Source: Microbacterium sp. CGR2 (GTDB lineage: Bacteria > Actinomycetota > Actinomycetes > Actinomycetales > Microbacteriaceae). From it: DNA of 64,000 nt. Where the stretch lies: the NCBI RefSeq assembly GCF_003626735.1, contig NZ_RBHX01000001.1, positions 3,224,001 to 3,288,000 of the forward strand. The letters are read 5' to 3'. A program made the translations under genes and the position numbers. Position 1 is the first letter of the stretch; every line of letters begins with the position of its first letter. Below are positions 1 to 64,000 of the stretch, in pieces. The notes under the pieces are model-generated. The model ran no database searches. It saw only the letters and a list, made by a program, of their open reading frames with translations, and was not told the origin of the DNA.

Positions 1-160
1 CCATGTGCCCGGCGGAGAGGTTGGCGCCTTCGATGGACCAGACGAGTTCGGCGTCGCCCTCGGACTGCCCGGTCGGCGCAGCGCACGCGCTGAGCACGAG
101 TCCGGTGGCGGCCGCGAGCGCGGCGAAGGGTAGGAGACGACGCGCGGGGCGTGCGGACAT
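1..160 (-). CDS. Solute-binding lipoprotein of an ABC importer, N-terminus only
   Basis: The gene runs off the left edge; 53 residues are visible from the ATG at 160, which has AGGAAT upstream. They form a short basic N-terminus, a hydrophobic stretch and the lipobox LSAC (Cys26), followed by a mature start reading AELVWSIEGANL. This is the layout of a lipid-anchored extracellular solute-binding protein. It is the last visible gene of the minus-strand operon, 40 bp after the class C hydrolase, so it may deliver a substrate used by the same pathway. Which substrate cannot be told from this fragment. Lipoprotein status is well supported; the ABC assignment is an inference. Confidence 0.6.
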   Translation of the reverse strand, partial: MSARPARRLLPFAALAAATGLVLSACAAPTGQSEGDAELVWSIEGANLSAGHM

Positions 161-199
161 GACGATTCCTCAGAACGAACGGATCGGGATGAATCCAGT

Positions 200-1765
200 C
201 TAGAACCGATTCTTGGACGGAGTCGATTTGTGGCGAACTCGCGGCTCGCTACGTCCACTCGGGTCCTCGACAGCATCGGACAGATCGATGCGATAGTGCT
301 CCTCGACTCCCGAGGACTGCCCCTTTCGCACGTGGTGACCTCGCTCGATCGCCGAAACAGTAAGGCTCTGCACGCGCGGTTCCGGCAGGGCGATCATCCG
401 GATCTCGACGATCAGATCGCCGCGCTCCCCCTCGATGCGCCAGCGCAGCTCATCCTCGTTCGCGGCCGTGACGATGCGCTTCGCGAAATCGGACTGCGCC
501 GAGCGCACGCCGCCGATCTGCTCTCGATCGCGAGCCAGCCCAGCGTCGCGCACCTCCGCCGGGACGTCCCGCAGGAGGTTGTCGGCCAACAACGGGAGCT
601 GCGCCGCCCGTTCGCCCCGCAGCAGCGCGGCGTCGATCGCGCCGGCGGCTTCGATCGTCGCACGCCAAGGCCGCACCACCGCCGCGGGCGCATCGACGCC
701 CTCGAGCACCTCCCTCAGCGCCGTCGTCGCCACCCGCTTGGCGCCGAACTCATCGGAGTTGCCGAAAGCGACGACACCGACGCCGGTCGCGGCGTGCCAG
801 CGCATGTGCGACGAGAATCCGGGGAGTCCGCCCGAATGCTGCACGATCCGTCCGAACCGACGATCATCCTCGATGACGAGGCCGTATCCGTATCCCGCCC
901 CGGTGAGGATCCGGCCGTCGGGCGCATCGACCGCGACGGGGATCGGTGTGTGCGGCTGCTGCATCCCGAGGCGCGACTGGACCGAGAGCACCTCGGGCCG
1001 AGTGGGCCGCGAGGTGAACGCGGAGCCGAGGAAGTCCATCCACGCCGCGATGTCGTCCACCGTGCTGAACATGCTTCCGATGCACGCCAGCGCACCCGAT
1101 CCGACGAACGGCTCGGCCGCGAACGTCGCACCCCCATCGAAGGTGCGATATCCGCCGGCCAGCGCCGCGCCGTCATAGCCGTCGGCGACGTAAGCCGTGC
1201 GGTCGAGGCCGAGAGGTGCGAGCAGAACTTCGTGTACGACATCTTCCACCGCGCGTCCTGTCACGTTCTCCACGGCCCGGCCGAGCAGTGCCTGGCCGAG
1301 ATTCGAATACTGATATGCGGTGCCGGGCGACGCAGACAGGGAGACTCCGCCGGCGAAGAGCGCAGCGATCCGTTCGCGAGACGCCCCGAGATTGCGATCA
1401 GCCCACGCGTTGTCCTCGCCGAGTCCCGCGCGATTGGAGAGGAGCAGATCCCCCGTCATCTCGACGTCGGCCCCGCGGTACCGCGCCCGCGCGTACGGGA
1501 CGTACCGGGTGATCGGCGCGTACAGGTCGATCAGTCCGCGGTCGCGCAGCACCAGCACCGCCGCACTCAGAAAACTCTTCGACATCGACGCGATCCGGAA
1601 GACCGTCTCCCGCGTGGTCGGGGCGCGAGGCCCAACCTCTCCGTGGGCGGCGACGGCCAGGACGCGCCCACCCCGACACACCGCGACGACGGATGCCGGG
1701 GCGAGCCGCCGGGCGGATTCATCGAGTCCGGCGCTCACCGCGTGCTCGGCGACAGGGTCCCACAT
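200..1765 (-). CDS. Class C beta-lactamase/DD-peptidase-fold serine hydrolase
   Basis: A 521-residue penicillin-binding-protein-fold hydrolase. It has SMSK at residues 60-63 (nucleophile Ser60 and Lys63), YSN at 153-155 and HSG at 310-312, the three active-site boxes of class C beta-lactamases, DD-peptidases, D-aminopeptidases and esterases. The ATG at 1765 is chosen for its GAGGACGCC ribosome site; the reading frame upstream of it is out of character. There is no signal peptide or lipobox, so the enzyme is probably cytoplasmic, which argues against antibiotic resistance and for hydrolysis of imported peptides. The C-terminal ~150 residues beyond the catalytic domain are of unknown role. It lies 23 bp after the amidotransferase in a run of minus-strand genes. 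D-aminopeptidase-like activity fits the neighbourhood but is an inference. Confidence 0.85.
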   Translation of the reverse strand: MWDPVAEHAVSAGLDESARRLAPASVVAVCRGGRVLAVAAHGEVGPRAPTTRETVFRIASMSKSFLSAAVLVLRDRGLIDLYAPITRYVPYARARYRGADVEMTGDLLLSNRAGLGEDNAWADRNLGASRERIAALFAGGVSLSASPGTAYQYSNLGQALLGRAVENVTGRAVEDVVHEVLLAPLGLDRTAYVADGYDGAALAGGYRTFDGGATFAAEPFVGSGALACIGSMFSTVDDIAAWMDFLGSAFTSRPTRPEVLSVQSRLGMQQPHTPIPVAVDAPDGRILTGAGYGYGLVIEDDRRFGRIVQHSGGLPGFSSHMRWHAATGVGVVAFGNSDEFGAKRVATTALREVLEGVDAPAAVVRPWRATIEAAGAIDAALLRGERAAQLPLLADNLLRDVPAEVRDAGLARDREQIGGVRSAQSDFAKRIVTAANEDELRWRIEGERGDLIVEIRMIALPEPRVQSLTVSAIERGHHVRKGQSSGVEEHYRIDLSDAVEDPSGRSEPRVRHKSTPSKNRF

Positions 1766-1788
1766 GGCGTCCTCACGTTCGGGGAAGG

Positions 1789-2502
1789 TCACACACGCCC
1801 CGCGCCGAGAAGTTCGTCCACGAAGCCATCGACCAACGCTCTGCTGGCTGAAGTGTTGTGCGCGTCCACACGCTCCGCGGCCGAGATCAGATCGGTGAGC
1901 GACCACCCTTCACCCCGCAACGCTGCATCGTCCCACCGGGCGAGATCCGCGGCGGATGCCTCCGGGTGGAACTGCACGCCACGGACACGCTGCCCCAGCC
2001 GGAACGCCTGATTCTGCACAGCCGCACTGGACGCCAGGAGGACGGCCTCTGCGGGGAGCCGCGTGATCATGTCCTGATGATTCTCGATCATCGGTGCCCC
2101 CTCCCCGAGCGCGGAGAGCACGGCATCCTTTCGCCCTTCGGCCGTCGGCAGGATCTGCGTCGCCCCGCGTTCGACCGGGCCCGTCTTCTCGCGCACCTCG
2201 CCGCCGGCGACGTGGGCGAGCAGCTGTCCGCCGAGGCAGATGCCGAGCGTCGGCACGTCGGCGGCGATCGCCTCGGCGGCGAGCGCCCGCTCGGCCCGCA
2301 GCCAGGGAGCCCGGTGATCGTCGTCGGGCATGAGGCCTCCACCGAGCAGCACGAGCCCGTCAAAGCCGTCGAGAGTCGCAGGCAGTGGTTCCGCGGCGCC
2401 CACGACGGCCACGACCTCCACCCCGCGGGCATGCAACCATGTCGCGAAGCGCCGGGGCCCCGAGTTCGGGGAGTTCACGACCGCGAGCACCCGAGCGCTC
2501 AC
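1789..2502 (-). CDS. Class I glutamine amidotransferase-like protein
   Basis: A 237-residue protein with the triad-type amidotransferase fold: an oxyanion region LLGGG near residue 45, the nucleophile elbow GICLGGQ with the catalytic Cys, and the C-terminal FHPE containing the catalytic His and Glu. It resembles GMP-synthase-type or gamma-glutamyl-hydrolase-type stand-alone GATases. The GTG start at 2502 overlaps the stop of the M19 dipeptidase by 4 nt (GTGA) and has GATGAGGA in front. Being translationally coupled to dipeptidase and racemase genes, it may cleave a gamma-glutamyl or amide bond of an imported peptide or amino-acid derivative. That role is a guess; the fold is clear. Confidence 0.8.
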   Translation of the reverse strand: MSARVLAVVNSPNSGPRRFATWLHARGVEVVAVVGAAEPLPATLDGFDGLVLLGGGLMPDDDHRAPWLRAERALAAEAIAADVPTLGICLGGQLLAHVAGGEVREKTGPVERGATQILPTAEGRKDAVLSALGEGAPMIENHQDMITRLPAEAVLLASSAAVQNQAFRLGQRVRGVQFHPEASAADLARWDDAALRGEGWSLTDLISAAERVDAHNTSASRALVDGFVDELLGAGRV

Positions 2503-3614
2503 GAAGTCCTCATCCGCGTCAATGTGTCGACCGCCGGCGCCAGAGCGGCCCTCGGCGGCGTGCGCGTGTCCCCGGCGAGGAACGCCGCATGGTCGGCGTC
2601 GGATGCCTCGAGCACACGCAGGACGTTCTCGTGCGCAGCGCCGGCGAGGTCGGCCTCTGACCATCCGCGGCTTCGGAGCTCGGCGAACAGAGCGGGATAG
2701 TGGGAAACGTCGTCGAGCCCCTCCGGCATCGCGTCGGTGCCATCGAAGTCGGCGCCGATCCCCACTGCGTGCGCACCGGCGACGTCGCGAATGTGGTCGA
2801 GGTGGTCTGCGACGTGTGTCACGCCCACCGAGGGCGCATCGCCTTCGGCACCGGCCGTCCACCAGGCGTGACGCTCCTGGGAGAGGAAGGTGGGGACGAA
2901 AGGCACCATGACGATGCCACCTTGAGCGCCGATTGCCGCGAGCACGTCGTCCGGCACGTTGCGCGGGTGGTCGCACAGTGCCAGGGCGCCCGAGTGACTC
3001 ACCATCACCGGCCGTGATGTCTCGTCGAGCGCGTCGCGCATGGTGCTCGGCGCGACGTGCGAGAGGTCGACGAGCACGCCGATTCTGTTCATCTCTCGCA
3101 CCACCTCGCGGCCGAAAGCGGTGAGACCGCCATGGATGGCCCGATCCGTGGCGGAGTCAGCCCACGAAATGGTCCGCGACCAGGTGAGGGTCATGTACCG
3201 CGCCCCCAGTCGCGCGAACTGTCGGAGCACCGCCAGCGAGCCGCCGATCTGTTCGCCGCCCTCGATGCCGATGAGCGAGGCGATCCGCCCCTCGACCATC
3301 GCCGCACGCACGTCCGCCGCCGTACGCGCGAACTTCATCCGTTCGGGGTGGGCGTCGACGAGACGGTGCACGAAATCGATCTGCTCCAGCGTGGCGACCA
3401 CCTGCTCGGCTCCTTCCAGCACAGGATCCACCCAAACCGACCAGAACTGTCCGGCTACCCCGCCCGCGACGAGCCGCGGGATGTCTGTGTGCAGTTCTGC
3501 GACCGCATCTCCGAGAGCCTCGGCGCCGTAGCCGAGCGTGAGGCGACTTCTCCACGGCAGGTCGTTGTGGCCGTCGATGACCCGATCGACGGCGGTCGAT
3601 GACAGAGCGCTCAT
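2499..3614 (-). CDS. Membrane-dipeptidase family (M19) zinc dipeptidase
   Basis: A 371-residue member of the renal/membrane dipeptidase family. It opens with the metal-binding DGHNDLPW near residue 14 and also shows IGIEGGEQIGG, a DLSH motif followed by SHSGA, and the late GIGADFDG block. All are hallmark regions of the binuclear-zinc M19 barrel. M19 enzymes cleave dipeptides, and many accept or prefer a D-residue at the C-terminal position. The ATG at 3614 follows GGGAGGGAATGAG and starts 1 bp after the racemase stop; the 3' end overlaps the GATase by 4 nt. No signal peptide, so it acts on imported dipeptides. Family assignment is strong; the D-residue preference is inferred from context. 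Confidence 0.92.
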   Translation of the reverse strand: MSALSSTAVDRVIDGHNDLPWRSRLTLGYGAEALGDAVAELHTDIPRLVAGGVAGQFWSVWVDPVLEGAEQVVATLEQIDFVHRLVDAHPERMKFARTAADVRAAMVEGRIASLIGIEGGEQIGGSLAVLRQFARLGARYMTLTWSRTISWADSATDRAIHGGLTAFGREVVREMNRIGVLVDLSHVAPSTMRDALDETSRPVMVSHSGALALCDHPRNVPDDVLAAIGAQGGIVMVPFVPTFLSQERHAWWTAGAEGDAPSVGVTHVADHLDHIRDVAGAHAVGIGADFDGTDAMPEGLDDVSHYPALFAELRSRGWSEADLAGAAHENVLRVLEASDADHAAFLAGDTRTPPRAALAPAVDTLTRMRTS

Positions 3615-3615
3615 C

Positions 3616-4785
3616 TCATTCCCTCCCCGTATCCAGCGACGCCGACATCGCGGCTTTCTCCGCGGCATCCGTCGCGGCGGAATCGAAGACCCGCGTCGCA
3701 CCCCGCTCGATGCGCTCGACCAGCACCTCGTGCCCGATCCCCGGAGAACCAGGCACCTGCACCCGGCCGTCGATCGCGAGAACAGGCGGATCGATGATGT
3801 CTGCGGCGTAGTACTTGTCGGACCCGGAGACGTCCGACGGCAGCAGGAATCCCGGCAGCGACGAGATCGCGACGTTCGCGGCGCGGCCGATGCCGAACTC
3901 GTGCATTCCGCCGCACCACACCGGGATACCCGCGTCGAGTGCGATGTCGTGCGCGGCTCGGGCGACGCTGAGTCCGCCCATGCGGGACACCTTGATGTTG
4001 AGCACACGGCCGGCCTGCAGCCGCATCATGGTGTGCAGATCGCCGAGTGCCACGACGGATTCGTCGAGGCACACATCAGTGTCGAGTCGCGCCTGCAAAC
4101 GGGAGTGCGCCACGAGGTCCCTGGGCTCGAACGGCTGCTCGATCATCGTGAGCCGTTCCCGGTCGAGCGCCTGGAACACCTCCGTGGAGTCCGGGTCGTC
4201 CGGGTAGGCGCCGTTGGCGTCGACATGCAGGTCGAGGTCCGGGTAGGCGGCACGCACCGCGCGAACCGGTTCCACGTCCCAGCCGGGTGCGATCTTGAGC
4301 TTGACGCGTCCGTAACCGGCCGCACGCTGCAGGCCGACCTGCGTCAACAAGTCATCGATCGACGGCTCGATCCCGAGTGAGACCCCGGCGACGACCTCCG
4401 TCCTCGTCCCGCCGAGCGCTGCCGACAGAGGCACGCCTCGCGAGCGGGAGAACAGGTCCCAGATCGCGCCCGCGAACCCGGCCTTGGCGAACTCGTGCCC
4501 GCGGATCCTGACCCACGCCGACTCCAGCTCAGCGGGCTTCTCGCCTTCTCGTCCGAGCAGAGCGGGAACGAGGTAGCGGGTCGCGATCTCCCAGGACGTG
4601 GCCGTCGTCTCGGCGCCGAAATACGGATCACTCGGCGAGGCGATCTCGCCCCATCCGGTGCGACCGTCCTCGTCCGTCACTTCCACGAGGATGTGCTCTA
4701 TGCGGGACTTGCGGTGCGAGCTCGTCTCGAAGGAGTGCAGCAGCGGCTGCCGGAGGATGAACAGCCGAGTGCGGGCGACCTTCAC
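3616..4785 (-). CDS. N-acylamino-acid racemase / o-succinylbenzoate synthase-type enolase-superfamily enzyme
   Basis: A 389-residue enolase-superfamily protein (capping domain, then a TIM barrel). The catalytic lysines are in VKLKI (KxK) and LNIKVSRMGG; metal-ligand motifs HVDANGAYP, IEQP and CLDES are present. The stretches KIAPGWDVEPVRAVR and GIPVWCGGM..GRAANVA match the NSAR/OSBS (MenC type 2) subgroup, known from Amycolatopsis N-acylamino acid racemase, more closely than the L-Ala-D/L-Glu epimerases. GTG start at 4785 overlaps the SIS gene by 4 nt (GTGA) after GAGGACGAGGA. It sits in one operon with a COG3375-like GNAT and beside a divergent M20 amidohydrolase, the trio of the N-succinylamino-acid racemization route, so NSAR is favoured over menaquinone synthesis. 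Confidence 0.85.
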   Translation of the reverse strand: MKVARTRLFILRQPLLHSFETSSHRKSRIEHILVEVTDEDGRTGWGEIASPSDPYFGAETTATSWEIATRYLVPALLGREGEKPAELESAWVRIRGHEFAKAGFAGAIWDLFSRSRGVPLSAALGGTRTEVVAGVSLGIEPSIDDLLTQVGLQRAAGYGRVKLKIAPGWDVEPVRAVRAAYPDLDLHVDANGAYPDDPDSTEVFQALDRERLTMIEQPFEPRDLVAHSRLQARLDTDVCLDESVVALGDLHTMMRLQAGRVLNIKVSRMGGLSVARAAHDIALDAGIPVWCGGMHEFGIGRAANVAISSLPGFLLPSDVSGSDKYYAADIIDPPVLAIDGRVQVPGSPGIGHEVLVERIERGATRVFDSAATDAAEKAAMSASLDTGRE

Positions 4786-5471
4786 TCCTCGTCCTCCGCA
4801 TCGTTGCGCATGCGGCTCTGCTCCGGAGTGTAGAGGCCGAGGCGGGCGACCAACCGATCGCGCTCGGCAAGACGGCGACGCGCCCCCTTCGCACTCACCG
4901 TCGTCAGGGCGCTCAACAGATGACACACGGCTGCCACGGGGGTCGGCGAGTCGGCGTAAGACGCGGAGCCCGTGCGGACACGGATGAGCGAGGCGGCGAG
5001 CGGAGCCAGCGGCGCATCCTCACTGTCGGTGATGACGACGAGTTGACCGCCCGCCTCGTGGAACAGACGCCCCAGACGGACGGTCTCCTCGCGATAGCGG
5101 CGCAGAGAGAACGCGATGAGGACGTCCGATGCGCGCACGTCCGTGAGCACCGTCAACGGCTGTAGTGCGTGACCGTCGACGAGGAAGACGTTCGACAGGG
5201 TCGCCGACAGGTCCGCGTTGAGGAGCTGCGCGTACGCGCCCGACTTGCCTTCGCCCGCGATGTAGCGGCGCCGGGCACCCAGCAGGAGCGCGGCGGCCTG
5301 CGGCACCTGCGCCGAACTGCTCAACTCGTCGAACGTCTGCATGAGCGACCTTTGTTCCGCCTCGATGATGCGGGCCTGGATGCTCTCCGCCGACAGATTC
5401 GTGCGGATGCGCTCCCCGAACCGGTCGCCCGGTGAGACGAGGTCGCGATCTTCGTGATCGTGGTCGGTCAT
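4782..5471 (-). CDS. SIS-domain protein, RpiR/MurR-like but without the helix-turn-helix
   Basis: A 229-residue protein. About 60 N-terminal residues resemble the linker of RpiR-type regulators (IEAEQRSLMQTFDEL), then comes a SIS phosphosugar-binding domain: YIAGEGKSGAYA, the central DVLIAFSLRRYREETV and QLVVITDSEDAPLA. RpiR/MurR regulators carry an N-terminal HTH of about 75 residues before this; here it is absent and upstream sequence belongs to the GNAT gene (ATGA overlap). It may sense a sugar phosphate or muropeptide-derived ligand without binding DNA, or be an isomerase-like protein. The C-terminus is highly charged. Translationally coupled on both sides, so co-produced with the GNAT and racemase. 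Confidence 0.75.
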   Translation of the reverse strand: MTDHDHEDRDLVSPGDRFGERIRTNLSAESIQARIIEAEQRSLMQTFDELSSSAQVPQAAALLLGARRRYIAGEGKSGAYAQLLNADLSATLSNVFLVDGHALQPLTVLTDVRASDVLIAFSLRRYREETVRLGRLFHEAGGQLVVITDSEDAPLAPLAASLIRVRTGSASYADSPTPVAAVCHLLSALTTVSAKGARRRLAERDRLVARLGLYTPEQSRMRNDAEDEE

Positions 5472-6253
5472 GGTGCGCCTTTCCCCGGGATAGCACGGTA
5501 CGCGGCAGTGTGCTCATCGATTCGTGACGCCGCCACAAGCACTTCGCCCTGTCGGAAGGCTACGGTCAGCGTCTGATCGAGCGCGCGGCGAACCTCGGAG
5601 CGCTCCATCGAAGACAGCAGGTCCGCGCGCAGCGGGATGCCGATCCAGCTGCCGTTCTCGGCGGCGGCCTCGTATCCCCAGTCCGCACGCCCCAGAGCAG
5701 GCGGGTCGCCGAGAACGCTCAGGTCACGTCGAGCATCGACGGCGGTGAGATCCCATGAGACCACAAGGCGGTCCGTGTCAGGGCGAGCGTAGTAGTCGCG
5801 CTCGAAGGCGATCCCCACCGCCCCGAGTGAGCTGAGGTTGAAGTGCGCATTCCGGGCGAGCAGCGGATCGAACGTCCAGCGCATCGTCCGCTGCCCCCAG
5901 CGGAGGGCGACGTCACGCTGCGCGAGCTTCAGCGCCTGACCGACTCCCCTGCCCTGATGCTCCTGATCGACGGCTGCCGCCTGAGAGTAGTGATAGTCCG
6001 CTCCGCGCCCGTCTCGACCCGCGAAGCCGTAAGCGAACCCGATGAGGCGCCCGTCCGACGCGAACGCTCCCACTGCCGATCCCCCGTTGCGTGCCAGCGC
6101 AGTGAGGAGATTCGTGTTGAGTGTGTACTCGCTCTCGGAATAGGCGAACACGCGGGCATAGAGCGCCGCCGCCTCGCGGAACTCGCGATAGCCGGTGAGT
6201 TCGTGGCAGCTGTAGCCGATGCCGGCGTCGGTCGCCACCGAAGTGTGAGGCAC
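5468..6253 (-). CDS. GNAT acyltransferase, COG3375-like, probable amino-acid N-acyltransferase
   Basis: A 261-residue GNAT protein. The acyl-CoA pyrophosphate loop is QEHQGRGVGQALKLAQR, followed by the family-specific MRWTFDPLLARNAHFNLSSLG. That block marks the group of GNATs found beside N-succinylamino-acid racemases in other bacteria, where one member succinylates D-amino acids. Start is GTG at 6253 with AGGAA 8 nt upstream; a TAATAT -10 candidate lies at 6277-6282. It is the first gene of the minus operon, divergent from the M20 amidohydrolase across 93 bp. Inferred reaction: acyl-CoA + D-amino acid to N-acyl-D-amino acid, feeding the racemase. Fold is secure, substrate inferred. Confidence 0.8.
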   Translation of the reverse strand: MPHTSVATDAGIGYSCHELTGYREFREAAALYARVFAYSESEYTLNTNLLTALARNGGSAVGAFASDGRLIGFAYGFAGRDGRGADYHYSQAAAVDQEHQGRGVGQALKLAQRDVALRWGQRTMRWTFDPLLARNAHFNLSSLGAVGIAFERDYYARPDTDRLVVSWDLTAVDARRDLSVLGDPPALGRADWGYEAAAENGSWIGIPLRADLLSSMERSEVRRALDQTLTVAFRQGEVLVAASRIDEHTAAYRAIPGKGAP

Positions 6254-6346
6254 GATACGTTTCCTAAGATCGAGGAATATTACCTGCTGCGAGCGATGTT
6301 ATCGGCGGGTTGCATAGCTATCAAGAGGCAGATACGGTTCGTAAAC
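6254..6346. promoter_or_regulatory. Divergent promoter region between GNAT and M20 operons
   Basis: This 93-bp AT-richer gap is the only one between the two arms of the locus. Minus strand: TAATAT (6277-6282) is a good -10 for the GNAT gene. Plus strand: TTGCAT (6310-6315), a 17-nt spacer and TACGGT (6333-6338) put transcription start at or next to the GTG at 6347, so the M20 mRNA is probably leaderless. The hexamer GATACG occurs at 6254-6259 and 6331-6336 in similar contexts (GATACG-n-TTC-n-TAA), and again twice before the binding-protein gene, suggesting a shared operator. No transcription-start data exist to confirm this. Confidence 0.5.
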
Positions 6347-7495
<1,149 letters not shown>

Positions 7496-7776
7496 GCAGA
7501 GGCTCGAGTACGCTATTCTCGATTGCAACGATACGATCCGGATCTCCATGCGATCGAATCGAAGGACAGCGCGCTGCCCTCGCGTGCACATGGCGCAAAG
7601 TCGCGTATTCATGGGCCCAAAAGGACGTCAGCGCACCTGGTTCGACCTGGGGCTCACAAATTATTGTTGAGCGATACGGATCAGATCCCTTGACCCTGAG
7701 CCGGTATTCCGCTTGCATGGTCTCCACCGACCCGCCTTCATCGTGAATCCGGGCGGTGCCCGAAGGGACTTCATCC
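7496..7776 (+). promoter_or_regulatory. Upstream region of the peptide-importer operon with palindromes
   Basis: This 281-bp non-coding stretch holds two sites built on GATACG followed by a GATCC-type palindrome: GATACG at 7530-7535 runs into the perfect 10-bp palindrome GATCCGGATC (7535-7544), and GATACG at 7673-7678 runs into GGATC-A-GATCC (7678-7688). A promoter candidate directly follows the second site: TTGACC (7690-7695), 17 nt, TTGCAT (7713-7718). The ribosome site of the binding-protein gene is GAAGGGA at 7762-7768. The rest shows no coding sense on either strand. Operator role is inferred. Confidence 0.45.
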
Positions 7777-9606
7777 ATGCGTCTTGCTCCCCGCTCCCGA
7801 ACAGTGCGAAGTCTGGCCGCCGCTGCGATCGCCTCCGCTCTCCTCATCTCCGCGCCCGTCAGCGCCCAGGCACGGACGGTCAGCGCCGCGACCGAATCTC
7901 CCGCACCCGATACAACACTGCGCATCGCGACCTCGGGCTTCGTCGACACGTTCAACCCGTTCATCTCGATCTACCTCGCACCGACCAACGTCATCCGGTA
8001 TGTGTACGAGTCCCTGGTGCAGAACGACGCCGAAGACGGGTCGCCCACCAAGGGCCTCGCCGACTCCTGGGACGTGACCGACGGCGGCCAGACCTGGACC
8101 TTCACCCTGCAGGATGGACTCGAGTGGTCCGACGGCGAGCCCATCACCTCGGCGGATGTGAAGTACACCTACGAGCAGATGATGACCGTGCCCGCCCTCG
8201 GCACGGCGAACGGCAACCTGGTCTCGAACTTCGAATCGATCGACGCACCGGACGAGAAAACCGTGGTCATCAACCTCAAGACTCCGCAAGCCCCGAACCC
8301 GGGCTCTGAGATCCCGGTCGTCCCGAAGCACATCTGGGAGGCGGTCGACGACCCGACGACGTTCGCGAACGACACGGACGTGGTCGGCTCCGGACCGTTC
8401 GTGCTGGAGAGCTACGCCGCAAACCAGTCGATCGTTCTGAAGGCGAATGAGACGTTCTGGCGCGGTGCGCCGAAGATCGACAGGATCCAGTACGTCTATT
8501 ACACGAACTCGGACGCGCAGGTGCAGGCGCTGAAGGCAGGAGATGTCGACCTCGTCACCGGACTCACCCCGACGCAGTTCGACGCCCTCGAGGGCGTCGA
8601 CGGCATCACGACCCATTCCGGCGAAGGGCGCCGTTACCACTCGATCAGCATCAACGTCGGGCAGCAGACCCGCGACAACGTTCCCTACGGGACCGGAAGC
8701 GAAGCGCTGAAGGACGTCGAGGTCCGCCAGGCTCTCCGGCTCGGGACCGACACGAAGACGCTGCTCGACAAGGTCCTCGCCGGCGAGGGCGTGCAGGCGA
8801 CAAGCTTCATCCCCTCGTCCTTCCCCAAGTGGCACCTGTCCGACGAGGACGACGTGATCGTCGGGTTCGATCCCGAGGCGGCCAAGGCGAAGCTCGACGA
8901 CGCCGGCTGGGTCCCCGGAGCCGATGGAATCCGGGAGAAAGACGGGGCTAGGCTCACACTGCGACTGCTGACGGATGCCGAAGACGTCAACGAGCAGTCG
9001 ATCGCCGACTTCTTCGTCCCCTGGATGAAGGACATCGGCATCGAGATCACGGTCGAATCCACCGACTCGGACACGATCAGCGCGAAGGCCGTGAGTGGTG
9101 ACTACGACCTGTACTTCAGTGGATGGTCCGTCAACCCCGACCCCGACTACCAGCTGGGCATCAACACCTGCACCAACCTGCCCACTGCGACCGACGGCAC
9201 CGGCGGAACCACGCAGGACGGCTACTGCAACCCGGAATTCGACGAGATGTACGCGGAGCAGCGTTCGGAGATCGATCCGGAAAAGCGCCAGGAGATCGTG
9301 CACGACATGCTCGCGCTGAACTACGAGGACACCGCGCAGGTCGCCACCTGGTACGCGAATTCCCTGGAGGCATACCGTTCCGATCGCTTCACCGGATTCA
9401 CCCTGCAGCCGAAGGAGACCGGGATCATCGCCAACCAGGCCGGTTACTGGGGCTACCTCACCGTCGAGCCGGTCGAAGGCGCCACCGCCGGCGGCACCGG
9501 GACGAACACCGGCCTGATCATCGGAGGCATCGTGGTCGGAGTGGTGCTCATCGGCGGAGTGGTCTTCTTCCTGATTCGACGTCGCAACATCGCCGACGTC
9601 GAATGA
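7777..9606 (+). CDS. Peptide ABC importer substrate-binding protein, membrane anchored (DppA/OppA family)
   Basis: A 609-residue family 5 extracellular solute-binding protein. The start at 7777 is preferred over an in-frame ATG 21 nt upstream because GAAGGGA sits 8 nt before it. Residues 1-34 form a Sec signal peptide ending in an AQA-type cleavage site; there is no lipobox Cys. The body carries family features (TLRIATSGFVDTFNP, ADSWDVTDGGQTWTF, VKYTYEQMM). The C-terminus has one transmembrane segment (about 578-602, TGLIIGGIVVGVVLIGG) followed by RRR, so the domain is held by a C-terminal helix instead of a lipid. It binds peptides outside the cell for the permeases and ATPase that follow. 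Confidence 0.92.
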   Translation: MRLAPRSRTVRSLAAAAIASALLISAPVSAQARTVSAATESPAPDTTLRIATSGFVDTFNPFISIYLAPTNVIRYVYESLVQNDAEDGSPTKGLADSWDVTDGGQTWTFTLQDGLEWSDGEPITSADVKYTYEQMMTVPALGTANGNLVSNFESIDAPDEKTVVINLKTPQAPNPGSEIPVVPKHIWEAVDDPTTFANDTDVVGSGPFVLESYAANQSIVLKANETFWRGAPKIDRIQYVYYTNSDAQVQALKAGDVDLVTGLTPTQFDALEGVDGITTHSGEGRRYHSISINVGQQTRDNVPYGTGSEALKDVEVRQALRLGTDTKTLLDKVLAGEGVQATSFIPSSFPKWHLSDEDDVIVGFDPEAAKAKLDDAGWVPGADGIREKDGARLTLRLLTDAEDVNEQSIADFFVPWMKDIGIEITVESTDSDTISAKAVSGDYDLYFSGWSVNPDPDYQLGINTCTNLPTATDGTGGTTQDGYCNPEFDEMYAEQRSEIDPEKRQEIVHDMLALNYEDTAQVATWYANSLEAYRSDRFTGFTLQPKETGIIANQAGYWGYLTVEPVEGATAGGTGTNTGLIIGGIVVGVVLIGGVVFFLIRRRNIADVE

Positions 9607-9612
9607 GCCCTG

Positions 9613-9655
9613 CGAGATGCCGCGGGGGCGAGCCCTTCGCCCCCGCGGCATCTCG
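9613..9655 (+). terminator. Perfect 19-bp hairpin between binding protein and permease genes
   Basis: Left arm 9613-9631 and right arm 9637-9655 are exactly complementary over 19 bp and enclose the loop GCCCT. No T-run follows, and the permease gene continues 20 bp later. It is best read as an intercistronic stabilizer or partial attenuator, a usual way to make more binding protein than permease, and not as a full terminator. Confidence 0.75.
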
Positions 9656-9675
9656 TCCGCTGTAGAGGAGACCCC

Positions 9676-10719
9676 ATGTCCAACGCGGTACCCCCATCCA
9701 CCTCCGTCATCGCCACCAGCGCGGCCGCCGACGAGCAGCCGACCGGTGTCGGTGCGCTGCGCTATCTCCTGGTGAAACTCGGCGGCGCGGCGATCAGCAT
9801 GGCCATGGTCATCCTGCTCGGATTCTTCGCCTTCAAGATTCTGCCGGGCGACCCGGTCGCCTCGGTCGCTCGAGAACGCGGCATGAGCGCTGAGCAGGCC
9901 GAGCAGCTCCGGGAGCAGCTCGGCCTCAACAAGCCTCTGTGGCAGCAGTTCTTCGACTATCTCGGCAACGTGTTCACCGGCAACTTCGGGACGAGCTACG
10001 TCTACCGCACCTCTGTCGCCGAGCTGATCGGCGACTACTTCTGGAACACGATCCTGCTCACCGGTACCGCCGCGATCATCGCGATCGCCCTCGGACTCTG
10101 GCTCGGACAGAAAGCGGCGTGGAAACACGGATCCACGTTCGACAAGATCGCCTCGGGAACGTCGCTCGTCTTCTGGTCCGTCCCGACGTTCTGGCTGGCG
10201 CTGCTGCTGCTGATGGTCTTCGGTGGCACGCTGCACTGGTTCCCCACCGGGGGCATGGTGTCGCCCAACCCTCCGACGGATCCGATCGGCGTCGTGCTCG
10301 ACGTCGTCTCACACATGGTCCTCCCCGTCGTCACCATGGTCGCCGTCGTCTACGCCCAGTACCTCATGGTCATGCGCAGTTCTCTCCTCGAGGAGATGGG
10401 CGCCGACTACCTCACCACCGCACGGGCAAAGGGTCTTCGCGAGGACCTCGTTCGCCGCCGGCACGCCGTCCCGAACGCGCTGCTGCCGACCGTCACTCTC
10501 GTCTTCATGCACATCGGCGGACTCATCGCCGGGGCGGTGACGGTCGAGACGGTCTTCTCCTGGCCGGGCCTGGGCAAGCTCACGTTCGAGGCGATCTCCG
10601 GCCCTGATCTTCCCCTGCTGCAGGGCACCTTCGTGGTCTTCTCGGCAATCATCATCGTGATGAACCTCATCGCCGATCTCATCTACCGTCAGCTCGACCC
10701 GAGAGTGAGGCGCGCATGA
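9676..10719 (+). CDS. Peptide ABC importer permease, DppB type
   Basis: A 347-residue inner-membrane permease with six predicted helices. The first is near residues 33-52; then comes the periplasmic segment typical of DppB/OppB (LPGDPVASVARERG, LREQLGLNKPLWQQF). The cytoplasmic EAA loop reads YLTTARAKGLREDLVRRRHA, near residue 250, and contacts the ATPase. The ATG at 9676 follows GAGGAG. The last codons overlap the next permease by ATGA. It imports peptides together with DppC and the fused ATPase. Confidence 0.93.
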   Translation: MSNAVPPSTSVIATSAAADEQPTGVGALRYLLVKLGGAAISMAMVILLGFFAFKILPGDPVASVARERGMSAEQAEQLREQLGLNKPLWQQFFDYLGNVFTGNFGTSYVYRTSVAELIGDYFWNTILLTGTAAIIAIALGLWLGQKAAWKHGSTFDKIASGTSLVFWSVPTFWLALLLLMVFGGTLHWFPTGGMVSPNPPTDPIGVVLDVVSHMVLPVVTMVAVVYAQYLMVMRSSLLEEMGADYLTTARAKGLREDLVRRRHAVPNALLPTVTLVFMHIGGLIAGAVTVETVFSWPGLGKLTFEAISGPDLPLLQGTFVVFSAIIIVMNLIADLIYRQLDPRVRRA

Positions 10720-11630
10720 GCACCACGACATCCTCAATCCGTTCTCCACGCGCACTCGCCTGGCATCGCCGCGGCGCTGCGTTCGCGGACTTCTGCCGAC
10801 AGTTCTCGCACCACCGTGCGGGGATGGTCGGCCTGATCTTCCTCATACTCGTCGCCGCCGTCGCCATCCTGGCACCGGTGATTGCCCCCGCCAGCATGCT
10901 CGATGTCACCAAGCTCGTCGACGTGCAGCGCTTCGCCCCGCCATCCTGGGAGCACCCGCTCGGCACCGACCACCAGGGTCGCGAGATCTGGGTACGCATG
11001 GTGTGGGGAGCGCGCGTGTCACTGCTCGTCGGCCTCGCGGCGACGGCGATGTCCATGGTCATCGGCACCCTCGTCGGTCTCTCGGCGGGTCATTTCACCG
11101 GTTTCTTCGGCTCGCTCATGATGCGCATCATCGACTTCTTCCTGGTGCTGCCGTCGCTCATCCTGGCAATCGTGCTCTCCTCGGTCCTGAGCCGCGGGGT
11201 GTGGACGATCATCATCGCCATCGGCCTCACCTCCTGGGCCGGGACCGCCCGCGTCGTGCGAGCGCAGACACTCTCCGTCGAGTCCCGCGACTACATCGAG
11301 CGGTCGCGGGCACTCGGCGCCGGACACTGGCACATCATCATCAAGCACCTCCTGCCCGGAGTCCTCCCGCTGGTACTCGCCAACACGACGCTCACGGTCG
11401 GTTCCGCGATCATCGCCGAGTCCACCCTCGCCTTCCTGGGCCTCGGCGACACCACGATGCAGTCGTGGGGCTCGATCCTCAAGAACGCCATGGACGTGTC
11501 CGCGGCGACGAGCGGGTACTGGTGGTACGTGCTCGTTCCCGGCCTGGCCATCGTCCTCGTCGTGCTGGCCTTCACTCTCATGGGCCGCGCCGTCGAGAAC
11601 ATCACCAACCCGATCCTAAGGACCCGGTGA
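10716..11630 (+). CDS. Peptide ABC importer permease, DppC type
   Basis: A 304-residue permease of the DppC/OppC class. It has an N-terminal helix (about 33-55), then HPLGTDHQGREIWVRMVWGA, a hallmark of this subfamily, and the EAA loop SRDYIERSRALGAGHWHIII. It starts by ATGA overlap with the DppB gene, so the two are made in fixed proportion. The ATPase gene starts 1 bp after its stop. Confidence 0.93.
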   Translation: MSTTTSSIRSPRALAWHRRGAAFADFCRQFSHHRAGMVGLIFLILVAAVAILAPVIAPASMLDVTKLVDVQRFAPPSWEHPLGTDHQGREIWVRMVWGARVSLLVGLAATAMSMVIGTLVGLSAGHFTGFFGSLMMRIIDFFLVLPSLILAIVLSSVLSRGVWTIIIAIGLTSWAGTARVVRAQTLSVESRDYIERSRALGAGHWHIIIKHLLPGVLPLVLANTTLTVGSAIIAESTLAFLGLGDTTMQSWGSILKNAMDVSAATSGYWWYVLVPGLAIVLVVLAFTLMGRAVENITNPILRTR

Positions 11631-11631
11631 C

Positions 11632-13281
11632 ATGCCCGATCTCATCTTCGAGGACGTATCGATCTCCTACCGGACCTCCGGACGATCCGAACGCGACGAG
11701 ATCGCGGCCGTCCGAGGCGTCTCGCTCACTCTCCCTGCGGGTGAGACGCTCGGGATCGCCGGGGAGTCCGGTTCGGGAAAGTCGACCCTCGCCATGAGCG
11801 TGCTGCGCCTGCTCCCGCGCAACGCCACCCTCACCGGCCGCGTGCTGCTGGGAGACGCCGACGTCGCGACACTGTCGTTCGGGCAGCTCCGCGCCGTCCG
11901 ATGGGCGCAGACGTCGATCGTGTTCCAGGGCGCGATGCACTCGCTCAACCCCGTCCGAACCGTGGAATGGCAGATCCTCGAGGCTCTCGAGCTCCACTCC
12001 ACGGAGCAGTGGGCGACGGAAAAGGCGCGGAAGACGCGCGCACTCGAGCTGCTCGACATCGTCGACCTCGCGCCGCAGAAGCTGCAGTCTTACCCGCACG
12101 AACTCTCCGGCGGACAGAAGCAGCGGGTGATGATCGCGATGGCGCTCGCGTGCGACCCCGAGGTGATCATCGCCGACGAGCCCACCACGGCACTCGATGT
12201 GATCGTGCAGAAGCAGATCCTCGACATGATCTCGCGGCTGGTGTCCGAACGCGGCATCTCGATGCTGATGATCAGCCACGACCTCTCCGTGCTCGCCACG
12301 GCCTGCCGACGGATCGCCATCATGCGTGACGGCGAACTCGTGGAGGTCGGCGATGCGTTCACTGTCTGCACGAACCCGACGCAGCCCTACACCCGGCAGC
12401 TGGCGGATGCGTTTCCCACCATCGGAGACCCCGCTTCCCGCCTCGCCCCGGTCACGCGCCACGGGCGCGACGCGGATGAGGTGCCTGAGACGCGCCACAG
12501 CGACGAGGTGCTGCTGGAGGCGCGCGGCCTCAACGTCACCTACCGCTCGGGCGGACGTCCCGTCCACGCGGTGCGAAACGTCGACCTCGCGGTACGCAAG
12601 GGTGAGATCGTGGCCTTGGTCGGGCAGTCCGGCTCAGGAAAGTCCACCCTCGCCCGGGCCCTGATGGGCCTGCAGCCGACCGACGCCGGCTCGGAGATCC
12701 TGTTCGGCGGCACCGCCGTTCCCGCGCGGGGGCGGGGGCTCACGAAGTTCCGCTCCCAGGTGCAGCTGGTTCTCCAGGACCCTTGGGCGGCGCTGAACCC
12801 GAAGCACAGCGTGTATGAGTCCGTGGCCGAGGGACTGCGCGTCCAGCACTACCCCGGAGATGAACGCGAGCGTGTGGCGCGCAGCCTGGCCGAGGCGGAG
12901 CTCACTCCTCCCGAGCGTTATTTCGGTGCGATCCCGCAGGAGCTCAGCGGCGGTCAGCGCCAGCGCGTCGTCATCGCCGGCGCTCTGGCCGTGCAACCGC
13001 AGATGCTGATCGCCGACGAACCGGTGGCTTCGCTGGATGCCTCGGTTCGCGGCGAGATCCTCGGCCTGCTCCTGTCTCTGCGCCGCAGACTCGGCCTATC
13101 CGCTCTCGTGATCACCCACGACCTCGGGCTCGCGTGGAACATCGCCGACAGTGTCGCCGTGATGTACCACGGGGAGATCGTCGAGTACGGGCCCACGGAG
13201 CAGATACTGCTGGACCCGCAACACGACTACACGCGCCACCTTCTCGCAGCCGCTCCGCGCATCGAGGAGAAGACCGCATGA
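11632..13281 (+). CDS. Fused double ABC ATPase for peptide import (DppD-DppF type)
   Basis: A 549-residue protein with two complete nucleotide-binding domains. The first has Walker A GESGSGKST near residue 44, signature LSGGQKQR and Walker B VIIADEPTTALD. The second has Walker A GQSGSGKST near residue 331, signature LSGGQRQR and Walker B MLIADEPVASLD. Most dipeptide importers use two separate subunits; fusion in one chain is common in actinobacteria. The ATG at 11632 lies 1 bp after the DppC stop with AAGGA upstream. The stop overlaps the S66 carboxypeptidase start (ATGA), tying import and peptide hydrolysis together. Confidence 0.94.
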   Translation: MPDLIFEDVSISYRTSGRSERDEIAAVRGVSLTLPAGETLGIAGESGSGKSTLAMSVLRLLPRNATLTGRVLLGDADVATLSFGQLRAVRWAQTSIVFQGAMHSLNPVRTVEWQILEALELHSTEQWATEKARKTRALELLDIVDLAPQKLQSYPHELSGGQKQRVMIAMALACDPEVIIADEPTTALDVIVQKQILDMISRLVSERGISMLMISHDLSVLATACRRIAIMRDGELVEVGDAFTVCTNPTQPYTRQLADAFPTIGDPASRLAPVTRHGRDADEVPETRHSDEVLLEARGLNVTYRSGGRPVHAVRNVDLAVRKGEIVALVGQSGSGKSTLARALMGLQPTDAGSEILFGGTAVPARGRGLTKFRSQVQLVLQDPWAALNPKHSVYESVAEGLRVQHYPGDERERVARSLAEAELTPPERYFGAIPQELSGGQRQRVVIAGALAVQPQMLIADEPVASLDASVRGEILGLLLSLRRRLGLSALVITHDLGLAWNIADSVAVMYHGEIVEYGPTEQILLDPQHDYTRHLLAAAPRIEEKTA

Positions 13282-14234
13282 AAACCGTCGAACGCTCCCC
13301 CTATCTCGACACCGCCCCCCTCACCGCAGGCGACACGGTCGCCCTGGTTTCACCTGCCGGTCCCGGGAACGAGGAGAGTCTCCAGCGTGCGGTCGGATAC
13401 TACGAGTCCTGGGGCCTCCGGGTGCGTGTCGGGGTTTCAGCGCTCACCCCGCACCCGCGCGCGAAGTATCTGGCAGGTCCGGACGAGGATCGCCGCCGAG
13501 ACCTCGTCGACGCCTGGCTCGACCCCGAGGTGGACGCGGTCGTGGCAGTGCGGGGCGGGTACGGGGCACTACGGCTGCTCGACGGCATCGACTGGGAGCG
13601 GATGCGCGGCGCGGCCGCGCGCCGGGACGGCCGTCCGAAGCTGCTCACGGGCTCTTCGGACATCACGGCGCTGCACGAGGCGTTCCGCGCGCACCTCGAC
13701 CTGCCGACACTCTTCTGCCCGATGCCGGGGACCAATGTCTTCCGAGACTCCGAGTTCATCCGAGACGACGTACGGCGCTGGCTGTTCGAACCGTGGGAGG
13801 GGCGTGAGCTCATCGGTCCCAAGACCGAGATCATGGTGGCAGGACGAGCCGAGGGGACGTTCACGGGTGGCAACCTGAGTCTTCTGGCCGCGGCCATGGG
13901 CGCACCGGAGTCGTCGGCGCCGCCATCCGGCATCCTCTTCCTGGAGGACATCACCGAGGAACCGTACCGACTCGACGGCTTCCTCACCCAGTTGCGTCGA
14001 GGAGGTCGTCTGGCCGCGGCGTCCGGGGTCGTGCTCGGTTCGTGGCACGAATGCGGCGACGTGGACCTGATCCACTCGCTCATGCGCGACGAGTTCGGCC
14101 ACGCTGCGGTGCCGGTCCTCTGGGAGCAGGGGTTCGGTCACGATCCGAACGCCCTCAGCATCCCGCTCGGAGTCGACGGTGTCCTCGACGCGAGCGGCGA
14201 CCAGCCGCGTCTCACGGTCGGGCGTACGGCGTGA
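13278..14234 (+). CDS. S66 family LD-carboxypeptidase
   Basis: A 318-residue protein of the LD-carboxypeptidase family (LdcA/YkfA). GSSDITALHE contains the nucleophile (Ser127, before Asp128). The Glu is in LFLEDITEEPYRLDG, and the His is in the late FGHDPNALSIPLG. VRGGYGALRLL near residue 91 is also typical. Family members remove a D-amino acid from an L-centre, as in the terminal D-Ala of the murein tetrapeptide. It has no signal peptide, so it acts in the cytoplasm on imported peptides. It is coupled to the ATPase by ATGA and to the next hydrolase by GTGA. The pairing with a Dpp importer resembles the dpp-ykf arrangement of Bacillus subtilis. Confidence 0.92.
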   Translation: MKTVERSPYLDTAPLTAGDTVALVSPAGPGNEESLQRAVGYYESWGLRVRVGVSALTPHPRAKYLAGPDEDRRRDLVDAWLDPEVDAVVAVRGGYGALRLLDGIDWERMRGAAARRDGRPKLLTGSSDITALHEAFRAHLDLPTLFCPMPGTNVFRDSEFIRDDVRRWLFEPWEGRELIGPKTEIMVAGRAEGTFTGGNLSLLAAAMGAPESSAPPSGILFLEDITEEPYRLDGFLTQLRRGGRLAAASGVVLGSWHECGDVDLIHSLMRDEFGHAAVPVLWEQGFGHDPNALSIPLGVDGVLDASGDQPRLTVGRTA

Positions 14235-15067
14235 TCGTCCTCCCCGACCTGGACAAGCGCGCAACCTGGTCGATCCGCATCCTGGATGCCGACACAGGAA
14301 CCGTCGTCGCGGAGCGCACCCCGAATGTGCGGTGCGAGACAGCGAGCATCGGGAAGATCTTCCTGCTTCTCGAGGTCGCGCGACGCCTCGAGGACGGCAG
14401 CCTGTCGGACGAGCAGCGGATCACCATCCCGGAGGAGCACCGTGTCGCGGACTCCGGTCTGCTCTACCTCATGCGTGATCAGCGCCTGACGGTCCACGAT
14501 GCCGCGCTCCTCGTCGGAGCGGTCAGCGACAACCTCGCCACGAACGCCCTCATCCACCTGTGCGGGCTCGAGGCGGTGCGCGGCGTCGCACCGACGCTCG
14601 GCTACACCGACACGACCCTTCTCGATTACATCCGCAACGAGCGGACGCCCGACCTGCCATGGACGCCGTCTTACGGCACGGCCTCCGAGCTCGCGGATGT
14701 GATGCGGCGAATGGGTGCCGGGGAGCTCTTCTCCGCCGCCGTGTGCGACCGGGTCCTGTCGTGGCTCGCGGCCGACGCCGACACCTCGATGACCGCGGAC
14801 GCTTTCCTCCTGGATCCGCTCGCGCACGTCGAGGCGGAGTACCAGGGCATGGTTCTGCGCCACAAAACCGGGAGCGTGGGGTTCGCTCGGGTCGACGTGG
14901 GGCTGCTGTCCGGTCCCGCAGGCCGGGTCGCCTACGCGGTCGCTGCCAACTGGAAGGACTCTGCTGCAGATCTCAGAGCACCTGTGCTCGACGGAATGCG
15001 GGCTATCGGGGAGCAACTGCGGGCGTTCGTCACGGGGCGAGCCCGGGAACAGGGCGTGGCCCGATGA
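14231..15067 (+). CDS. Class A beta-lactamase-like serine hydrolase (first of tandem pair)
   Basis: A 278-residue protein with the three class A boxes in order and near-canonical spacing: SIGK at 39-42, SDN at 99-101, KTG at 212-214. A RNER segment near 136-139 could provide the general-base Glu of the omega loop. No signal peptide is present: the first residues already belong to the folded domain (WSIRILDADTG). A cytoplasmic location makes a penicillinase role unlikely and suggests a peptidase or amidase for D-configured substrates. GTG start at 14231 overlaps the S66 stop by GTGA. The following gene is clearly a paralogue, so the pair arose by tandem duplication. Confidence 0.82.
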   Translation: MIVLPDLDKRATWSIRILDADTGTVVAERTPNVRCETASIGKIFLLLEVARRLEDGSLSDEQRITIPEEHRVADSGLLYLMRDQRLTVHDAALLVGAVSDNLATNALIHLCGLEAVRGVAPTLGYTDTTLLDYIRNERTPDLPWTPSYGTASELADVMRRMGAGELFSAAVCDRVLSWLAADADTSMTADAFLLDPLAHVEAEYQGMVLRHKTGSVGFARVDVGLLSGPAGRVAYAVAANWKDSAADLRAPVLDGMRAIGEQLRAFVTGRAREQGVAR

Positions 15068-15876
15068 GCGCTATCACGATCGACTTGCCGCGCGAGAACG
15101 GGACGGAGTGGTCCGTCCTGGTCCGCGATGTGGACACCGGCGAAGAGCTTCTCCGCGAGAACGCGCGAGCGGCGCTCGCCACTGCCTCCGTGGGCAAGAT
15201 CTTCCTCCTGCACCGGCTTCTCGCCGAAGTCGATGCCGGTACCCGAAGCCTGGAAGAACGGGTCACCCGGCGACCGGTCGAGACGATCGACGACTCCGGA
15301 CTCTGGTATCTGCTGCAGGCGGCGGAACTCTCGCTCTACGACGTCGCGGCGCTGATCGGCGCGGTCAGCGACAACGCGGCCACGAACACCCTGTGCCGGG
15401 TCATCGGTCTGCCCGCCGTCCAGCAGCACACGAGACAGCTGGGCTACACCGACTCCGCCCTCGACGACGTCATCCGCTGGCCGATCCCGCCCGGTGCTCC
15501 GCGAACGCTGTCGCACGGCACGGCGGAGGATCTGGTGCGCTTCATGTCACGTCTGGCCCTCGGTGACGATCTCAGCCCTTCCTCGGCCGACACGCTCAAG
15601 CGGTGGCTCGGGGCTGGGATGGACTTGTCCATGGTCGCCTCCGCGTTCGAACTCGACCCTCTCGCTCACTTCGGGTTCGACCGCGGGATCTGGCTCATCA
15701 ACAAGACCGGCACGATGTCCTCCGTCCGCGCCGACACCGGGATCGTGATGTCACCGACGCGCCGCATCGCCTTCGCCGTGGTCGCCAACTGGAACCGCGG
15801 CACGGACGGGCGAGGCCCGGTGCTCGCCGCCATGAACACGATCGGCGCGCAGATCCGGTCCGAGCTCGTCGGCTGA
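15064..15876 (+). CDS. Class A beta-lactamase-like serine hydrolase (second of tandem pair)
   Basis: A 270-residue paralogue of the preceding protein. SVGK at 42-45, SDN at 102-104 and KTG at 214-216 are intact. At the place where its neighbour has RNERTPDLP, this one reads RWPIPPGAP, so the candidate general-base Glu is missing. That may mean a different reaction or only acyl-enzyme chemistry. No signal peptide. It starts by ATGA overlap and ends the plus-strand operon; the 138 bp before valS contain the valS promoter candidate but no strong hairpin. Confidence 0.82.
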   Translation: MSAITIDLPRENGTEWSVLVRDVDTGEELLRENARAALATASVGKIFLLHRLLAEVDAGTRSLEERVTRRPVETIDDSGLWYLLQAAELSLYDVAALIGAVSDNAATNTLCRVIGLPAVQQHTRQLGYTDSALDDVIRWPIPPGAPRTLSHGTAEDLVRFMSRLALGDDLSPSSADTLKRWLGAGMDLSMVASAFELDPLAHFGFDRGIWLINKTGTMSSVRADTGIVMSPTRRIAFAVVANWNRGTDGRGPVLAAMNTIGAQIRSELVG

Positions 15877-16014
15877 CGGTCGCCGCTTCCTGCTCCCGCG
15901 CAGCGGCGCCGTGATGTCGCCGCGCTCTCCGCTGCGGCTCGGTAGACTGGCGGACACAAACCCACACTCAGGCACGCTCACACAGTGCCGCATACATCGC
16001 TCGAGGAGACCTTC

Positions 16015-18609
16015 ATGTCCGCCATTCCCGACAAGCCCGTACTCGAAGGTCTCGAAGCGAAGTGGGACGCCGCATGGGCGCAACAGGGCACCTACCTGTT
16101 CGATCGTCTGCGCGCCGCGCAGGCCGGTCGTGAGGGCGTGTACTCGATCGACACCCCGCCGCCCACGGCATCGGGCAGCCTGCACATCGGCCACGTGTTC
16201 TCGTACACCCACACCGACGTGAAGGCACGATTCGAGCGGATGCGGGGCAAGACCGTCTTCTATCCGATGGGATGGGACGACAACGGGCTCCCCACGGAGC
16301 GTCGTGTGCAGAACTACTACGGCGTGCGCTGCGACCCGACGCTCCCCTACACCGCTGACTTCACCCCGCCCTTCGAAGGCGGCGACAACAAGTCAAGCCG
16401 AGCCGCTGACCAGCTTCCGGTCAGCCGCCGCAACTTCATCGAACTCTGCGAGCGCCTGACCGTCGAAGACGAGAAGCAGTTCGAGTCTCTGTTCCGTCAG
16501 CTCGGCCTCAGCGTCGACTGGACCCAGACGTACCGCACCATCTCCGACGACACGATCCGTCAGAGCCAGCTTGCATTCCTCCGCAACATCGAGCGCGGCG
16601 AGGCCTACCAGGCCTTGGCCCCCACACTGTGGGATGTCGACTTCCGCTCCGCCATCGCGCAGGCGGAACTCGAGGACCGCGATCAGCAGGCCGCGTTCCA
16701 CACGATCGCGTTCCCGTTCGCCGACGGTTCGGGAACGATCGCGATCGACACGACGCGCCCCGAGCTGCTGCCGGCGTGCATCGCGATCGTCACTCACCCG
16801 GAGGGTCCGCACAAGCACCTCATCGGGACGAAGGTACGGACGCCGTTCTTCGGAGCCGAGATCGAGATCCACGGCCATCACCTCGCTCAGCCCGACAAGG
16901 GCACGGGGGCGGCCATGGTCTGCACCTTCGGTGATGTGACCGACATCGTGTGGTGGCGTGAACTGCGCACCACCGCCGGTGAGCCGCTGCCGAACATGAC
17001 GACGATCGGCCTGGACGGTCGTTTCCTCGCCGAGGCACCGACGTCCGTGGCTGACGCGGAGGCGAGCGCCTGGTATGCCGAGCAGATGGGCGGCAAGACG
17101 GTCTTCAGTGCGCGCAAGGCACTGGTGGAGAAGCTGCAGGAGACCGGCGACATGACCGCCGTCGGGAAGCCTTTCAATCACGCTGTCAAGTACTTCGAGA
17201 AGGGCGACCGTCCGCTGGAGATCGTCTCGACCCGGCAGTGGTACATCCGCAACGGGGCCCGTGACGGTGAACTGCGCGATCAGCTCATCGCCCACGGGGA
17301 CGAGCTCGCCTGGCATCCCGAGTTCATGCGCGTCCGTTACGAGAACTGGGTGGGCGGACTCACCGGCGACTGGCTGGTGTCGCGCCAGCGCTTCTTCGGT
17401 GTGCCGATCCCGCTGTGGTACGCCCTCGACGAGAACGGAGAACGCGACTACGAGCGCGTCCTCGCTCCCGACGCCGCGTCACTTCCCATAGATCCGACCA
17501 TCGATGTCCCCGCGGGGTACACGGAGGATCAGCGCGGCGTGGCCGGTGGTTTCGACGCCGAGGCGGACATCCTCGACACCTGGGCGACCTCGTCGCTCAC
17601 CCCGCAGCTGGCCGGTGGTTGGCAGCGGGACGACGAACTCTGGGAGCTCACGGCGCCGTTCGACCTGCGTCCGCAGGGTCAGGACATCATCCGCACCTGG
17701 CTGTTCTCCACGATGCTGCGGTCGACACTCGAAGACGGTAGGACTCCGTGGCGCAATGCGGCGATCTCGGGATTCATCGTCGACCCCGACCGTAAGAAGA
17801 TGTCGAAGTCCAAGGGCAACGTCGTCACCCCCGCGGACGTCCTCGCCACGCATGGGTCGGATGCCGTCCGCTACTGGGCGGCTTCGAGCCGACTCGGCAT
17901 GGACGCGGCCTTCGATCCGCAGAACCCGACACAGGTGAAGATCGGGCGACGACTGGCCATCAAGGTGCTCAACGCCGCGAAGTTCGTCCTGTCGTTCCCC
18001 GCACCGGCGGGCGCGCAGGTGACGCATGCTCTCGATGCGTCGATGTTGGCCGCCCTCGACGGCGTGGTCCGCGAAGCCACCAAGGCGTTCGACCGCTACG
18101 ACTCCGCCCGGGCGCTGGAGTTGACGGAGGCGTTCTTCTGGACGTTCTGCGACGACTACCTGGAGCTGGTCAAGGAGCGTGCGTACGACCGGAGCGACGT
18201 CGGCCAGGCCTCGGCCGCCCTCTCGCTGCGTCTGGCGCTCTCGACGCTGCTTCGACTGCTCGCGCCCGTGCTCTCCTTCGCCACGGAGGAAGCATGGTCC
18301 TGGTTCGAAGAGGGCTCCGTGCACACCGCTGCGTGGCCGGAGCCGCTCGGAATCGACGGCGACCCCGCCGTGCTGTCCGCCGCGAGCGAGGCGCTCATCG
18401 GCATCCGTCGGGCCAAGACCGAAGCGAAGGCCTCGCAGAAGACGCCGGTGGCACGTGCGGCGATCGCCGCTCCGGCTGCGAAGCTCGACGCCCTTCGCGC
18501 TGCCGCCGATGATCTTCGTGCGGTCGGTCGCATCACCGACCTCGAATTCTCCGAAGCCGAGGAGTTCGCAGTCACTGCGATCGAGCTCGCTCCGGTCGAG
18601 GGCGCCTGA
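16015..18609 (+). CDS. valS: Valine-tRNA ligase
   Basis: An 864-residue class I aminoacyl-tRNA synthetase that charges tRNA-Val. It has HIGH at 57-60 (SLHIGHVFSYTHTD), KMSKS at 595-599 and a large editing (CP1) insertion containing the TTRPELLPA motif. FYPMGWDDNGLPTERR is a ValS/IleS-type block. The ATG at 16015 follows GAGGAGACC; an in-frame ATG 30 nt upstream has no ribosome site. TAGACT at 15943-15948 is a -10 candidate. Length is normal for the shorter ValS form. No T-box leader was found upstream. The 71-residue ORF that follows is coupled by TGATG. Confidence 0.96.
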   Translation: MSAIPDKPVLEGLEAKWDAAWAQQGTYLFDRLRAAQAGREGVYSIDTPPPTASGSLHIGHVFSYTHTDVKARFERMRGKTVFYPMGWDDNGLPTERRVQNYYGVRCDPTLPYTADFTPPFEGGDNKSSRAADQLPVSRRNFIELCERLTVEDEKQFESLFRQLGLSVDWTQTYRTISDDTIRQSQLAFLRNIERGEAYQALAPTLWDVDFRSAIAQAELEDRDQQAAFHTIAFPFADGSGTIAIDTTRPELLPACIAIVTHPEGPHKHLIGTKVRTPFFGAEIEIHGHHLAQPDKGTGAAMVCTFGDVTDIVWWRELRTTAGEPLPNMTTIGLDGRFLAEAPTSVADAEASAWYAEQMGGKTVFSARKALVEKLQETGDMTAVGKPFNHAVKYFEKGDRPLEIVSTRQWYIRNGARDGELRDQLIAHGDELAWHPEFMRVRYENWVGGLTGDWLVSRQRFFGVPIPLWYALDENGERDYERVLAPDAASLPIDPTIDVPAGYTEDQRGVAGGFDAEADILDTWATSSLTPQLAGGWQRDDELWELTAPFDLRPQGQDIIRTWLFSTMLRSTLEDGRTPWRNAAISGFIVDPDRKKMSKSKGNVVTPADVLATHGSDAVRYWAASSRLGMDAAFDPQNPTQVKIGRRLAIKVLNAAKFVLSFPAPAGAQVTHALDASMLAALDGVVREATKAFDRYDSARALELTEAFFWTFCDDYLELVKERAYDRSDVGQASAALSLRLALSTLLRLLAPVLSFATEEAWSWFEEGSVHTAAWPEPLGIDGDPAVLSAASEALIGIRRAKTEAKASQKTPVARAAIAAPAAKLDALRAAADDLRAVGRITDLEFSEAEEFAVTAIELAPVEGA

Positions 18610-18824
18610 TGCAACTGGGCACGCGCTGGGCCGCCGGATCGGAGCCACCGGCTTCGGTGCCGGCGGCCCTGCGCCGGTCGATAGCCCAGGTGGAGGCGAA
18701 GGGCCTCGTCGGCCACTGGACGCTCACCTGGCTCGAGGGCCGTGCGATCGCCGAACTCGATGCAGGCTGGGAAGTGCTCGAGACTTCGACGGGCGACGTC
18801 ATCGCCCGTCCGTTCCAGGACTGA
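18609..18824 (+). CDS. Small hypothetical protein after valS
   Basis: A 71-residue protein that starts on the A of the valS stop (TGATG). It is Trp- and Ala-rich with no signal peptide or membrane segment, and reads like a compact alpha/beta domain (VGHWTLTWLEGRAIAELDAGW). I do not recognise a family. Tight coupling to valS suggests it is a real gene translated by ribosome re-initiation. Confidence 0.6.
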   Translation: MQLGTRWAAGSEPPASVPAALRRSIAQVEAKGLVGHWTLTWLEGRAIAELDAGWEVLETSTGDVIARPFQD

Positions 18825-18848
18825 CCGCCCGGTCGTTGCGACCCTCCC

Positions 18849-18883
18849 CGGTCGTTGAGCGAGCGAAGCGAGACGAAACGCCT
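18849..18883. repeat. 35-nt intergenic repeat, copy 1
   Basis: The 35-nt unit beginning CGGTCGTTGAGCGAGCGAAG and ending GAAACGCCT is present here and again at 18895, identical over its full length, separated by 11 nt of C-rich sequence. Closely similar units occur dispersed between genes in Microbacteriaceae genomes as I recall; that recollection was not checked. Confidence 0.8.
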
Positions 18884-18894
18884 CTCCTCCCCCT

Positions 18895-18929
18895 CGGTCG
18901 TTGAGCGAGCGAAGCGAGACGAAACGCCT
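18895..18929. repeat. 35-nt intergenic repeat, copy 2
   Basis: Second exact copy in the same orientation. Its final T is also the last base of the TGA stop codon of the convergent minus-strand gene (18929-18931), so the repeat abuts or supplies the end of that reading frame. The pair lies between convergent genes, where a bidirectional terminator would be expected. Confidence 0.8.
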
Positions 18930-19165
18930 CAGCGCAACGGCAACCCCATATGCGTGAGAGCCAGGTCGACGGCGCGCAGATCCGGCTTGCGTGTCTGCTG
19001 TTCGCGCAGCATCTCGAGCGCGATCTCACGCTGTTCGGCGCGACGCTTCACGCGACGCTCCACCAGGATCGTGAGCCTGCGCGCCACTCGCAGCAGTCCG
19101 CGCTCGACGCGTGTCGGCGCGACGAATCCCATCGTGGCGCTGGCGCTGGCGCTGGCGCTGGTCAT
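18929..19165 (-). CDS. Small basic hypothetical protein, partner of the ArsR-like regulator
   Basis: A 78-residue protein starting by ATGA overlap with the regulator gene. It opens with a low-complexity Ser-Ala stretch encoded by a perfect hexanucleotide repeat, then a very Arg-rich helical region (LLRVARRLTILVERRVKRRAEQ). No signal peptide or clear membrane helix. Function unknown. In this operon position, effectors of ArsR-like regulators are often transporters; this gene is not one. Confidence 0.6.
   Translation of the reverse strand: MTSASASASATMGFVAPTRVERGLLRVARRLTILVERRVKRRAEQREIALEMLREQQTRKPDLRAVDLALTHMGLPLR
19135..19161. repeat. Hexanucleotide tandem repeat inside the small ORF
   Basis: TGGCGC is repeated four times and followed by TGG. 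On the coding (minus) strand it encodes the Ser-Ala run starting 2 codons after the ATG. Unit length is a multiple of three, so copy-number changes would alter length but not frame. Confidence 0.85.
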
Positions 19166-19779
19166 GATTCGTCCCCGCGCCTCGCGCCGAGGCTCCGCGG
19201 ACCCGGTGTCGGCAGGTCGAACAGGTCCATCCGAAGCGAGACCCGACGAACATCGGGGCCGGTCTGCCCGCGGTATCGCTCGATCGCATTGTCCATGATG
19301 GATTCGAGCTCTTGACGTAGAGACACCACCTGCTCCGGGGTCATGTCGAGATGCGTGGTCGTGGTCATCCCGATGTCGTCCCACCCCTCGGGGGCTTCGG
19401 ATGCCGGTCGATTGATGTTGGCCATCAAGGTCTCGTGACGGAGGCGGAAGAACTCGGAGGTCACGATCTGCGCGGCCGCGCGGGCGGCCGGCGAGGTCAT
19501 CTCGTCGGGGCCCGGCACGCCGATGCGTCCCTTCGGCCGCTCCCACCACCGCTCCCGTGCCGTACCGCGTCCCTCGACCTCCTGGATGAGGTCATGAGCG
19601 GCCAGCGCGCGGAGGTGGTAGCTGGTCGAGCCGGACGTCTCCCCCACCATCGCTGCGAGGGAACTGGCAGTCTGCGGACCTTGAGCCGCGAGCAGATCGA
19701 AGATCTTCACCCGGAGCGGGTGCGCCAGCGCTTTCAGCGCCCCGGCGTCGAGCGTCCGGATCTGCGTCTCGTTCGTCAT
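19162..19779 (-). CDS. ArsR-like winged-helix transcriptional regulator
   Basis: A 205-residue regulator. The N-terminal winged helix (about 10-85) is of the ArsR/HTH_20 type: LKALAHPLRVKIFDLLAAQ, then the recognition-helix region SGSTSYHLRALAAHDLI and a wing ending RERWWERPKGR. The C-terminal half is predicted helical, probably for dimerization or ligand binding. The ATG at 19779 is chosen because codons upstream lack family sense, and a -10 (TATCTT) ends 6 nt before it, so the mRNA is probably leaderless. The promoter is buried in five TTGCAA sites, so autorepression is likely. No metal-binding Cys cluster is visible, so the signal is unknown. Confidence 0.85.
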   Translation of the reverse strand: MTNETQIRTLDAGALKALAHPLRVKIFDLLAAQGPQTASSLAAMVGETSGSTSYHLRALAAHDLIQEVEGRGTARERWWERPKGRIGVPGPDEMTSPAARAAAQIVTSEFFRLRHETLMANINRPASEAPEGWDDIGMTTTTHLDMTPEQVVSLRQELESIMDNAIERYRGQTGPDVRRVSLRMDLFDLPTPGPRSLGARRGDES

Positions 19780-19780
19780 A

Positions 19781-19842
19781 TTGCAAAGATATCCTTGCAA
19801 ACGATTCTTTGCAAGGTTTTCTTTGCAAATACTTCTTTGCAC
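19781..19842 (-). promoter_or_regulatory. Operator array of five TTGCAA sites with embedded leaderless promoter
   Basis: TTGCAA (self-complementary) starts at 19781, 19795, 19809 and 19823, with a near-copy TTGCAC at 19837: an exact 14-nt period. Neighbouring pairs form interrupted palindromes such as TTGCAAAGATATCCTTGCAA. On the minus strand the copy at 19809-19814 serves as a -35 hexamer, 17 nt from the -10 TATCTT (19786-19791), which lies 6 nt before the regulator ATG. Binding of the regulator here would block its own transcription. The periodicity is observed directly; repressor binding is inferred. Confidence 0.8.
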
Positions 19843-20059
19843 AGCACACCGGCGCGCTCCACGGGGTAAGTGGAGCAGCTTCGCTCCCAGGCCGCAACGG
19901 GTGCGGTTGCCGAACGGCAGGATGATCTCCCCGTTCGGCGGTCGGACTCGAAGGGTGCAGCGAGTACCGGCTGCTACCCCAACGCCGCAACCTGTTCTCC
20001 CGGCGGGGTCTGTCGTCACCGCCCCTGGAGGCGTTCATCGAACCTGTCGAGTTCGGGAC
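19843..20059. other. 217-bp intergenic stretch without a supported gene
   Basis: Between the operator array and the end of clpX. It contains a 9-bp inverted repeat GCCGAACGG/CCGTTCGGC (19909-19917 and 19931-19939) and, next to the clpX stop, CGAAC/GTTCG (20039-20052 approximately), which may end the clpX transcript. The regulator frame stays open through part of it but has no start signals or family sense. I see no RNA gene or protein that I can support. Confidence 0.5.
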
Positions 20060-21328
20060 TTACGCGCTTTTGCGCTTGCGCTCCATGATGATCGTGGGAG
20101 GTTCGCCCTCGTCGACGGCAGCACGGGTCACGATGACCTTGGCGACGTCCTCGGCAGACGGGATCTCGAACATGATCGGTCCGAGGACGTCTTCAAGGAT
20201 GGCACGGAGACCGCGGGCGCCGGTCTTACGTTCGACGGCGAGGTCGGCGATCGAGCGCAATGCCTCCTCGTCGAACTCCAGCTGCACACCGTCGAGCTCG
20301 AACATGCGCTGGTACTGCTTGACCAGAGCGTTTCGCGGACCGGTCAGGATCTCCATGAGAGCGTCCTGGTCGAGCGGCGACACGTTGGTGACGACCGGCA
20401 GCCGACCGATGAACTCCGGGATGAGCCCGAACTTGTGGAGGTCTTCGGGCAGCACCTCGCTGAAGAGGTCGAGGTCCTTCGTCTTGTCATGCAGGGGCGC
20501 ACCGAATCCGATGCCGTGCTTGCCGACCCTGGAGGACACGATGTCTTCGAGGCCGGCGAAAGCGCCGGCGACGATGAAGAGCACATTCGTCGTGTCGATC
20601 TGCAGGAATTCCTGATGCGGGTGCTTGCGTCCGCCCTGCGGCGGCACCGAGGCGACGGTGCCCTCGATGATCTTCAGCAGCGCCTGCTGGACACCCTCAC
20701 CGGACACGTCACGAGTGATCGAGGGGTTCTCCGCCTTGCGGGCGATCTTGTCGACCTCGTCGATGTAGATGATGCCCTGCTCGGCGCGCTTGACGTCGTA
20801 GTCGGCAGCCTGGATGAGCTTGAGAAGGATGTTCTCGACGTCTTCGCCGACGTACCCGGCCTCCGTCAGAGCGGTCGCATCCGCCACGGCGAACGGTACG
20901 TTCAATCGCTTCGCGAGGGTCTGCGCGAGATACGTCTTGCCGCAGCCGGTCGGTCCGATCAGCAAGATGTTGCTCTTGGCGATCTCGACTTCTTCGGCCT
21001 TCTGCTCAGCCGTCTGCAGGGTTCCGTGGGCACGGACGCGCTTGTAGTGGTTGTACACCGCCACCGAGAGAGCGCGCTTCGCCGGCTCCTGGCCGACGAC
21101 GTACTCCTCGAGGAACGAGAAGATCTCGCGCGGCTTGGGCAGCTCGAACTCCGCGACACCCTCGGCGGACGACTCCGCCATCCGCTCTTCGATGATCTCG
21201 TTGCACAGCTCGACGCACTCGTCGCAGATGTATACACCGGGGCCAGCGATGAGCTGCTGAACCTGCTTCTGGCTCTTTCCACAGAACGAGCACTTGAACA
21301 GGTCAGCGCTTTCACCGATTCGGGCCAT
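20060..21328 (-). CDS. clpX: ATP-dependent Clp protease ATP-binding subunit ClpX
   Basis: A 422-residue AAA+ unfoldase that feeds substrates into ClpP. The N-terminal zinc-binding domain has Cys13, Cys16, Cys35 and Cys38. Walker A is GPTGCGKT (125-132), Walker B region [11 protein letters not shown], and the ClpP-contacting IGF-type loop is GIGFGAPL. The C-terminal domain ends in a basic tail. The ATG at 21328 follows AGGAGGACGCGC. Here clpX is separated from clpP1P2 by the deoC operon, about 4.5 kb away. Confidence 0.97.
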
Positions 21329-21411
21329 GCGCGTCCTCCTAGGGGATGCAGAGATCGTCTTCTGAGCCTAACCTCTGCATCCGACACAGGGCCGCATTGG
21401 CGCGTATCAGT

Positions 21412-22263
21412 TCAGACCATGCTCTTGGTGTGCCAGACCGTCTTGATCTCGGTGAACGCGCCGATCCGCTCGGGCGAGGCGATGACCTCTCCCGGAGTGA
21501 GCACGCGCTTGAGCGTCTCAGCAGCGGCGATCTGCATGTCCACCCAGTCCAGATCCCCCGCCCCGGCGAGATCCAGCGCGTTGACGTCCTGGTGCGACGC
21601 GAGCCACGGGGCGATCTCCGCCGGCGACCCGGTGAGCACGTTGACGACTCCCCCCGGCACGTCGCTGGTGGCGAGTACCTCGGCGAGGCTGATCGCTGAG
21701 AGCGGGTGCCGTTCGCTGGCGATCACGACGACGGTGTTACCCGCTACCAGAGCCGGAGCGACGACGGAGACGAGGCCGAGCAGCGCGGAATCCTGAGGCG
21801 CCACGATCGCGACGACACCGGTCGGCTCCGGAACCGAGATGTTGAAGTAGGGACCGGAGACGGGGTTGGCGTTCCCCGCCACCTGCGCGTACTTGTCGCA
21901 CCACCCGGCGTACCAGACCCAGAGGTCGATGGCCGCGTCGACCTGCGTCTCCGCAGAGCCGGTCGAGACGCCCTGCTGCGCGACGATCTCGTCGACGAAC
22001 TGCGCGCGGCGCCCTTCGAGGACCTCGGCGACACGGTACAGCACCTGGCCGCGGTTGTAGGCGGTCGCGCCTGCCCAGCCCTTCACGGCCGAACGAGCGG
22101 CGACCACGGCATCGCGAGCATCCTTGCGAGAGCCCTGAGCAGCGTTCGCGAGGAAGGCTCCCTTGGCTGACAGCACCTCGTAGGTGCGCCCGGACTCGCT
22201 CCGCGGGAAGGCACCGCCGATGGCCAGCTTGTACGTCTTCGGCACGGTCAGTCGCTTGCTCAT
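21412..22263 (-). CDS. Half-length aldehyde dehydrogenase-like protein lacking the catalytic domain
   Basis: A 283-residue protein matching only the N-terminal, NAD-binding part of aldehyde dehydrogenases (AIVAPQDSALLGLVSVVAPALVAGNTVVVIAS). The Lys-Pro-Ala block that binds NAD in active ALDHs (KPAETTP in the neighbour) is replaced by IASERHP. There is no ELGG glutamate, no GxxC catalytic cysteine, and the protein ends where the catalytic domain should be. The reading frame is intact, has a clean stop, and starts by ATGA overlap with the full ALDH gene, so it looks like a maintained gene rather than debris. A partner or regulatory subunit of the full-length enzyme is possible. Last gene of the SorC-deoC operon. 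Confidence 0.8.
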   Translation of the reverse strand: MSKRLTVPKTYKLAIGGAFPRSESGRTYEVLSAKGAFLANAAQGSRKDARDAVVAARSAVKGWAGATAYNRGQVLYRVAEVLEGRRAQFVDEIVAQQGVSTGSAETQVDAAIDLWVWYAGWCDKYAQVAGNANPVSGPYFNISVPEPTGVVAIVAPQDSALLGLVSVVAPALVAGNTVVVIASERHPLSAISLAEVLATSDVPGGVVNVLTGSPAEIAPWLASHQDVNALDLAGAGDLDWVDMQIAAAETLKRVLTPGEVIASPERIGAFTEIKTVWHTKSMV

Positions 22264-23702
22264 GCTGCGGCTCCCTTGAGGTAGGCGGTGAGTCCCTGAC
22301 GTCCGCCTTCGCGGCCGTACCCGGACTCCTTGTAGCCGCCGAAGGGACTCGACGGGTCGAAGCGGTTGAAGGTGTTCGCCCAGATGACTCCGGCGCGGAG
22401 TCGATCGGCGACGGCGAGGATGCGCGATCCCTTGTCGGACCAGATTCCCGCGGAGAGTCCGTAGGGCGTGTTGTTCGCCTTGGCGATCGCCTCGGCCGGG
22501 GTGCGGAAGGTGAGCACCGAGAGCACCGGTCCGAAGACCTCGTCGCGGGCGATGCGATGCGATGCTTCGACGCCGGTGAAGATCGTCGGCGCGAACCAGA
22601 ACCCCTTGTCCGGGATGGCGCAGTCCGCGGTCCACCTCTCAGCGCCCTCTGCCTCTCCGATGTCACTGAGTTCGCGGATGCGGGCGAGCTGAGCGGCCGA
22701 GTTGATCGCGCCGATGTCGGTGTTCTTGTCGAGCGGGTCGCCGAGGCGCAAGGTCGACAGACGACTCTTGAGCCGATCGATGACCTCGTCGTGTATCGAT
22801 TCCTGAACCAGCAGTCGGCTGCCTGCACAGCAGACGTGACCCTGGTTGAAGAAGATGCCGTTGACGATCCCCTCGACCGCCTGGTCGATGGGTGCATCGT
22901 CGAACACGATGTTGGCTGCCTTGCCGCCCAGTTCCAGAGTGAGCTTCTTGGGCGTGCCGGCGACAGCCTTGGCGATGTCGCGCCCGACACCGGTGGATCC
23001 CGTGAAGGCGACCTTGTCGACGTCGGGGTGGCGCACCAGGGCGGCGCCGGTCGCACCGGCGCCCGTCACGATGTTGACGACACCCGCCGGAAGATCGGCC
23101 TGCTGCAGGATCTCCGCGAAGATGAGCGCGGTGAGCGGTGTGGTCTCCGCCGGCTTGAGGACGACGGTGTTACCCGCGGCCAGCGCCGGAGCGACCTTCC
23201 ACGCCAGCATCAGCAGGGGGAAGTTCCACGGGATCACCTGTGCGGCGACGCCGAGCGCACGGGGGTTGGCGCCCAGCCCCGCATGGTCGAGCTTGTCCGC
23301 CCAGCCCGCGTAGTAGAAGAACCAGGAAGCAACCAGGGGGACGTCGACATCACGGCTCTCCTTGATCGGCTTGCCGTTGTCGAGGCTCTCGGCGACCGCC
23401 AGCTCGCGGGCACGTTCCTGCACGAGCCGGGCGATGCGGAAGAGGTATTTGCCGCGGTCGCGTCCACTCATCCGCGACCAGGTCTTCTCGTAGGCGCGGC
23501 GAGCCGCGGCGACCGCTCGATCGATGTCATCGTCGTTCGCGGTGGCGATCTCGGCGATGCGCGTCTCGTCGGCGGGTGAGATGGTGTGGAAGCTCGCACC
23601 AGAACCGTCGACGAACTCGCCGTTGATGAACAGGCCGTAGCTGTCTTTGAGGTTCAGGACCGACTTCGACTCCGGTGCCGGAGCGTATTCCAGAAATGAC
23701 AT
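22260..23702 (-). CDS. NAD(P)-dependent aldehyde dehydrogenase of the deoC operon
   Basis: A 480-residue ALDH with all active features: VIPWNFPLLM (about 156-165), KPAETTP (183-189), TGSTGVG (234-240), catalytic Glu257 in LELGG, catalytic Cys at 291 or 292 in NQGHVCCAG, and the late EVFGPVLSV. It oxidizes an aldehyde to the acid, or to acyl-CoA in some families. Placed 11 bp after deoC, whose product releases acetaldehyde from deoxyribose 5-phosphate, it probably oxidizes acetaldehyde to acetate. ATG at 23702 with GGAA upstream. It is coupled by ATGA to the half-length ALDH. Confidence 0.92.
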   Translation of the reverse strand: MSFLEYAPAPESKSVLNLKDSYGLFINGEFVDGSGASFHTISPADETRIAEIATANDDDIDRAVAAARRAYEKTWSRMSGRDRGKYLFRIARLVQERARELAVAESLDNGKPIKESRDVDVPLVASWFFYYAGWADKLDHAGLGANPRALGVAAQVIPWNFPLLMLAWKVAPALAAGNTVVLKPAETTPLTALIFAEILQQADLPAGVVNIVTGAGATGAALVRHPDVDKVAFTGSTGVGRDIAKAVAGTPKKLTLELGGKAANIVFDDAPIDQAVEGIVNGIFFNQGHVCCAGSRLLVQESIHDEVIDRLKSRLSTLRLGDPLDKNTDIGAINSAAQLARIRELSDIGEAEGAERWTADCAIPDKGFWFAPTIFTGVEASHRIARDEVFGPVLSVLTFRTPAEAIAKANNTPYGLSAGIWSDKGSRILAVADRLRAGVIWANTFNRFDPSSPFGGYKESGYGREGGRQGLTAYLKGAAA

Positions 23703-23713
23703 TCGAGTTCCTG

Positions 23714-24715
23714 TCAGTCGATGGTGACGTAGTCGGGGCCGGAGTAGTGGCCGGTGCTGAGCTTCTGGCGCTGCAGGAGCACATCGTTGAGAAGGCTTGA
23801 TGCGCCGAAGCGGAACAGGTGCGGCTGCAGCCACTCCTCCCCCACGGTCTCCGCAACGGTGACGAGGTACTTGACCGCGTCTTTCGACGAGCGGATGCCG
23901 CCTGCAGGCTTCACGCCGATGCGCTCGCCCGTGCCCCGGTACCAGTCGCGTACTGTCTCGAGCATGAGGAGCGTCGTCGGCAGCGTGGCGGCCGGCTGTA
24001 CCTTGCCGGTCGACGTCTTGATGAAGTCGCCTCCCGCGAGGATGCCGAGCCACGAGGCCCGCTTGATGTTGTCGTAGGTGTTCAGTTCACCGGTCTCGAG
24101 AATCACCTTCAGCGATGCGGAGGTGCCGTCGTCACGACGGCAGGCCTCCTTCACCTGGGCGATCTGGTCGAAGACGAGTCCGTAGCGGCCGGACAGGAAC
24201 GCACCGCGGTCGATGACCATATCGATCTCATCCGCGCCGGCTGCGACCGCCTCGGCCGTGTCCGCGAGCTTGATCGCGAGAGAAGACCGGCCGCTCGGGA
24301 ACGCGGTGGCCACGGCGGCGACCGAGATCAGCCCGTCGTCGGGATCTCCGTGCAGTCCACCGAGCGCGGTCACCGCATCGCCCACCATGTCGCCGTAGAC
24401 GCAGACGGCGGCCACGCGGGGCGTCGACGCGTCGGCGGCATCCGGGTTCTTGGCTTTTGCGACCAGAGAGCGCACCTTGCCCGGGGTGTCGGCACCTTCG
24501 AGCGTGGTGAGGTCGATCAGCTTGATGATGGTGTCGAGCGCCCATGCCTTCGACGTGGTCTTGATCGAGCGCGTGCCGAGTCCGGCCGCGCGCTGCTCGA
24601 GCCCCACCGCATCCACTCCCGGGAGTCCGTGCAGGAAGCGACGGAGTGTCGCGTCATCCGGCTCACCGCCGAGCACGTCCACCGCCGTTCTGCGGCTGAG
24701 TTCTTTGGTCGTCAT
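23714..24715 (-). CDS. deoC: Deoxyribose-phosphate aldolase
   Basis: A 333-residue class I aldolase that splits 2-deoxyribose 5-phosphate into glyceraldehyde 3-phosphate and acetaldehyde. The Schiff-base lysine is in GGDFIKTSTGK; the second active Lys is in GVKPAGGIRSS; DEIDMVIDRGAF is the other diagnostic block. It is longer than E. coli DeoC because of an N-terminal extension of about 60 residues, as in many actinobacteria. The start overlaps the SorC regulator by ATGA. Confidence 0.96.
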   Translation of the reverse strand: MTTKELSRRTAVDVLGGEPDDATLRRFLHGLPGVDAVGLEQRAAGLGTRSIKTTSKAWALDTIIKLIDLTTLEGADTPGKVRSLVAKAKNPDAADASTPRVAAVCVYGDMVGDAVTALGGLHGDPDDGLISVAAVATAFPSGRSSLAIKLADTAEAVAAGADEIDMVIDRGAFLSGRYGLVFDQIAQVKEACRRDDGTSASLKVILETGELNTYDNIKRASWLGILAGGDFIKTSTGKVQPAATLPTTLLMLETVRDWYRGTGERIGVKPAGGIRSSKDAVKYLVTVAETVGEEWLQPHLFRFGASSLLNDVLLQRQKLSTGHYSGPDYVTID

Positions 24716-25647
24716 TGTTCCTCCAACAGTACTCGTGCTGTGGTCTCATCGGTCACCAGAACGCCGCACAGGCCACTGGTCACGACTGTACGCGCGATGT
24801 CGTGCTTGGCGGGGCCCGCGGTCACGAAGATGGCGCGCTTGGCTCCGCGCAGCCGATCCAGCGAGACTCCCACGGTGCGCGCGTCGAGCTGGGAATCGAC
24901 GATGTTCCCCTCCGCGTCGACGTAGCGCCCCAGGACGTCGCCCACCGCGCCGCGGCGGGCGAGCTCTTCGACATCATCCCGGCTCAGGTAGCCGTTCTCG
25001 ACATGAGCGGAGGAGGCGTCACAGGGGCCCGCGGTGAACAGGAAGGCCTGGGCCTCCGCGGCCTCCTCGAGCACGGCCGCGACGGTGCGGTCCGCCTCGA
25101 TCGCCTGCTTCGTCTCGACTCGCTCCAGGATCGCCGGGCTGGGCAGCAGCGACACGTGGCCGGATGCCCGCTGCGCGATCGTCACCGCGAGACCCGCGGC
25201 ACCACCAGAGCGACGGTTGAGGCTCACGCCGCCGTTGAGCTGCACCACGGTGACGCCGTTGGCCCACCCGTCCGGGAGGGCTTCGGCGACGGCGCGCAGC
25301 GTCCGACCCCAGCTCACTCCGAGGGTGCGCGGTGCGGGGCGCAGAGCGGCGAGGAAGTCGGCCGCGGCGTGCGCCACGCGTTCGAGGGTCCCCTCGTCGC
25401 CCTCAGGCGACGGCACGACGACGGCGTCCGCCAAGTCGAATCGCTCGACCAGCAGTCTTTCCAGGCCGAGGCGACGTGCTCGCGGGTGCACGATCTCGAT
25501 GCGGACGATGCCGCGCTCGCGCGCCTGCGTCAGCAGTCGGCCGACCTTCCAGCGGGAGATCTTGAGGAGTCCGCCGATCTCGTCCTGGGTCTTGTCCTCG
25601 TCGTAGTACAGCTCAGCAACGCGGACCATCAGCAGATCGTCTTCCAC
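24712..25647 (-). CDS. SorC/DeoR-family transcriptional regulator of the deoC operon
   Basis: A 311-residue regulator. The N-terminal HTH is DEDKTQDEIGGLLKISRWKVGRLLTQARERG (here described as residues about 14-44), followed by a SorC sugar-phosphate-binding domain (TLGVSWGRTLRAVAEAL, VVQLNGG, FLFTAGPCD, SLDRLRGAKRAIFVTAG). Bacillus subtilis DeoR, of the same family, controls deoxyribonucleoside use in response to deoxyribose 5-phosphate, and the coupling to deoC supports the same signal here. GTG at 25647 is chosen for AGGAGGATGCC upstream; an ATG at 25689 lacks a site. A perfect palindrome 56 bp upstream is the probable operator. Confidence 0.88.
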   Translation of the reverse strand: MEDDLLMVRVAELYYDEDKTQDEIGGLLKISRWKVGRLLTQARERGIVRIEIVHPRARRLGLERLLVERFDLADAVVVPSPEGDEGTLERVAHAAADFLAALRPAPRTLGVSWGRTLRAVAEALPDGWANGVTVVQLNGGVSLNRRSGGAAGLAVTIAQRASGHVSLLPSPAILERVETKQAIEADRTVAAVLEEAAEAQAFLFTAGPCDASSAHVENGYLSRDDVEELARRGAVGDVLGRYVDAEGNIVDSQLDARTVGVSLDRLRGAKRAIFVTAGPAKHDIARTVVTSGLCGVLVTDETTARVLLEEQ

Positions 25648-25702
25648 GGCATCCTCCTTCCTCTCCCAGCGTAGGCCCTCGGCCCCCAACGCGCACCCCG
25701 TT

Positions 25703-25714
25703 GCTCATATGAGC
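25703..25714. promoter_or_regulatory. Probable SorC/DeoR operator upstream of the deoC operon
   Basis: GCTCATATGAGC is a perfect 12-bp palindrome within TTGCTCATATGAGCGAA (25701-25717). It lies between the clpP2 terminator and the regulator start, where an autoregulatory site is expected. The pairing to this regulator is inferred from position. Confidence 0.55.
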
Positions 25715-25753
25715 GAATGCAGGCAGGTGGCCCGCACATTCGCCGGGCATGCA

Positions 25754-25788
25754 GAAAGGGCGCCAGTCGCGATGACTGACGCCCTTTC
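25754..25788 (-). terminator. Terminator downstream of clpP2
   Basis: GAAAGGGCGCCAGTC and GACTGACGCCCTTTC pair over 15 bp with one mismatch and a 5-nt loop, starting 11 bp after the clpP2 stop. The A/T-flanked stem ends the clpP1P2 transcript before the deoC operon. Confidence 0.85.
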
Positions 25789-25799
25789 TCGGCGAGAAC

Positions 25800-26441
25800 C
25801 TATGCGCGCTTGCGCGTGCTCAGCACCTGGTCGACGATGCCGTACTCCAGCGCCTGCGCGGCAGAGAGGATGTTGTCGCGGTCGATGTCGCGGTTCACCT
25901 GCTCGACGGGCTTCCCCGTGTGCGCGGCCATCGTCTCCTCGAGCCAGGTGCGCATACGGAGGATCTCCGCCGCCTGGATCTCGATGTCCGATGCCTGGCC
26001 CTGTCCGGCTTCACCCATCGCGGGCTGGTGGATCAGCACACGCGCGTTCGGCAGCGCGAGCCGCTTTCCGGGTGCGCCGGCAGCGAGCAGCACGGCGGCT
26101 GCGGATGCTGCCTGGCCCAGGACGACGGTCTGAATCTGCGGCGCGACGTACTGCATCGTGTCGTAGATCGCCGTCATCGCGGTGAACGAGCCACCGGGCG
26201 AGTTGATGTACATCGTGATGTCGCGCTCGGCGTCCTGGCTCTCCAGAACGAGCAGCTGTGCCATCACGTCGTCAGCAGACGCGTCGTCGACCTGCACGCC
26301 GAGGAAGATCACTCGATCTTCGAACAGCTTGTTGTACGGGTCCTGACGCTTGAAGCCGTACGCGGTGCGCTCTTCGAACTGCGGGAGCACGTAGCGGCTG
26401 GACGGAAGGTTTCCTGCGGATTGGAAAGTGGGGGTGTACAT
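25800..26441 (-). CDS. clpP2: ATP-dependent Clp protease proteolytic subunit (second gene, ClpP2-like)
   Basis: A 213-residue serine protease subunit. Catalytic Ser113 is in GQAASAA, His138 in LIHQP; the Asp follows near 187 in the DIDRDN region. YINSPGGS (79-85) is the substrate-binding strand. Compared with the upstream ClpP it has about 25 extra N-terminal residues. Actinobacteria assemble a mixed ClpP1P2 tetradecamer, loaded by ClpX or ClpC1. It lies 20 bp after clpP1 in one operon. Confidence 0.95.
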   Translation of the reverse strand: MYTPTFQSAGNLPSSRYVLPQFEERTAYGFKRQDPYNKLFEDRVIFLGVQVDDASADDVMAQLLVLESQDAERDITMYINSPGGSFTAMTAIYDTMQYVAPQIQTVVLGQAASAAAVLLAAGAPGKRLALPNARVLIHQPAMGEAGQGQASDIEIQAAEILRMRTWLEETMAAHTGKPVEQVNRDIDRDNILSAAQALEYGIVDQVLSTRKRA

Positions 26442-26461
26442 GGTGTCCTTTCGAATCCGGA

Positions 26462-27058
26462 TTACTCTGCGGCGTCCGCAGTGCCGCCGCCGCCGGTGAC
26501 GTCGCTGGCGTGCTCGCGGATGTGGTCGACGAAGCCGTACTCGAGGGCCTCGTCCGCGGTGAACCAGCGGTCGCGGTCACCATCGGCGTTGATCTGCTCG
26601 ACCGACTTGCCGGTCTGGCCCGCAGTGATCTCGGCGAGACGCTTCTTCATCGAGAGGATGAGCTGCGCCTGCGTCTGGATGTCACTCGAGGTTCCGCCGA
26701 AGCCGCCGTGCGGCTGGTGCAGCAGAACCCGCGCGTTCGGCGTGATGTACCGCTTGCCCTTGGTGCCGCTGGTGAGCAGCAGCTGTCCCATGGATGCCGC
26801 CATGCCGATGCCGACGGTGACGATGTCGTTCGGCACGAACTGCATCGTGTCGTAGATCGCCATACCCGCGGTGATCGAGCCACCGGGAGAGTTGATGTAG
26901 AGGTAGATGTCTTTTTCCGAGTCCTCCGCGGCGAGAAGAAGGATCTTCGCGCAGATCTCGTTGGCGTTCTGGTCGCGCACCTCTGAACCCAGCCAGATGA
27001 TGCGGTCCTTCAGCAGCCTGTCGAAGACGCTGGTCGCGACAAGTGGTTCTGCAGCCAT
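26462..27058 (-). CDS. clpP1: ATP-dependent Clp protease proteolytic subunit (first gene, ClpP1-like)
   Basis: A 198-residue ClpP. Catalytic Ser89 is in GMAASMG, His114 in LLHQPHGG, with YINSPGGS at 54-61. The C-terminus is a short Gly-rich tail. The ATG at 27058 has GGAG in AACAGGAGCTGAA before it. First gene of the clpP1P2 pair; the TPR gene ends 79 bp upstream on the same strand. Confidence 0.95.
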
Positions 27059-27137
27059 TTCAGCTCCTGTTTCCGTGATCGTGCTTCGAATCTACCGGCG
27101 CCGGCGCGGCCCTCAGGCCGTGTTCGCCGTCGGCATA

Positions 27138-27632
27138 TCAGGTGTCGGCGCCCGCGATCTCGTGGGCGTAGGCGGTCATGGACCGGTGGTAGCGCGGCAG
27201 GTGCGGCACCAGCGCGAGCAAAGCGACGGACAGCCCCTGCGCCGGTCGGCCGGCGCTCGCGAGAGTGAGGGCATGCACGGCAGCGACCGCGTCGCGATAG
27301 GGGCCCTCGGCCGAAATCTCCTCCTCGGCGCGGATGACGTCGAGCGCTTCCTCGAACTCGCCGAGGATGCGAAGCGAGCTCGCCAGCTGGATGACGCACT
27401 GCGCACGATGATCCTCGTCCAATCCGAGTGCGAGGGCGCGTCGGTACAGAGCGACCGCTTCGGCCGGTCGACCCGCCGAATCCCTCGCCCCCGCACGCTC
27501 GAACTCCGCTCGCGCGTCATCCGCGCCACGCTCGGCAGCCAGTTCGTCGATGCGGGCGATCGTCTCGTCACCCACCTCTTCGCCGGATGCGGCCGCCCAC
27601 ACGTCGTCGATCCGTTCGTCCCAGCTCTTCAC
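27138..27632 (-). CDS. Tetratricopeptide-type repeat protein
   Basis: A 164-residue, helix-rich protein. Repeats are visible as GRPAEAVALYRRALALGLDE and LGEFEEALDVIRAEEE, consistent with TPR helical pairs. GTG at 27632 follows GGAGGGAGAAGC; the longer frame from 27683 runs into the tig terminator. A scaffold role is usual for such repeats; the partner is unknown. It is found between tig and clpP1. Confidence 0.75.
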   Translation of the reverse strand: MKSWDERIDDVWAAASGEEVGDETIARIDELAAERGADDARAEFERAGARDSAGRPAEAVALYRRALALGLDEDHRAQCVIQLASSLRILGEFEEALDVIRAEEEISAEGPYRDAVAAVHALTLASAGRPAQGLSVALLALVPHLPRYHRSMTAYAHEIAGADT

Positions 27633-27650
27633 CGCTTCTCCCTCCACGAG

Positions 27651-27680
27651 AAAGGGCGGATGCCGCAGCATCCGCCCTTT
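27651..27680 (-). terminator. Terminator downstream of tig
   Basis: AAAGGGCGGATGC (27651-27663) and GCATCCGCCCTTT (27668-27680) form a perfect 13-bp stem with loop CGCA, 17 bp after the tig stop and just upstream of the TPR gene start. Confidence 0.9.
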
Positions 27681-27696
27681 CACCGATCGTGTTCGA

Positions 27697-29181
27697 TCAC
27701 TCGGCCTTGTCAGCGGCCTTCTTCGCGGGCGCCTTCTTGGCAGCAGGCTTCTTCGCAGCCGGCTTCTCGGCGTCGGCGTCAGCCTCGGCGTCGTCCGCGT
27801 CTGCCTTCTTCGCCGGCGCCTTCTTGGCCGCAGGCTTCTTGGCAGCGGCCTTCTTCTTGGGCTTCTCCTCGGCCTCGGCCTCAGGGGCCTCCTCGGCCGC
27901 GTCGTCGGTGACCACGAAGTCGGACAGGTCGACCGACTTGCCGTTGGTGTCGACGACCTTCACCTTGCCCAGAGCGATCGCGAGCGCCTTGTTGCGGGCG
28001 ACCTCGCCGACGAGTGCGGGCAGCTGGTTCGAGGACTGCAGCGCCTCGACGAACTCCTGCGGCGCCATGCCGTACTGCGAGGCGGACTGGATCAGGTACT
28101 GGCTCAGTTCCTCCTGCGAGACCTGCACGTCGGCCTGCTCCGCGATCGTGTCGAGGAGCACCTGCGTACGGAACTGCTTCTCGCTCGCCTCAGTGACCTC
28201 CGCACGGTGCACGTCGTCTTCGAGGCGCCCTTCACCCTCGAGGTGGTTGTGCACCTCGTCTTCGATGAGCTGGGGCGGAACCGGGATCTCGATCTGCTCG
28301 AGCAGTGTCTCGACGAGCTTGTCGCGCGCCGCGGAACCCTGGGTGAACACGCCCTGCTGAGCGACACGCTCGGCGAGACTCTCACGCAGTTCGGCGATCG
28401 TGTCGAACTCGCTCGCGATCTGAGCGAAATCATCATCGGCGTCGGGGAGCTCGCGCTCCTTGACCGCCTTGACCGTCACCGAAACCTCGGCCTCGGAACC
28501 GGCGTGGTCGCCGCCGACCAGCGCGGAGCGGAAGGTGGTGTCCTCACCGGCGGTGAGCGACTCGATCGCGTCGTCGATGCCTTCGAGCAGCTCGCCGGAA
28601 CCGATCTCGTACGACACGCCCTCGGCGCGGTCGATCTCTGCCCCGTCGATCGTGGCGACGAGGTCGAGTTCGACGAAGTCACCCTTCGCGGCCGGCCGGT
28701 CGACCGGGATGAGCGTGCCGAAGCGCGCCCGCATGTTGTCGAGCTCGGTGTCGAGCGCGGCCTCGTCGATCTCGACGGCGTCGACCGTCACCGTGATGCC
28801 GTCGTAGGAGGGGATCTCGATGTCGGGGCGGACGTCCACCTCGACGTCGACGAGCAGGTCTCCGGAGAAGTCCTTCTCGTTCGGCCACTGCGTGATGTCG
28901 GCGGCGGGGCGGCCGACCACGCGGAGCTTGTGCTCGGCGCTCGCCTCGCGGAAGAACTTGTCCAGGCCCTCGTTCACAGCGTGCTCGATGACCGCGCCGC
29001 GACCGATGCGCTGGTCGATGATGGGAGCCGGAACCTTGCCCTTGCGGAAGCCGGGGATCTGGACGTCCTGAGCGATGTGCTCGTAGGCGTGAGCGATGCT
29101 CGGCTTGAGGTCGTCCGGTGTGACCGTGATGCTCAGCTTGACCCGGGTCGGGGTCAGCTTCTCGACGGTGCTGTTCGCCAT
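27697..29181 (-). CDS. tig: Trigger factor, ribosome-associated chaperone and prolyl isomerase
   Basis: A 494-residue protein. The ribosome-docking motif GFRKGKVP is near residues 44-51, the FKBP-like PPIase domain spans about 160-245, and a helical chaperone domain follows. About 75 residues beyond the usual end form an acidic-then-Lys/Ala/Pro-rich tail (blocks such as [12 protein letters not shown], twice), which resembles histone-H1-like tails. Such tails could bind nucleic acid or ribosomes. The ATG at 29181 follows AAGGAGAA. The first gene of its unit, with tRNA-Pro 63 bp upstream on the same strand. Confidence 0.96.
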
Positions 29182-29244
29182 GCTTGTGTGTTCTCCTTGT
29201 TGTCTCCGCGCTGAACCGCGGCTGTCAGGCTGGACGCTACTGTG

Positions 29245-29318
29245 TCGGGGCGACAGGAGTTGAACCTGCGACCTCCCGCTCCCAAAGCGGGCGCTCTACC
29301 AAGCTGAGCTACGCCCCG
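29245..29318 (-). tRNA. tRNA-Pro (anticodon TGG)
   Basis: A 74-nt cloverleaf read on the minus strand. Acceptor arms CGGGGCG/CGCCCCG plus discriminator A, D-arm GCTC..GAGC, anticodon loop CTTTGGG with anticodon TGG, T-arm GCAGG TTCAACT CCTGT. The 3' CCA is not encoded. Confidence 0.97.
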
Positions 29319-29439
29319 GGGAATCCGCGCACAGATTCAGCCCCCACGAGTCTAACGGACAGGAACACCTCCGACAGTCCGCTATGATCGATGACGTCGG
29401 AGTTACGATCCGGTCGGTCCCGAGAAAGTCGCGGGATCC

Positions 29440-29510
29440 GGGGCTGTAGCTTAGTGGTAAAGCCTTAGTCTTCCAAACTAATGATGCGGGTTCGATTCCC
29501 GTCAGCCCCT
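29440..29510 (+). tRNA. tRNA-Gly (anticodon TCC)
   Basis: A 71-nt cloverleaf. Acceptor arms GGGGCTG/CAGCCCC plus discriminator T, D-arm GCTT..AAGC, anticodon stem TTAGT/ACTAA around CTTCCAA (anticodon TCC), T-arm CGGG TTCGATT CCCG. CCA is not encoded. TATGAT at 29383-29388 is a -10 candidate. Divergent from tRNA-Pro. Confidence 0.97.
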
Positions 29511-29518
29511 CCGCTTTC

Positions 29519-29550
29519 AGAAGGCCCCCACCGCTCGGTGGGGGCCTTCT
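29519..29550 (+). terminator. Terminator of tRNA-Gly
   Basis: A 14-bp perfect stem (29519-29532 with 29537-29550), loop GCTC, core AAGGCCCCCACC/GGTGGGGGCCTT, placed 8 bp after the tRNA. Confidence 0.92.
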
Positions 29551-29621
29551 CGTGTCAAAACCGGATCGTCGAATACTGTGGCACTGTCGATGCACGCCGA
29601 CTCTGATCGGAAGGTCACCGA

Positions 29622-30830
29622 ATGCGCGACGCGAATGTCCTCCCGCCCTCCGGCGGTCACCACATCGCCGCACGCTTCTCGGGCACGTCCCCGCTTGCCT
29701 CTCCGCCAGGACCACGGCGCGGCCGTCGCACCCTCATCTCCGGCATCTTCGGTGGGGTGGGCCTGATCGCGGTCGTGGCGATCACGCAGACCGTCGCAAG
29801 CCTGGGTTATGACAGCGCCGTGACCGACTACCGGGCGGCCTCCGCCGGAGCGTCCGAGTCGCAGACGCAGTTGCGCGCGGAGAACGAAGATCTGGTCGAT
29901 GCATCGGACGCGGCTGAAGCGATCATCGCCGTCGAGAACGAGGCCATCCCCGTCGCCGCCACCCAGGAAGAAGCGACATCGACCGCCGCTGGCGTCGCTG
30001 GTGAAGCCACTGCTGCGGCTGATGACCTCCTCGGCGTGGACATCCCGCCCGTGGGCGACAAGCCGGACTGGTTCTGGGAGCTCTTCGGCGCGACAGCCCA
30101 GCTCGACCGGCATCAGGCAGAGGTCACTCGACTCTCCGACGCCATGGATCTGGCCGCCGTCGACACGGCTGAGGCTTTCCGCGGCCTGACGGAGAGCACC
30201 ACCTCGCTTCTGGTGTCTGCCGGTGAATCCGCCGCAGGCTTCGAGGCTGCCCACGTCTCCGCGCGCAACGAGGCGATCATCGCCTTGCGCGAAGCCGCCG
30301 CCGACGCGACCGCCACGACGAGCATCGACGAAGGCGCCGCCGAAACCTACTCGGCGTTACAGGATGCCGCCCATCAGGTGATCGCGACAGAGCGAGCCGA
30401 ACTCGACGAGAAAGCCGGACCGCTGCTGGCCCAGCGACTGGAGATCGAGGAATTCGCCCGATCGCTCGCTCCAGGGGTCCTGTTGGAGTTCGACTGGGCA
30501 CCCATGGTCAACGGCGCGGGCGGAAACGGCAGCATGGGCGGCTACACGACCTGGTGGTGGGACGATCCGGGTCGCGCGACCATCGAGCTGTCGAACTCGG
30601 TGGCCGAACAATGGCCCGCGGACCGCAGCAAAGCGCTCGTGGCGCACGAAGTCGGCCACGCGATCAGCGTGAAATGCGAGGGCATGTACGACGCCTCGAC
30701 CCAGGACAGCATCGAGAACTGGGCGACGGCGTGGGCGATCGGGATGGGCTTCACCGATGACGCGAACGGAGTGTGGGCCTACGGCTATCCCCCGCAGAAC
30801 TACATCGACGCGGCGGCGGGATGTCGCTGA
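29622..30830 (+). CDS. Membrane-anchored putative zinc metallopeptidase with HEVGH motif
   Basis: A 402-residue protein I do not recognise as a named family. A Pro/Arg-rich cytoplasmic N-terminus (1-35) is followed by one transmembrane helix (about 38-60, ISGIFGGVGLIAVVAITQ). A long Ala/Glu-rich helical extracytoplasmic region (65-275) comes next, then a compact C-terminal domain. The latter has VAHEVGHAISVKC with H342-E343-x-x-H346 and, 19 residues later, E365-N-x-A, a plausible third zinc ligand as in gluzincins. It is an extracytoplasmic domain, so cleavage of envelope or secreted proteins is possible. ATG at 29622 with GGAAGG upstream. Followed by its own terminator. Confidence 0.65.
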   Translation: MRDANVLPPSGGHHIAARFSGTSPLASPPGPRRGRRTLISGIFGGVGLIAVVAITQTVASLGYDSAVTDYRAASAGASESQTQLRAENEDLVDASDAAEAIIAVENEAIPVAATQEEATSTAAGVAGEATAAADDLLGVDIPPVGDKPDWFWELFGATAQLDRHQAEVTRLSDAMDLAAVDTAEAFRGLTESTTSLLVSAGESAAGFEAAHVSARNEAIIALREAAADATATTSIDEGAAETYSALQDAAHQVIATERAELDEKAGPLLAQRLEIEEFARSLAPGVLLEFDWAPMVNGAGGNGSMGGYTTWWWDDPGRATIELSNSVAEQWPADRSKALVAHEVGHAISVKCEGMYDASTQDSIENWATAWAIGMGFTDDANGVWAYGYPPQNYIDAAAGCR

Positions 30831-30866
30831 CAGCGAACTCCCCCACCATCTGCCGTCCCGGTACGA

Positions 30867-30900
30867 AAGAAGCCGCCGCGATGATTCGCGACGGCTTCTT
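30867..30900. terminator. Bidirectional terminator between the HEVGH gene and rbpA
   Basis: AAGAAGCCGCCGCGA (30867-30881) pairs with TCGCGACGGCTTCTT (30886-30900), 15 bp with one mismatch, loop TGAT. It lies between convergent genes, 37 bp after one stop and 19 bp after the other. Confidence 0.9.
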
Positions 30901-30918
30901 GGTGTCAGATCGACGAGG

Positions 30919-31272
30919 TCACTGACCGCGACGTTCGCGTAGTTGAGCAAGTGCATCTTCGAGAAGCTGGACGGCTTCTTCGTCGGTGCGACGCTCCTTC
31001 ACGTACGCGAGGTGAGTCTTGTACGGCTCGGGCTTCGCGAGGGCAGGAGGGTTCTCCTTGTCGCGACCCGCCGGCAGACCCGACTGCGGGTGATCGATCG
31101 TCTCGGGGATCTCGTCTTCGGGGAGGCCCGCCGCGAAGTAGCGGACGGTCTCGTTGCCGAGGCCGTCCCAGTAGGAGACCGAGATCCGGTCGGCGTGGTA
31201 GCCGTGGTCCTGCTCCCCCATCGGGCCGGAGCCCACGCGGGTGCCTCGGATTGCGTTGCCGCCAGTAGCCAT
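30919..31272 (-). CDS. rbpA: RNA polymerase-binding protein RbpA
   Basis: A 117-residue actinobacteria-specific RNA polymerase accessory protein that stabilizes holoenzyme with the principal sigma factor. The conserved N-terminus reads GNAIRGTRVGSGPMGE (the core-loop and sigma-interaction region), then ISVSYWDGLGNETVRYFAAG, and a C-terminal helical part (KTHLAYVKERRT). The zinc cysteines of some RbpA proteins are absent here. It starts by TGATG overlap with secG. Confidence 0.9.
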   Translation of the reverse strand: MATGGNAIRGTRVGSGPMGEQDHGYHADRISVSYWDGLGNETVRYFAAGLPEDEIPETIDHPQSGLPAGRDKENPPALAKPEPYKTHLAYVKERRTDEEAVQLLEDALAQLRERRGQ

Positions 31273-31520
31273 CAGATGACCTCGAACTTCGTGATGAGTC
31301 CGAGCGCGACGATGGCTACGAACCATGTGAGCGCCAGGACGACGGTGAAGCGGTTCAGGTTCCGCTCCGCGAGACCGGAGGAGCCGACCGCAGAGGTCAT
31401 ACCGCCTCCGAACATGTCGGAAAGGCCGCCACCGCGACCCTTGTGCAAGAGGATGAGGAGGGTCAGCAGGACGCTGGTGATGCCCAGCACGACCTGCAGG
31501 ACGAACTCGAGAATTGCCAC
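31272..31520 (-). CDS. secG: Protein translocase subunit SecG
   Basis: An 82-residue membrane protein with two helices (about 4-24 and 58-78) around the conserved loop LLHKGRGGGLSDMFGGG. It assists SecYE in preprotein export. It follows tpiA by 81 bp, in which TATACT (31566-31571) is a good -10 for a separate promoter and GCGGGGCC/GGCCCCGC (31579-31596) may end the glycolytic transcript. rbpA follows by TGATG overlap. Confidence 0.95.
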   Translation of the reverse strand: MAILEFVLQVVLGITSVLLTLLILLHKGRGGGLSDMFGGGMTSAVGSSGLAERNLNRFTVVLALTWFVAIVALGLITKFEVI

Positions 31521-31601
31521 GAGGAAGAGCCTTTCGCCGGGGCATGTGAGCCCCCGTAACGGTCAAGTATACGGTGCAGCGGGGCCGGGGCCCCGCCGCA
31601 C

Positions 31602-32393
31602 TCACACGCCGACGTGCTTCTCGAAGCGGATGATCGCGGCGAACTCGTCGACGACGAGGCTCGCGCCGCCGACCAGAGCACCGTCGACATCCGGCTCACG
31701 CATGAAGCTGGCGATGTTCGCCGACTTCACCGATCCGCCGTACAGGACTCGGGTACGCGCGGCAGCGTCTTCACCGAGAACCTTGGCGATGACGGCCCGC
31801 AGGGTGGCGCAGACGTCCTGCGCCTGCTGCGGCGTCGCCGCCTGACCGGAGCCGATGGCCCAGACGGGCTCGTACGCCACGACGATGTCAGCCTTCGGCG
31901 AAACACCCTGCAGCGCTGCCTCGAGCTGCCCGACGGGCACCGCGCTGGCACCGAACTTCTCAAGGTCGTCGGCAGTCTCACCGACGCAGATCACCGGCAC
32001 GAGGCCGTGCTTGATCGACGCCTGCACCTTCGAGGCGACGACTTCATCCGACTCGGAGTGGTACTCACGCCGTTCCGAGTGGCCGATGATGACGTACTTG
32101 GCGTCGAGCTTTGCCAGGAACGCACCGGACACCTCGCCGGTGTAAGCACCCGAGTCGTGAGCCGAGACATCCTGCGCACCGAGCGCGAACGGGATCTTGT
32201 CCGCGTCGATCAGCGTCTGCACGCTGCGGATGTCGGTGAACGGCGGGAAGACCGCGACCTCGACGGAGCCGTCTTCGTGCTTGGCGTCCTTCAACGTCCA
32301 ATGCAGCTTCTGCACGAACGCGACCGCCTGCAGGTGGTCGAGGTTCATCTTCCAGTTGCCCGCGATCAGCGGGGTACGGGTCACATTGCCCAT
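31602..32393 (-). CDS. tpiA: Triose-phosphate isomerase
   Basis: A 263-residue TIM barrel interconverting DHAP and glyceraldehyde 3-phosphate. Catalytic Lys is in AGNWKMN, His in IIGHSERR, Glu in [12 protein letters not shown]. The ATG at 32393 is chosen because GGAGG is 7 nt upstream; this makes a 13-nt overlap with pgk. A GTG 9 nt further in would give a GTGA overlap but is too far from the ribosome site. Third gene of gap-pgk-tpiA. Confidence 0.97.
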
Positions 32394-33598
32394 CCGAGCA
32401 CCTCCAGGCCGGGTAGTTTCTTTCCCTCGAGGAACTCGAGGCTTGCGCCGCCACCGGTCGAGATGTGGCCGAACTGGTCATCGGTGAAGCCGAGCTGACG
32501 GACTGCGGCCGCCGAGTCACCGCCGCCGACGACGCTGAGCCCATCAACCTCGGTCAGAGCCTGGGCCACGGTCTTCGTGCCCGCGGCGAAGGCCGGGAAC
32601 TCGAAGACGCCCATCGGCCCGTTCCAGAAGACGGTCTTGGATCCGCTGATGACTTCAGCGAAACGCGCAGCGGTCTCCGGTCCGATGTCGAGGCCGATCC
32701 CCGACGCGCCGAAGGCGGTCGACTCGATCGCGTCGGCTGCGGCGACCTCGTGCGCAGCATCCGCCGTGAACGATTCGGCGACGACGACGTCTGTCGGGAG
32801 TACCAGCTCCACGCCGCGCTCCGCCGCTTCGGCGATGTAGCCGCGGACTGTCTCGAGCTGATCCTCTTCGAGGAGGCTGGACGCCACCGCGTGACCCTGC
32901 GCCTTCAAGAAGGTGAACAGCATTCCGCCGCCGACCAGAATGCGGTCGACCCGAGGCAGCAGGTGCGAGATCACACCGAGCTTGTCGCTGACCTTCGACC
33001 CGCCGAGCACGACCGCATAGGGGCGCTCGGGCTTCTCGGTGAGGCGATCGAGCACGTCCAGCTCGGCCTCGATCAGCAGGCCCGCCGCCGACGGCAGCAG
33101 TTCGGCGAGTTCGTAGACGCTCGCCTGCTTGCGGTGGACGACACCGAAACCGTCGGACACGAGCACGTCGCCGAGCTTCGCGAGCTCTTCGGCGAAGGCT
33201 CGACGCGTGGCGTCGTCCTTCGAGGTCTCACCGGCGTTGAACCGCAGGTTCTCGATGACGACGACGCCGCCATCCTCCAGCGAGGCCACAGCATCGTGCG
33301 CCGATTCGCCGACGGTGTCCCGCGCGAATGCGACGGGCGCTCCCAGCAGTTCGGAGAGCCGCTGAGCCACGGGCTCGAGGCTGTACTGCGGGTCGGGGGC
33401 ACCGTCGGGGCGTCCGAGGTGCGAGCACACGACAACGCGGGCGCCCGCGTTGATCAGTGCGTTGAGGGTCGGCAACGAGGCGCGTACACGACCATCGTCC
33501 GTTATGACCCCGTCCCGCAGGGGGACGTTCAGATCACAACGGACGATGACGCGCTTGCCCTCGAGCGAACCCAGTGAGTCCAGGGTGCGCAGAGTCAT
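32381..33598 (-). CDS. pgk: Phosphoglycerate kinase
   Basis: A 405-residue two-domain kinase making ATP from 1,3-bisphosphoglycerate. RCDLNVPL near residues 19-26 and SHLGRP near 60 bind substrate; [10 protein letters not shown] is the hinge region, and GGGDSAAAV binds nucleotide near the C-terminus. It follows gap by 10 bp and overlaps tpiA. Confidence 0.97.
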
Positions 33599-33608
33599 GT
33601 GTCAGAGC

Positions 33609-34619
<1,011 letters not shown>

Positions 34620-34679
34620 TCAGGTCTCCTGATTTCTTGTGCGCTTGCGCGCGGTTTCAACTTGCGAAGCATGGACAAC

Positions 34680-34714
34680 GGCGTCCCGACGGGCGAAACG
34701 TCCATCGGGACGCC
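34680..34714 (-). terminator. Hairpin terminator after superoxide dismutase
   Basis: GGCGTCCCGA (34680-34689) pairs with TCGGGACGCC (34705-34714), a 10-bp stem starting 8 bp after the sod stop. No strong T-run. It separates sod from the gap operon. Confidence 0.7.
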
Positions 34715-34722
34715 CGTCTTGG

Positions 34723-35349
34723 TTACGACAGTACCAGCAGGCCGTTCGTCTGGTTACGGGCGACCTCGAGACGCTGTGCGACATTCTCCCAGTTGGCGAT
34801 GTTCCACGCCGCCTTGACGTAGTCGGCCTTGACGTTGAGGTAGTCGAGGTAGAAGGCGTGCTCCCACATGTCGAGCTGGAACAGCGGGATGGTGCCCTGC
34901 GCGGTGTTCGACTGCTGGTCGAACAGCTGCTGGATGATGAGGCGCGAGCCGATCGAATCCCAGCTGAGGACGGCCCAACCCGAGCCCTGGATGCCGGTCG
35001 CCGCAGCGGTGAAATGCGCCTGGAACTTCTCGAAGGAGCCGAAGTACTCGTCGATGGCCGCCTTCAGCTCACCCTCGGGCTGACCTCCGCCGTTCGGCGA
35101 CAGGTTGGTCCAGAAGATGGAGTGGTTGACGTGGCCGCCGAGGTTGAACGCGAGGTCCTTCTCGAGCTTGTTCACGTTCGCGAGGTTGCCGCTGTCGCGA
35201 GCCTCGGCGAGCTGCTCGAGCGCGGTGTTCGCGCCGGCGACGTAGGTCGCGTGGTGCTTGTCATGGTGGAGTTCCATGATCTTGCCGCTGATGTGCGGCT
35301 CGAGAGCCGCGAAGTCGTAGGGAAGGTCGGGGAGCGTGTAAGTCGCCAT
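34723..35349 (-). CDS. sodA: Superoxide dismutase, Fe/Mn family
   Basis: A 208-residue cytoplasmic dismutase. Metal ligands are in [23 protein letters not shown] and [12 protein letters not shown], so the His-His-Asp-His set is complete. Metal preference cannot be read safely. ATG at 35349 is chosen because it gives the family N-terminus ([10 protein letters not shown]); an in-frame ATG 15 nt upstream is less likely. Monocistronic, bordered by hairpins. Confidence 0.95.
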
Positions 35350-35484
35350 ATCGCTTTCATCCAATCCGCGCCGCGCCGCGGCGCTTGCCGATCCTCCGCG
35401 CCGCCGATGTGCGGCGTAGAGCGGACGTAACTCATCCTAGTGACGACAACGCGTGGCCGGACCAGTTCCTTCCGCCGGATGGCG

Positions 35485-35519
35485 AAGACCCGCCACCGGA
35501 AAACCGGACGACGGGTCTT
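35485..35519 (-). terminator. Terminator downstream of whiA
   Basis: AAGACCCG (35485-35492) pairs with CGGGTCTT (35512-35519), with an inner CCGG-AAAA-CCGG stem. It begins 13 bp after the whiA stop. Confidence 0.75.
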
Positions 35520-35531
35520 GACGACACGAGC

Positions 35532-36509
35532 TCAGACGTCGAGGCCGATCGGCACGGCGGCTTCGGTGCCGGGGATGCCGTCCTGCTGAGCTCTTTTGTC
35601 GGCCATCGCCAGCAGACGCCGGATCCGACCGGCGACCGCGTCCTTCGTCAGCGGAGGGTCGGCATGGTGGCCCAGTTCGTCGAGGCTCGCGTCGCGGTGT
35701 GCGAGACGCAGCTCTCCCGCCACCCGGAGGTGGTCGGGCACCTCGTCGGCGAGGATCTCGAGAGCTCGCTCGACGCGGGCGCACGCTGCGACCGCGGCCT
35801 GAGCGGAACGGCGGAGATTCGCGTCATCGAAGTTCACCAGGCGGTTGACGCCCGCGCGCACCTCCCGACGCTGGCGGAGCTCTTCCCATGCCACAGCGGT
35901 CTTCTGCGCGCCCATCTCGTTGAGGATGGTGCGGATGGCTTCACCTTCGCGCACGACGACGCGTGGCATGCCGCGTACCTCGCGCGCCTTGGCAGCGACG
36001 CCGAGTCGGTGCGCCGCGCCGACGAGGGCCATGGCAGCTTCCGAAGAGGGGCAGACGACTTCGAGCATCGCCGAACGGCCGGGCTCGCTGAGCGTGCCGG
36101 CCGCCAAGAACGCACCGCGCCACAGGCCGGCGACCTCGGCGCGGGATCCGGTGGTCAGCCTGTTCGGGAGGCCTCGCACCGGCCGTCGACGCTGATCGAG
36201 AAGCCCCGTCTGGCGGGCGAGAGTCTCACCCTGCGTGATCACGCGCACAGCCCACCGCGCACCTTCGTTCGCAGTGCTCGACTGCACCTGAGCGATCTCA
36301 GGACGCACCCCGTAGATCTCAGCGAGGTCCCTGGCGACACGGCGTGCGAGCGTCTCGGCATCCACCTCTGCCTCCACGGCCACGCGGCCGGCGATCGAGT
36401 GCAGACCACCGGCGAACCGGAGGATCGCGGTCACCTCCGCGACACGCACCGTCGGGGGTGCGTTGCGGATGCTGACCAGCTCGGCCTTGACGTCGGTGGT
36501 TAGTGCCAC
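35532..36509 (-). CDS. whiA: Sporulation/cell-division regulator WhiA
   Basis: A 325-residue DNA-binding protein. The N-terminal two-thirds is the degenerate LAGLIDADG homing-endonuclease-like fold ([17 protein letters not shown]), followed by a C-terminal HTH ([16 protein letters not shown]). WhiA controls division genes together with WhiB in Streptomyces and is kept in non-sporulating actinobacteria. Start is GTG at 36509 with AAGGAG upstream. It follows rapZ by 67 bp; yvcK, which usually lies between them, is absent. Confidence 0.95.
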
Positions 36510-36576
36510 GACACTCCTTCACGTTCACGCGCCGGGTCGCGACGCAAACGTCCAGCTTACTCGGCCGGGCGACCGG

Positions 36577-37449
36577 CTACTCCCTGCCGAGGTCCCGATG
36601 CCGGACATTGACCGCCACGCCGGGGACTGCGGCGAGGCGTCGTCCGAGTTCCTCCGACATGGCGACCGACCGGTGCTTGCCACCGGTGCATCCGATCGCG
36701 ATCGTGGAGTGGCTCTTGTTCTCGCGCTGATACCCCTCGAGCACGGGGACGAGGGCCGCCGAATAGGCGTCCAGGAATTCCATGGCGCCGTCACGCGAGA
36801 GCACGTAGTCACGAACGGTTTCGTCCTGACCGGTCAGACCGCGCAATTCCTCGTTCCAGAACGGATTCGGCAGGAAACGCATGTCGGCGACGATGTCGAC
36901 GTCGGTCGGCAACCCGTACTTGAAACCGAAGCTCAGGAGAGTCAGGCGGTGGCGGGCCTCACCCTCTTCCGAGAAGATGTCGGACACCTGTGTGGCGAGC
37001 TGGTGGATGTTCAGCGTCGAGGTGTCGATCACGAGGTCCGCGGACTCACGGATCGGGGCGAGTCTGGTGCGCTCGGTACGGATGCCGTCGAGCAGCGTGC
37101 CGTCTTCCTGGAGCGGGTGCGGACGCCGTACCGATTCGAATCGGCGGACCAGGACGTCGTCGGAGGCGTCGAGGAACAGAACGCGCACGGACCCCCGCGA
37201 GCGGAGTGCACGTGCGACGCCGGGGAAATCGTCGAAAAGGTTTCGCCCTCGGACGTCGACCACAGCGGCGACCTTCGGCAGTGCCTTGCCGCCCATATCG
37301 GTCAGCTCGAGCAGAGGACGCAGGATCTGCGGCGGCAGGTTGTCTACGACATACCAGCCGAGGTCTTCCAAGGCGTTCGCCACCGTGGTCCGGCCAGCAC
37401 CGGACATCCCCGTGACGATGAGAAACTCGCCCTTCTCTCCGTCAACCAT
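36577..37449 (-). CDS. rapZ: RNase adapter/nucleotide-binding protein RapZ (YvcJ family)
   Basis: A 290-residue P-loop protein. Walker A GMSGAGRTT at 14-22, VVDNLPP near 34-40, VLFLDASD, and the C-terminal substrate domain with GFKYGLP and IGCTGGKHRSV. In E. coli RapZ controls glmS mRNA decay and senses glucosamine 6-phosphate; in actinobacteria its target is unsettled. ATG at 37449, 35 bp after uvrC. Confidence 0.94.
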   Translation of the reverse strand: MVDGEKGEFLIVTGMSGAGRTTVANALEDLGWYVVDNLPPQILRPLLELTDMGGKALPKVAAVVDVRGRNLFDDFPGVARALRSRGSVRVLFLDASDDVLVRRFESVRRPHPLQEDGTLLDGIRTERTRLAPIRESADLVIDTSTLNIHQLATQVSDIFSEEGEARHRLTLLSFGFKYGLPTDVDIVADMRFLPNPFWNEELRGLTGQDETVRDYVLSRDGAMEFLDAYSAALVPVLEGYQRENKSHSTIAIGCTGGKHRSVAMSEELGRRLAAVPGVAVNVRHRDLGRE

Positions 37450-37484
37450 CGCTCAACGCTCCCTCTCCCCCAGTGGCTTCCAGC

Positions 37485-39358
37485 CTAGCGAGTGGAGAGG
37501 TGCGTGTGGATGTTCTGCGCAAGGACGGGACCGATTCCCTGAACTTCCTGAATCTCATCGGGTCGAGCACCGCGCAGAGCCGTGACCGACCCGAAATGCT
37601 TCAGCAGCACTTTGATCCGGGAGGCGCCGAGTCCGGGGACCTCGGCGAGCACGGTCGTGATGTCGTTTCGACGCTTCTTGCGCTGATGTGTGATCGCGAA
37701 TCGGTGGGCTTCGTCGCGCAGACGTTGAAGCAGGTAAAGGGCTTCGCTGGTGCGCGGGAGGATGACGGGGAAGTCGTCGCCGGGAAGCCAGACCTCTTCG
37801 AGGCGCTTGGCGATACCGCACACGGCGATCTCCGTGTGGCCGGCGTCGCGGAGGGCTCGCGCCGCCGCTTCGACCTGCGGTTTCCCTCCGTCGACGAGGA
37901 GCAGCTGCGGCGGATAGGCGAACCGCGGCTTGCGCTTCACGATGCCTTCCTCACCCGGGTCGTCGTCCTGCTCCTCGGGCCGGTCGAGGTATGCCAGCCG
38001 GCGCCGAAGCACCTGATACATCGAGTCGGTGTCGTCGGTCGTCTCGGGGATGCCGAAGGAGCGGTACTGATCTTTGCGAGGCAGGCCGTCTTCGAACACC
38101 ACCATCGAGGCGACGACATTCGTACCGCCGAGGTGCGAGATGTCGAAGCACTCGATGCGCAGTGGTGCCTCGCTCATTCCGAGAGCGTTCTGCAGATCGG
38201 TCAGCGCCTGGGTCCGGGCGACGTAGTCGCTCGTGCGTCGCGTCTTGTATCTGATCAGGGCCTGCTGCGCGTTGATCGTCGCGGTGCGCATCAGATCGGC
38301 GCGCTGGCCGCGCTGAGCGACCGCGATCTCGGTCTTCTTTCCGCGGCGCTCGCGCAGCCAGACCTCGAGTTCTGCGGCATCGTCGGGAAGCGTGGGCACC
38401 AGGATGCGACGGGGAACGTCCTGTGCGTCGCCGTACGCCCGCTGCAGCACCTGGTCGACGAGTTCACCCGTGGAGATGTCGAGCTCTTTCTCGATCGTCA
38501 TCGCACGGACACCGCGGACGCGCCCGCCGCGGATCACGAAGTGCTGGACCGCCGCGGCCAACTCATCCTCGGCGATACCGAACAGATCGGCATCTTCGTC
38601 CGGCGAGAGCACCAGCGCGCTCTTGCCGAGAACGGCCTCGATCGCCGTGAGTTTGTCGCGATACTTCGCGGCCGACTCATAGTCCATGGCCGCGGAGGCT
38701 GCCAGCATCCGCTTGGTCAGATCTCTCGTGAAGCGCTCGTCTCCGCCTGCCATGAACGCGACGAAGTCGTCGACCATGGCGCGGTGCTCTTCGATCGACA
38801 CGGTCATCGAGCAGGGTCCGCCGCACTTGCCGATCTGCCCGGGAAAGCAGGGCCTACCCGTCTGCATAGCGCGCTTGTAGCTGGAATCGCTGCATGTGCG
38901 GATGGGGAAGGCCTTGACCATCAGGTCGATCGTCTCGTGGACCGCCCACACCTTCGGGTACGGCCCGAAATAGCGTGCACCCGGAATCTTGCGATTGCGC
39001 GTGACGATGACCCGTGGCGCCTCGTCCGCCAGGGTCACAGCCATGAACGGGTATGACTTGTCATCCCGGTAGCGGACGTTGAAAGGCGGATCGAACTCTT
39101 TGATCCACATGTACTCGAGCTGGAGCGAGTCGACATCGGTCGACACGACCGTCCATTCGACGGAAGCGGCCGTGGTGACCATTCGCCGTGTGCGCTCGTG
39201 CAGCGTCCGCAACGGCGCGAAGTAGTTCGACAAGCGCTGGCGCAGGTTCTTGGCCTTGCCGACGTAGAGCACGCGCCCGTTGGCATCGCGGAACCGGTAC
39301 ACGCCGGGATCGGTCGGGATCTCTCCCGCCCGTGGCTTGTACGGCAGTACGTCTGCCA

Positions 39359-39359
<1 letters not shown>
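37485..39359 (-). CDS. uvrC: Excinuclease ABC subunit C
   Basis: A 624-residue nuclease that makes both incisions in nucleotide excision repair. The N-terminal GIY-YIG domain ([20 protein letters not shown]) has the 3' incision site. A Cys cluster [13 protein letters not shown] is near residue 180, a UVR motif near 215-245, the RNase H-like 5' incision domain contains CFDISHLGG and LLVDGGKPQ, and HhH motifs are at the C-terminus ([17 protein letters not shown]). Starts by TGATG overlap with uvrA. Confidence 0.97.
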
Positions 39360-42247
<2,888 letters not shown>

Positions 42248-42302
42248 CGGACAAGTCTACGAGGGGCCACCGACATCGGCTCCGTGCAGGCTGTGAGTAC
42301 CC

Positions 42303-42746
42303 TCAGCGCGAGTTCGGCTGCCGCCCCGCGAAAGCTCCGAGACCATCGCGGAGCGCGGTGATCTCCGAGACGTCCATCCCCACGGCGGCCATGACCTGGC
42401 GGGGCACATCCACGGCGCGATCACGCAGCGCTGAGCCGGCGGCGGTCAGCGTGATGTCCAGACGGCGCTCGTCCTGGCTGCTCCGCTGCCGCGCGACGAG
42501 CCCTTCCGCCTCGAGCCGCTTGACGAGCGGCGACGCTGTGGCGGGTTCCATCGCGAGGTCCGCAGCCAGATCGTGCAGCGTGCGAGGAGCGCGCTCCCAC
42601 AGCGCGAGCATCACCAGGTACTGAGGGTGCGTGAGTCCGAGCGGTTCCAGAATCGGTCGGTAGATCGCGACCACGTTGCGCGCTGCCGTCACTACCGCGA
42701 AGCAGAGCTGGTTCTCGAGTCGAAGCAGATCGTCGGAAGTCATCAC
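42303..42746 (-). CDS. MarR-family regulator, OhrR-like peroxide sensor
   Basis: A 147-residue winged-helix protein. ENQLCFAVVTAARN places a Cys at residue 15 in the exact context of the peroxide-sensing Cys15 of Bacillus OhrR, and LGLTHPQYLVMLALWE follows as in that group. The wHTH spans about 45-105 (MEPATASPLVKRLEAEGLV, QDERRLDITLT). It has no C-terminal redox Cys, so it would be a 1-Cys sensor. GTG at 42746 fits a leaderless start (TATAGT 6 nt before); an ATG one codon later is possible. No ohr gene is adjacent; the divergent gene encodes a CxxC protein. Confidence 0.82.
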   Translation of the reverse strand: MMTSDDLLRLENQLCFAVVTAARNVVAIYRPILEPLGLTHPQYLVMLALWERAPRTLHDLAADLAMEPATASPLVKRLEAEGLVARQRSSQDERRLDITLTAAGSALRDRAVDVPRQVMAAVGMDVSEITALRDGLGAFAGRQPNSR

Positions 42747-42768
42747 GATCCGACTATATCCGCCCTAA

Positions 42769-42786
42769 TCGTTAGTACACTAACGA
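42769..42786. promoter_or_regulatory. MarR/OhrR operator palindrome in divergent promoter
   Basis: TCGTTAGT-AC-ACTAACGA, two perfect 8-bp arms around AC. It covers the -10 candidate of the divergent CxxC gene (TACACT, 42776-42781) and lies 23 bp from the regulator GTG, so one dimer could repress both directions. Typical in size and spacing for MarR operators. Confidence 0.75.
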
Positions 42787-42788
42787 AC

Positions 42789-43031
42789 ATGGCCAAAGAC
42801 CCCGACCGCGCGCCGCTCCGCTCCCGCATCCGTGAAGCGGGAGGTCTGTACGCCTGGGTGAACACGAACCTCATCCGCTTCGCCGGCCCTGCGTCCGTCG
42901 GTCCCTATGAGAAGACGCCGCCGCCCAGCGCCGCGGAACGCGCGGAGCGAGCCTGTCCGCTGTGCGGAGCGGCGATGACGGCGCATGAGATCGACCGCAG
43001 CGGCCCCAAACCATTGATTCACTGCCCCTAG
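42789..43031 (+). CDS. Small CxxC zinc-ribbon-like protein, divergent from the OhrR-like gene
   Basis: An 80-residue protein. CPLCGAAMTAHEI..IHCP near the C-terminus offers Cys and His ligands for zinc or a redox pair. The first half contains LYAWVNTNLIRFAGPASVG. Function unknown. ATG at 42789 lies 7 nt after TACACT and 3 bp from the operator edge, so transcription is probably leaderless and repressed by the regulator. It resembles small proteins seen annotated only as hypothetical in actinobacteria. Confidence 0.65.
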   Translation: MAKDPDRAPLRSRIREAGGLYAWVNTNLIRFAGPASVGPYEKTPPPSAAERAERACPLCGAAMTAHEIDRSGPKPLIHCP

Positions 43032-43061
43032 GACGCGGTGAAGCCACGCGGGGCCGCCGGC

Positions 43062-43400
43062 TCAGGTCTCGTCAGCCGCCGCGTGCGCTTCCCGAGCCGC
43101 ATCGAGCCAGAGCATCAGGGCGTCGTCGTCTTCGAGCACCTCGGGCGACACATCGAGCCACCGCGTTCCCATCGTCTGCGTACCCATGGCGGCGGGTGCG
43201 ACCCCGGGCTGAGTCACCAGTGCGGCGCCGCTCTCCTCGTCGACACGCACCAGGAGAACGCCACTGTTTCGCGCGCAGACGAGGATGCGACCGCGGTCGA
43301 GGAACGCCTTCGTGCCGAACATGCGCTTCTCCTCGATGTCACTTCCCACCGTGAGCAGCGCACGAACACGGTCGGCGAGTTCTTCGCCCGCGGCATCCAT
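43062..43400 (-). CDS. TfoX N-terminal-domain protein
   Basis: A 112-residue protein with the TfoX/Sxy N-domain signature: EEKRMFGTKAFLDRGRILVCARNSGVLLVRVDEE. Alone, without the C-domain that links TfoX to competence. Role in actinobacteria is unknown. It ends convergently 30 bp from the CxxC gene; its own start lies 28 bp downstream of the uvrB stop on the same strand. Confidence 0.75.
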   Translation of the reverse strand: MDAAGEELADRVRALLTVGSDIEEKRMFGTKAFLDRGRILVCARNSGVLLVRVDEESGAALVTQPGVAPAAMGTQTMGTRWLDVSPEVLEDDDALMLWLDAAREAHAAADET

Positions 43401-43428
43401 CTCCGGTTCCCCTATCGTCCGGGCGCGC

Positions 43429-45501
43429 TCACGCGTGACCGGCCCTTTCCATGGCTCGCAGTTCCTTCTTCATGTCTTGCACCTCGTCGCGCAATCGCCC
43501 GGCCAGCTCGAATTTGAGTTCTGCGGCCGCGGCGAGCATCTGGTTCGAGAGGTCTTGAATCGTGGCCTCGAGCTGCTGAGCCCCCTCTGCCGCGATGCCG
43601 GTGCGACGGAGATTCGGAGTCGGGGACTTGCCCTTTCCCGTCGCCCGCCCTCGGCCGGACAACATGTCGGCGGTGTCGGCGCCTTCTCGTGCCAGGATCT
43701 CGGTGATGTCGGCGATGCGCTTGCGCAGCGGCTGCGGGTCGATGCCGTGTTCCTTGTTGTACGCCACCTGCTTCTCACGTCGCCGATCGGTCTCTTCGAT
43801 GGCCTTCGCCATGGAGTCGGTGACTCTGTCGGCGTACATGTGCACTTCGCCGGAGACATTTCGCGCAGCACGTCCGATGGTCTGGATGAGGGAGGTGCCC
43901 GATCGCAGGAACCCCTCTTTGTCAGCGTCGAGAATGGCGACGAGCGAGACCTCCGGGAGGTCGAGCCCCTCACGGAGCAGGTTGATGCCGACGAGCACGT
44001 CATACACGCCGGCTCTGAGCTCGGTGAGCAGTTCGACGCGGCGCAGCGTGTCGACGTCGGAGTGCAGATAACGGACACGGACACCGTGCTCGCCGAGGAA
44101 GTCGGTGAGCTCTTCGGCCATCTTCTTCGTCAGCGTCGTGACGAGCACGCGTTCGTCTTTCCCGACGCGCACGCGGATCTCCTCGAGCAGGTCATCGATC
44201 TGCCCCTTCGACGGCTTCACGACGATGTGCGGATCGACGAGCCCGGTCGGGCGGATGATCTGCTCCACGACGCCGTCGGCGATGCCCATCTCGTACTTGC
44301 CGGGAGTCGCCGACAGGTAGACGGTCTGCCCGACGCGGTTCTTGAACTCATCCCATCGAAGCGGGCGGTTGTCCATGGCACTGGGCAGACGGAAACCGTG
44401 ATCGACGAGCGTGCGCTTTCGAGACGCGTCGCCCTCGTACATGGCGCCGATCTGCGGCACGGTCACGTGCGATTCGTCGATCACCATCAGGAAGTCGTCG
44501 GGGAAGAAGTCGAGAAGCGTGTGCGGAGGCTCGCCCGGCATACGACCGTCCATGTGACGGGAGTAGTTCTCGATCCCGGAGCAGAAACCCAGCTGCTGCA
44601 GCATCTCGAGGTCGAAGGTCGTGCGCATGCGCAGCCGCTGTGCCTCCAGCAGCTTCCCCTGACGCTCGAATTCGGCCAGCCGCTCCTCGAGCTCGTGCTC
44701 GATGGTGCCGATGGATCGCTGGATGACGTCGGTTCCGGCCACGTAATGCGATGCGGGGAAGATCGGCACGGAGTCGAGCTTCTCGATGACCTCGCCGGTG
44801 AGCGGGTGCAGAGAGTAGAGACCTTCGATCTCGTCGCCGAACAACTCGATGCGGATCGCGTGCTCTTCATAGACGGGGATGATCTCGATCGTGTCTCCGC
44901 GCACCCGGAAGTTCCCGCGGGAGAAGTCGACGTCGTTGCGGTTGTACTGCATCGCGATGAACTGGCGGATCAGTGCGTCTCGGTCGTAACGCTCACCCAC
45001 CTGCAACGCGACCATCGCGCGAAGGTACTCCTCGGGAGCACCGAGGCCGTAGATGCAGGAAACAGTCGAGACGACGATGACGTCTCGACGGCTGAGCAGG
45101 GAGTTCGTCGTCGAGTGGCGCAGTCGCTCGACTTCGGCGTTGATCGAGGAGTCCTTCTCGATGAAGGTGTCGGTCTGGGGCACATACGCCTCAGGCTGGT
45201 AGTAGTCGTAGTACGAGACGAAGTACTCCACCGCGTTGTTGGGCATGAGCTCGCGGAACTCGTTCGCCAACTGCGCGGCGAGCGTCTTGTTGTGTGCCAG
45301 CACGAGAGTCGGACGCTGCACCTGTTCGACCAACCAGGCCGTGGTCGCCGATTTACCGGTACCCGTCGCACCGAGCAGAACGACGTCGGTCTCGCCCGCG
45401 TTGACTCTCGACGCCAGCTCGGCGATTGCCTGCGGCTGGTCGCCCGCGGGCGCGTACTCGCTGATGACCTCGAAAGGACGGACGCTGCGCGTGGGTTGCA
45501 T
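43429..45501 (-). CDS. uvrB: Excinuclease ABC subunit B
   Basis: A 690-residue helicase-like subunit that loads onto damage found by UvrA and recruits UvrC. Walker A GATGTGKS near 45, beta-hairpin region [20 protein letters not shown], helicase motifs ([32 protein letters not shown]) and a C-terminal UVR domain. ATG at 45501, 44 bp after coaE. No LexA box was seen. Confidence 0.97.
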
Positions 45502-45545
45502 ACCTCAAGCGTATGCCGCCCCTCCGACATCGCGGCCGTTCAGCG

Positions 45546-46151
45546 TCAGCTCTCCCGGGCGCGGAGCCGATCCCAGAGCGCATCCGTCTGGGCATGGGTC
45601 TGGGAGAGTGTGCCCGCGGTGTCGATGACGACGTCGGCGATGCCGAGCCGCTGCTCGTCCGAGACCTGTGCGTCGATCCGTTCCTGCGCCGCCGTCTCGG
45701 TCATTCCCCGCAGCTCGACGAGGCGGCGGAGCCGCACGGCGGCCGGGGCGTGGGCGACGACGATGAGATCCCACGGGTCGTCGACGCGCGCCTCGACCAA
45801 CAGGGGCACGTCATACACCACGACAGCCTGCGGATCGTCGCCGAACGCCTTCTCGAAGCGCCGCTGCGATTCGGCGCGCACGGCGGGATGAACGAGGGAA
45901 TTCAGTTGGCGGAGCCGAGCATCGTCGCCGAACACGATGGCTCCCAGCGCGGCACGGTCCAGCGCCCCGTCAGACGCGAGGACAGTCGGACCGAAAGCTT
46001 CCGTGATGCGCTCCAACACCGGTGATCCCGGCGCCTGCACGTCGCGTACGATTTGGTCGGCGTCGATGACGACGGCACCGTGTTCCCGCAGGCGTCGAGC
46101 GATGGTCGACTTCCCGGACGCGATTCCACCGGTGAGCGCGATGAGGGGCAT
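45546..46151 (-). CDS. coaE: Dephospho-CoA kinase
   Basis: A 201-residue P-loop kinase for the last step of CoA synthesis. Walker A GGIASGKS at 8-15, VIDADQIVRDV, and YDVPLLVEAR are all family blocks. ATG at 46151. It follows the CoA-binding-protein gene by 30 bp and precedes uvrB, with which it is linked in many actinobacteria. Confidence 0.95.
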   Translation of the reverse strand: MPLIALTGGIASGKSTIARRLREHGAVVIDADQIVRDVQAPGSPVLERITEAFGPTVLASDGALDRAALGAIVFGDDARLRQLNSLVHPAVRAESQRRFEKAFGDDPQAVVVYDVPLLVEARVDDPWDLIVVAHAPAAVRLRRLVELRGMTETAAQERIDAQVSDEQRLGIADVVIDTAGTLSQTHAQTDALWDRLRARES

Positions 46152-46181
46152 GCGGCCAGTCTAGAGTTCCCCTTCCCTCTC

Positions 46182-46763
46182 TCAGCGAGCCAGGAGCTGA
46201 CGACGCGAGCTGATCACGCCGGTGTCGAAGCCGGCGAGATGCAGCCCCCCGTGGAATCGTGCGTGCTCGATCTTCAGGCAACGGTCCATGACGACCGACA
46301 GCCCGGCCCCCTCTGCGAGCACCGCAGCATCCTCATTCCACGAACCGAGCTGAAGCCACAGTGTCTGCGCCCCCACGTCGATGGCCTCCTGCGCGACTGC
46401 GGGGAGATCATCGTGTCGACGGAAGACGTCCACGATGTCGGGAACGACCGGGAGATCTGCCAACGAGGCGTAGACCGTCTGCCCGAGGATCTCCTTCTCC
46501 CGAGGGTTGACCAGGTAGACGTCGTAAGCCGTACTGGAAAGCAGGTACGTCGCCACGAAGAAGGATGCGCGAGCGGGATTGTTCGAGGCTCCGACGATCG
46601 CGACCGACTTCGCGCGGCGAAGCACGCCGAAACGCTCCTGCTGAGTGGGGCCGACCCAGGTGCGCCCCTGCGCGATGGTCGTCGCGGGCAGAGCGCAGGC
46701 CGCCGCCTCCGTCGCCACAGGGAGCGCGCATGCGTCTGCCCCGGAAGTCTCCTGCCCGCTCAT
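46182..46763 (-). CDS. CoA-binding (Rossmann) domain protein
   Basis: A 193-residue protein of the YccU/CoA-binding family: VAIVGASNNPARASFFVATYL near residue 53, VDVFRRHDDLPAVAQEA, and LWLQLGSWNEDAA, ending with a conserved MDRCLKIEHARF. Typical members are about 140 residues; here a 40-residue Ala-rich N-terminal extension precedes the domain. Precise role unknown. Coupled to the sulfhydrylase gene by ATGA, so it belongs to the sulfur/acetyl-CoA cassette. Confidence 0.82.
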   Translation of the reverse strand: MSGQETSGADACALPVATEAAACALPATTIAQGRTWVGPTQQERFGVLRRAKSVAIVGASNNPARASFFVATYLLSSTAYDVYLVNPREKEILGQTVYASLADLPVVPDIVDVFRRHDDLPAVAQEAIDVGAQTLWLQLGSWNEDAAVLAEGAGLSVVMDRCLKIEHARFHGGLHLAGFDTGVISSRRQLLAR

Positions 46764-48064
46764 CGGTTCGCTCCCGTCGCCGTCGTGAGTGCCTGATCGA
46801 GGTCCCAGATGATGTCGTCCGCGTCTTCGAGGCCGACCGAGATCCGGATCAGATCGGAACGCACGCCGGCCGCCGCGAGTTGCTGATCGGTGAGCTGGCG
46901 GTGGGTGGTGGAAGCAGGGTGGATGACGAGCGTGCGCGCATCGCCGATGTTCGCGAGATGGGAGGCGAGCTGCAGATTCTCGATGAGGGTCTCCCCCGCT
47001 GCGCGTCCGTCGTCGGCCTGGACCCCGAAGGCGAACACCGAGCCGGGACCCAGCGGCAGGTACTTCGCGGCACGATCATGGTGCGGGTGCCCCTCGAGGC
47101 CCGCCCAGGTGACGTAGGCGACCCGGGGGTCCGACGCGAGCCAGTCGGCGACGATCCTCGCGTTCGAGACGTGCGCGTCGATCCGTTGCGGAAGCGTCTC
47201 GACACCCTGCAACAGGTTGAATGCCGACTGCGGACTCAATGCCGGGCCGATGTCACGAAGTTGTTCGGAGCGCAGCTTGGTGAGGAAACCGTATTCGCCG
47301 AAGTTGTCCCACCACTTGATTCCCCCGTATGAGTCGACCGGCTCGGTCATCTGAGGGAACTTGCCATTGCCCCAGTCGAACGTGCCCTTCTCGATCACCA
47401 CGCCGCCGAGTGTCGTGCCGTGTCCGCCGAGGAACTTCGTCACCGAGTGGATCACGATGTCGGCCCCATGCTCGAGCGGCCGCGCGAGGTACGGCGTCGC
47501 CAGTGTCGCGTCCACGACGAGCGGCACGCCCGCGTCATGGGCGACGGCGGCGAGACCTTCGATGTCGGCGATCTCTCCCGACGGGTTGCCGATCATCTCC
47601 ACGTACACGACCTTCGTCTCCGGCCGGATCGCAGCGGCGTAGTCGGCGGGGTCCGTCGAGGAGACGAACGTGGTCTCGACGCCGAAGCGGCGAAGCGTCA
47701 CGTCCAACTGGGTCACCGTTCCGCCGTAGAGCTGGGCCGCCGCGACGACGTGATCGCCGGCGCCGACGAGAGCGGCGAAGGTGATGAACTCGGCGCTCAT
47801 CCCGGACGCCGTCGCCACCGCACCGATGCCTCCCTCGAGCGACGCGAGCCGCTCCTCCAGCGCAGCAACCGTCGGGTTGCCGATGCGGGAGTAGATGTTG
47901 CCGTACTTCTGCAGCGCGAAGAGGTTTCCGGCATCCGCCGCGTCATCGAAGACGAACGAGGTGGTCTGGTAGATCGGAACGGCACGTGCACCGGTCGACG
48001 CGTCCGGCGTGCCGCCGGCGTGGAGCGCCCTGGTGCGGAACCCGAAACGATGTTCTTCGGTCAT
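46760..48064 (-). CDS. metY: O-acetylhomoserine sulfhydrylase-type PLP enzyme
   Basis: A 434-residue Cys/Met-metabolism PLP enzyme. The PLP lysine is in SVTKFLGGHGTTLGG; YSRIGNPTVAALEERLASLEGG and the late VSVGLEDADDI are family blocks. The length and NGKFPQMTEPVDSYGG fit the O-acetylhomoserine sulfhydrylase branch, which makes homocysteine (or methionine from methanethiol) from O-acetylhomoserine. ATG at 48064 overlaps the ligase stop by ATGA. The adjacent ABC importer and acyl-CoA ligase could supply sulfur and acetyl-CoA, but that is an inference. Confidence 0.88.
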   Translation of the reverse strand: MTEEHRFGFRTRALHAGGTPDASTGARAVPIYQTTSFVFDDAADAGNLFALQKYGNIYSRIGNPTVAALEERLASLEGGIGAVATASGMSAEFITFAALVGAGDHVVAAAQLYGGTVTQLDVTLRRFGVETTFVSSTDPADYAAAIRPETKVVYVEMIGNPSGEIADIEGLAAVAHDAGVPLVVDATLATPYLARPLEHGADIVIHSVTKFLGGHGTTLGGVVIEKGTFDWGNGKFPQMTEPVDSYGGIKWWDNFGEYGFLTKLRSEQLRDIGPALSPQSAFNLLQGVETLPQRIDAHVSNARIVADWLASDPRVAYVTWAGLEGHPHHDRAAKYLPLGPGSVFAFGVQADDGRAAGETLIENLQLASHLANIGDARTLVIHPASTTHRQLTDQQLAAAGVRSDLIRISVGLEDADDIIWDLDQALTTATGANR

Positions 48065-50073
48065 GATGTCCTCAGTTCGGCGGCGGCGAGCACGTCGGCG
48101 ATGGCGGCGACGGCCCAGGGATTCTGCAGCGAGGTGGTATCCCCGAGAGCTTCGGGTTCGCGGCCGTGCCGACGATCCTGCTCGGCCTCCCACAGCTGCG
48201 CGAGAAGTCGACGCATGATCTTTCCCGACCGGGTCTTCGGCAGATCGGTGACCACGACGACGTGTCGCGGCTTGGCGACCGGGCCGATCGCTCCGGCCAC
48301 CTGGGCACGGAGGTCCTCGGGGGTGATCACCGCTGTCCCCGACGGGGTCACGAATGCGACGACGGCCTGTCCGGTGACCGGGTCCGAGACTCCGGCTGAC
48401 CCGGCTTCCCCGACCGTCTCGTGCGCGACCAGAGCGGATTCGATCTCGATGGTCGAGAGCCGGTGCCCCGACACGTTGACGACGTCGTCGAGGCGTCCGA
48501 GGATCCAGATGTAGCCGTCGACGTCCCGCGTGGCACCGTCTCCGGCGACGTAGAAGCCTCCGAAGTCCCCGTGGCCGGCGTAGGCCGACCAGTACGCGTC
48601 ACGGTAGCGCGCGGGGTCGCCCCACACGGTGCGCGCCATCCCGGGCCAGGGCCGGCGGACGACGAGCGTTCCAGAACGCCCAGGGGCTACTTCGCGCCCC
48701 TCCGGATCGACCACGGCGACATCGATCCCCGGCAGCGCGACGGTGGCAGAACCCGGCTTCAGGCTCGTGACGCCGGGCAACGGCGCGATCATGGCCGCTC
48801 CCGTCTCGGATTGCCACCAGGTATCCACGACCGGCAGCTCGTCTCGACCGAAGTTCCGCCGAAACCACACCCAGGCTTCGGGATTGATCGCTTCGCCGAC
48901 GGTTCCGAGCAGACGCAGACTCGAGAGATCGTGCCCGGCAGGAAGGTCGGCGCCGAACCACGTCATGAAGGTACGGATCAGGGTCGGGGCCGTGTAGTAC
49001 ACGGTCACCCCGTAGCGCTCGATGATCTCGAGATGCCGTTCGCGCTCCGGAGTGTCCGGTGTGCCCTCGTAGATCACCTGCGTCAGCCCGTTCGACAGCG
49101 GGCCGTAGATCTCGTAGGTGTGAGCGGTCACCCACGCGAGATCCGCCGTGCACCAGTGCACGTCGTCGGGCTTGGCATCGAAGTGCGCCCAGTGCGCCCA
49201 GCTCGTCTGGGTGAGGTACCCGCCTGATGTGTGGACGAGACCCTTCGGCTTCCCGGTCGTTCCCGACGTGTAGATGATGAAGAGCGGATGCTCGGCATCG
49301 AAGGGCTGCGCCACGTGCTCCGGTGAGGACGTGTCGACCGCATCGTGCCACCAGACGTCGCGGCCCGGCGTCCACGGCACCTCCTGGCCTGTACGACGCA
49401 GCACGAGGATGTGCTCGAGATCCGGGAGACCCGCGGCAGCCCGATCCGCCGTCGACTTGACCTCCGCCGCCGCGCCGCGCCGGAACTGACCATCACTCGT
49501 GACCAGCAGCTTGGCGCCGGTGTCCTCCAGCCGGAATCGCACGGCTTCGGCGGAGAACCCGCCGAACACGAGGGAGTGCACGGCACCCACTCGCGCGCAG
49601 GCGAGCGTGATCACTATCGTCTCCACGAGCACGGGGAGATAGATCACGACACGATCCCCGGGGCGGATGCCGAGGGCGGTGAGCGCGTTCGCCGCGCGCG
49701 AGACGCGTTGCTGGAGGTCGGCATAGGTGACGGATAGCCGGTCGCCGGGCTCACCTTCGAAGTGCAGCGCGACCTTTTCGCCGAGTCCGGCCTCGACGTG
49801 CCGGTCGACACAGTTGTAGGCCACGTTGAGCGTGCCACCCAGGAACCATCGTGCGGCGGGAACGGCATCCGCAGTGGGCGGATCCCACTCATGCGCCGTG
49901 TGCCAGGGCGTCGTCCAGTCCAGTCGCAGAGCGGCTTGTTCCCAGAACGCGACCGGATCTGCGGCGGCCCGGTCGTATGCGCCACCGTCGACGTTGGCCT
50001 GCGCCGCGAATGCCGCAGGCGGCGCGTAGACGCGGGATTCCTGAAGTCGCGCTTCGGTCAACGTCAGGTCCAT
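48061..50073 (-). CDS. Acetyl-CoA synthetase-type AMP-forming ligase
   Basis: A 670-residue acyl-adenylate ligase. P-loop-like YTSGTTGKPKGLVH, DTWWQSETGAAM, and the C-terminal acylation lysine in LPKTRSGKIMRRLL match Acs/PrpE. The N-terminal ~80 residues are typical for Acs (FWEQAALRLDWTTPW). It likely makes acetyl-CoA from acetate; propionate is possible. The ATG at 50073 overlaps the permease 3' end by 10 nt. Its place inside a sulfur-type operon is unusual; acetyl-CoA is needed for homoserine O-acetylation. Confidence 0.88.
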   Translation of the reverse strand: MDLTLTEARLQESRVYAPPAAFAAQANVDGGAYDRAAADPVAFWEQAALRLDWTTPWHTAHEWDPPTADAVPAARWFLGGTLNVAYNCVDRHVEAGLGEKVALHFEGEPGDRLSVTYADLQQRVSRAANALTALGIRPGDRVVIYLPVLVETIVITLACARVGAVHSLVFGGFSAEAVRFRLEDTGAKLLVTSDGQFRRGAAAEVKSTADRAAAGLPDLEHILVLRRTGQEVPWTPGRDVWWHDAVDTSSPEHVAQPFDAEHPLFIIYTSGTTGKPKGLVHTSGGYLTQTSWAHWAHFDAKPDDVHWCTADLAWVTAHTYEIYGPLSNGLTQVIYEGTPDTPERERHLEIIERYGVTVYYTAPTLIRTFMTWFGADLPAGHDLSSLRLLGTVGEAINPEAWVWFRRNFGRDELPVVDTWWQSETGAAMIAPLPGVTSLKPGSATVALPGIDVAVVDPEGREVAPGRSGTLVVRRPWPGMARTVWGDPARYRDAYWSAYAGHGDFGGFYVAGDGATRDVDGYIWILGRLDDVVNVSGHRLSTIEIESALVAHETVGEAGSAGVSDPVTGQAVVAFVTPSGTAVITPEDLRAQVAGAIGPVAKPRHVVVVTDLPKTRSGKIMRRLLAQLWEAEQDRRHGREPEALGDTTSLQNPWAVAAIADVLAAAELRTS

Positions 50074-50921
50074 CTTCTGAGCAGGTACTTCTCCACCAGA
50101 GCGAGGATGCCGTTGGTGACGGTGCCGAGCAGCGCGAGCAGGACGATCGAGAGGAGGATGCGATCCACACGCCCGTTGCTCTGCGAATCCGTGAGCAGGA
50201 AGCCCAGCCCCATGGACGACGCGATCAGCTCGGCGGCGACGAGGAACAGCCACGCCTGTGCGAGGGCGAGACGGAGGCCGGACACCACCGAGGGCACGAC
50301 GGCCGGGAGTTGAACGGTCCGGAACAGCGACCAGCCGTGCAGGCTGAACGATCGACCAGCCTCCACGAGGTGCGGATCCACGTGGCGCAGGGCCGACGCG
50401 ACCGTCGTGTAGACGGGGAAGAATGCGCCGATGGCGATGAGTGTCACCTTCGAGGATTCACCGATCTGCATCCAGAGGATGAGGAGCGGCACCCAGGCGA
50501 GGGACGGCACGGCACGGACCGCCGCGAGCGTCGGGCTCAGCAGGATGTCTCCCAGCCGGGAGAGCCCTACCAGTCCCGCTGCGGCGAGCCCGATCACGGA
50601 CCCGATCGCGAACCCGAGCAGCACCCGCTGGACGGAGATGGCGATGTGGGTCCAGAGCTGTCCGCTTTCGGCGAGCTCGACACCCGCGAGGAAGACGGAT
50701 GCCGGAGTCGGCAGCCGGTAGGGCTCGACTAGGCCGCTGGTGGTCACGATCTGCCAGGAGAGCAGGATGAGTGCCGGGAGGAGCAGGCCCCCGATGATCC
50801 GCGCGGTGGGGCGACTCCGAGCGCGCCGCTCACCGGCATCCGGGCGTCGAAGCGTGCCCTTCGCGAAGTCGAGCGCGTCCTGCGAATCCGCGGGCAGCGT
50901 CAGCTGGTCGGGGGTGGTCAC
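50064..50921 (-). CDS. SsuC/TauC-type ABC permease
   Basis: A 285-residue permease with six predicted helices and the family block GFAIGSVIGLAAAGLVGLS. The EAA region is HVDPHLVEAGRSFSLHGWSLF. Members import aliphatic sulfonates, taurine, nitrate or cyanate. Couples by ATGA to the binding-protein gene. The basic N-terminus (about 60 residues) precedes the first helix. Confidence 0.9.
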   Translation of the reverse strand: MTTPDQLTLPADSQDALDFAKGTLRRPDAGERRARSRPTARIIGGLLLPALILLSWQIVTTSGLVEPYRLPTPASVFLAGVELAESGQLWTHIAISVQRVLLGFAIGSVIGLAAAGLVGLSRLGDILLSPTLAAVRAVPSLAWVPLLILWMQIGESSKVTLIAIGAFFPVYTTVASALRHVDPHLVEAGRSFSLHGWSLFRTVQLPAVVPSVVSGLRLALAQAWLFLVAAELIASSMGLGFLLTDSQSNGRVDRILLSIVLLALLGTVTNGILALVEKYLLRRWT

Positions 50922-51958
50922 TCGCCGCCGACCGCCTTCTCGGCGAAGGTCGCGTTCACGATGGACGCGAGAGCCTTGTCGACGGAGTCCTTGCCGCCCT
51001 GCACGTCTCCCGAGTCGACGAGTACCGGTGCGATCTTCTCCAGCACGGCGATCTGATCGTCGCCGGGCACACCGTTCACGTCGAGGTTGGAACGCTCCTG
51101 GATGACGGTCGTGGCCACGTCGATGTCGATCCCGGCCACCTCGGCCAGCAGCGCTGCCGTCTCCTCAGGGTTCTCCAGTGCCCAGGCCCGTGCTTCCTCG
51201 TAGGCGTCGACGACAGCCTGAGCGAGGTCGGGGTGGTCGGTGATGAACTCTTCGGTCGCGTTGAGGAAGCCGTAGGTGTTGAAGTCGACGTTGCGGTAGA
51301 TGAGCTGGTCGCCTGACTCCACCTCGGCGGCAGCCATGATGGGGTCGAGACCGGCCCACGCATCCACCGACCCTCCGTCGAGTGCGGCGCGGCCGTCGGC
51401 GTGCTGGAGGTTCTGCACCTCGACGTCGGAGAGCGACAGTCCGCCTTCTTCGAGCGCCTGCAGCAGGAAGAAGTACGGGTCGGTGCCCTTCGTGGCAGCG
51501 ATGGAGGCGCCCTTGAGGTCTTCGAGCGACGTGATCTCGCTGTCCGGGCCGACGACGATCGCCGACCATTCCGGCTGCGAGTAGATGTCGATGACCTGGA
51601 TGGGCGAGCCGTTCGCACGAGCGAGCAGCGCGGCCGATCCTGCGGTCGAGCCGACATCGACCGAGCCGGAGCGAAGCAGTTCGTTCGCCTTGTTGGAGCC
51701 GGCGGACCGCACCCATTCGACCTCGACGTCGTCGCCGAGGATGCCCTCGAGGATGCCCTGTTCGCGGATCACCAGGCTGAGCGGGTTGTAGGTGGCGAAG
51801 TCGATGGAAAGCGTGTCGGACGACCACTCCCCCGACTCCTGCGTGCTCCCGTTGTCGGACGCGGTGGCACCCTCACCGGCGACGCAACCTGTCGCAACGA
51901 GCATCATCGTCGCGGCGATCGCGGTCGCGGGGGCGATTCGGCGGGTGATGGTGCTCAT
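50918..51958 (-). CDS. SsuA/TauA-type substrate-binding lipoprotein
   Basis: A 346-residue lipoprotein. Signal and lipobox ATGC (Cys22), then an NMT1/SsuA-like periplasmic-binding fold: YNPLSLVIREQGILEGILG, SGSVDVGSTAGSAALLA, GASIAATKGTDPYFFLLQALEEGGL, and VDAWAGLDP. Sulfonate binding is likely given the neighbours. ATG at 51958 overlaps the ATPase stop by ATGA. The longer reading frame to 52612 overlaps the ATPase and is rejected. Confidence 0.92.
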   Translation of the reverse strand: MSTITRRIAPATAIAATMMLVATGCVAGEGATASDNGSTQESGEWSSDTLSIDFATYNPLSLVIREQGILEGILGDDVEVEWVRSAGSNKANELLRSGSVDVGSTAGSAALLARANGSPIQVIDIYSQPEWSAIVVGPDSEITSLEDLKGASIAATKGTDPYFFLLQALEEGGLSLSDVEVQNLQHADGRAALDGGSVDAWAGLDPIMAAAEVESGDQLIYRNVDFNTYGFLNATEEFITDHPDLAQAVVDAYEEARAWALENPEETAALLAEVAGIDIDVATTVIQERSNLDVNGVPGDDQIAVLEKIAPVLVDSGDVQGGKDSVDKALASIVNATFAEKAVGGE

Positions 51959-52797
51959 CGGGACTCCTCGGTGATGCGGTGGTGGGTGTCGACACCGAGT
52001 CCTTCGAGGAGCTCGGCACGGAGATCGGCGAGACCGCGGTCGGCACGGTCTCGAGGGCGGATGCCGGGGACGGAAACGGTGCGCGCGATCGACGGCGCGG
52101 AATCGCCGCCCAGCGTGCGCAAGAGCAGGACGCGATCGGCGAGGTACAGCGCCTCCTCGACGTCGTGCGTCACGAGAAGGATGGTGGTGGGCTCGGCGGC
52201 GTGGATCTTCAGCAGCAGGTCGTGCATGCGAAGCCGGGTGAGTGCGTCGAGAGCACCGAACGGCTCGTCGAGCAGGAGCACGCCGGGGTTGCGCGCGAGT
52301 GCCCGCGCCAGGGAGGCCCGTTGCGCCATGCCGCCGGAGACTTCGCGGGGACGCTGATCGGCGGCGTGTTCCAATCCGACGAGGTGGAGCAGTTCGTTCA
52401 CGCGGTCGCGGCCGAGGCGACGATCCGTTCCGCGGGGCAGTCCGAGGTCGACGTTCTGAGCGAGAGTGCGCCACGGCAGCAGGCGCGGCTCCTGGAAGGC
52501 GATCGCGGTGCGCTCGTCGACGTCGGTCACCCCGGTGCCGTCGAGGCGGATGCTGCCACTCGTCGGGGTGTCGAGACCACCGATGAGGCGAAGGAGCGTC
52601 GACTTGCCGCAACCGGAGGGACCGACGACCGCCACGATCTCACCGGCTGCGACGTCGAGCTCGACGTCGCGCAGCACTTCGCGTCGTCCCCGCGGAAGCG
52701 CGAAGGCTCGTGTGATGCCGTCCAGCCGCACGGTCTGCGCGAGGCCGGCCGCGGGTGCGGCGGTGGCAGCGCGAGACGGGGAGAGTGCGGTGGTCAT
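51955..52797 (-). CDS. SsuB/TauB-type ABC ATPase
   Basis: A 280-residue ATPase. Walker A GPSGCGKST, Q-loop FQEPRLLPW (typical of SsuB/TauB/NrtD), signature VSGGMAQR, Walker B LLLDEPFGALD. First gene of the cassette; the ATG at 52797 is preceded by a promoter region with an 18-bp palindrome. Confidence 0.93.
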   Translation of the reverse strand: MTTALSPSRAATAAPAAGLAQTVRLDGITRAFALPRGRREVLRDVELDVAAGEIVAVVGPSGCGKSTLLRLIGGLDTPTSGSIRLDGTGVTDVDERTAIAFQEPRLLPWRTLAQNVDLGLPRGTDRRLGRDRVNELLHLVGLEHAADQRPREVSGGMAQRASLARALARNPGVLLLDEPFGALDALTRLRMHDLLLKIHAAEPTTILLVTHDVEEALYLADRVLLLRTLGGDSAPSIARTVSVPGIRPRDRADRGLADLRAELLEGLGVDTHHRITEESR

Positions 52798-52826
52798 ACC
52801 CCCATGCTGTCCGAGGGCGCCGAATG

Positions 52827-52844
52827 TTACGAACGCGCTCGTAA
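52827..52844. promoter_or_regulatory. Palindromic operator candidate upstream of the sulfonate-type ABC operon
   Basis: TTACGAACGCGCTCGTAA is an 18-bp palindrome with one mismatched pair, 30 bp upstream of the ATPase ATG. It is flanked by ATG/TGTT on both sides. A sulfur or sulfonate regulator is a sensible guess; the sequence does not name one. Confidence 0.55.
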
Positions 52845-52883
52845 TGTTCGGTCACGCAACCGGCTATCGGTCGCGGATACACC

Positions 52884-52928
52884 AGAACGGGCCGTCACCC
52901 ACCCGAAGGTGAGGTGACGACCCGTTCT
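52884..52928 (-). terminator. Terminator downstream of rpsA
   Basis: AGAACGGG..GTCACC and GGTGA..CCCGTTCT form a long stem of about 20 bp with a few mismatches, tip CCGAAGG, 14 bp after the rpsA stop. Confidence 0.88.
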
Positions 52929-52942
52929 GTGTGTGGTGATGC

Positions 52943-54397
52943 TTACGCGTTTCCGCCCGACAGCTTCTCGCGGAGAGCCGCGAGTGCCTCGTCGTCGGCG
53001 AGGGTGCCTGCACCGGTCGCCTCGGTGGCGAAGACCTGGCCGCCGAAGTCGGCTCCGGCCTCTGCCTCGGCCTCAGCGGCCTTGGTGACCTGAGCCTTGT
53101 GCGCCTCCCAGCGAGCCTGGGCCGCAGCGTACTCCTGCTCCCATGCCTCGCGCTGCGTGTCGAAGCCTTCCTTCCACGCACCGGTCTCGGCGTCGAAGCC
53201 CTCCGGGTACTTGTACTCGCCGTTCTCGTCGTACTCGGCGAGCATGCCGTACAGGGCCGGGTCGAACTCGGTGCCGTTGGGGTCGACCGACTCGTTGGCC
53301 TGCTTGAGGGACAGCGAGATGCGGCGACGCTCGAGGTCGATGTCGATGACCTTGACGAAGACCTCTTCGCCGACCGACACGACCTGCTCGGCCAGCTCGA
53401 CGTGCTTGCTGGAGAGCTCGGAGATGTGGACGAGGCCCTCGATGCCGTCGGCGACGCGAACGAACGCACCGAACGGAACGAGCTTGGTGACCTTACCCGG
53501 CGTGACCTGTCCGATCGCGTGGGTGCGGGCGAAGACCTGCCACGGGTCTTCCTGCGTCGCCTTCAGCGACAGGGAGACGCGCTCGCGGTCGAGGTCGACC
53601 TCGAGGATCTCGACGGTGACCTCCTGGCCGACCTCGACAACCTCGGAAGCGTGCTCGATGTGCTTCCAGGAAAGCTCGGAGACGTGCACGAGGCCGTCCA
53701 CGCCGCCCAGGTCGACGAATGCACCGAAGTTGACGATCGACGACACGACACCCTTGCGAACCTGACCCTTGTGCAGGTTGTTCAGGAACGTGGTGCGCGA
53801 CTCCGACTGCGTCTGCTCGAGCAGCGCACGGCGGCTGAGAACGACGTTGTTGCGGTTCTTGTCGAGCTCGAGGATCTTCGCCTCGATCTCCTGCCCCAGG
53901 TACGGGGTGAGGTCGCGGACGCGGCGCAGCTCGATGAGCGAAGCCGGGAGGAAGCCACGGAGGCCGATGTCGACGATGAGTCCACCCTTGACGACCTCGA
54001 TGACCGTACCGGTGACGACGCCGTCGTTCTCCTTGATCTTCTCGACGTCTCCCCAGGCACGCTCGTACTGTGCGCGCTTCTTGGAGAGGATCAGGCGGCC
54101 TTCCTTGTCCTCCTTCTGGAGAACCAGGGCCTCGACCTCGTCGCCGACCTTGACGACCTCATTGGGGTCGACGTCGTGCTTGATCGAAAGCTCACGCGAG
54201 GGGATGACGCCCTCGGTCTTGTAGCCGACATCCAGCAGAACCTCATCGCGGTCGATCTTGACGATCGTGCCTTCGATGATGTCGCCGTCGTTGAAGAACT
54301 TCAGGGTCTTCTCGACCGCGGCCAGGAAGTCCTCAGCAGATCCGATGTCGTTGATGGCGACCTGCTTGGTGGCCGGGGCGGTCGTTGCGGTAGTCAT
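52943..54397 (-). CDS. rpsA: 30S ribosomal protein S1
   Basis: A 484-residue protein with four S1 RNA-binding repeats (starting near residues 38, 123, 208 and 295; for example GDIIEGTIVKIDRDEVLLDVGYKTEG). An acidic, low-complexity C-terminal tail of about 100 residues follows. Four repeats instead of six is the actinobacterial form. ATG at 54397; AAGGA is 13 nt upstream. A promoter candidate TTGCCC-17-TGATAG (54537-54565) implies a leader of about 130 nt. Confidence 0.96.
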   Translation of the reverse strand: MTTATTAPATKQVAINDIGSAEDFLAAVEKTLKFFNDGDIIEGTIVKIDRDEVLLDVGYKTEGVIPSRELSIKHDVDPNEVVKVGDEVEALVLQKEDKEGRLILSKKRAQYERAWGDVEKIKENDGVVTGTVIEVVKGGLIVDIGLRGFLPASLIELRRVRDLTPYLGQEIEAKILELDKNRNNVVLSRRALLEQTQSESRTTFLNNLHKGQVRKGVVSSIVNFGAFVDLGGVDGLVHVSELSWKHIEHASEVVEVGQEVTVEILEVDLDRERVSLSLKATQEDPWQVFARTHAIGQVTPGKVTKLVPFGAFVRVADGIEGLVHISELSSKHVELAEQVVSVGEEVFVKVIDIDLERRRISLSLKQANESVDPNGTEFDPALYGMLAEYDENGEYKYPEGFDAETGAWKEGFDTQREAWEQEYAAAQARWEAHKAQVTKAAEAEAEAGADFGGQVFATEATGAGTLADDEALAALREKLSGGNA

Positions 54398-54632
54398 GTA
54401 GTGGGTTGTCCTTGTTGGATGGGGCTCAGGCTGGGAGGCAACGGCCGCGCACGGCCGACTGCTTGCTTCACAGCGGTTGGATTTTGGTGTGATCGTCACC
54501 GGGCACGCGTAGGCACGCCAATAGTGACAACTCAGGCTATCAGAAGAGCGGATGCCGGTGGGCAAGAAGTTGCCGGACGCGACCTGTGGATAACTCGAAC
54601 GGTGCTCACGCCCTCCGAGTTACCGTGACGGG
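54398..54632. promoter_or_regulatory. rpsA leader and promoter region
   Basis: The 235-bp gap carries the rpsA leader and its promoter candidate on the minus strand. On the plus side, before the lipoprotein gene, there is TACCGT at 54621-54626 ending 6 nt before its GTG. I see no gene or RNA in the stretch. Confidence 0.5.
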
Positions 54633-55172
54633 GTGATCCACCACCGCCCAGCATCCTCCTTCATCACCGCTCTCGCCGTGACGTCCGTCATGTTCAGCGG
54701 GTGCACTGCCGCGCCGCAGCCGTCACCGACCCCGACCGCGGCTTTCGCGTCCGAGGAGGAGGCGTTCGCCGCGGCTGAGGAGACATACCGGGCGTACAAC
54801 GACGCGTTCAATGACATCGATGTCAGCGATCCATCCACTTTTGAGCGACTGTTTGAGGTGTCCAGCGGTGATTTCGAAGCGGCGGATCGCGAGACCTTAT
54901 CCGGCCTTCACGCAGACGGCTACATGTTTGTGGGCGAGATTGAGGTGGTGGCGTTCGAGGGAGTATCCAGCAGCAGGTCGCTCGACCGCGTACTCGCCGA
55001 CGTCTGCGTCGACCTAAGTCGCTCCGACATCGTCAACGACGCTGGGGGCTCCGTGGTCAATGCCGACCGTCCCGACGTAAATCCCCTACGAGTTTCGTTT
55101 CACCTCTCACGCGGCCGCTTTCTCATCGAGAGAGCAGATGTCAACGAGAGTCTCGATTGTGAGCCGAGATGA
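54633..55172 (+). CDS. Lipoprotein of unknown function
   Basis: A 179-residue lipoprotein: hydrophobic signal, lipobox FSGC (Cys24), a Pro/Thr linker, then an alpha/beta domain of about 140 residues (EEEAFAAAEETYRAYNDAFND, VCVDLSRSDIVND) that recalls small NTF2/Tim44-like or SnoaL-like lipoproteins. GTG start at 54633. Coupled by ATGA to the PKD-like gene. The second half is noticeably less GC-rich than neighbouring genes. Function unknown. Confidence 0.7.
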   Translation: MIHHRPASSFITALAVTSVMFSGCTAAPQPSPTPTAAFASEEEAFAAAEETYRAYNDAFNDIDVSDPSTFERLFEVSSGDFEAADRETLSGLHADGYMFVGEIEVVAFEGVSSSRSLDRVLADVCVDLSRSDIVNDAGGSVVNADRPDVNPLRVSFHLSRGRFLIERADVNESLDCEPR

Positions 55173-55999
55173 GGTCTCTAATAGTTGCTTGCATACTTCT
55201 ATCTCTCACTAACGGCGAAGGCAACGGGGTCGGTGGCGCCGATGTTGTTGCTGGAAACAACGGTCAGCAAGTAGACATCACTGCTTCCCGCGAGCGCACG
55301 GATCCCGACACCGGCGCCCCACCAGTCCTCTCACCGGACTCGAATTCGAATGCCAACCCCAGCGCCCCCGAGGCTCCGCAGGAACCCAACGCATCGGACA
55401 TCGCGTTCAACGCCGCCTGCACCAGCTTCTGGGACAGCACCCTCCGCTGCATCTCGATCAACGTGCCGCAGGAACCAGGTGGCACCGCGGACGCACAGAC
55501 ACAGCAGCCTGCCCCGCCTCCCATCACGATCACGGAGCTGGCACAGTTCGCCCCCGATCCGGTCACCACTTCAGGAGAGCCCGACAATCTCGGCGTGGCA
55601 GGGATGCCGGCGAACTTCGTGGCCGCGGCATCCGTGCAGATCAAGACGGGCAGCCTTTTCGGCTCGGCCATCCGCGTGCGGTTCACTCCGGTGGGATACG
55701 ACTTCAGCTACGGCGACGGCGCCAGCGCGACCACCTCGACGGGCGGGCAGACCTGGTCCGCTCTCGGCCAAGCGCCCTTCACTCCGACGCCCACCAGCCA
55801 CACCTACCGAGAACGCGGGACCTACGAGGCGGGCGTCACCGTCAGGTATGCCGCCGAGGTCGACCTCGGCAGCGGGTGGTTCCCCATCGACGGACAGCTC
55901 TCGGTCGACGGCCCCAGCCGCACGATCCAGATCTACGAGGCGCACACCGCTCTCGTCGAACGCACCTGCACCGAACGACCCTCGGCCCCAGGGTGCTGA
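55169..55999 (+). CDS. Secreted protein with a PKD-like domain
   Basis: A 276-residue protein with a weak N-terminal hydrophobic stretch (1-14), a Pro/Asn-rich linker, and a C-terminal domain with YDFSYGDGAS, then SHTYRERGTYEAGVTV. These are PKD-domain-like strands, as in cell-surface adhesion or carbohydrate-associated modules. Cys pairs near 84/93 and at the C-terminus suggest disulfides and an extracellular place. Coupled to the lipoprotein gene. Specific role unknown. Confidence 0.65.
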   Translation: MRSLIVACILLSLTNGEGNGVGGADVVAGNNGQQVDITASRERTDPDTGAPPVLSPDSNSNANPSAPEAPQEPNASDIAFNAACTSFWDSTLRCISINVPQEPGGTADAQTQQPAPPPITITELAQFAPDPVTTSGEPDNLGVAGMPANFVAAASVQIKTGSLFGSAIRVRFTPVGYDFSYGDGASATTSTGGQTWSALGQAPFTPTPTSHTYRERGTYEAGVTVRYAAEVDLGSGWFPIDGQLSVDGPSRTIQIYEAHTALVERTCTERPSAPGC

Positions 56000-56030
56000 C
56001 GGGCGGACGCCTCCGCTCTACTCTGAGTTC

Positions 56031-56984
56031 ATGCCCCGCGCCGACCGCCTCATGCTGCTCGACACCGCCAGCCTCTACTTCCGTGCCTTCTACGGGGTGC
56101 CTGACAAGGTGAAGGCCCCCGACGGCTCACCCGTCAATGCCGCGCGCGGGCTCCTCGACATCATCGCGAAACTCGTCACCCTGTATGAGCCGACGCACGT
56201 CATCGCCTGCTGGGACGACGACTGGCGCCCGCAGTGGCGAGTCGACCTCATCCCCAGCTACAAGACCCATCGGGTGGTCGAGGTCGTCCCCGGTGCACCC
56301 GACATCGAAGAGGTTCCGGATCCGCTCGAAGCACAGATCCCGCTGATCCGGCAGACGCTCGCCACCATCGGCATCCCGATCATCGGCGTTTCCGAGCATG
56401 AGGCCGACGATGTGATCGGCACGCTCGCCACCGACGCCACGATGCCCGTCGACATCGTCACCGGAGACCGCGACCTGTTCCAGCTGGTCGACGACTCCCG
56501 TGACGTCCGCGTCATCTACACCGCGCGCGGCATGAGCAACCTCGAGATCGTCACCGACGCCACCGTCGTCGCGAAGTACGGAGTGCTCCCCTCCCAGTAC
56601 GCCGACTTCGCAACGATGCGGGGAGATGCCTCGGACGGGCTGCCCGGCGTCGCAGGCGTCGGCGACAAGACCGCCGCGACCCTGTTGCAGGCTCACGCCG
56701 ACCTCACCGGCATCCGGGAGGCCGCCGACGCCGGCGAAGGGATGAGCGCCGGCGTACGAGGGAAGATCCTCGCCGCATCCGACTACCTCGACGTCGCCCC
56801 GACAGTCGTCGCCGTCGCCACGACCCTGCCGATCAGCGCCCCCGAGATTCCGTTGCACGTGCTCGACCCCGCCGAGACGGATGCCGCCGCAGCCCTCGCC
56901 GACAAGTGGAACCTCGGGTCATCGATGTCGCGCGCCGTGGCTGCCGTGTCGGCCGCTGCCAGCGCAAGGACTGCGACCGACTGA
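56031..56984 (+). CDS. Stand-alone 5'-3' exonuclease (PolA N-domain type)
   Basis: A 317-residue protein homologous to the 5'-3' exonuclease domain of DNA polymerase I. LDTASLYFRAFYG near 10-22, HEADDVIGTLA and VTGDRDLFQLV carry the metal-binding acids, and GDASDGLPGVAGVGDKTAATLL contains the H3TH region. No polymerase domain follows. It would remove RNA primers or flaps. TACTCT (56019-56024) is 6 nt before the ATG and CTGACG lies 17 nt upstream of it, so it is probably leaderless. Confidence 0.9.
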   Translation: MPRADRLMLLDTASLYFRAFYGVPDKVKAPDGSPVNAARGLLDIIAKLVTLYEPTHVIACWDDDWRPQWRVDLIPSYKTHRVVEVVPGAPDIEEVPDPLEAQIPLIRQTLATIGIPIIGVSEHEADDVIGTLATDATMPVDIVTGDRDLFQLVDDSRDVRVIYTARGMSNLEIVTDATVVAKYGVLPSQYADFATMRGDASDGLPGVAGVGDKTAATLLQAHADLTGIREAADAGEGMSAGVRGKILAASDYLDVAPTVVAVATTLPISAPEIPLHVLDPAETDAAAALADKWNLGSSMSRAVAAVSAAASARTATD

Positions 56985-57008
56985 GTCCCGCACGGCGGCG
57001 AGGCCCGG

Positions 57009-57995
57009 TCACTCCGCCCAGGAGAGCAGGCGTGGCAGACCCCAGGTCGTGACGATCCGCGAGGCGGGCACGCCGGCACGCTCGGCCCGCTCCGCCCCAT
57101 GGTCGAGTAGCGAGAGCTGCCCCGGGGCGTGCGCGTCCGAGTCGATGGAGAAGAGGCAGCCTGCCTCCAGCGCGATGGCGATGAGCTCATCGGGAGGATC
57201 CTGTCGCTCGGGACGAGAGTTGATCTCGACGGCGACACCGTTCTCCGCACACGCGGCGAACACGGCTGCCGCATCGAACTCGGATTGCGGCCGGGTTCCG
57301 CGGCTTCCCTCGACGAGCCGACCCGTGCAGTGGCCGAGCACATTCACCCGGGGGTGGGAAACCGCTGCGATCATCCGAGCGGTCATCGGACGAGCGTCCA
57401 TGCGCAGTTTCGAATGCACCGATGCCACGACGATGTCCAGTTCCGCGAGCAGCGAGTCCTCCTGATCCAACGAGCCGTCCTCGAGGATGTCGACCTCGAT
57501 GCCGGCGAGCATCGTGAATCCATCGCCCGACTCCGCACGCACGAGCGGCATCTGCTCACGGAGCCGCTCGGCTGAAAGCCCCCGAGCCACGCGCAGCCGC
57601 GGCGAGTGATCCGTGATCGCCTGATACTCGTGGCCTTGAGCCCGCGCGGCCCCCGCCATGACCGAGATCGACGTCGTGCCGTCCGACCAGTCGGTGTGGG
57701 CATGCAGGTCGCCGCGCAGCTTCTTGCGCAGTTCGGAGACCTTCTCGGGCTCGACGTCACCACGGAGTTCGACGAGGTAGTCGGGGATCTCGCCGGCCTG
57801 CGCCTGGCGGATCACCGCGAAGGTCGACTCGCCGATTCCCTGACTCGCACGAAGCCTGGTCGGATCCGTACGCACGTCCTCCGGCAGACCCTGCAGAGTC
57901 GCCGCCGCCTGTCGGAACGCCTTGGCCTTGTACCGCGAAGCGCGCTCCCGCTCCAGCAGCGAGGCGATCTCGAGCAGTGCGTCGACGGGATCCAT
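57009..57995 (-). CDS. PHP-domain phosphoesterase with helix-hairpin-helix (PolX C-half type)
   Basis: A 328-residue protein. The N-terminal part (1-85) resembles the HhH-containing linker of PolX polymerases (SQGIGESTFAVIRQAQAGEIPDYLVEL). The PHP domain follows with metal motifs DLHAHTDWSDG, TDHSPRLRVA, GIEVDIL, SVHSKLR and NVLGHCTGR, all complete. No polymerase domain. ATG at 57995 lies 2 bp after the trpD stop; GAGGTG precedes it. Likely a phosphatase or nuclease; substrate unknown. Confidence 0.82.
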   Translation of the reverse strand: MDPVDALLEIASLLERERASRYKAKAFRQAAATLQGLPEDVRTDPTRLRASQGIGESTFAVIRQAQAGEIPDYLVELRGDVEPEKVSELRKKLRGDLHAHTDWSDGTTSISVMAGAARAQGHEYQAITDHSPRLRVARGLSAERLREQMPLVRAESGDGFTMLAGIEVDILEDGSLDQEDSLLAELDIVVASVHSKLRMDARPMTARMIAAVSHPRVNVLGHCTGRLVEGSRGTRPQSEFDAAAVFAACAENGVAVEINSRPERQDPPDELIAIALEAGCLFSIDSDAHAPGQLSLLDHGAERAERAGVPASRIVTTWGLPRLLSWAE

Positions 57996-57997
57996 GA

Positions 57998-59068
57998 TCA
58001 CACCTCGGCAGCTGCCAGTTCGCGGCTCACGCCGATCCACTCGTCGAGTTTGGCGAGTGCACGGCCGTCGTCGACAGCCGCCGAAGCCCGGTCGTACCCT
58101 GCACGGAGCCGCTCCAGAATCGGTCGCTGAACCTGACCGGCGTCCTGAGAGAGTTCGTACGCCACGATGCCGGCAGCCGCGTTGAGGAGCACGATGTCAC
58201 GCACCGCGCCGGTCTCACCGGCGAGCGTCCGCCGGAGCACCTCGGCGTTGTGCTGCGGAGAACCACCGATCAGGTCGCCCAGATCGGCGATGGGGATGTC
58301 CAGATCGCGCGGATCGAGATCATGCTCGTGGATGTCCCCTCGCGTGACCTCCCAGATCCGGCTGTGCCCGGTCGTCGTCAGTTCATCGAGGCCGTCGTCG
58401 CCGCGGAACACCAGCGCGGTGGCGCCCCGCGTGCGGAAGACGCCCGTGATCAGCGGTACGCGCTCCATCTGAGCGACGCCGACGGCGTTGGCCTCTGCTC
58501 GCGCAGGGTTGCAGAGCGGTCCGAGCATGTTGAACACGGTGGGCACTCCGAGCTCGGCTCGCACCGGTCCGGCGTGCTTGAAACCAGGGTGGAAGGCGCC
58601 GGCCCACGCGAACGTGATGCCCGTGCGATCGAGGATGGACGCCACGGCAGCCGGATCGAGCGACAGTTCGAGGCCGAGCGCGCCGAGCACATCGGAGGAG
58701 CCGGACGCCGAGCTCGCCGCCCGGTTGCCATGTTTGACGACGGGGATACCCGCGGATCCGATGATGATCGCCGCGGTGGTCGACACATTCACCGTGCCGA
58801 CGCGGTCGCCGCCGGTTCCGACGATGTCCAGCACGTTCGGGGACACCGGCAAGGGCACAGCGGCTTCGAGGATCGCATCGCGGAAGCCCACGATCTCGTC
58901 GATCGTCTCGCCCTTCGCCCGCAGCGCCACCAGGAACCCCGCGAGTTGGGCCTCCGTCACATCGCCGTGCATGATCTGGCGCATCGCCCACGTCGACTCC
59001 CAGACGCTCAGGTCGCGGCGCTCCAGCAGAGAAGTGAGCACGTCGGACCACGTCAGCGAATCAGCCAT
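57998..59068 (-). CDS. trpD: Anthranilate phosphoribosyltransferase
   Basis: A 356-residue enzyme for the second step of tryptophan synthesis. PRPP binding is at DIVGTGGDRVGTVNVST, then KHGNRAASSASGSSDVLGAL, and anthranilate binding at the late FNMLGPLCNPA. It is separated from other trp genes, as usual in actinobacteria, and divergent from ctaE. TAGGAT (59076-59081) lies 7 nt before the ATG, so it may be leaderless. Confidence 0.96.
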   Translation of the reverse strand: MADSLTWSDVLTSLLERRDLSVWESTWAMRQIMHGDVTEAQLAGFLVALRAKGETIDEIVGFRDAILEAAVPLPVSPNVLDIVGTGGDRVGTVNVSTTAAIIIGSAGIPVVKHGNRAASSASGSSDVLGALGLELSLDPAAVASILDRTGITFAWAGAFHPGFKHAGPVRAELGVPTVFNMLGPLCNPARAEANAVGVAQMERVPLITGVFRTRGATALVFRGDDGLDELTTTGHSRIWEVTRGDIHEHDLDPRDLDIPIADLGDLIGGSPQHNAEVLRRTLAGETGAVRDIVLLNAAAGIVAYELSQDAGQVQRPILERLRAGYDRASAAVDDGRALAKLDEWIGVSRELAAAEV

Positions 59069-59174
59069 GTCAGCGATCCTATCGGCGCGGAGAAAACGTG
59101 CAGACGATCCTCTTCGCGTGCGCTCACGCGTGAGCGTCCCCTGTTTCCCGCGGATTCACCAGCAATTCGCAGGA

Positions 59175-59193
59175 TCTTCTTAGGCGCACCTAA
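59175..59193. promoter_or_regulatory. Possible DtxR/IdeR iron box upstream of ctaE-qcrCAB
   Basis: TCTTCTTAGGCGCACCTAA matches the actinobacterial iron-box consensus TTAGGTTAGGCTAACCTAA at 13 of 19 positions by my hand alignment; the core is the perfect inverted repeat CTTAGG-CGCA-CCTAAG (59179-59194). It lies 68 bp before the ctaE start and 106 bp from trpD. A functional site would tie heme-rich respiratory genes to iron. Hypothesis only. Confidence 0.4.
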
Positions 59194-59261
59194 GTTCCAG
59201 ACGGACGACTCGGAGCCCTCCGGTGCGAGAATCATGCCGTTAGATCGGCCATAATGGAAGG

Positions 59262-59915
59262 GTGACGACCTCAGCGACGTATGCCCCGGCGGCGAGAACG
59301 ATCAAGCGGCCCAACCCGGTAGCTGTCGGCACCATTGTGTGGCTCGGCAGTGAGGTGATGTTCTTCGCGGGACTCTTCGCGATCTACTTCACGCTCCGCA
59401 GTACCTCCCCCGAGCTCTGGGCCGACCGGACCGACCTGCTGAACGTGCCGTTCGCTGCGGTCAACACCGCGATCCTCGTGCTCTCGTCGTTCACCTGTCA
59501 GATGGGCGTCTTCGCCGCTGAAGACCTGCAGCCGTACAAGACCGCCAAGGGGCAGAAGAACGGTGCCGGTCGGCGTCGGCTCTTCGGCTGGGGCATGGTC
59601 GAGTGGTTCTTCCTCACCTTCGCTCTGGGTGCCATCTTCGTCTCCGGTCAGGTGTGGGAGTACGCCCAGCTGATCGCCGAGGGCATGCCGATCAACGCGG
59701 ACTCGTACGCCTCCGCGTTCTACCTGACGACCGGCTTCCACGCTCTGCACGTGACCGGCGGACTCATCGCGTTCCTGCTCGTCATCGGTCGGGCATACGC
59801 CGTCAAGAATTTCCGGCACAAGGAGGCGACCTCCTCGATCGTGGTGTCCTACTACTGGCACTTCGTCGACGTCGTCTGGATCGTGCTGTTCCTCGTTATC
59901 TACTTCCTGAAATAA
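59262..59915 (+). CDS. ctaE: Cytochrome c oxidase subunit III
   Basis: A 217-residue integral membrane protein with five helices. [38 protein letters not shown] and the end [15 protein letters not shown] are family blocks. It belongs to the aa3 oxidase that forms a supercomplex with the bc1 complex. Start is GTG at 59262; CATAAT (59250-59255) 6 nt before it suggests leaderless transcription. First gene of ctaE-qcrCAB. Confidence 0.96.
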
Positions 59916-59935
59916 GAGCGGAGCTGATCCCCGAG

Positions 59936-60736
59936 ATGGCACGAGAGAAGAAGCACCGTTCACGCGGACGTCGCAGCCCGTTGGCGGCGGCCGCGCTCAT
60001 CGGAGCAGGTCTGATGATCACCGGCGCCGTGTATGCCGGAGCGTCCGCTGCATTCGCAGCCACCGAGACGCCGACGGCAGCGACTCAGCTGACCGTCGAA
60101 GACGGCGAGAAGCTGTTCACCGCGAACTGCGCCACCTGTCACGGACTCGATCTGGAGGGCACGCCCAACGGTCCGAGCCTCTACGGCGTCGGCGAGCTCG
60201 CGACGGAGTTCCAGCTCTCGACCGGTCGCATGCCGCTGCAGATGCAGGGACCGCAGGCACCGCAGAAGGAGCCGCAGTTCACCGAGGAGCAGATCCTCGC
60301 GATCTCCTCCTTCGTGCAGTCGGAGGCCCCGGGCCCGACGTTCCCGTCGGATCACATCCTCGACGGTGAGGGCGACGTGTCCAAGGGCGCCGAACTCTTC
60401 CGCGTGAACTGTGCCATGTGCCACAACGTCTCCGCAGCGGGTGGAGCGCTCACCGAAGGCAAGTACGCCCCGGGCCTGGCAGAGACCAGCCCCCTCCACA
60501 TCTACGCGGCCATGGTCACCGGCCCGCAGAACATGCCTGTCTTCAGCGACATGAACCTCACGGACGAAGACAAGCGTGACATCATCTCGGCTCTGCTCTT
60601 CCAGCAGCAGTCTGTTCAGGTCGGCGGCTTCTCCCTGGGTTCTCTCGGGCCGGTCTCCGAGGGCCTCTTCGTCTGGATCTTCGGTATCGGCGCGCTCGTC
60701 GCCATCACCGTGTGGATCACCGCGAAGTCCAACTGA
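59936..60736 (+). CDS. qcrC: Cytochrome bc1 complex diheme cytochrome c subunit
   Basis: A 266-residue protein: N-terminal membrane helix (about 14-36), two heme-binding CATCH (65-69) and CAMCH (159-163) motifs with downstream Met ligands, and a C-terminal helix (242-263). The diheme form replaces cytochrome c1 plus soluble cytochrome c in actinobacteria. ATG at 59936, 20 bp after ctaE. Confidence 0.96.
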   Translation: MAREKKHRSRGRRSPLAAAALIGAGLMITGAVYAGASAAFAATETPTAATQLTVEDGEKLFTANCATCHGLDLEGTPNGPSLYGVGELATEFQLSTGRMPLQMQGPQAPQKEPQFTEEQILAISSFVQSEAPGPTFPSDHILDGEGDVSKGAELFRVNCAMCHNVSAAGGALTEGKYAPGLAETSPLHIYAAMVTGPQNMPVFSDMNLTDEDKRDIISALLFQQQSVQVGGFSLGSLGPVSEGLFVWIFGIGALVAITVWITAKSN

Positions 60737-60772
60737 CGCTTAATCATCGAAGAGGAACGTACGAGGAGCACC

Positions 60773-61849
60773 ATGGCACACGACGACGACTCGCAGGCTC
60801 TTGACAGGGCCTACCAGCCCTCTCCAGGGCTGGGTGTCGCAGTCAGCGATCCCGTGCAGAACCCGGGCCTGCCGCCGCACCGCGAGCGGATGACCGACAA
60901 AGACCCGCGCGCTGAGAAGAACGCGGTTCGCACGGTCTACACCCTGTTCTACCTCTCGCTCGCGGGAAGCATCTGGGCGGTCGCCGCCTACATGCTGTTC
61001 CCGATCGAGAGCGGCGCTCTCATCGACATCCGTCAGAACAACCTCTTCATCGGTCTCGGCATCGCGCTGGCACTGCTCGCTCTCGGAATCGGTGCCATTC
61101 ACTGGTCCAAGGCGCTGATGTCCGACAAGGAGCACATCGAGTACCGCCACCCCACCCGTGGCAAGGACGCGACGCGAGAGGCCGCGATCAAGGCCTTCGC
61201 AGATGCGAACGAGGAATCCGGATTCGGACGCCGTTCGATGATCCGCAACTCGCTGTTCGCCGCGATCGTCGCCTCGATCATCCCCGGCGTCGTTCTCTTC
61301 CGTGGCCTGGCACCGCACTCCTCCGAAGAGAACCCCACCGCGGGCGACCCGGTGGCTCTTCTCAAGCACACGATGTGGGAAGAGGGTTCGCGCCTGGTGC
61401 GCGACCCCGACGGGACCCCGATCCGCGCCGCGGACGTGACCCTCGGCTCCGCCTTCCACGTGATTCCCGAGGAACTCGCCGAGCTCAGCCACCACGACGG
61501 CTACCTCGAGGAGAAGGCCAAGGCCATCGTCCTGATGATGCGACTCCGTCCGGAGCAGCTCGTCGAGGCCGAAGACCGCAAGGACTGGTCATACGACGGG
61601 ATCGTCGCCTACTCCAAGGTCTGCACGCACGTCGGGTGCCCGGTGGCACTCTACGAGCAGCAGACGCACCACCTGCTGTGCCCGTGCCACCAGTCGCAGT
61701 TCGACGTCACGGACCACGCCAAGGTCATCTTCGGCCCGGCCGCACGCCCGCTGCCGCAGCTGCCTATCACCGTCGATGACGAGGGCTACCTGGTCGCACG
61801 CAGCGACTTCACGGAACCCGTCGGCCCGAGCTTCTGGGAGCGCCATTGA
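60773..61849 (+). CDS. qcrA: Cytochrome bc1 complex Rieske iron-sulfur subunit
   Basis: A 358-residue protein with three N-terminal helices (about 54-75, 91-112, 164-182) and a C-terminal Rieske domain: CTHVGC from Cys284 and CPCHQS from Cys303 coordinate the 2Fe-2S cluster. Three helices instead of one is the actinobacterial type. ATG at 60773. Ends overlapping the qcrB TTG start. Confidence 0.96.
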   Translation: MAHDDDSQALDRAYQPSPGLGVAVSDPVQNPGLPPHRERMTDKDPRAEKNAVRTVYTLFYLSLAGSIWAVAAYMLFPIESGALIDIRQNNLFIGLGIALALLALGIGAIHWSKALMSDKEHIEYRHPTRGKDATREAAIKAFADANEESGFGRRSMIRNSLFAAIVASIIPGVVLFRGLAPHSSEENPTAGDPVALLKHTMWEEGSRLVRDPDGTPIRAADVTLGSAFHVIPEELAELSHHDGYLEEKAKAIVLMMRLRPEQLVEAEDRKDWSYDGIVAYSKVCTHVGCPVALYEQQTHHLLCPCHQSQFDVTDHAKVIFGPAARPLPQLPITVDDEGYLVARSDFTEPVGPSFWERH

Positions 61850-63660
61850 GCACCGCAACGCTGTCCAAAGAGGACAAGGACACCAAGGCACCGCTCGGCG
61901 GCCGCTTCGTGGGTGCCGCGTCGAACTACATCGATGAGCGCACCAGCCTTTCCGGCTTCGTCAAGGAGCTGGGTCGCAAGATCTTCCCCGACCACTGGTC
62001 GTTCATGCTCGGCGAGATCGCGCTGTGGAGCTTCGTGGTGGTGTTCCTTTCCGGAACCTTCCTGACGTTCTTCTTCCAGGCGTCGATGGTCGAGACGCAC
62101 TACACGGGTGCGTATGCACCGATGCGCGGCATCGCTATGTCGGCCGCACTCGAGTCGTCACTGCACATCTCCTTCGATCTGCGCGGCGGTCTGCTCGTCC
62201 GGCAGATCCACCACTGGGCCGCTCTCGTCTTCATCGCCGGTATCGGCGTCCACATGCTCCGCGTGTTCTTCACCGGCGCGTTCCGCAAGCCTCGCGAACT
62301 GAACTGGGTCATCGGCTTCGTGCTGTTCATCCTGGCGCTGGCCGAGGGCTTCACCGGATACTCGCTCCCCGACGACCTGCTGTCCGGTAACGGTCTGCGC
62401 ATCATCGACGGGATGGTCAAGGGCATCCCGCTGATCGGCACCTGGACCTCGTTCATCATCTTCGGAGGCGAGTTCCCCGGCACCGACATCGTCGGACGCC
62501 TCTACACGCTGCACATCCTGCTGCTGCCGATGCTGGTGATCGCTCTCATCGTCGTGCACCTCATGCTAATGATCATCAACAAGCACACGCAGTTCGCCGG
62601 CCCCGGCCGCACGAACGACAACGTCGTGGGCTACCCGATGATGCCGGTCTACATGTCGAAGATGGGCGGCTACCTGTTCATCGTGTTCGGCACCATCGTG
62701 CTGATAGCGACGTTCTTCCAGATCAACCCGATTTGGGCCTACGGACCGTACGACCCCTCCCCTGTCTCCGCCGGAACCCAGCCCGACTGGTACATCGGCT
62801 TCGCCGACGGCGCGCTGCGTCTGGCTCCGTCGAACTGGGACATCGTCATCGGCGAGAACACCTGGTCGTTCGGCATCCTCGCTCCCGTCGCGGTACTGGG
62901 CCTGTTCATCGTGGTCGTCGCGATCTACCCCTTCCTCGAGGCGTGGATCACGGGAGACAAGCGCGAGCACCACATCGCCCAGCGCCCGCGCAACGCGGCA
63001 ACCCGTACGGCGATCGGCGCCGCCGGCGTCATCTTCTACGCAGTGCTCTGGGCCGCCGCCTCGTCGGACCTGATCGCCACCCACTTCATGCTGACGATGG
63101 AGGGCGTCATCCACACGCTCCAGGCGCTGCTGATCCTGGGCCCGATCATCGGATACTTCGTCACGAAGCGCATCTGCCTCGCGCTCCAGAAGAAGGATCG
63201 CGAGATCGTGTTGCACGGTTTCGAGTCGGGCCGCATCGTCCGACTCCCCGGTGGCGAATTCATCGAGGTGCACCAGCCGGTCGACAAGTACGATCGCTGG
63301 AAGCTCATCGACGTCGACGGCTACGAGCCCCTTGTGGTTCGTCCGAACGCCAAGGGCCGCATCCCGTGGACGGAGAACGCCCGCTCCTCGATCTCCCGCT
63401 GGTTCTACGAAGACCGTCTCGCGCCGTTGACGCAGGCTGAGGTCGCTGCCGCCGACGCACACCAGCATCACGTCACGGCTCAGGCCGCGGAGGCAGAGGC
63501 CGCCGAGATCCAGCACGCTCACGAGCGCGCCGGAGCACCGGATGCCCCTCTCACGGCGACCGAGACGCACGTCGACGAGACGGCCAACACTCCGAGCACC
63601 GTCATCGCGACGGAGCCGGCGAAGAAGTCCCGCAAGAAGGATGAGGACGACAGCAAGTAG
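61846..63660 (+). CDS. qcrB: Cytochrome bc1 complex cytochrome b subunit
   Basis: A 604-residue membrane protein. The cytochrome b core has the heme-binding helices (LRGGLLVRQIHHWAALVF, GVHMLRVFFTG; later LHILLLPMLVIALIVVHLML) and the quinol-site block NPIWAYGPYDP. The C-terminal ~180 residues are an extension typical of actinobacteria, ending in a charged tail. The start is TTG at 61846, overlapping the qcrA stop (TTGA), with GGGAGCG upstream. Last gene of the operon. Confidence 0.96.
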   Translation: MSTATLSKEDKDTKAPLGGRFVGAASNYIDERTSLSGFVKELGRKIFPDHWSFMLGEIALWSFVVVFLSGTFLTFFFQASMVETHYTGAYAPMRGIAMSAALESSLHISFDLRGGLLVRQIHHWAALVFIAGIGVHMLRVFFTGAFRKPRELNWVIGFVLFILALAEGFTGYSLPDDLLSGNGLRIIDGMVKGIPLIGTWTSFIIFGGEFPGTDIVGRLYTLHILLLPMLVIALIVVHLMLMIINKHTQFAGPGRTNDNVVGYPMMPVYMSKMGGYLFIVFGTIVLIATFFQINPIWAYGPYDPSPVSAGTQPDWYIGFADGALRLAPSNWDIVIGENTWSFGILAPVAVLGLFIVVVAIYPFLEAWITGDKREHHIAQRPRNAATRTAIGAAGVIFYAVLWAAASSDLIATHFMLTMEGVIHTLQALLILGPIIGYFVTKRICLALQKKDREIVLHGFESGRIVRLPGGEFIEVHQPVDKYDRWKLIDVDGYEPLVVRPNAKGRIPWTENARSSISRWFYEDRLAPLTQAEVAAADAHQHHVTAQAAEAEAAEIQHAHERAGAPDAPLTATETHVDETANTPSTVIATEPAKKSRKKDEDDSK

Positions 63661-63678
63661 AAGCTGCTCCCTCAGTGA

Positions 63679-63713
63679 AGGAAGGCCCCGTCCATTGAGG
63701 ACGGGGCCTTCCT
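63679..63713 (+). terminator. Terminator of the ctaE-qcrCAB operon
   Basis: AGGAAGGCCCCGTCC (63679-63693) pairs perfectly with GGACGGGGCCTTCCT (63699-63713); loop ATTGA. It lies 18 bp after the qcrB stop. Confidence 0.93.
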
Positions 63714-63741
63714 CGTTGCAACGGCATGAAAGGATCGGAGC

Positions 63742-63894
63742 GTGACTTCCCTCGTTCGCCTCATACGGGCCGACTCTCGCGCCGACGCGCCCTATGCCCA
63801 TGCCGTCCCGAGCACGCTTCTGGGTGTCACGGTCCGCGGCTACGACCAAGAGCTCGTGGAGATCAAGGCCACCGCAGTGGTGACGGGCGACTGA
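63742..63894 (+). CDS. Small ORF resembling the C-terminus of a RidA-family protein
   Basis: A 50-residue ORF. Its second half, TLLGVTVRGYDQELVEIKATAVV, reads like the last ~25 residues of RidA/YjgF-fold proteins (RidA-type domains are about 120 residues). The first half has no matching sense. The GTG at 63742 has a reasonable ribosome site GGAG and the stop lies 3 bp before the GNAT gene. Either a truncated gene kept by coupling, or debris of a deleted RidA gene. Low certainty. Confidence 0.45.
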   Translation: MTSLVRLIRADSRADAPYAHAVPSTLLGVTVRGYDQELVEIKATAVVTGD

Positions 63895-63897
63895 ATC

Positions 63898-64000
63898 GTG
63901 GCGGTGCATATTCGGCCGGCGGTCGCCTCCGACGACGCAACGATCGAGCAGATCGAGTTCGCCGCTGACGCACTCCTCACGGAGCGTTTCCACGCCACGG
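63898..64000 (+). CDS. GNAT N-acetyltransferase, N-terminus only
   Basis: Reading from the GTG at 63898, 34 residues are visible before the window ends: IRPAVASDDATIEQIEFAAD, the usual opening of GNAT acetyltransferases. The catalytic core lies beyond the window. Confidence 0.6.
   Translation, partial: MAVHIRPAVASDDATIEQIEFAADALLTERFHAT

Follow-up and report, generated by a model that had tools for sequence, protein, structure and literature searches.

The locus at positions 200-15876 of the window (the whole analysed stretch of 64,000 nucleotides from Microbacterium sp. CGR2, assembly GCF_003626735.1, contig NZ_RBHX01000001.1, positions 3,224,001-3,288,000) probably serves, under regulation, to salvage short peptides that contain D-residues, stem peptides of the cell wall being the most plausible kind, a reading to which we assign a probability of about 0.74. 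In the proposed pathway, a binding protein and a Dpp importer would take up the peptides, which cytoplasmic S66, M19, GATase/C26-like, class C and two Beta-lactamase2-type hydrolases would trim. The GNAT would then N-acylate the released D-amino acids, an NSAR/OSBS-type racemase would interconvert the N-acyl-D and N-acyl-L forms, and an L-selective M20 hydrolase would strip the acyl group; given this L-selective deacylation, the net reaction is proposed to run from D to L. An SIS-domain protein may act as sensor or regulator through ATACG-N3-CGTAT sites, which lie in the promoter region of M20 and GNAT as well as ahead of the importer. What was observed is the set of genes and its co-conservation, active sites with their residues in place, a conserved palindrome that accompanies the SIS gene, and an exchange of genes that involves a D-amino-acid-dehydrogenase-like gene; from this we infer the substrates, the acyl donor, the order of the steps and the action of the SIS protein through the palindrome. 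The sequence-only reading had already proposed import of D-peptides and D-to-L conversion, which is now supported by a MenC elsewhere in the genome, by co-conservation and by D-amino-acid enzymes among the neighbours.

The 14 complete genes described earlier in two divergent operons are all open frames with family matches, and 4-nt overlaps occur at 8 of the 12 intra-operon junctions. The features are as follows.

200..1792 (start at 1792 or ATG at 1765), minus strand: class C beta-lactamase-fold serine hydrolase (D-aminopeptidase/AmpH-like); PF00144, 162 bits
1789..2502, minus strand: class I glutamine amidotransferase / C26-like hydrolase; PF00117, 71 bits, PF07722, 33 bits; GICLG and HPE motifs
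2499..3614, minus strand: M19 dipeptidase; PF01244, 367 bits
3616..4785, minus strand: NSAR/OSBS-type N-acylamino acid racemase; TIGR01928, 279.3 bits
4782..5471, minus strand: SIS-domain protein, RpiR relative without helix-turn-helix, proposed regulator; PF01380 only
5468..6253, minus strand: GNAT acyltransferase, proposed D-amino acid N-acyltransferase; PF00583, 27.5 bits
6255..6267: putative operator copy B, palindrome match 8/10, directly ahead of the GNAT start
6296..6324, minus strand: promoter-like TTGATA (6319-6324), 17 bp spacer and TAACAT (6296-6301) for the GNAT operon, read from the sequence
6332..6344: putative operator copy A, palindrome match 9/10, beside the M20 start
6347..7495, plus strand: M20 hydrolase, proposed N-acyl-L-amino acid deacylase; PF01546, 88 bits
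7531..7543: operator-like copy, palindrome match 9/10, in the gap ahead of the importer operon
7674..7686: operator-like copy, palindrome match 8/10, in the same gap
7777..9606 (or start at 7756), plus strand: family 5 solute-binding protein (SBP5); PF00496, 294 bits
9676..10719, plus strand: DppB-type permease; PF00528, 144 bits
10716..11630, plus strand: DppC-type permease; PF00528, 102 bits, and OppC_N
11632..13281, plus strand: fused DppDF ATPase; two ABC_tran stretches and oligo_HPY
13278..14234, plus strand: S66 L,D-carboxypeptidase; PF02016 and PF17676
14231..15067, plus strand: Beta-lactamase2-type serine hydrolase 1; PF13354, 120 bits; S..K, SDN, KTG
15064..15876, plus strand: Beta-lactamase2-type serine hydrolase 2; PF13354, 119 bits; S..K, SDN, KTG

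The sequence-only reading had given no functional part to the SIS gene or the amidotransferase and had left out the conserved promoter-region palindromes.

Identity of the racemase and the conserved core

The racemase passes the curated NSAR/OSBS model TIGR01928 (279.3 bits, cut-off 200.65), and the solved structures closest to it are those of N-acylamino acid racemases (255-261 bits). Dipeptide epimerases are farther away (1jpm, 77.7 bits; 3jva, 82.6); the epimerase models give 60 bits of 500 and 43 of 343, and the protein does not fall on the dipeptide epimerase branch. Residues K162, K164, D189, E216, D241, K265 and R268 are kept in all 81 alignment rows. The first six align with solved NSARs, and we take two catalytic lysines and three metal ligands to be among them. 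In the alignment with the Amycolatopsis enzyme, R268 falls on the R of NIKPGR and presumably corresponds to the second-shell arginine (Arg266) tied to NSAR activity. Overall, the enzyme belongs to the NSAR/OSBS group, and we propose that it racemises N-succinyl (N-acyl) amino acids.

TIGR01928 itself bears the name o-succinylbenzoate synthase, and bifunctional members exist in the NSAR/OSBS group; a MenC with unrelated neighbours was therefore considered. However, the genome encodes a separate actinobacterial-type MenC (C1:1839315-1840283, 469.7 bits, cut-off 288), which contradicts this assignment, so that the objection that the sequence-only reading had itself named, that the racemase is the menaquinone MenC, fails. 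Moreover, the racemase keeps the company of the GNAT and M20 genes in 79 of 80 loci, and an identity as MenC is highly improbable.

These 80 loci were fetched with the GNAT alone as query; the GNAT is present in each by design, and the racemase is the test. The racemase was found in 80/80, the M20 gene in 79 (all divergent) and the SIS gene in 77, and all four genes were present in each of the 29 same-genus SIS loci examined. The co-conservation of GNAT, racemase and M20 that had been anticipated thus holds across Actinomycetota, and recurrence of the trio with a divergent M20 in 79/80 GNAT-fetched loci indicates that the association is not due to chance. With the SIS gene lying within the cluster or next to it in 77/80 loci, the core is a quartet. 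The GNAT had no NCBIfam match and no solved relative was found, so its acyl donor and D-selectivity are proposed from context. The nearest solved relative of the M20 protein is carboxypeptidase G2, and residues H82, D84, D112, E146, E147, E171 and H355 are kept in 78-80 of 80 rows.

Hydrolases, importer and gene exchange

A simple hydropathy scan agreed with the earlier statement that the S66, M19, class C and two class A-like hydrolases have no secretion signal, and the same scan found no signal-like N-terminus on the GATase and M20 proteins. In the hydropathy scan, the solute-binding protein, DppB and DppC have N-terminal hydrophobic stretches, and the solute-binding protein shows an export signal and a C-terminal membrane helix. 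The class C protein carries S..K at 69, Y.N at 162 and HSGG at 319; it scores far under the cut-off on the AmpH (65 bits of 266) and D-aminopeptidase (56 of 443) models. The S66 protein reaches 132 bits on the muramoyltetrapeptide carboxypeptidase model (cut-off 378). For M19, the metal-motif patterns were too strict for relatives, and the assignment is therefore made from the family match only. Since DppB and DppC matches are absent in 47/80 GNAT loci, some of them cut by contig ends, peptide import seems to lie outside the old core. The origin of the imported peptides in cell-wall stem peptides is our guess from the enzyme families.

S..K and other active-site motifs of beta-lactamases are retained in three proteins, which could point to an antibiotic-inactivation locus with an importer. 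Nevertheless, the curated class A and class C beta-lactamase models were missed (45 and 56 bits of 200, and 28 bits of 415, respectively), the beta-lactamase-fold proteins have no export signal, and their genes sit among peptidase and D-amino-acid genes; we consider antibiotic inactivation scarcely credible.

In four genomes of two lineages, a D-amino-acid-dehydrogenase-like gene is present and the GNAT and racemase are not in the cluster, which indicates D-amino acids as the substrate. Two of them (G898 and G976) combine SIS, M19, GATase and importer with this gene and have no racemase match genome-wide, whereas two same-genus genomes do have the racemase. In the other two (G1252 and G1185), importer, S66 and dehydrogenase-like genes form an operon with SIS, and the GNAT and racemase were not found within the stretches read; a racemase relative (44%) lies elsewhere in G1185. 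With 145 and 169 bits, the dehydrogenase-like proteins stay well below the cut-off of 383. Since five loci carry both this gene and the GNAT/racemase/M20 trio, it may supplement the trio rather than replace it. Racemase loss with a dehydrogenase-like gene in the cluster would be a natural exchange that points to the substrate, and the D-amino-acid reading gains from family-level D-amino-acid enzymes among cluster neighbours elsewhere, one of them standing in for the missing trio in the four genomes. A class IV PLP gene lies between the NSAR and M19 genes in many relatives and is absent from the window; it was not taken for a D-amino-acid transaminase, as it scores nearer aminodeoxychorismate lyase.

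An Amidohydro_3 protein, of the kind we take for a D-aminoacylase, follows the NSAR in 11/80 loci. This could suit a locus whose substrates are N-acylated amino acids or N-acyl-peptides from outside instead of free D-amino acids, with the GNAT secondary. NSARs are promiscuous toward many N-acyl groups, according to the available part of PMC7431475, which would also fit such substrates. However, the GNAT would be superfluous if the substrates were pre-acylated, yet the racemase accompanies it in 80/80 loci, and S66 and M19 suit D-residue peptides. External N-acyl substrates are therefore unlikely, and salvage of D-residue peptides is preferred.

The SIS-domain protein and the promoter palindrome

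PF01380 is the sole domain in the 46 SIS members scanned, none of which showed a DNA-binding domain (HTH_6 included) at E 0.01 in the Pfam scan; in a 340-aa relative (G489), no helix-turn-helix was found even at E 1. The nearest folds are RpiR 3sho and MurR, and public annotation names the protein a MurR/RpiR regulator. It has the SIS domain and fold in common with these regulators, but they carry an N-terminal helix-turn-helix, which the window family lacks (46/46). It was not taken for an ordinary RpiR regulator, as no such motif was found. It is also unlikely to be an enzyme of the racemisation pathway, since some genomes keep SIS with the importer or hydrolases and without the racemase. 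Because it persists beside importer and hydrolases in clusters that lack GNAT and racemase, it looks like a dedicated regulator of the locus.

Counted over promoter regions including 60 further bases, the palindrome ATACG-N3-CGTAT (at least 8/10) occurs in the divergent promoter region of 77/77 loci with SIS and 0/3 without it, as against 3.4 of 80 loci in shuffled controls. It is also present in 13/14 further loci and, at 9/10 or better, ahead of the importer in 17/29 loci (0.14 expected). Copies A and B in the window lie 77 bp apart with the promoter-like elements between them. Where exactly two copies occur, the spacing is 53-54, 64-65, 75-77 or 85-87 bp in 39/41 loci. Such spacings would suit helical phasing, although the best-fitting period is 11.1 bp and a conservative test by spacing class, with lineages grouped by hand, gives P 0.024. 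In L252, where the SIS protein is divergent (39% identity), the same gap holds TTATTTG-N3-CAAATAA in the same layout (matched by 39 of 2000 shuffles), which is what one would expect if protein and site had co-varied. TTATG-N3-CATAA in L253 and L254, from two closely related genomes, is not significant alone (529 and 453 of 2000 shuffles), nor is a free N3-palindrome search of the window's 93-bp gap (563 of 2000). Over the whole window, with two mismatches allowed, the pattern occurs at chance (10 found, 9.83 expected), and the case therefore rests on position and conservation. With one mismatch allowed, 28 sites are found in the genome, compared with 16 when the pattern is reversed, which does not allow a regulon to be defined; for the exact 11-base core, the count of 40 is below that of its control, 86. 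In seven other genomes, no transcription factor gene was recognised near the five exact copies outside the locus, one of which (L160) gave no frame for judging. From its position, conservation and co-occurrence with SIS, we read the palindrome as a putative operator.

Two accounts of control were weighed. The SIS protein could be a partner that binds an effector or acts as an enzyme, such as a modulator that binds phosphosugars, with an unlinked transcription factor on the palindrome; this account falls slightly short of an even chance. All 46 SIS proteins are without a Pfam DNA-binding domain, sugar-phosphate enzymes also have SIS folds, and in genus g371 no palindrome copy at 8/10 lies within 1.5 kb of seven divergent SIS genes. 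An unlinked factor fits less well with the joint retention or loss of palindrome and SIS in 80 loci (77 both, 3 neither), with the altered palindrome that accompanies the divergent SIS in L252, and with exact copies that are few in the seven genomes and show no recognised factor gene by the five outside the locus. Alternatively, and more tentatively, the SIS protein may be an RpiR-family protein that lost its helix-turn-helix and reads the paired sites by another surface, perhaps a conserved basic stretch ahead of the first long helix; the signal to which it responds may be a sugar phosphate from the cell wall or a metabolite of D-peptides. If SIS binds the operator, this would be a second DNA-binding mode in the RpiR family; if not, the name "MurR/RpiR family transcriptional regulator" is wrong for many database entries, and an unlinked factor is still to be found.

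Relation to known systems

The chemistry of the trio is already known, as the sequence-only reading stated. The Geobacillus kaustophilus route, reportedly that of Sakai et al. 2006, comprises an N-succinyltransferase, an NSAR and an L-desuccinylase, the same three enzyme families with the same proposed D-to-L logic. In the window locus, these families stand together with an SIS protein, a palindrome that is conserved, an importer for peptides and no fewer than six hydrolases. The locus is best read as a variant of the N-succinylamino-acid-racemase route that may serve regulated D-peptide salvage. This would give the route a likely natural role in a broad actinobacterial set, testable by simple deletions. 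A literature search recognised no paper with this gene set, most subscription journals being outside its scope.

In the B. subtilis dpp-ykf operon, as described in the available part of PMC2954226, a dipeptide importer adjoins the L,D-carboxypeptidase YkfA and the enolase-superfamily YkfB, which acts directly on L-Ala-D-Glu as an epimerase; YkfC of the operon is a peptidase of the NlpC/P60 type. The window likewise has a Dpp importer with S66 and an enolase-superfamily enzyme, but this enzyme is NSAR-type rather than a dipeptide epimerase; neither an NlpC/P60 domain nor a dipeptide epimerase was found among the 14 window proteins. In the DgcN-DgcA pathway for D-Glu, acidic D-amino acids are racemised irreversibly, according to the available parts of PMC12363236 and PMC10845958. 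DgcA is an N-acetyl-D-Glu racemase in its NCBIfam model, on which the window racemase scores 81 bits (cut-off 400), and the window differs in that its proposed acylating enzyme is a GNAT.

A second type of trio occurs in the same genus (L124 and G260), where a GNAT of another type, NSAR, M20, a class C gene and Dpp genes lie close together. Unlike the window locus, it is on a single strand, lacks an SIS match and, over 19 kb, shows no palindrome scoring above 8/10, and its racemase is sister to the Amycolatopsis NSAR (support 99/96).

Gene content and conservation of the locus

The arrangement proposed in the sequence-only reading, 14 complete genes in two divergent operons between positions 200 and 15876, was recovered, and family scans were carried out on all 14 proteins. 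The window corresponds to G000:C1:3224001-3288000. The next gene, encoding valine-tRNA ligase (15985-18609), lies outside the gene set.

5468-6253, minus strand, GNAT protein
4782-5471, minus strand, SIS protein
3616-4785, minus strand, NSAR/OSBS-type racemase (NSAR)
2499-3614, minus strand, M19 hydrolase
1789-2502, minus strand, GATase
200-1792, minus strand, class C gene
6347-7495, plus strand, M20 hydrolase
7777-9606, plus strand, binding protein of the importer (SBP)
to 15876, plus strand, DppB, DppC, DppDF, S66 and two Beta-lactamase2-type genes

To evaluate whether these genes travel together, a genome collection was queried with a GNAT-only alignment (A1). A GNAT relative is encoded at 186 places; the locus counts cover the best 80 of the 186, with presence scored by tblastn with the window proteins at 50 bits or more. 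Co-conservation held among these, with the racemase in 80/80 loci and the M20 in 79/80, divergent from the GNAT in 79/79 (the gaps range from 44 to 531 bp, with a median of 104). The SIS gene was detected in 75/80 loci by tblastn and in 77/80 after adding two Leifsonia loci, which have no SIS gene between GNAT and NSAR and carry it just 3' of both Beta-lactamase2 genes, where the importer operon ends. The hosts include Microbacterium, Leucobacter, Leifsonia, Agromyces, Pseudoclavibacter, Acidipropionibacterium, Saccharopolyspora, Jiangella, Cellulomonas and Actinoplanes, among others. The remaining genes were seen in fewer of the 80 loci, some of which are cut by contig ends (M19, 35; GATase, 35; SBP, 34; DppB, 33; DppC, 33; class C, 32; S66, 30), and mainly in Microbacteriaceae. 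Therefore, the locus has two layers, a core quartet of GNAT, racemase, M20 and SIS protein, and a layer of import and digestion. SIS orthologues (E ≤ 1e-40) were found in 32/247 same-genus genomes, 27/398 family genomes (14/85 genera) and 2/396 phylum genomes. At E 0.001 the GNAT has a match in 71/297 order genomes, and at 1e-40 or better in 5/297, the own genome being counted among them.

As had been claimed, the hydrolases showed no signal-like N-terminus in a hydropathy scan. The SBP combines an export signal with a membrane helix at its C-terminus, with no lipobox seen by eye, and the C-terminal hydrophobic stretch is present in 30/32 relatives checked; to our knowledge, a C-terminally anchored binding protein is unusual for an importer. 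A Peptidase_C39-like protein (PF13529, cluster c14) lies between SBP and M20 in 13/80 loci (for example, 7586-8686 of locus L058) and is absent from the window locus. In loci L040 to L049, which are close relatives, matches to a second SBP, DppB, DppC and DppDF, 26 to 44% identical to those of the window, lie 3' of the class C gene at about 17100-20700, the side on which the window has its edge.

The SIS protein and a putative operator

Although the databases name the SIS protein a MurR/RpiR family transcriptional regulator, no domain besides SIS was found in 46/46 members scanned, and the window gene has no earlier in-frame start. Its AlphaFold model (mean pLDDT, 87.5) matched RpiR 3sho best, followed by MurR structures with GlcNAc-6-phosphate and MurNAc-6-phosphate. 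Residues K76, D87, R125, Y126, D149, S171, S175, K195, R199, R200 and R204 are conserved in 76/76 rows, and R17 in 75/76.

Reading the gaps between M20 and GNAT in the window and 21 relatives revealed a palindrome, ATACG-N3-CGTAT, often in two copies per locus. In the window the copies lie 77 bp apart and flank TTGATA-17-TAACAT:

6255-6267, palindrome copy
6332-6344, palindrome copy

Across the 80 loci, which include those 21, the palindrome was found in 77 at 8/10 or better, in 67 at 9/10 and in 27 without mismatch, compared with 3.4, 0.4 and 0 for single-base shuffles. At 8/10 or better it is present in 77/77 SIS-bearing loci and in 0/3 loci without SIS (L080, L090 and L099), in whose genomes no close SIS was found (best match: none, 3e-11 and 1e-13, respectively). 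This joint presence and loss is only suggestive, since the losses number three and the lineages are related. Among same-genus SIS loci the palindrome occurs in 28/29 (25 at 9/10); 14 of the 29 are new relative to the first set, and 13 of these 14 carry it. The single exception (L251) is in G1270, a genome with a divergent SIS, where the gap (L252) has TTATTTG-N3-CAAATAA in place of ATACG-N3-CGTAT. In genus g371, seven divergent SIS genes, 44 to 46% identical to that of the window, have no palindrome at 8/10 within 1.5 kb; two of them, viewed more widely, lie near a transporter-like gene and a class C gene. The palindrome also precedes the importer operon at 9/10 or better in 17/29 relatives, versus 0.14 expected, and in two loci (L084, 11772; L085, 12866) a perfect copy stands directly 5' of a class IV PLP gene, some 50 bp from the gene start; this PLP gene is of the aminodeoxychorismate lyase type. 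Given this co-occurrence, the SIS protein and the palindrome may regulate the locus.

Racemase identity and proposed pathway

The racemase scored 279 bits against TIGR01928, its nearest solved relatives are N-acylamino acid racemases, and the expected catalytic residues are conserved in 81/81 alignment rows. R268 corresponds in the alignment to the NIKPGR arginine of the Amycolatopsis enzyme, Arg266, a second-shell residue associated with NSAR activity. The racemase is not the MenC of the genome, which encodes a separate one. In a 33-protein tree, where the Deinococcus and MenC rows are long-branched and unsure in placement, the window racemase groups with 12 others of the same locus type (support, 98/99), and the racemases of a second trio type (L121, L124) and of the distant relative G489 form a group with the enzymes from Amycolatopsis and Deinococcus (100/98).

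Judging from families, active sites and co-conservation, the locus would import peptides, digest them, and then N-acylate, racemize and deacylate the D-amino acids. The GATase, given a weak C26 match, could open a gamma-D-glutamyl bond or D-isoglutamine. Carboxypeptidase G2, the nearest solved relative of the M20, releases L-Glu from N-acyl compounds, and thus D-Glu is our first guess for a main substrate. The proposed chemistry is that of the Geobacillus kaustophilus route. It also resembles DgcN-DgcA, a pathway described as racemizing acidic D-amino acids and the corresponding amides irreversibly (PMC12363236), and the importer with S66 resembles B. subtilis dpp-ykf (PMC2954226). Within the portions of the literature covered by our search, we found no description of N-acyl racemization chemistry joined with importer and S66 in one locus, of an SIS protein as core member, or of the palindrome.

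Neighboring genes and a possible exchange of routes

A gene resembling D-amino-acid dehydrogenases (145 bits of 383 in the one scored) ends the M19 operon in five loci, four of Leucobacter and one of Zimmermannella. In the small genomes G898 and G976 of genus g342, the locus (L220 and L221) contains SIS, M19, GATase, the importer and the Beta-lactamase2 pair but lacks GNAT, NSAR and M20, and the GATase is followed by a dehydrogenase-like gene that shares 68% identity with that of Zimmermannella. Neither genome (99 and 100% complete) has a racemase match anywhere; two other g342 genomes do. In G1252 and G1185, of the window genus, an SBP-DppB-DppC-DppDF-S66 operon is followed by a dehydrogenase-like gene (61 to 62% identity to that of Zimmermannella); SIS and class C genes lie nearby, as does an M20 of another type, and GNAT and NSAR were not found within the stretches read. 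G1252 has no close racemase (best match, 30% identity), and G1185 has a relative (44%) elsewhere in the genome. A replacement of the N-acyl route by an oxidative one would be consistent with D-amino acids as the common substrate, but the five Leucobacter and Zimmermannella loci, which carry both the dehydrogenase-like gene and the trio of GNAT, NSAR and M20, count against a simple exchange.

In 11/80 loci, NSAR is followed by a permease and an Amidohydro_3 protein, which in L083 are separated by a Beta-lactamase2-type protein. These loci belong to Saccharopolyspora (five), Haloactinopolyspora, Nocardiopsis, Actinopolymorpha, Streptosporangium, Nonomuraea and one MAG. The NCBIfam model best matched by the Amidohydro_3 protein (236 bits of 340) represents an amidohydrolase family without a name; we read the protein as of the D-aminoacylase kind.

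Related clusters were also seen. Same-genus genome G260 holds a second, independent one (L124, 8103-18827), in which another GNAT type occurs together with NSAR, M20, Dpp genes and a class C gene; these share a single strand, and SIS is missing. The own genome encodes a second, weaker GNAT of the same kind (40% identity; G000:C1:661527-661934, or L120, 9528-9944), with no racemase found adjoining; a Beta-lactamase2 match lies at a distance of 2 kb. Finally, one region of G489 (L189, L222) brings together NSAR, GNAT, M20, S66 and Dpp genes with genes for an HTH-cupin regulator, a protein resembling DAP decarboxylase and a 340-aa SIS protein that is extended at its N-terminus.
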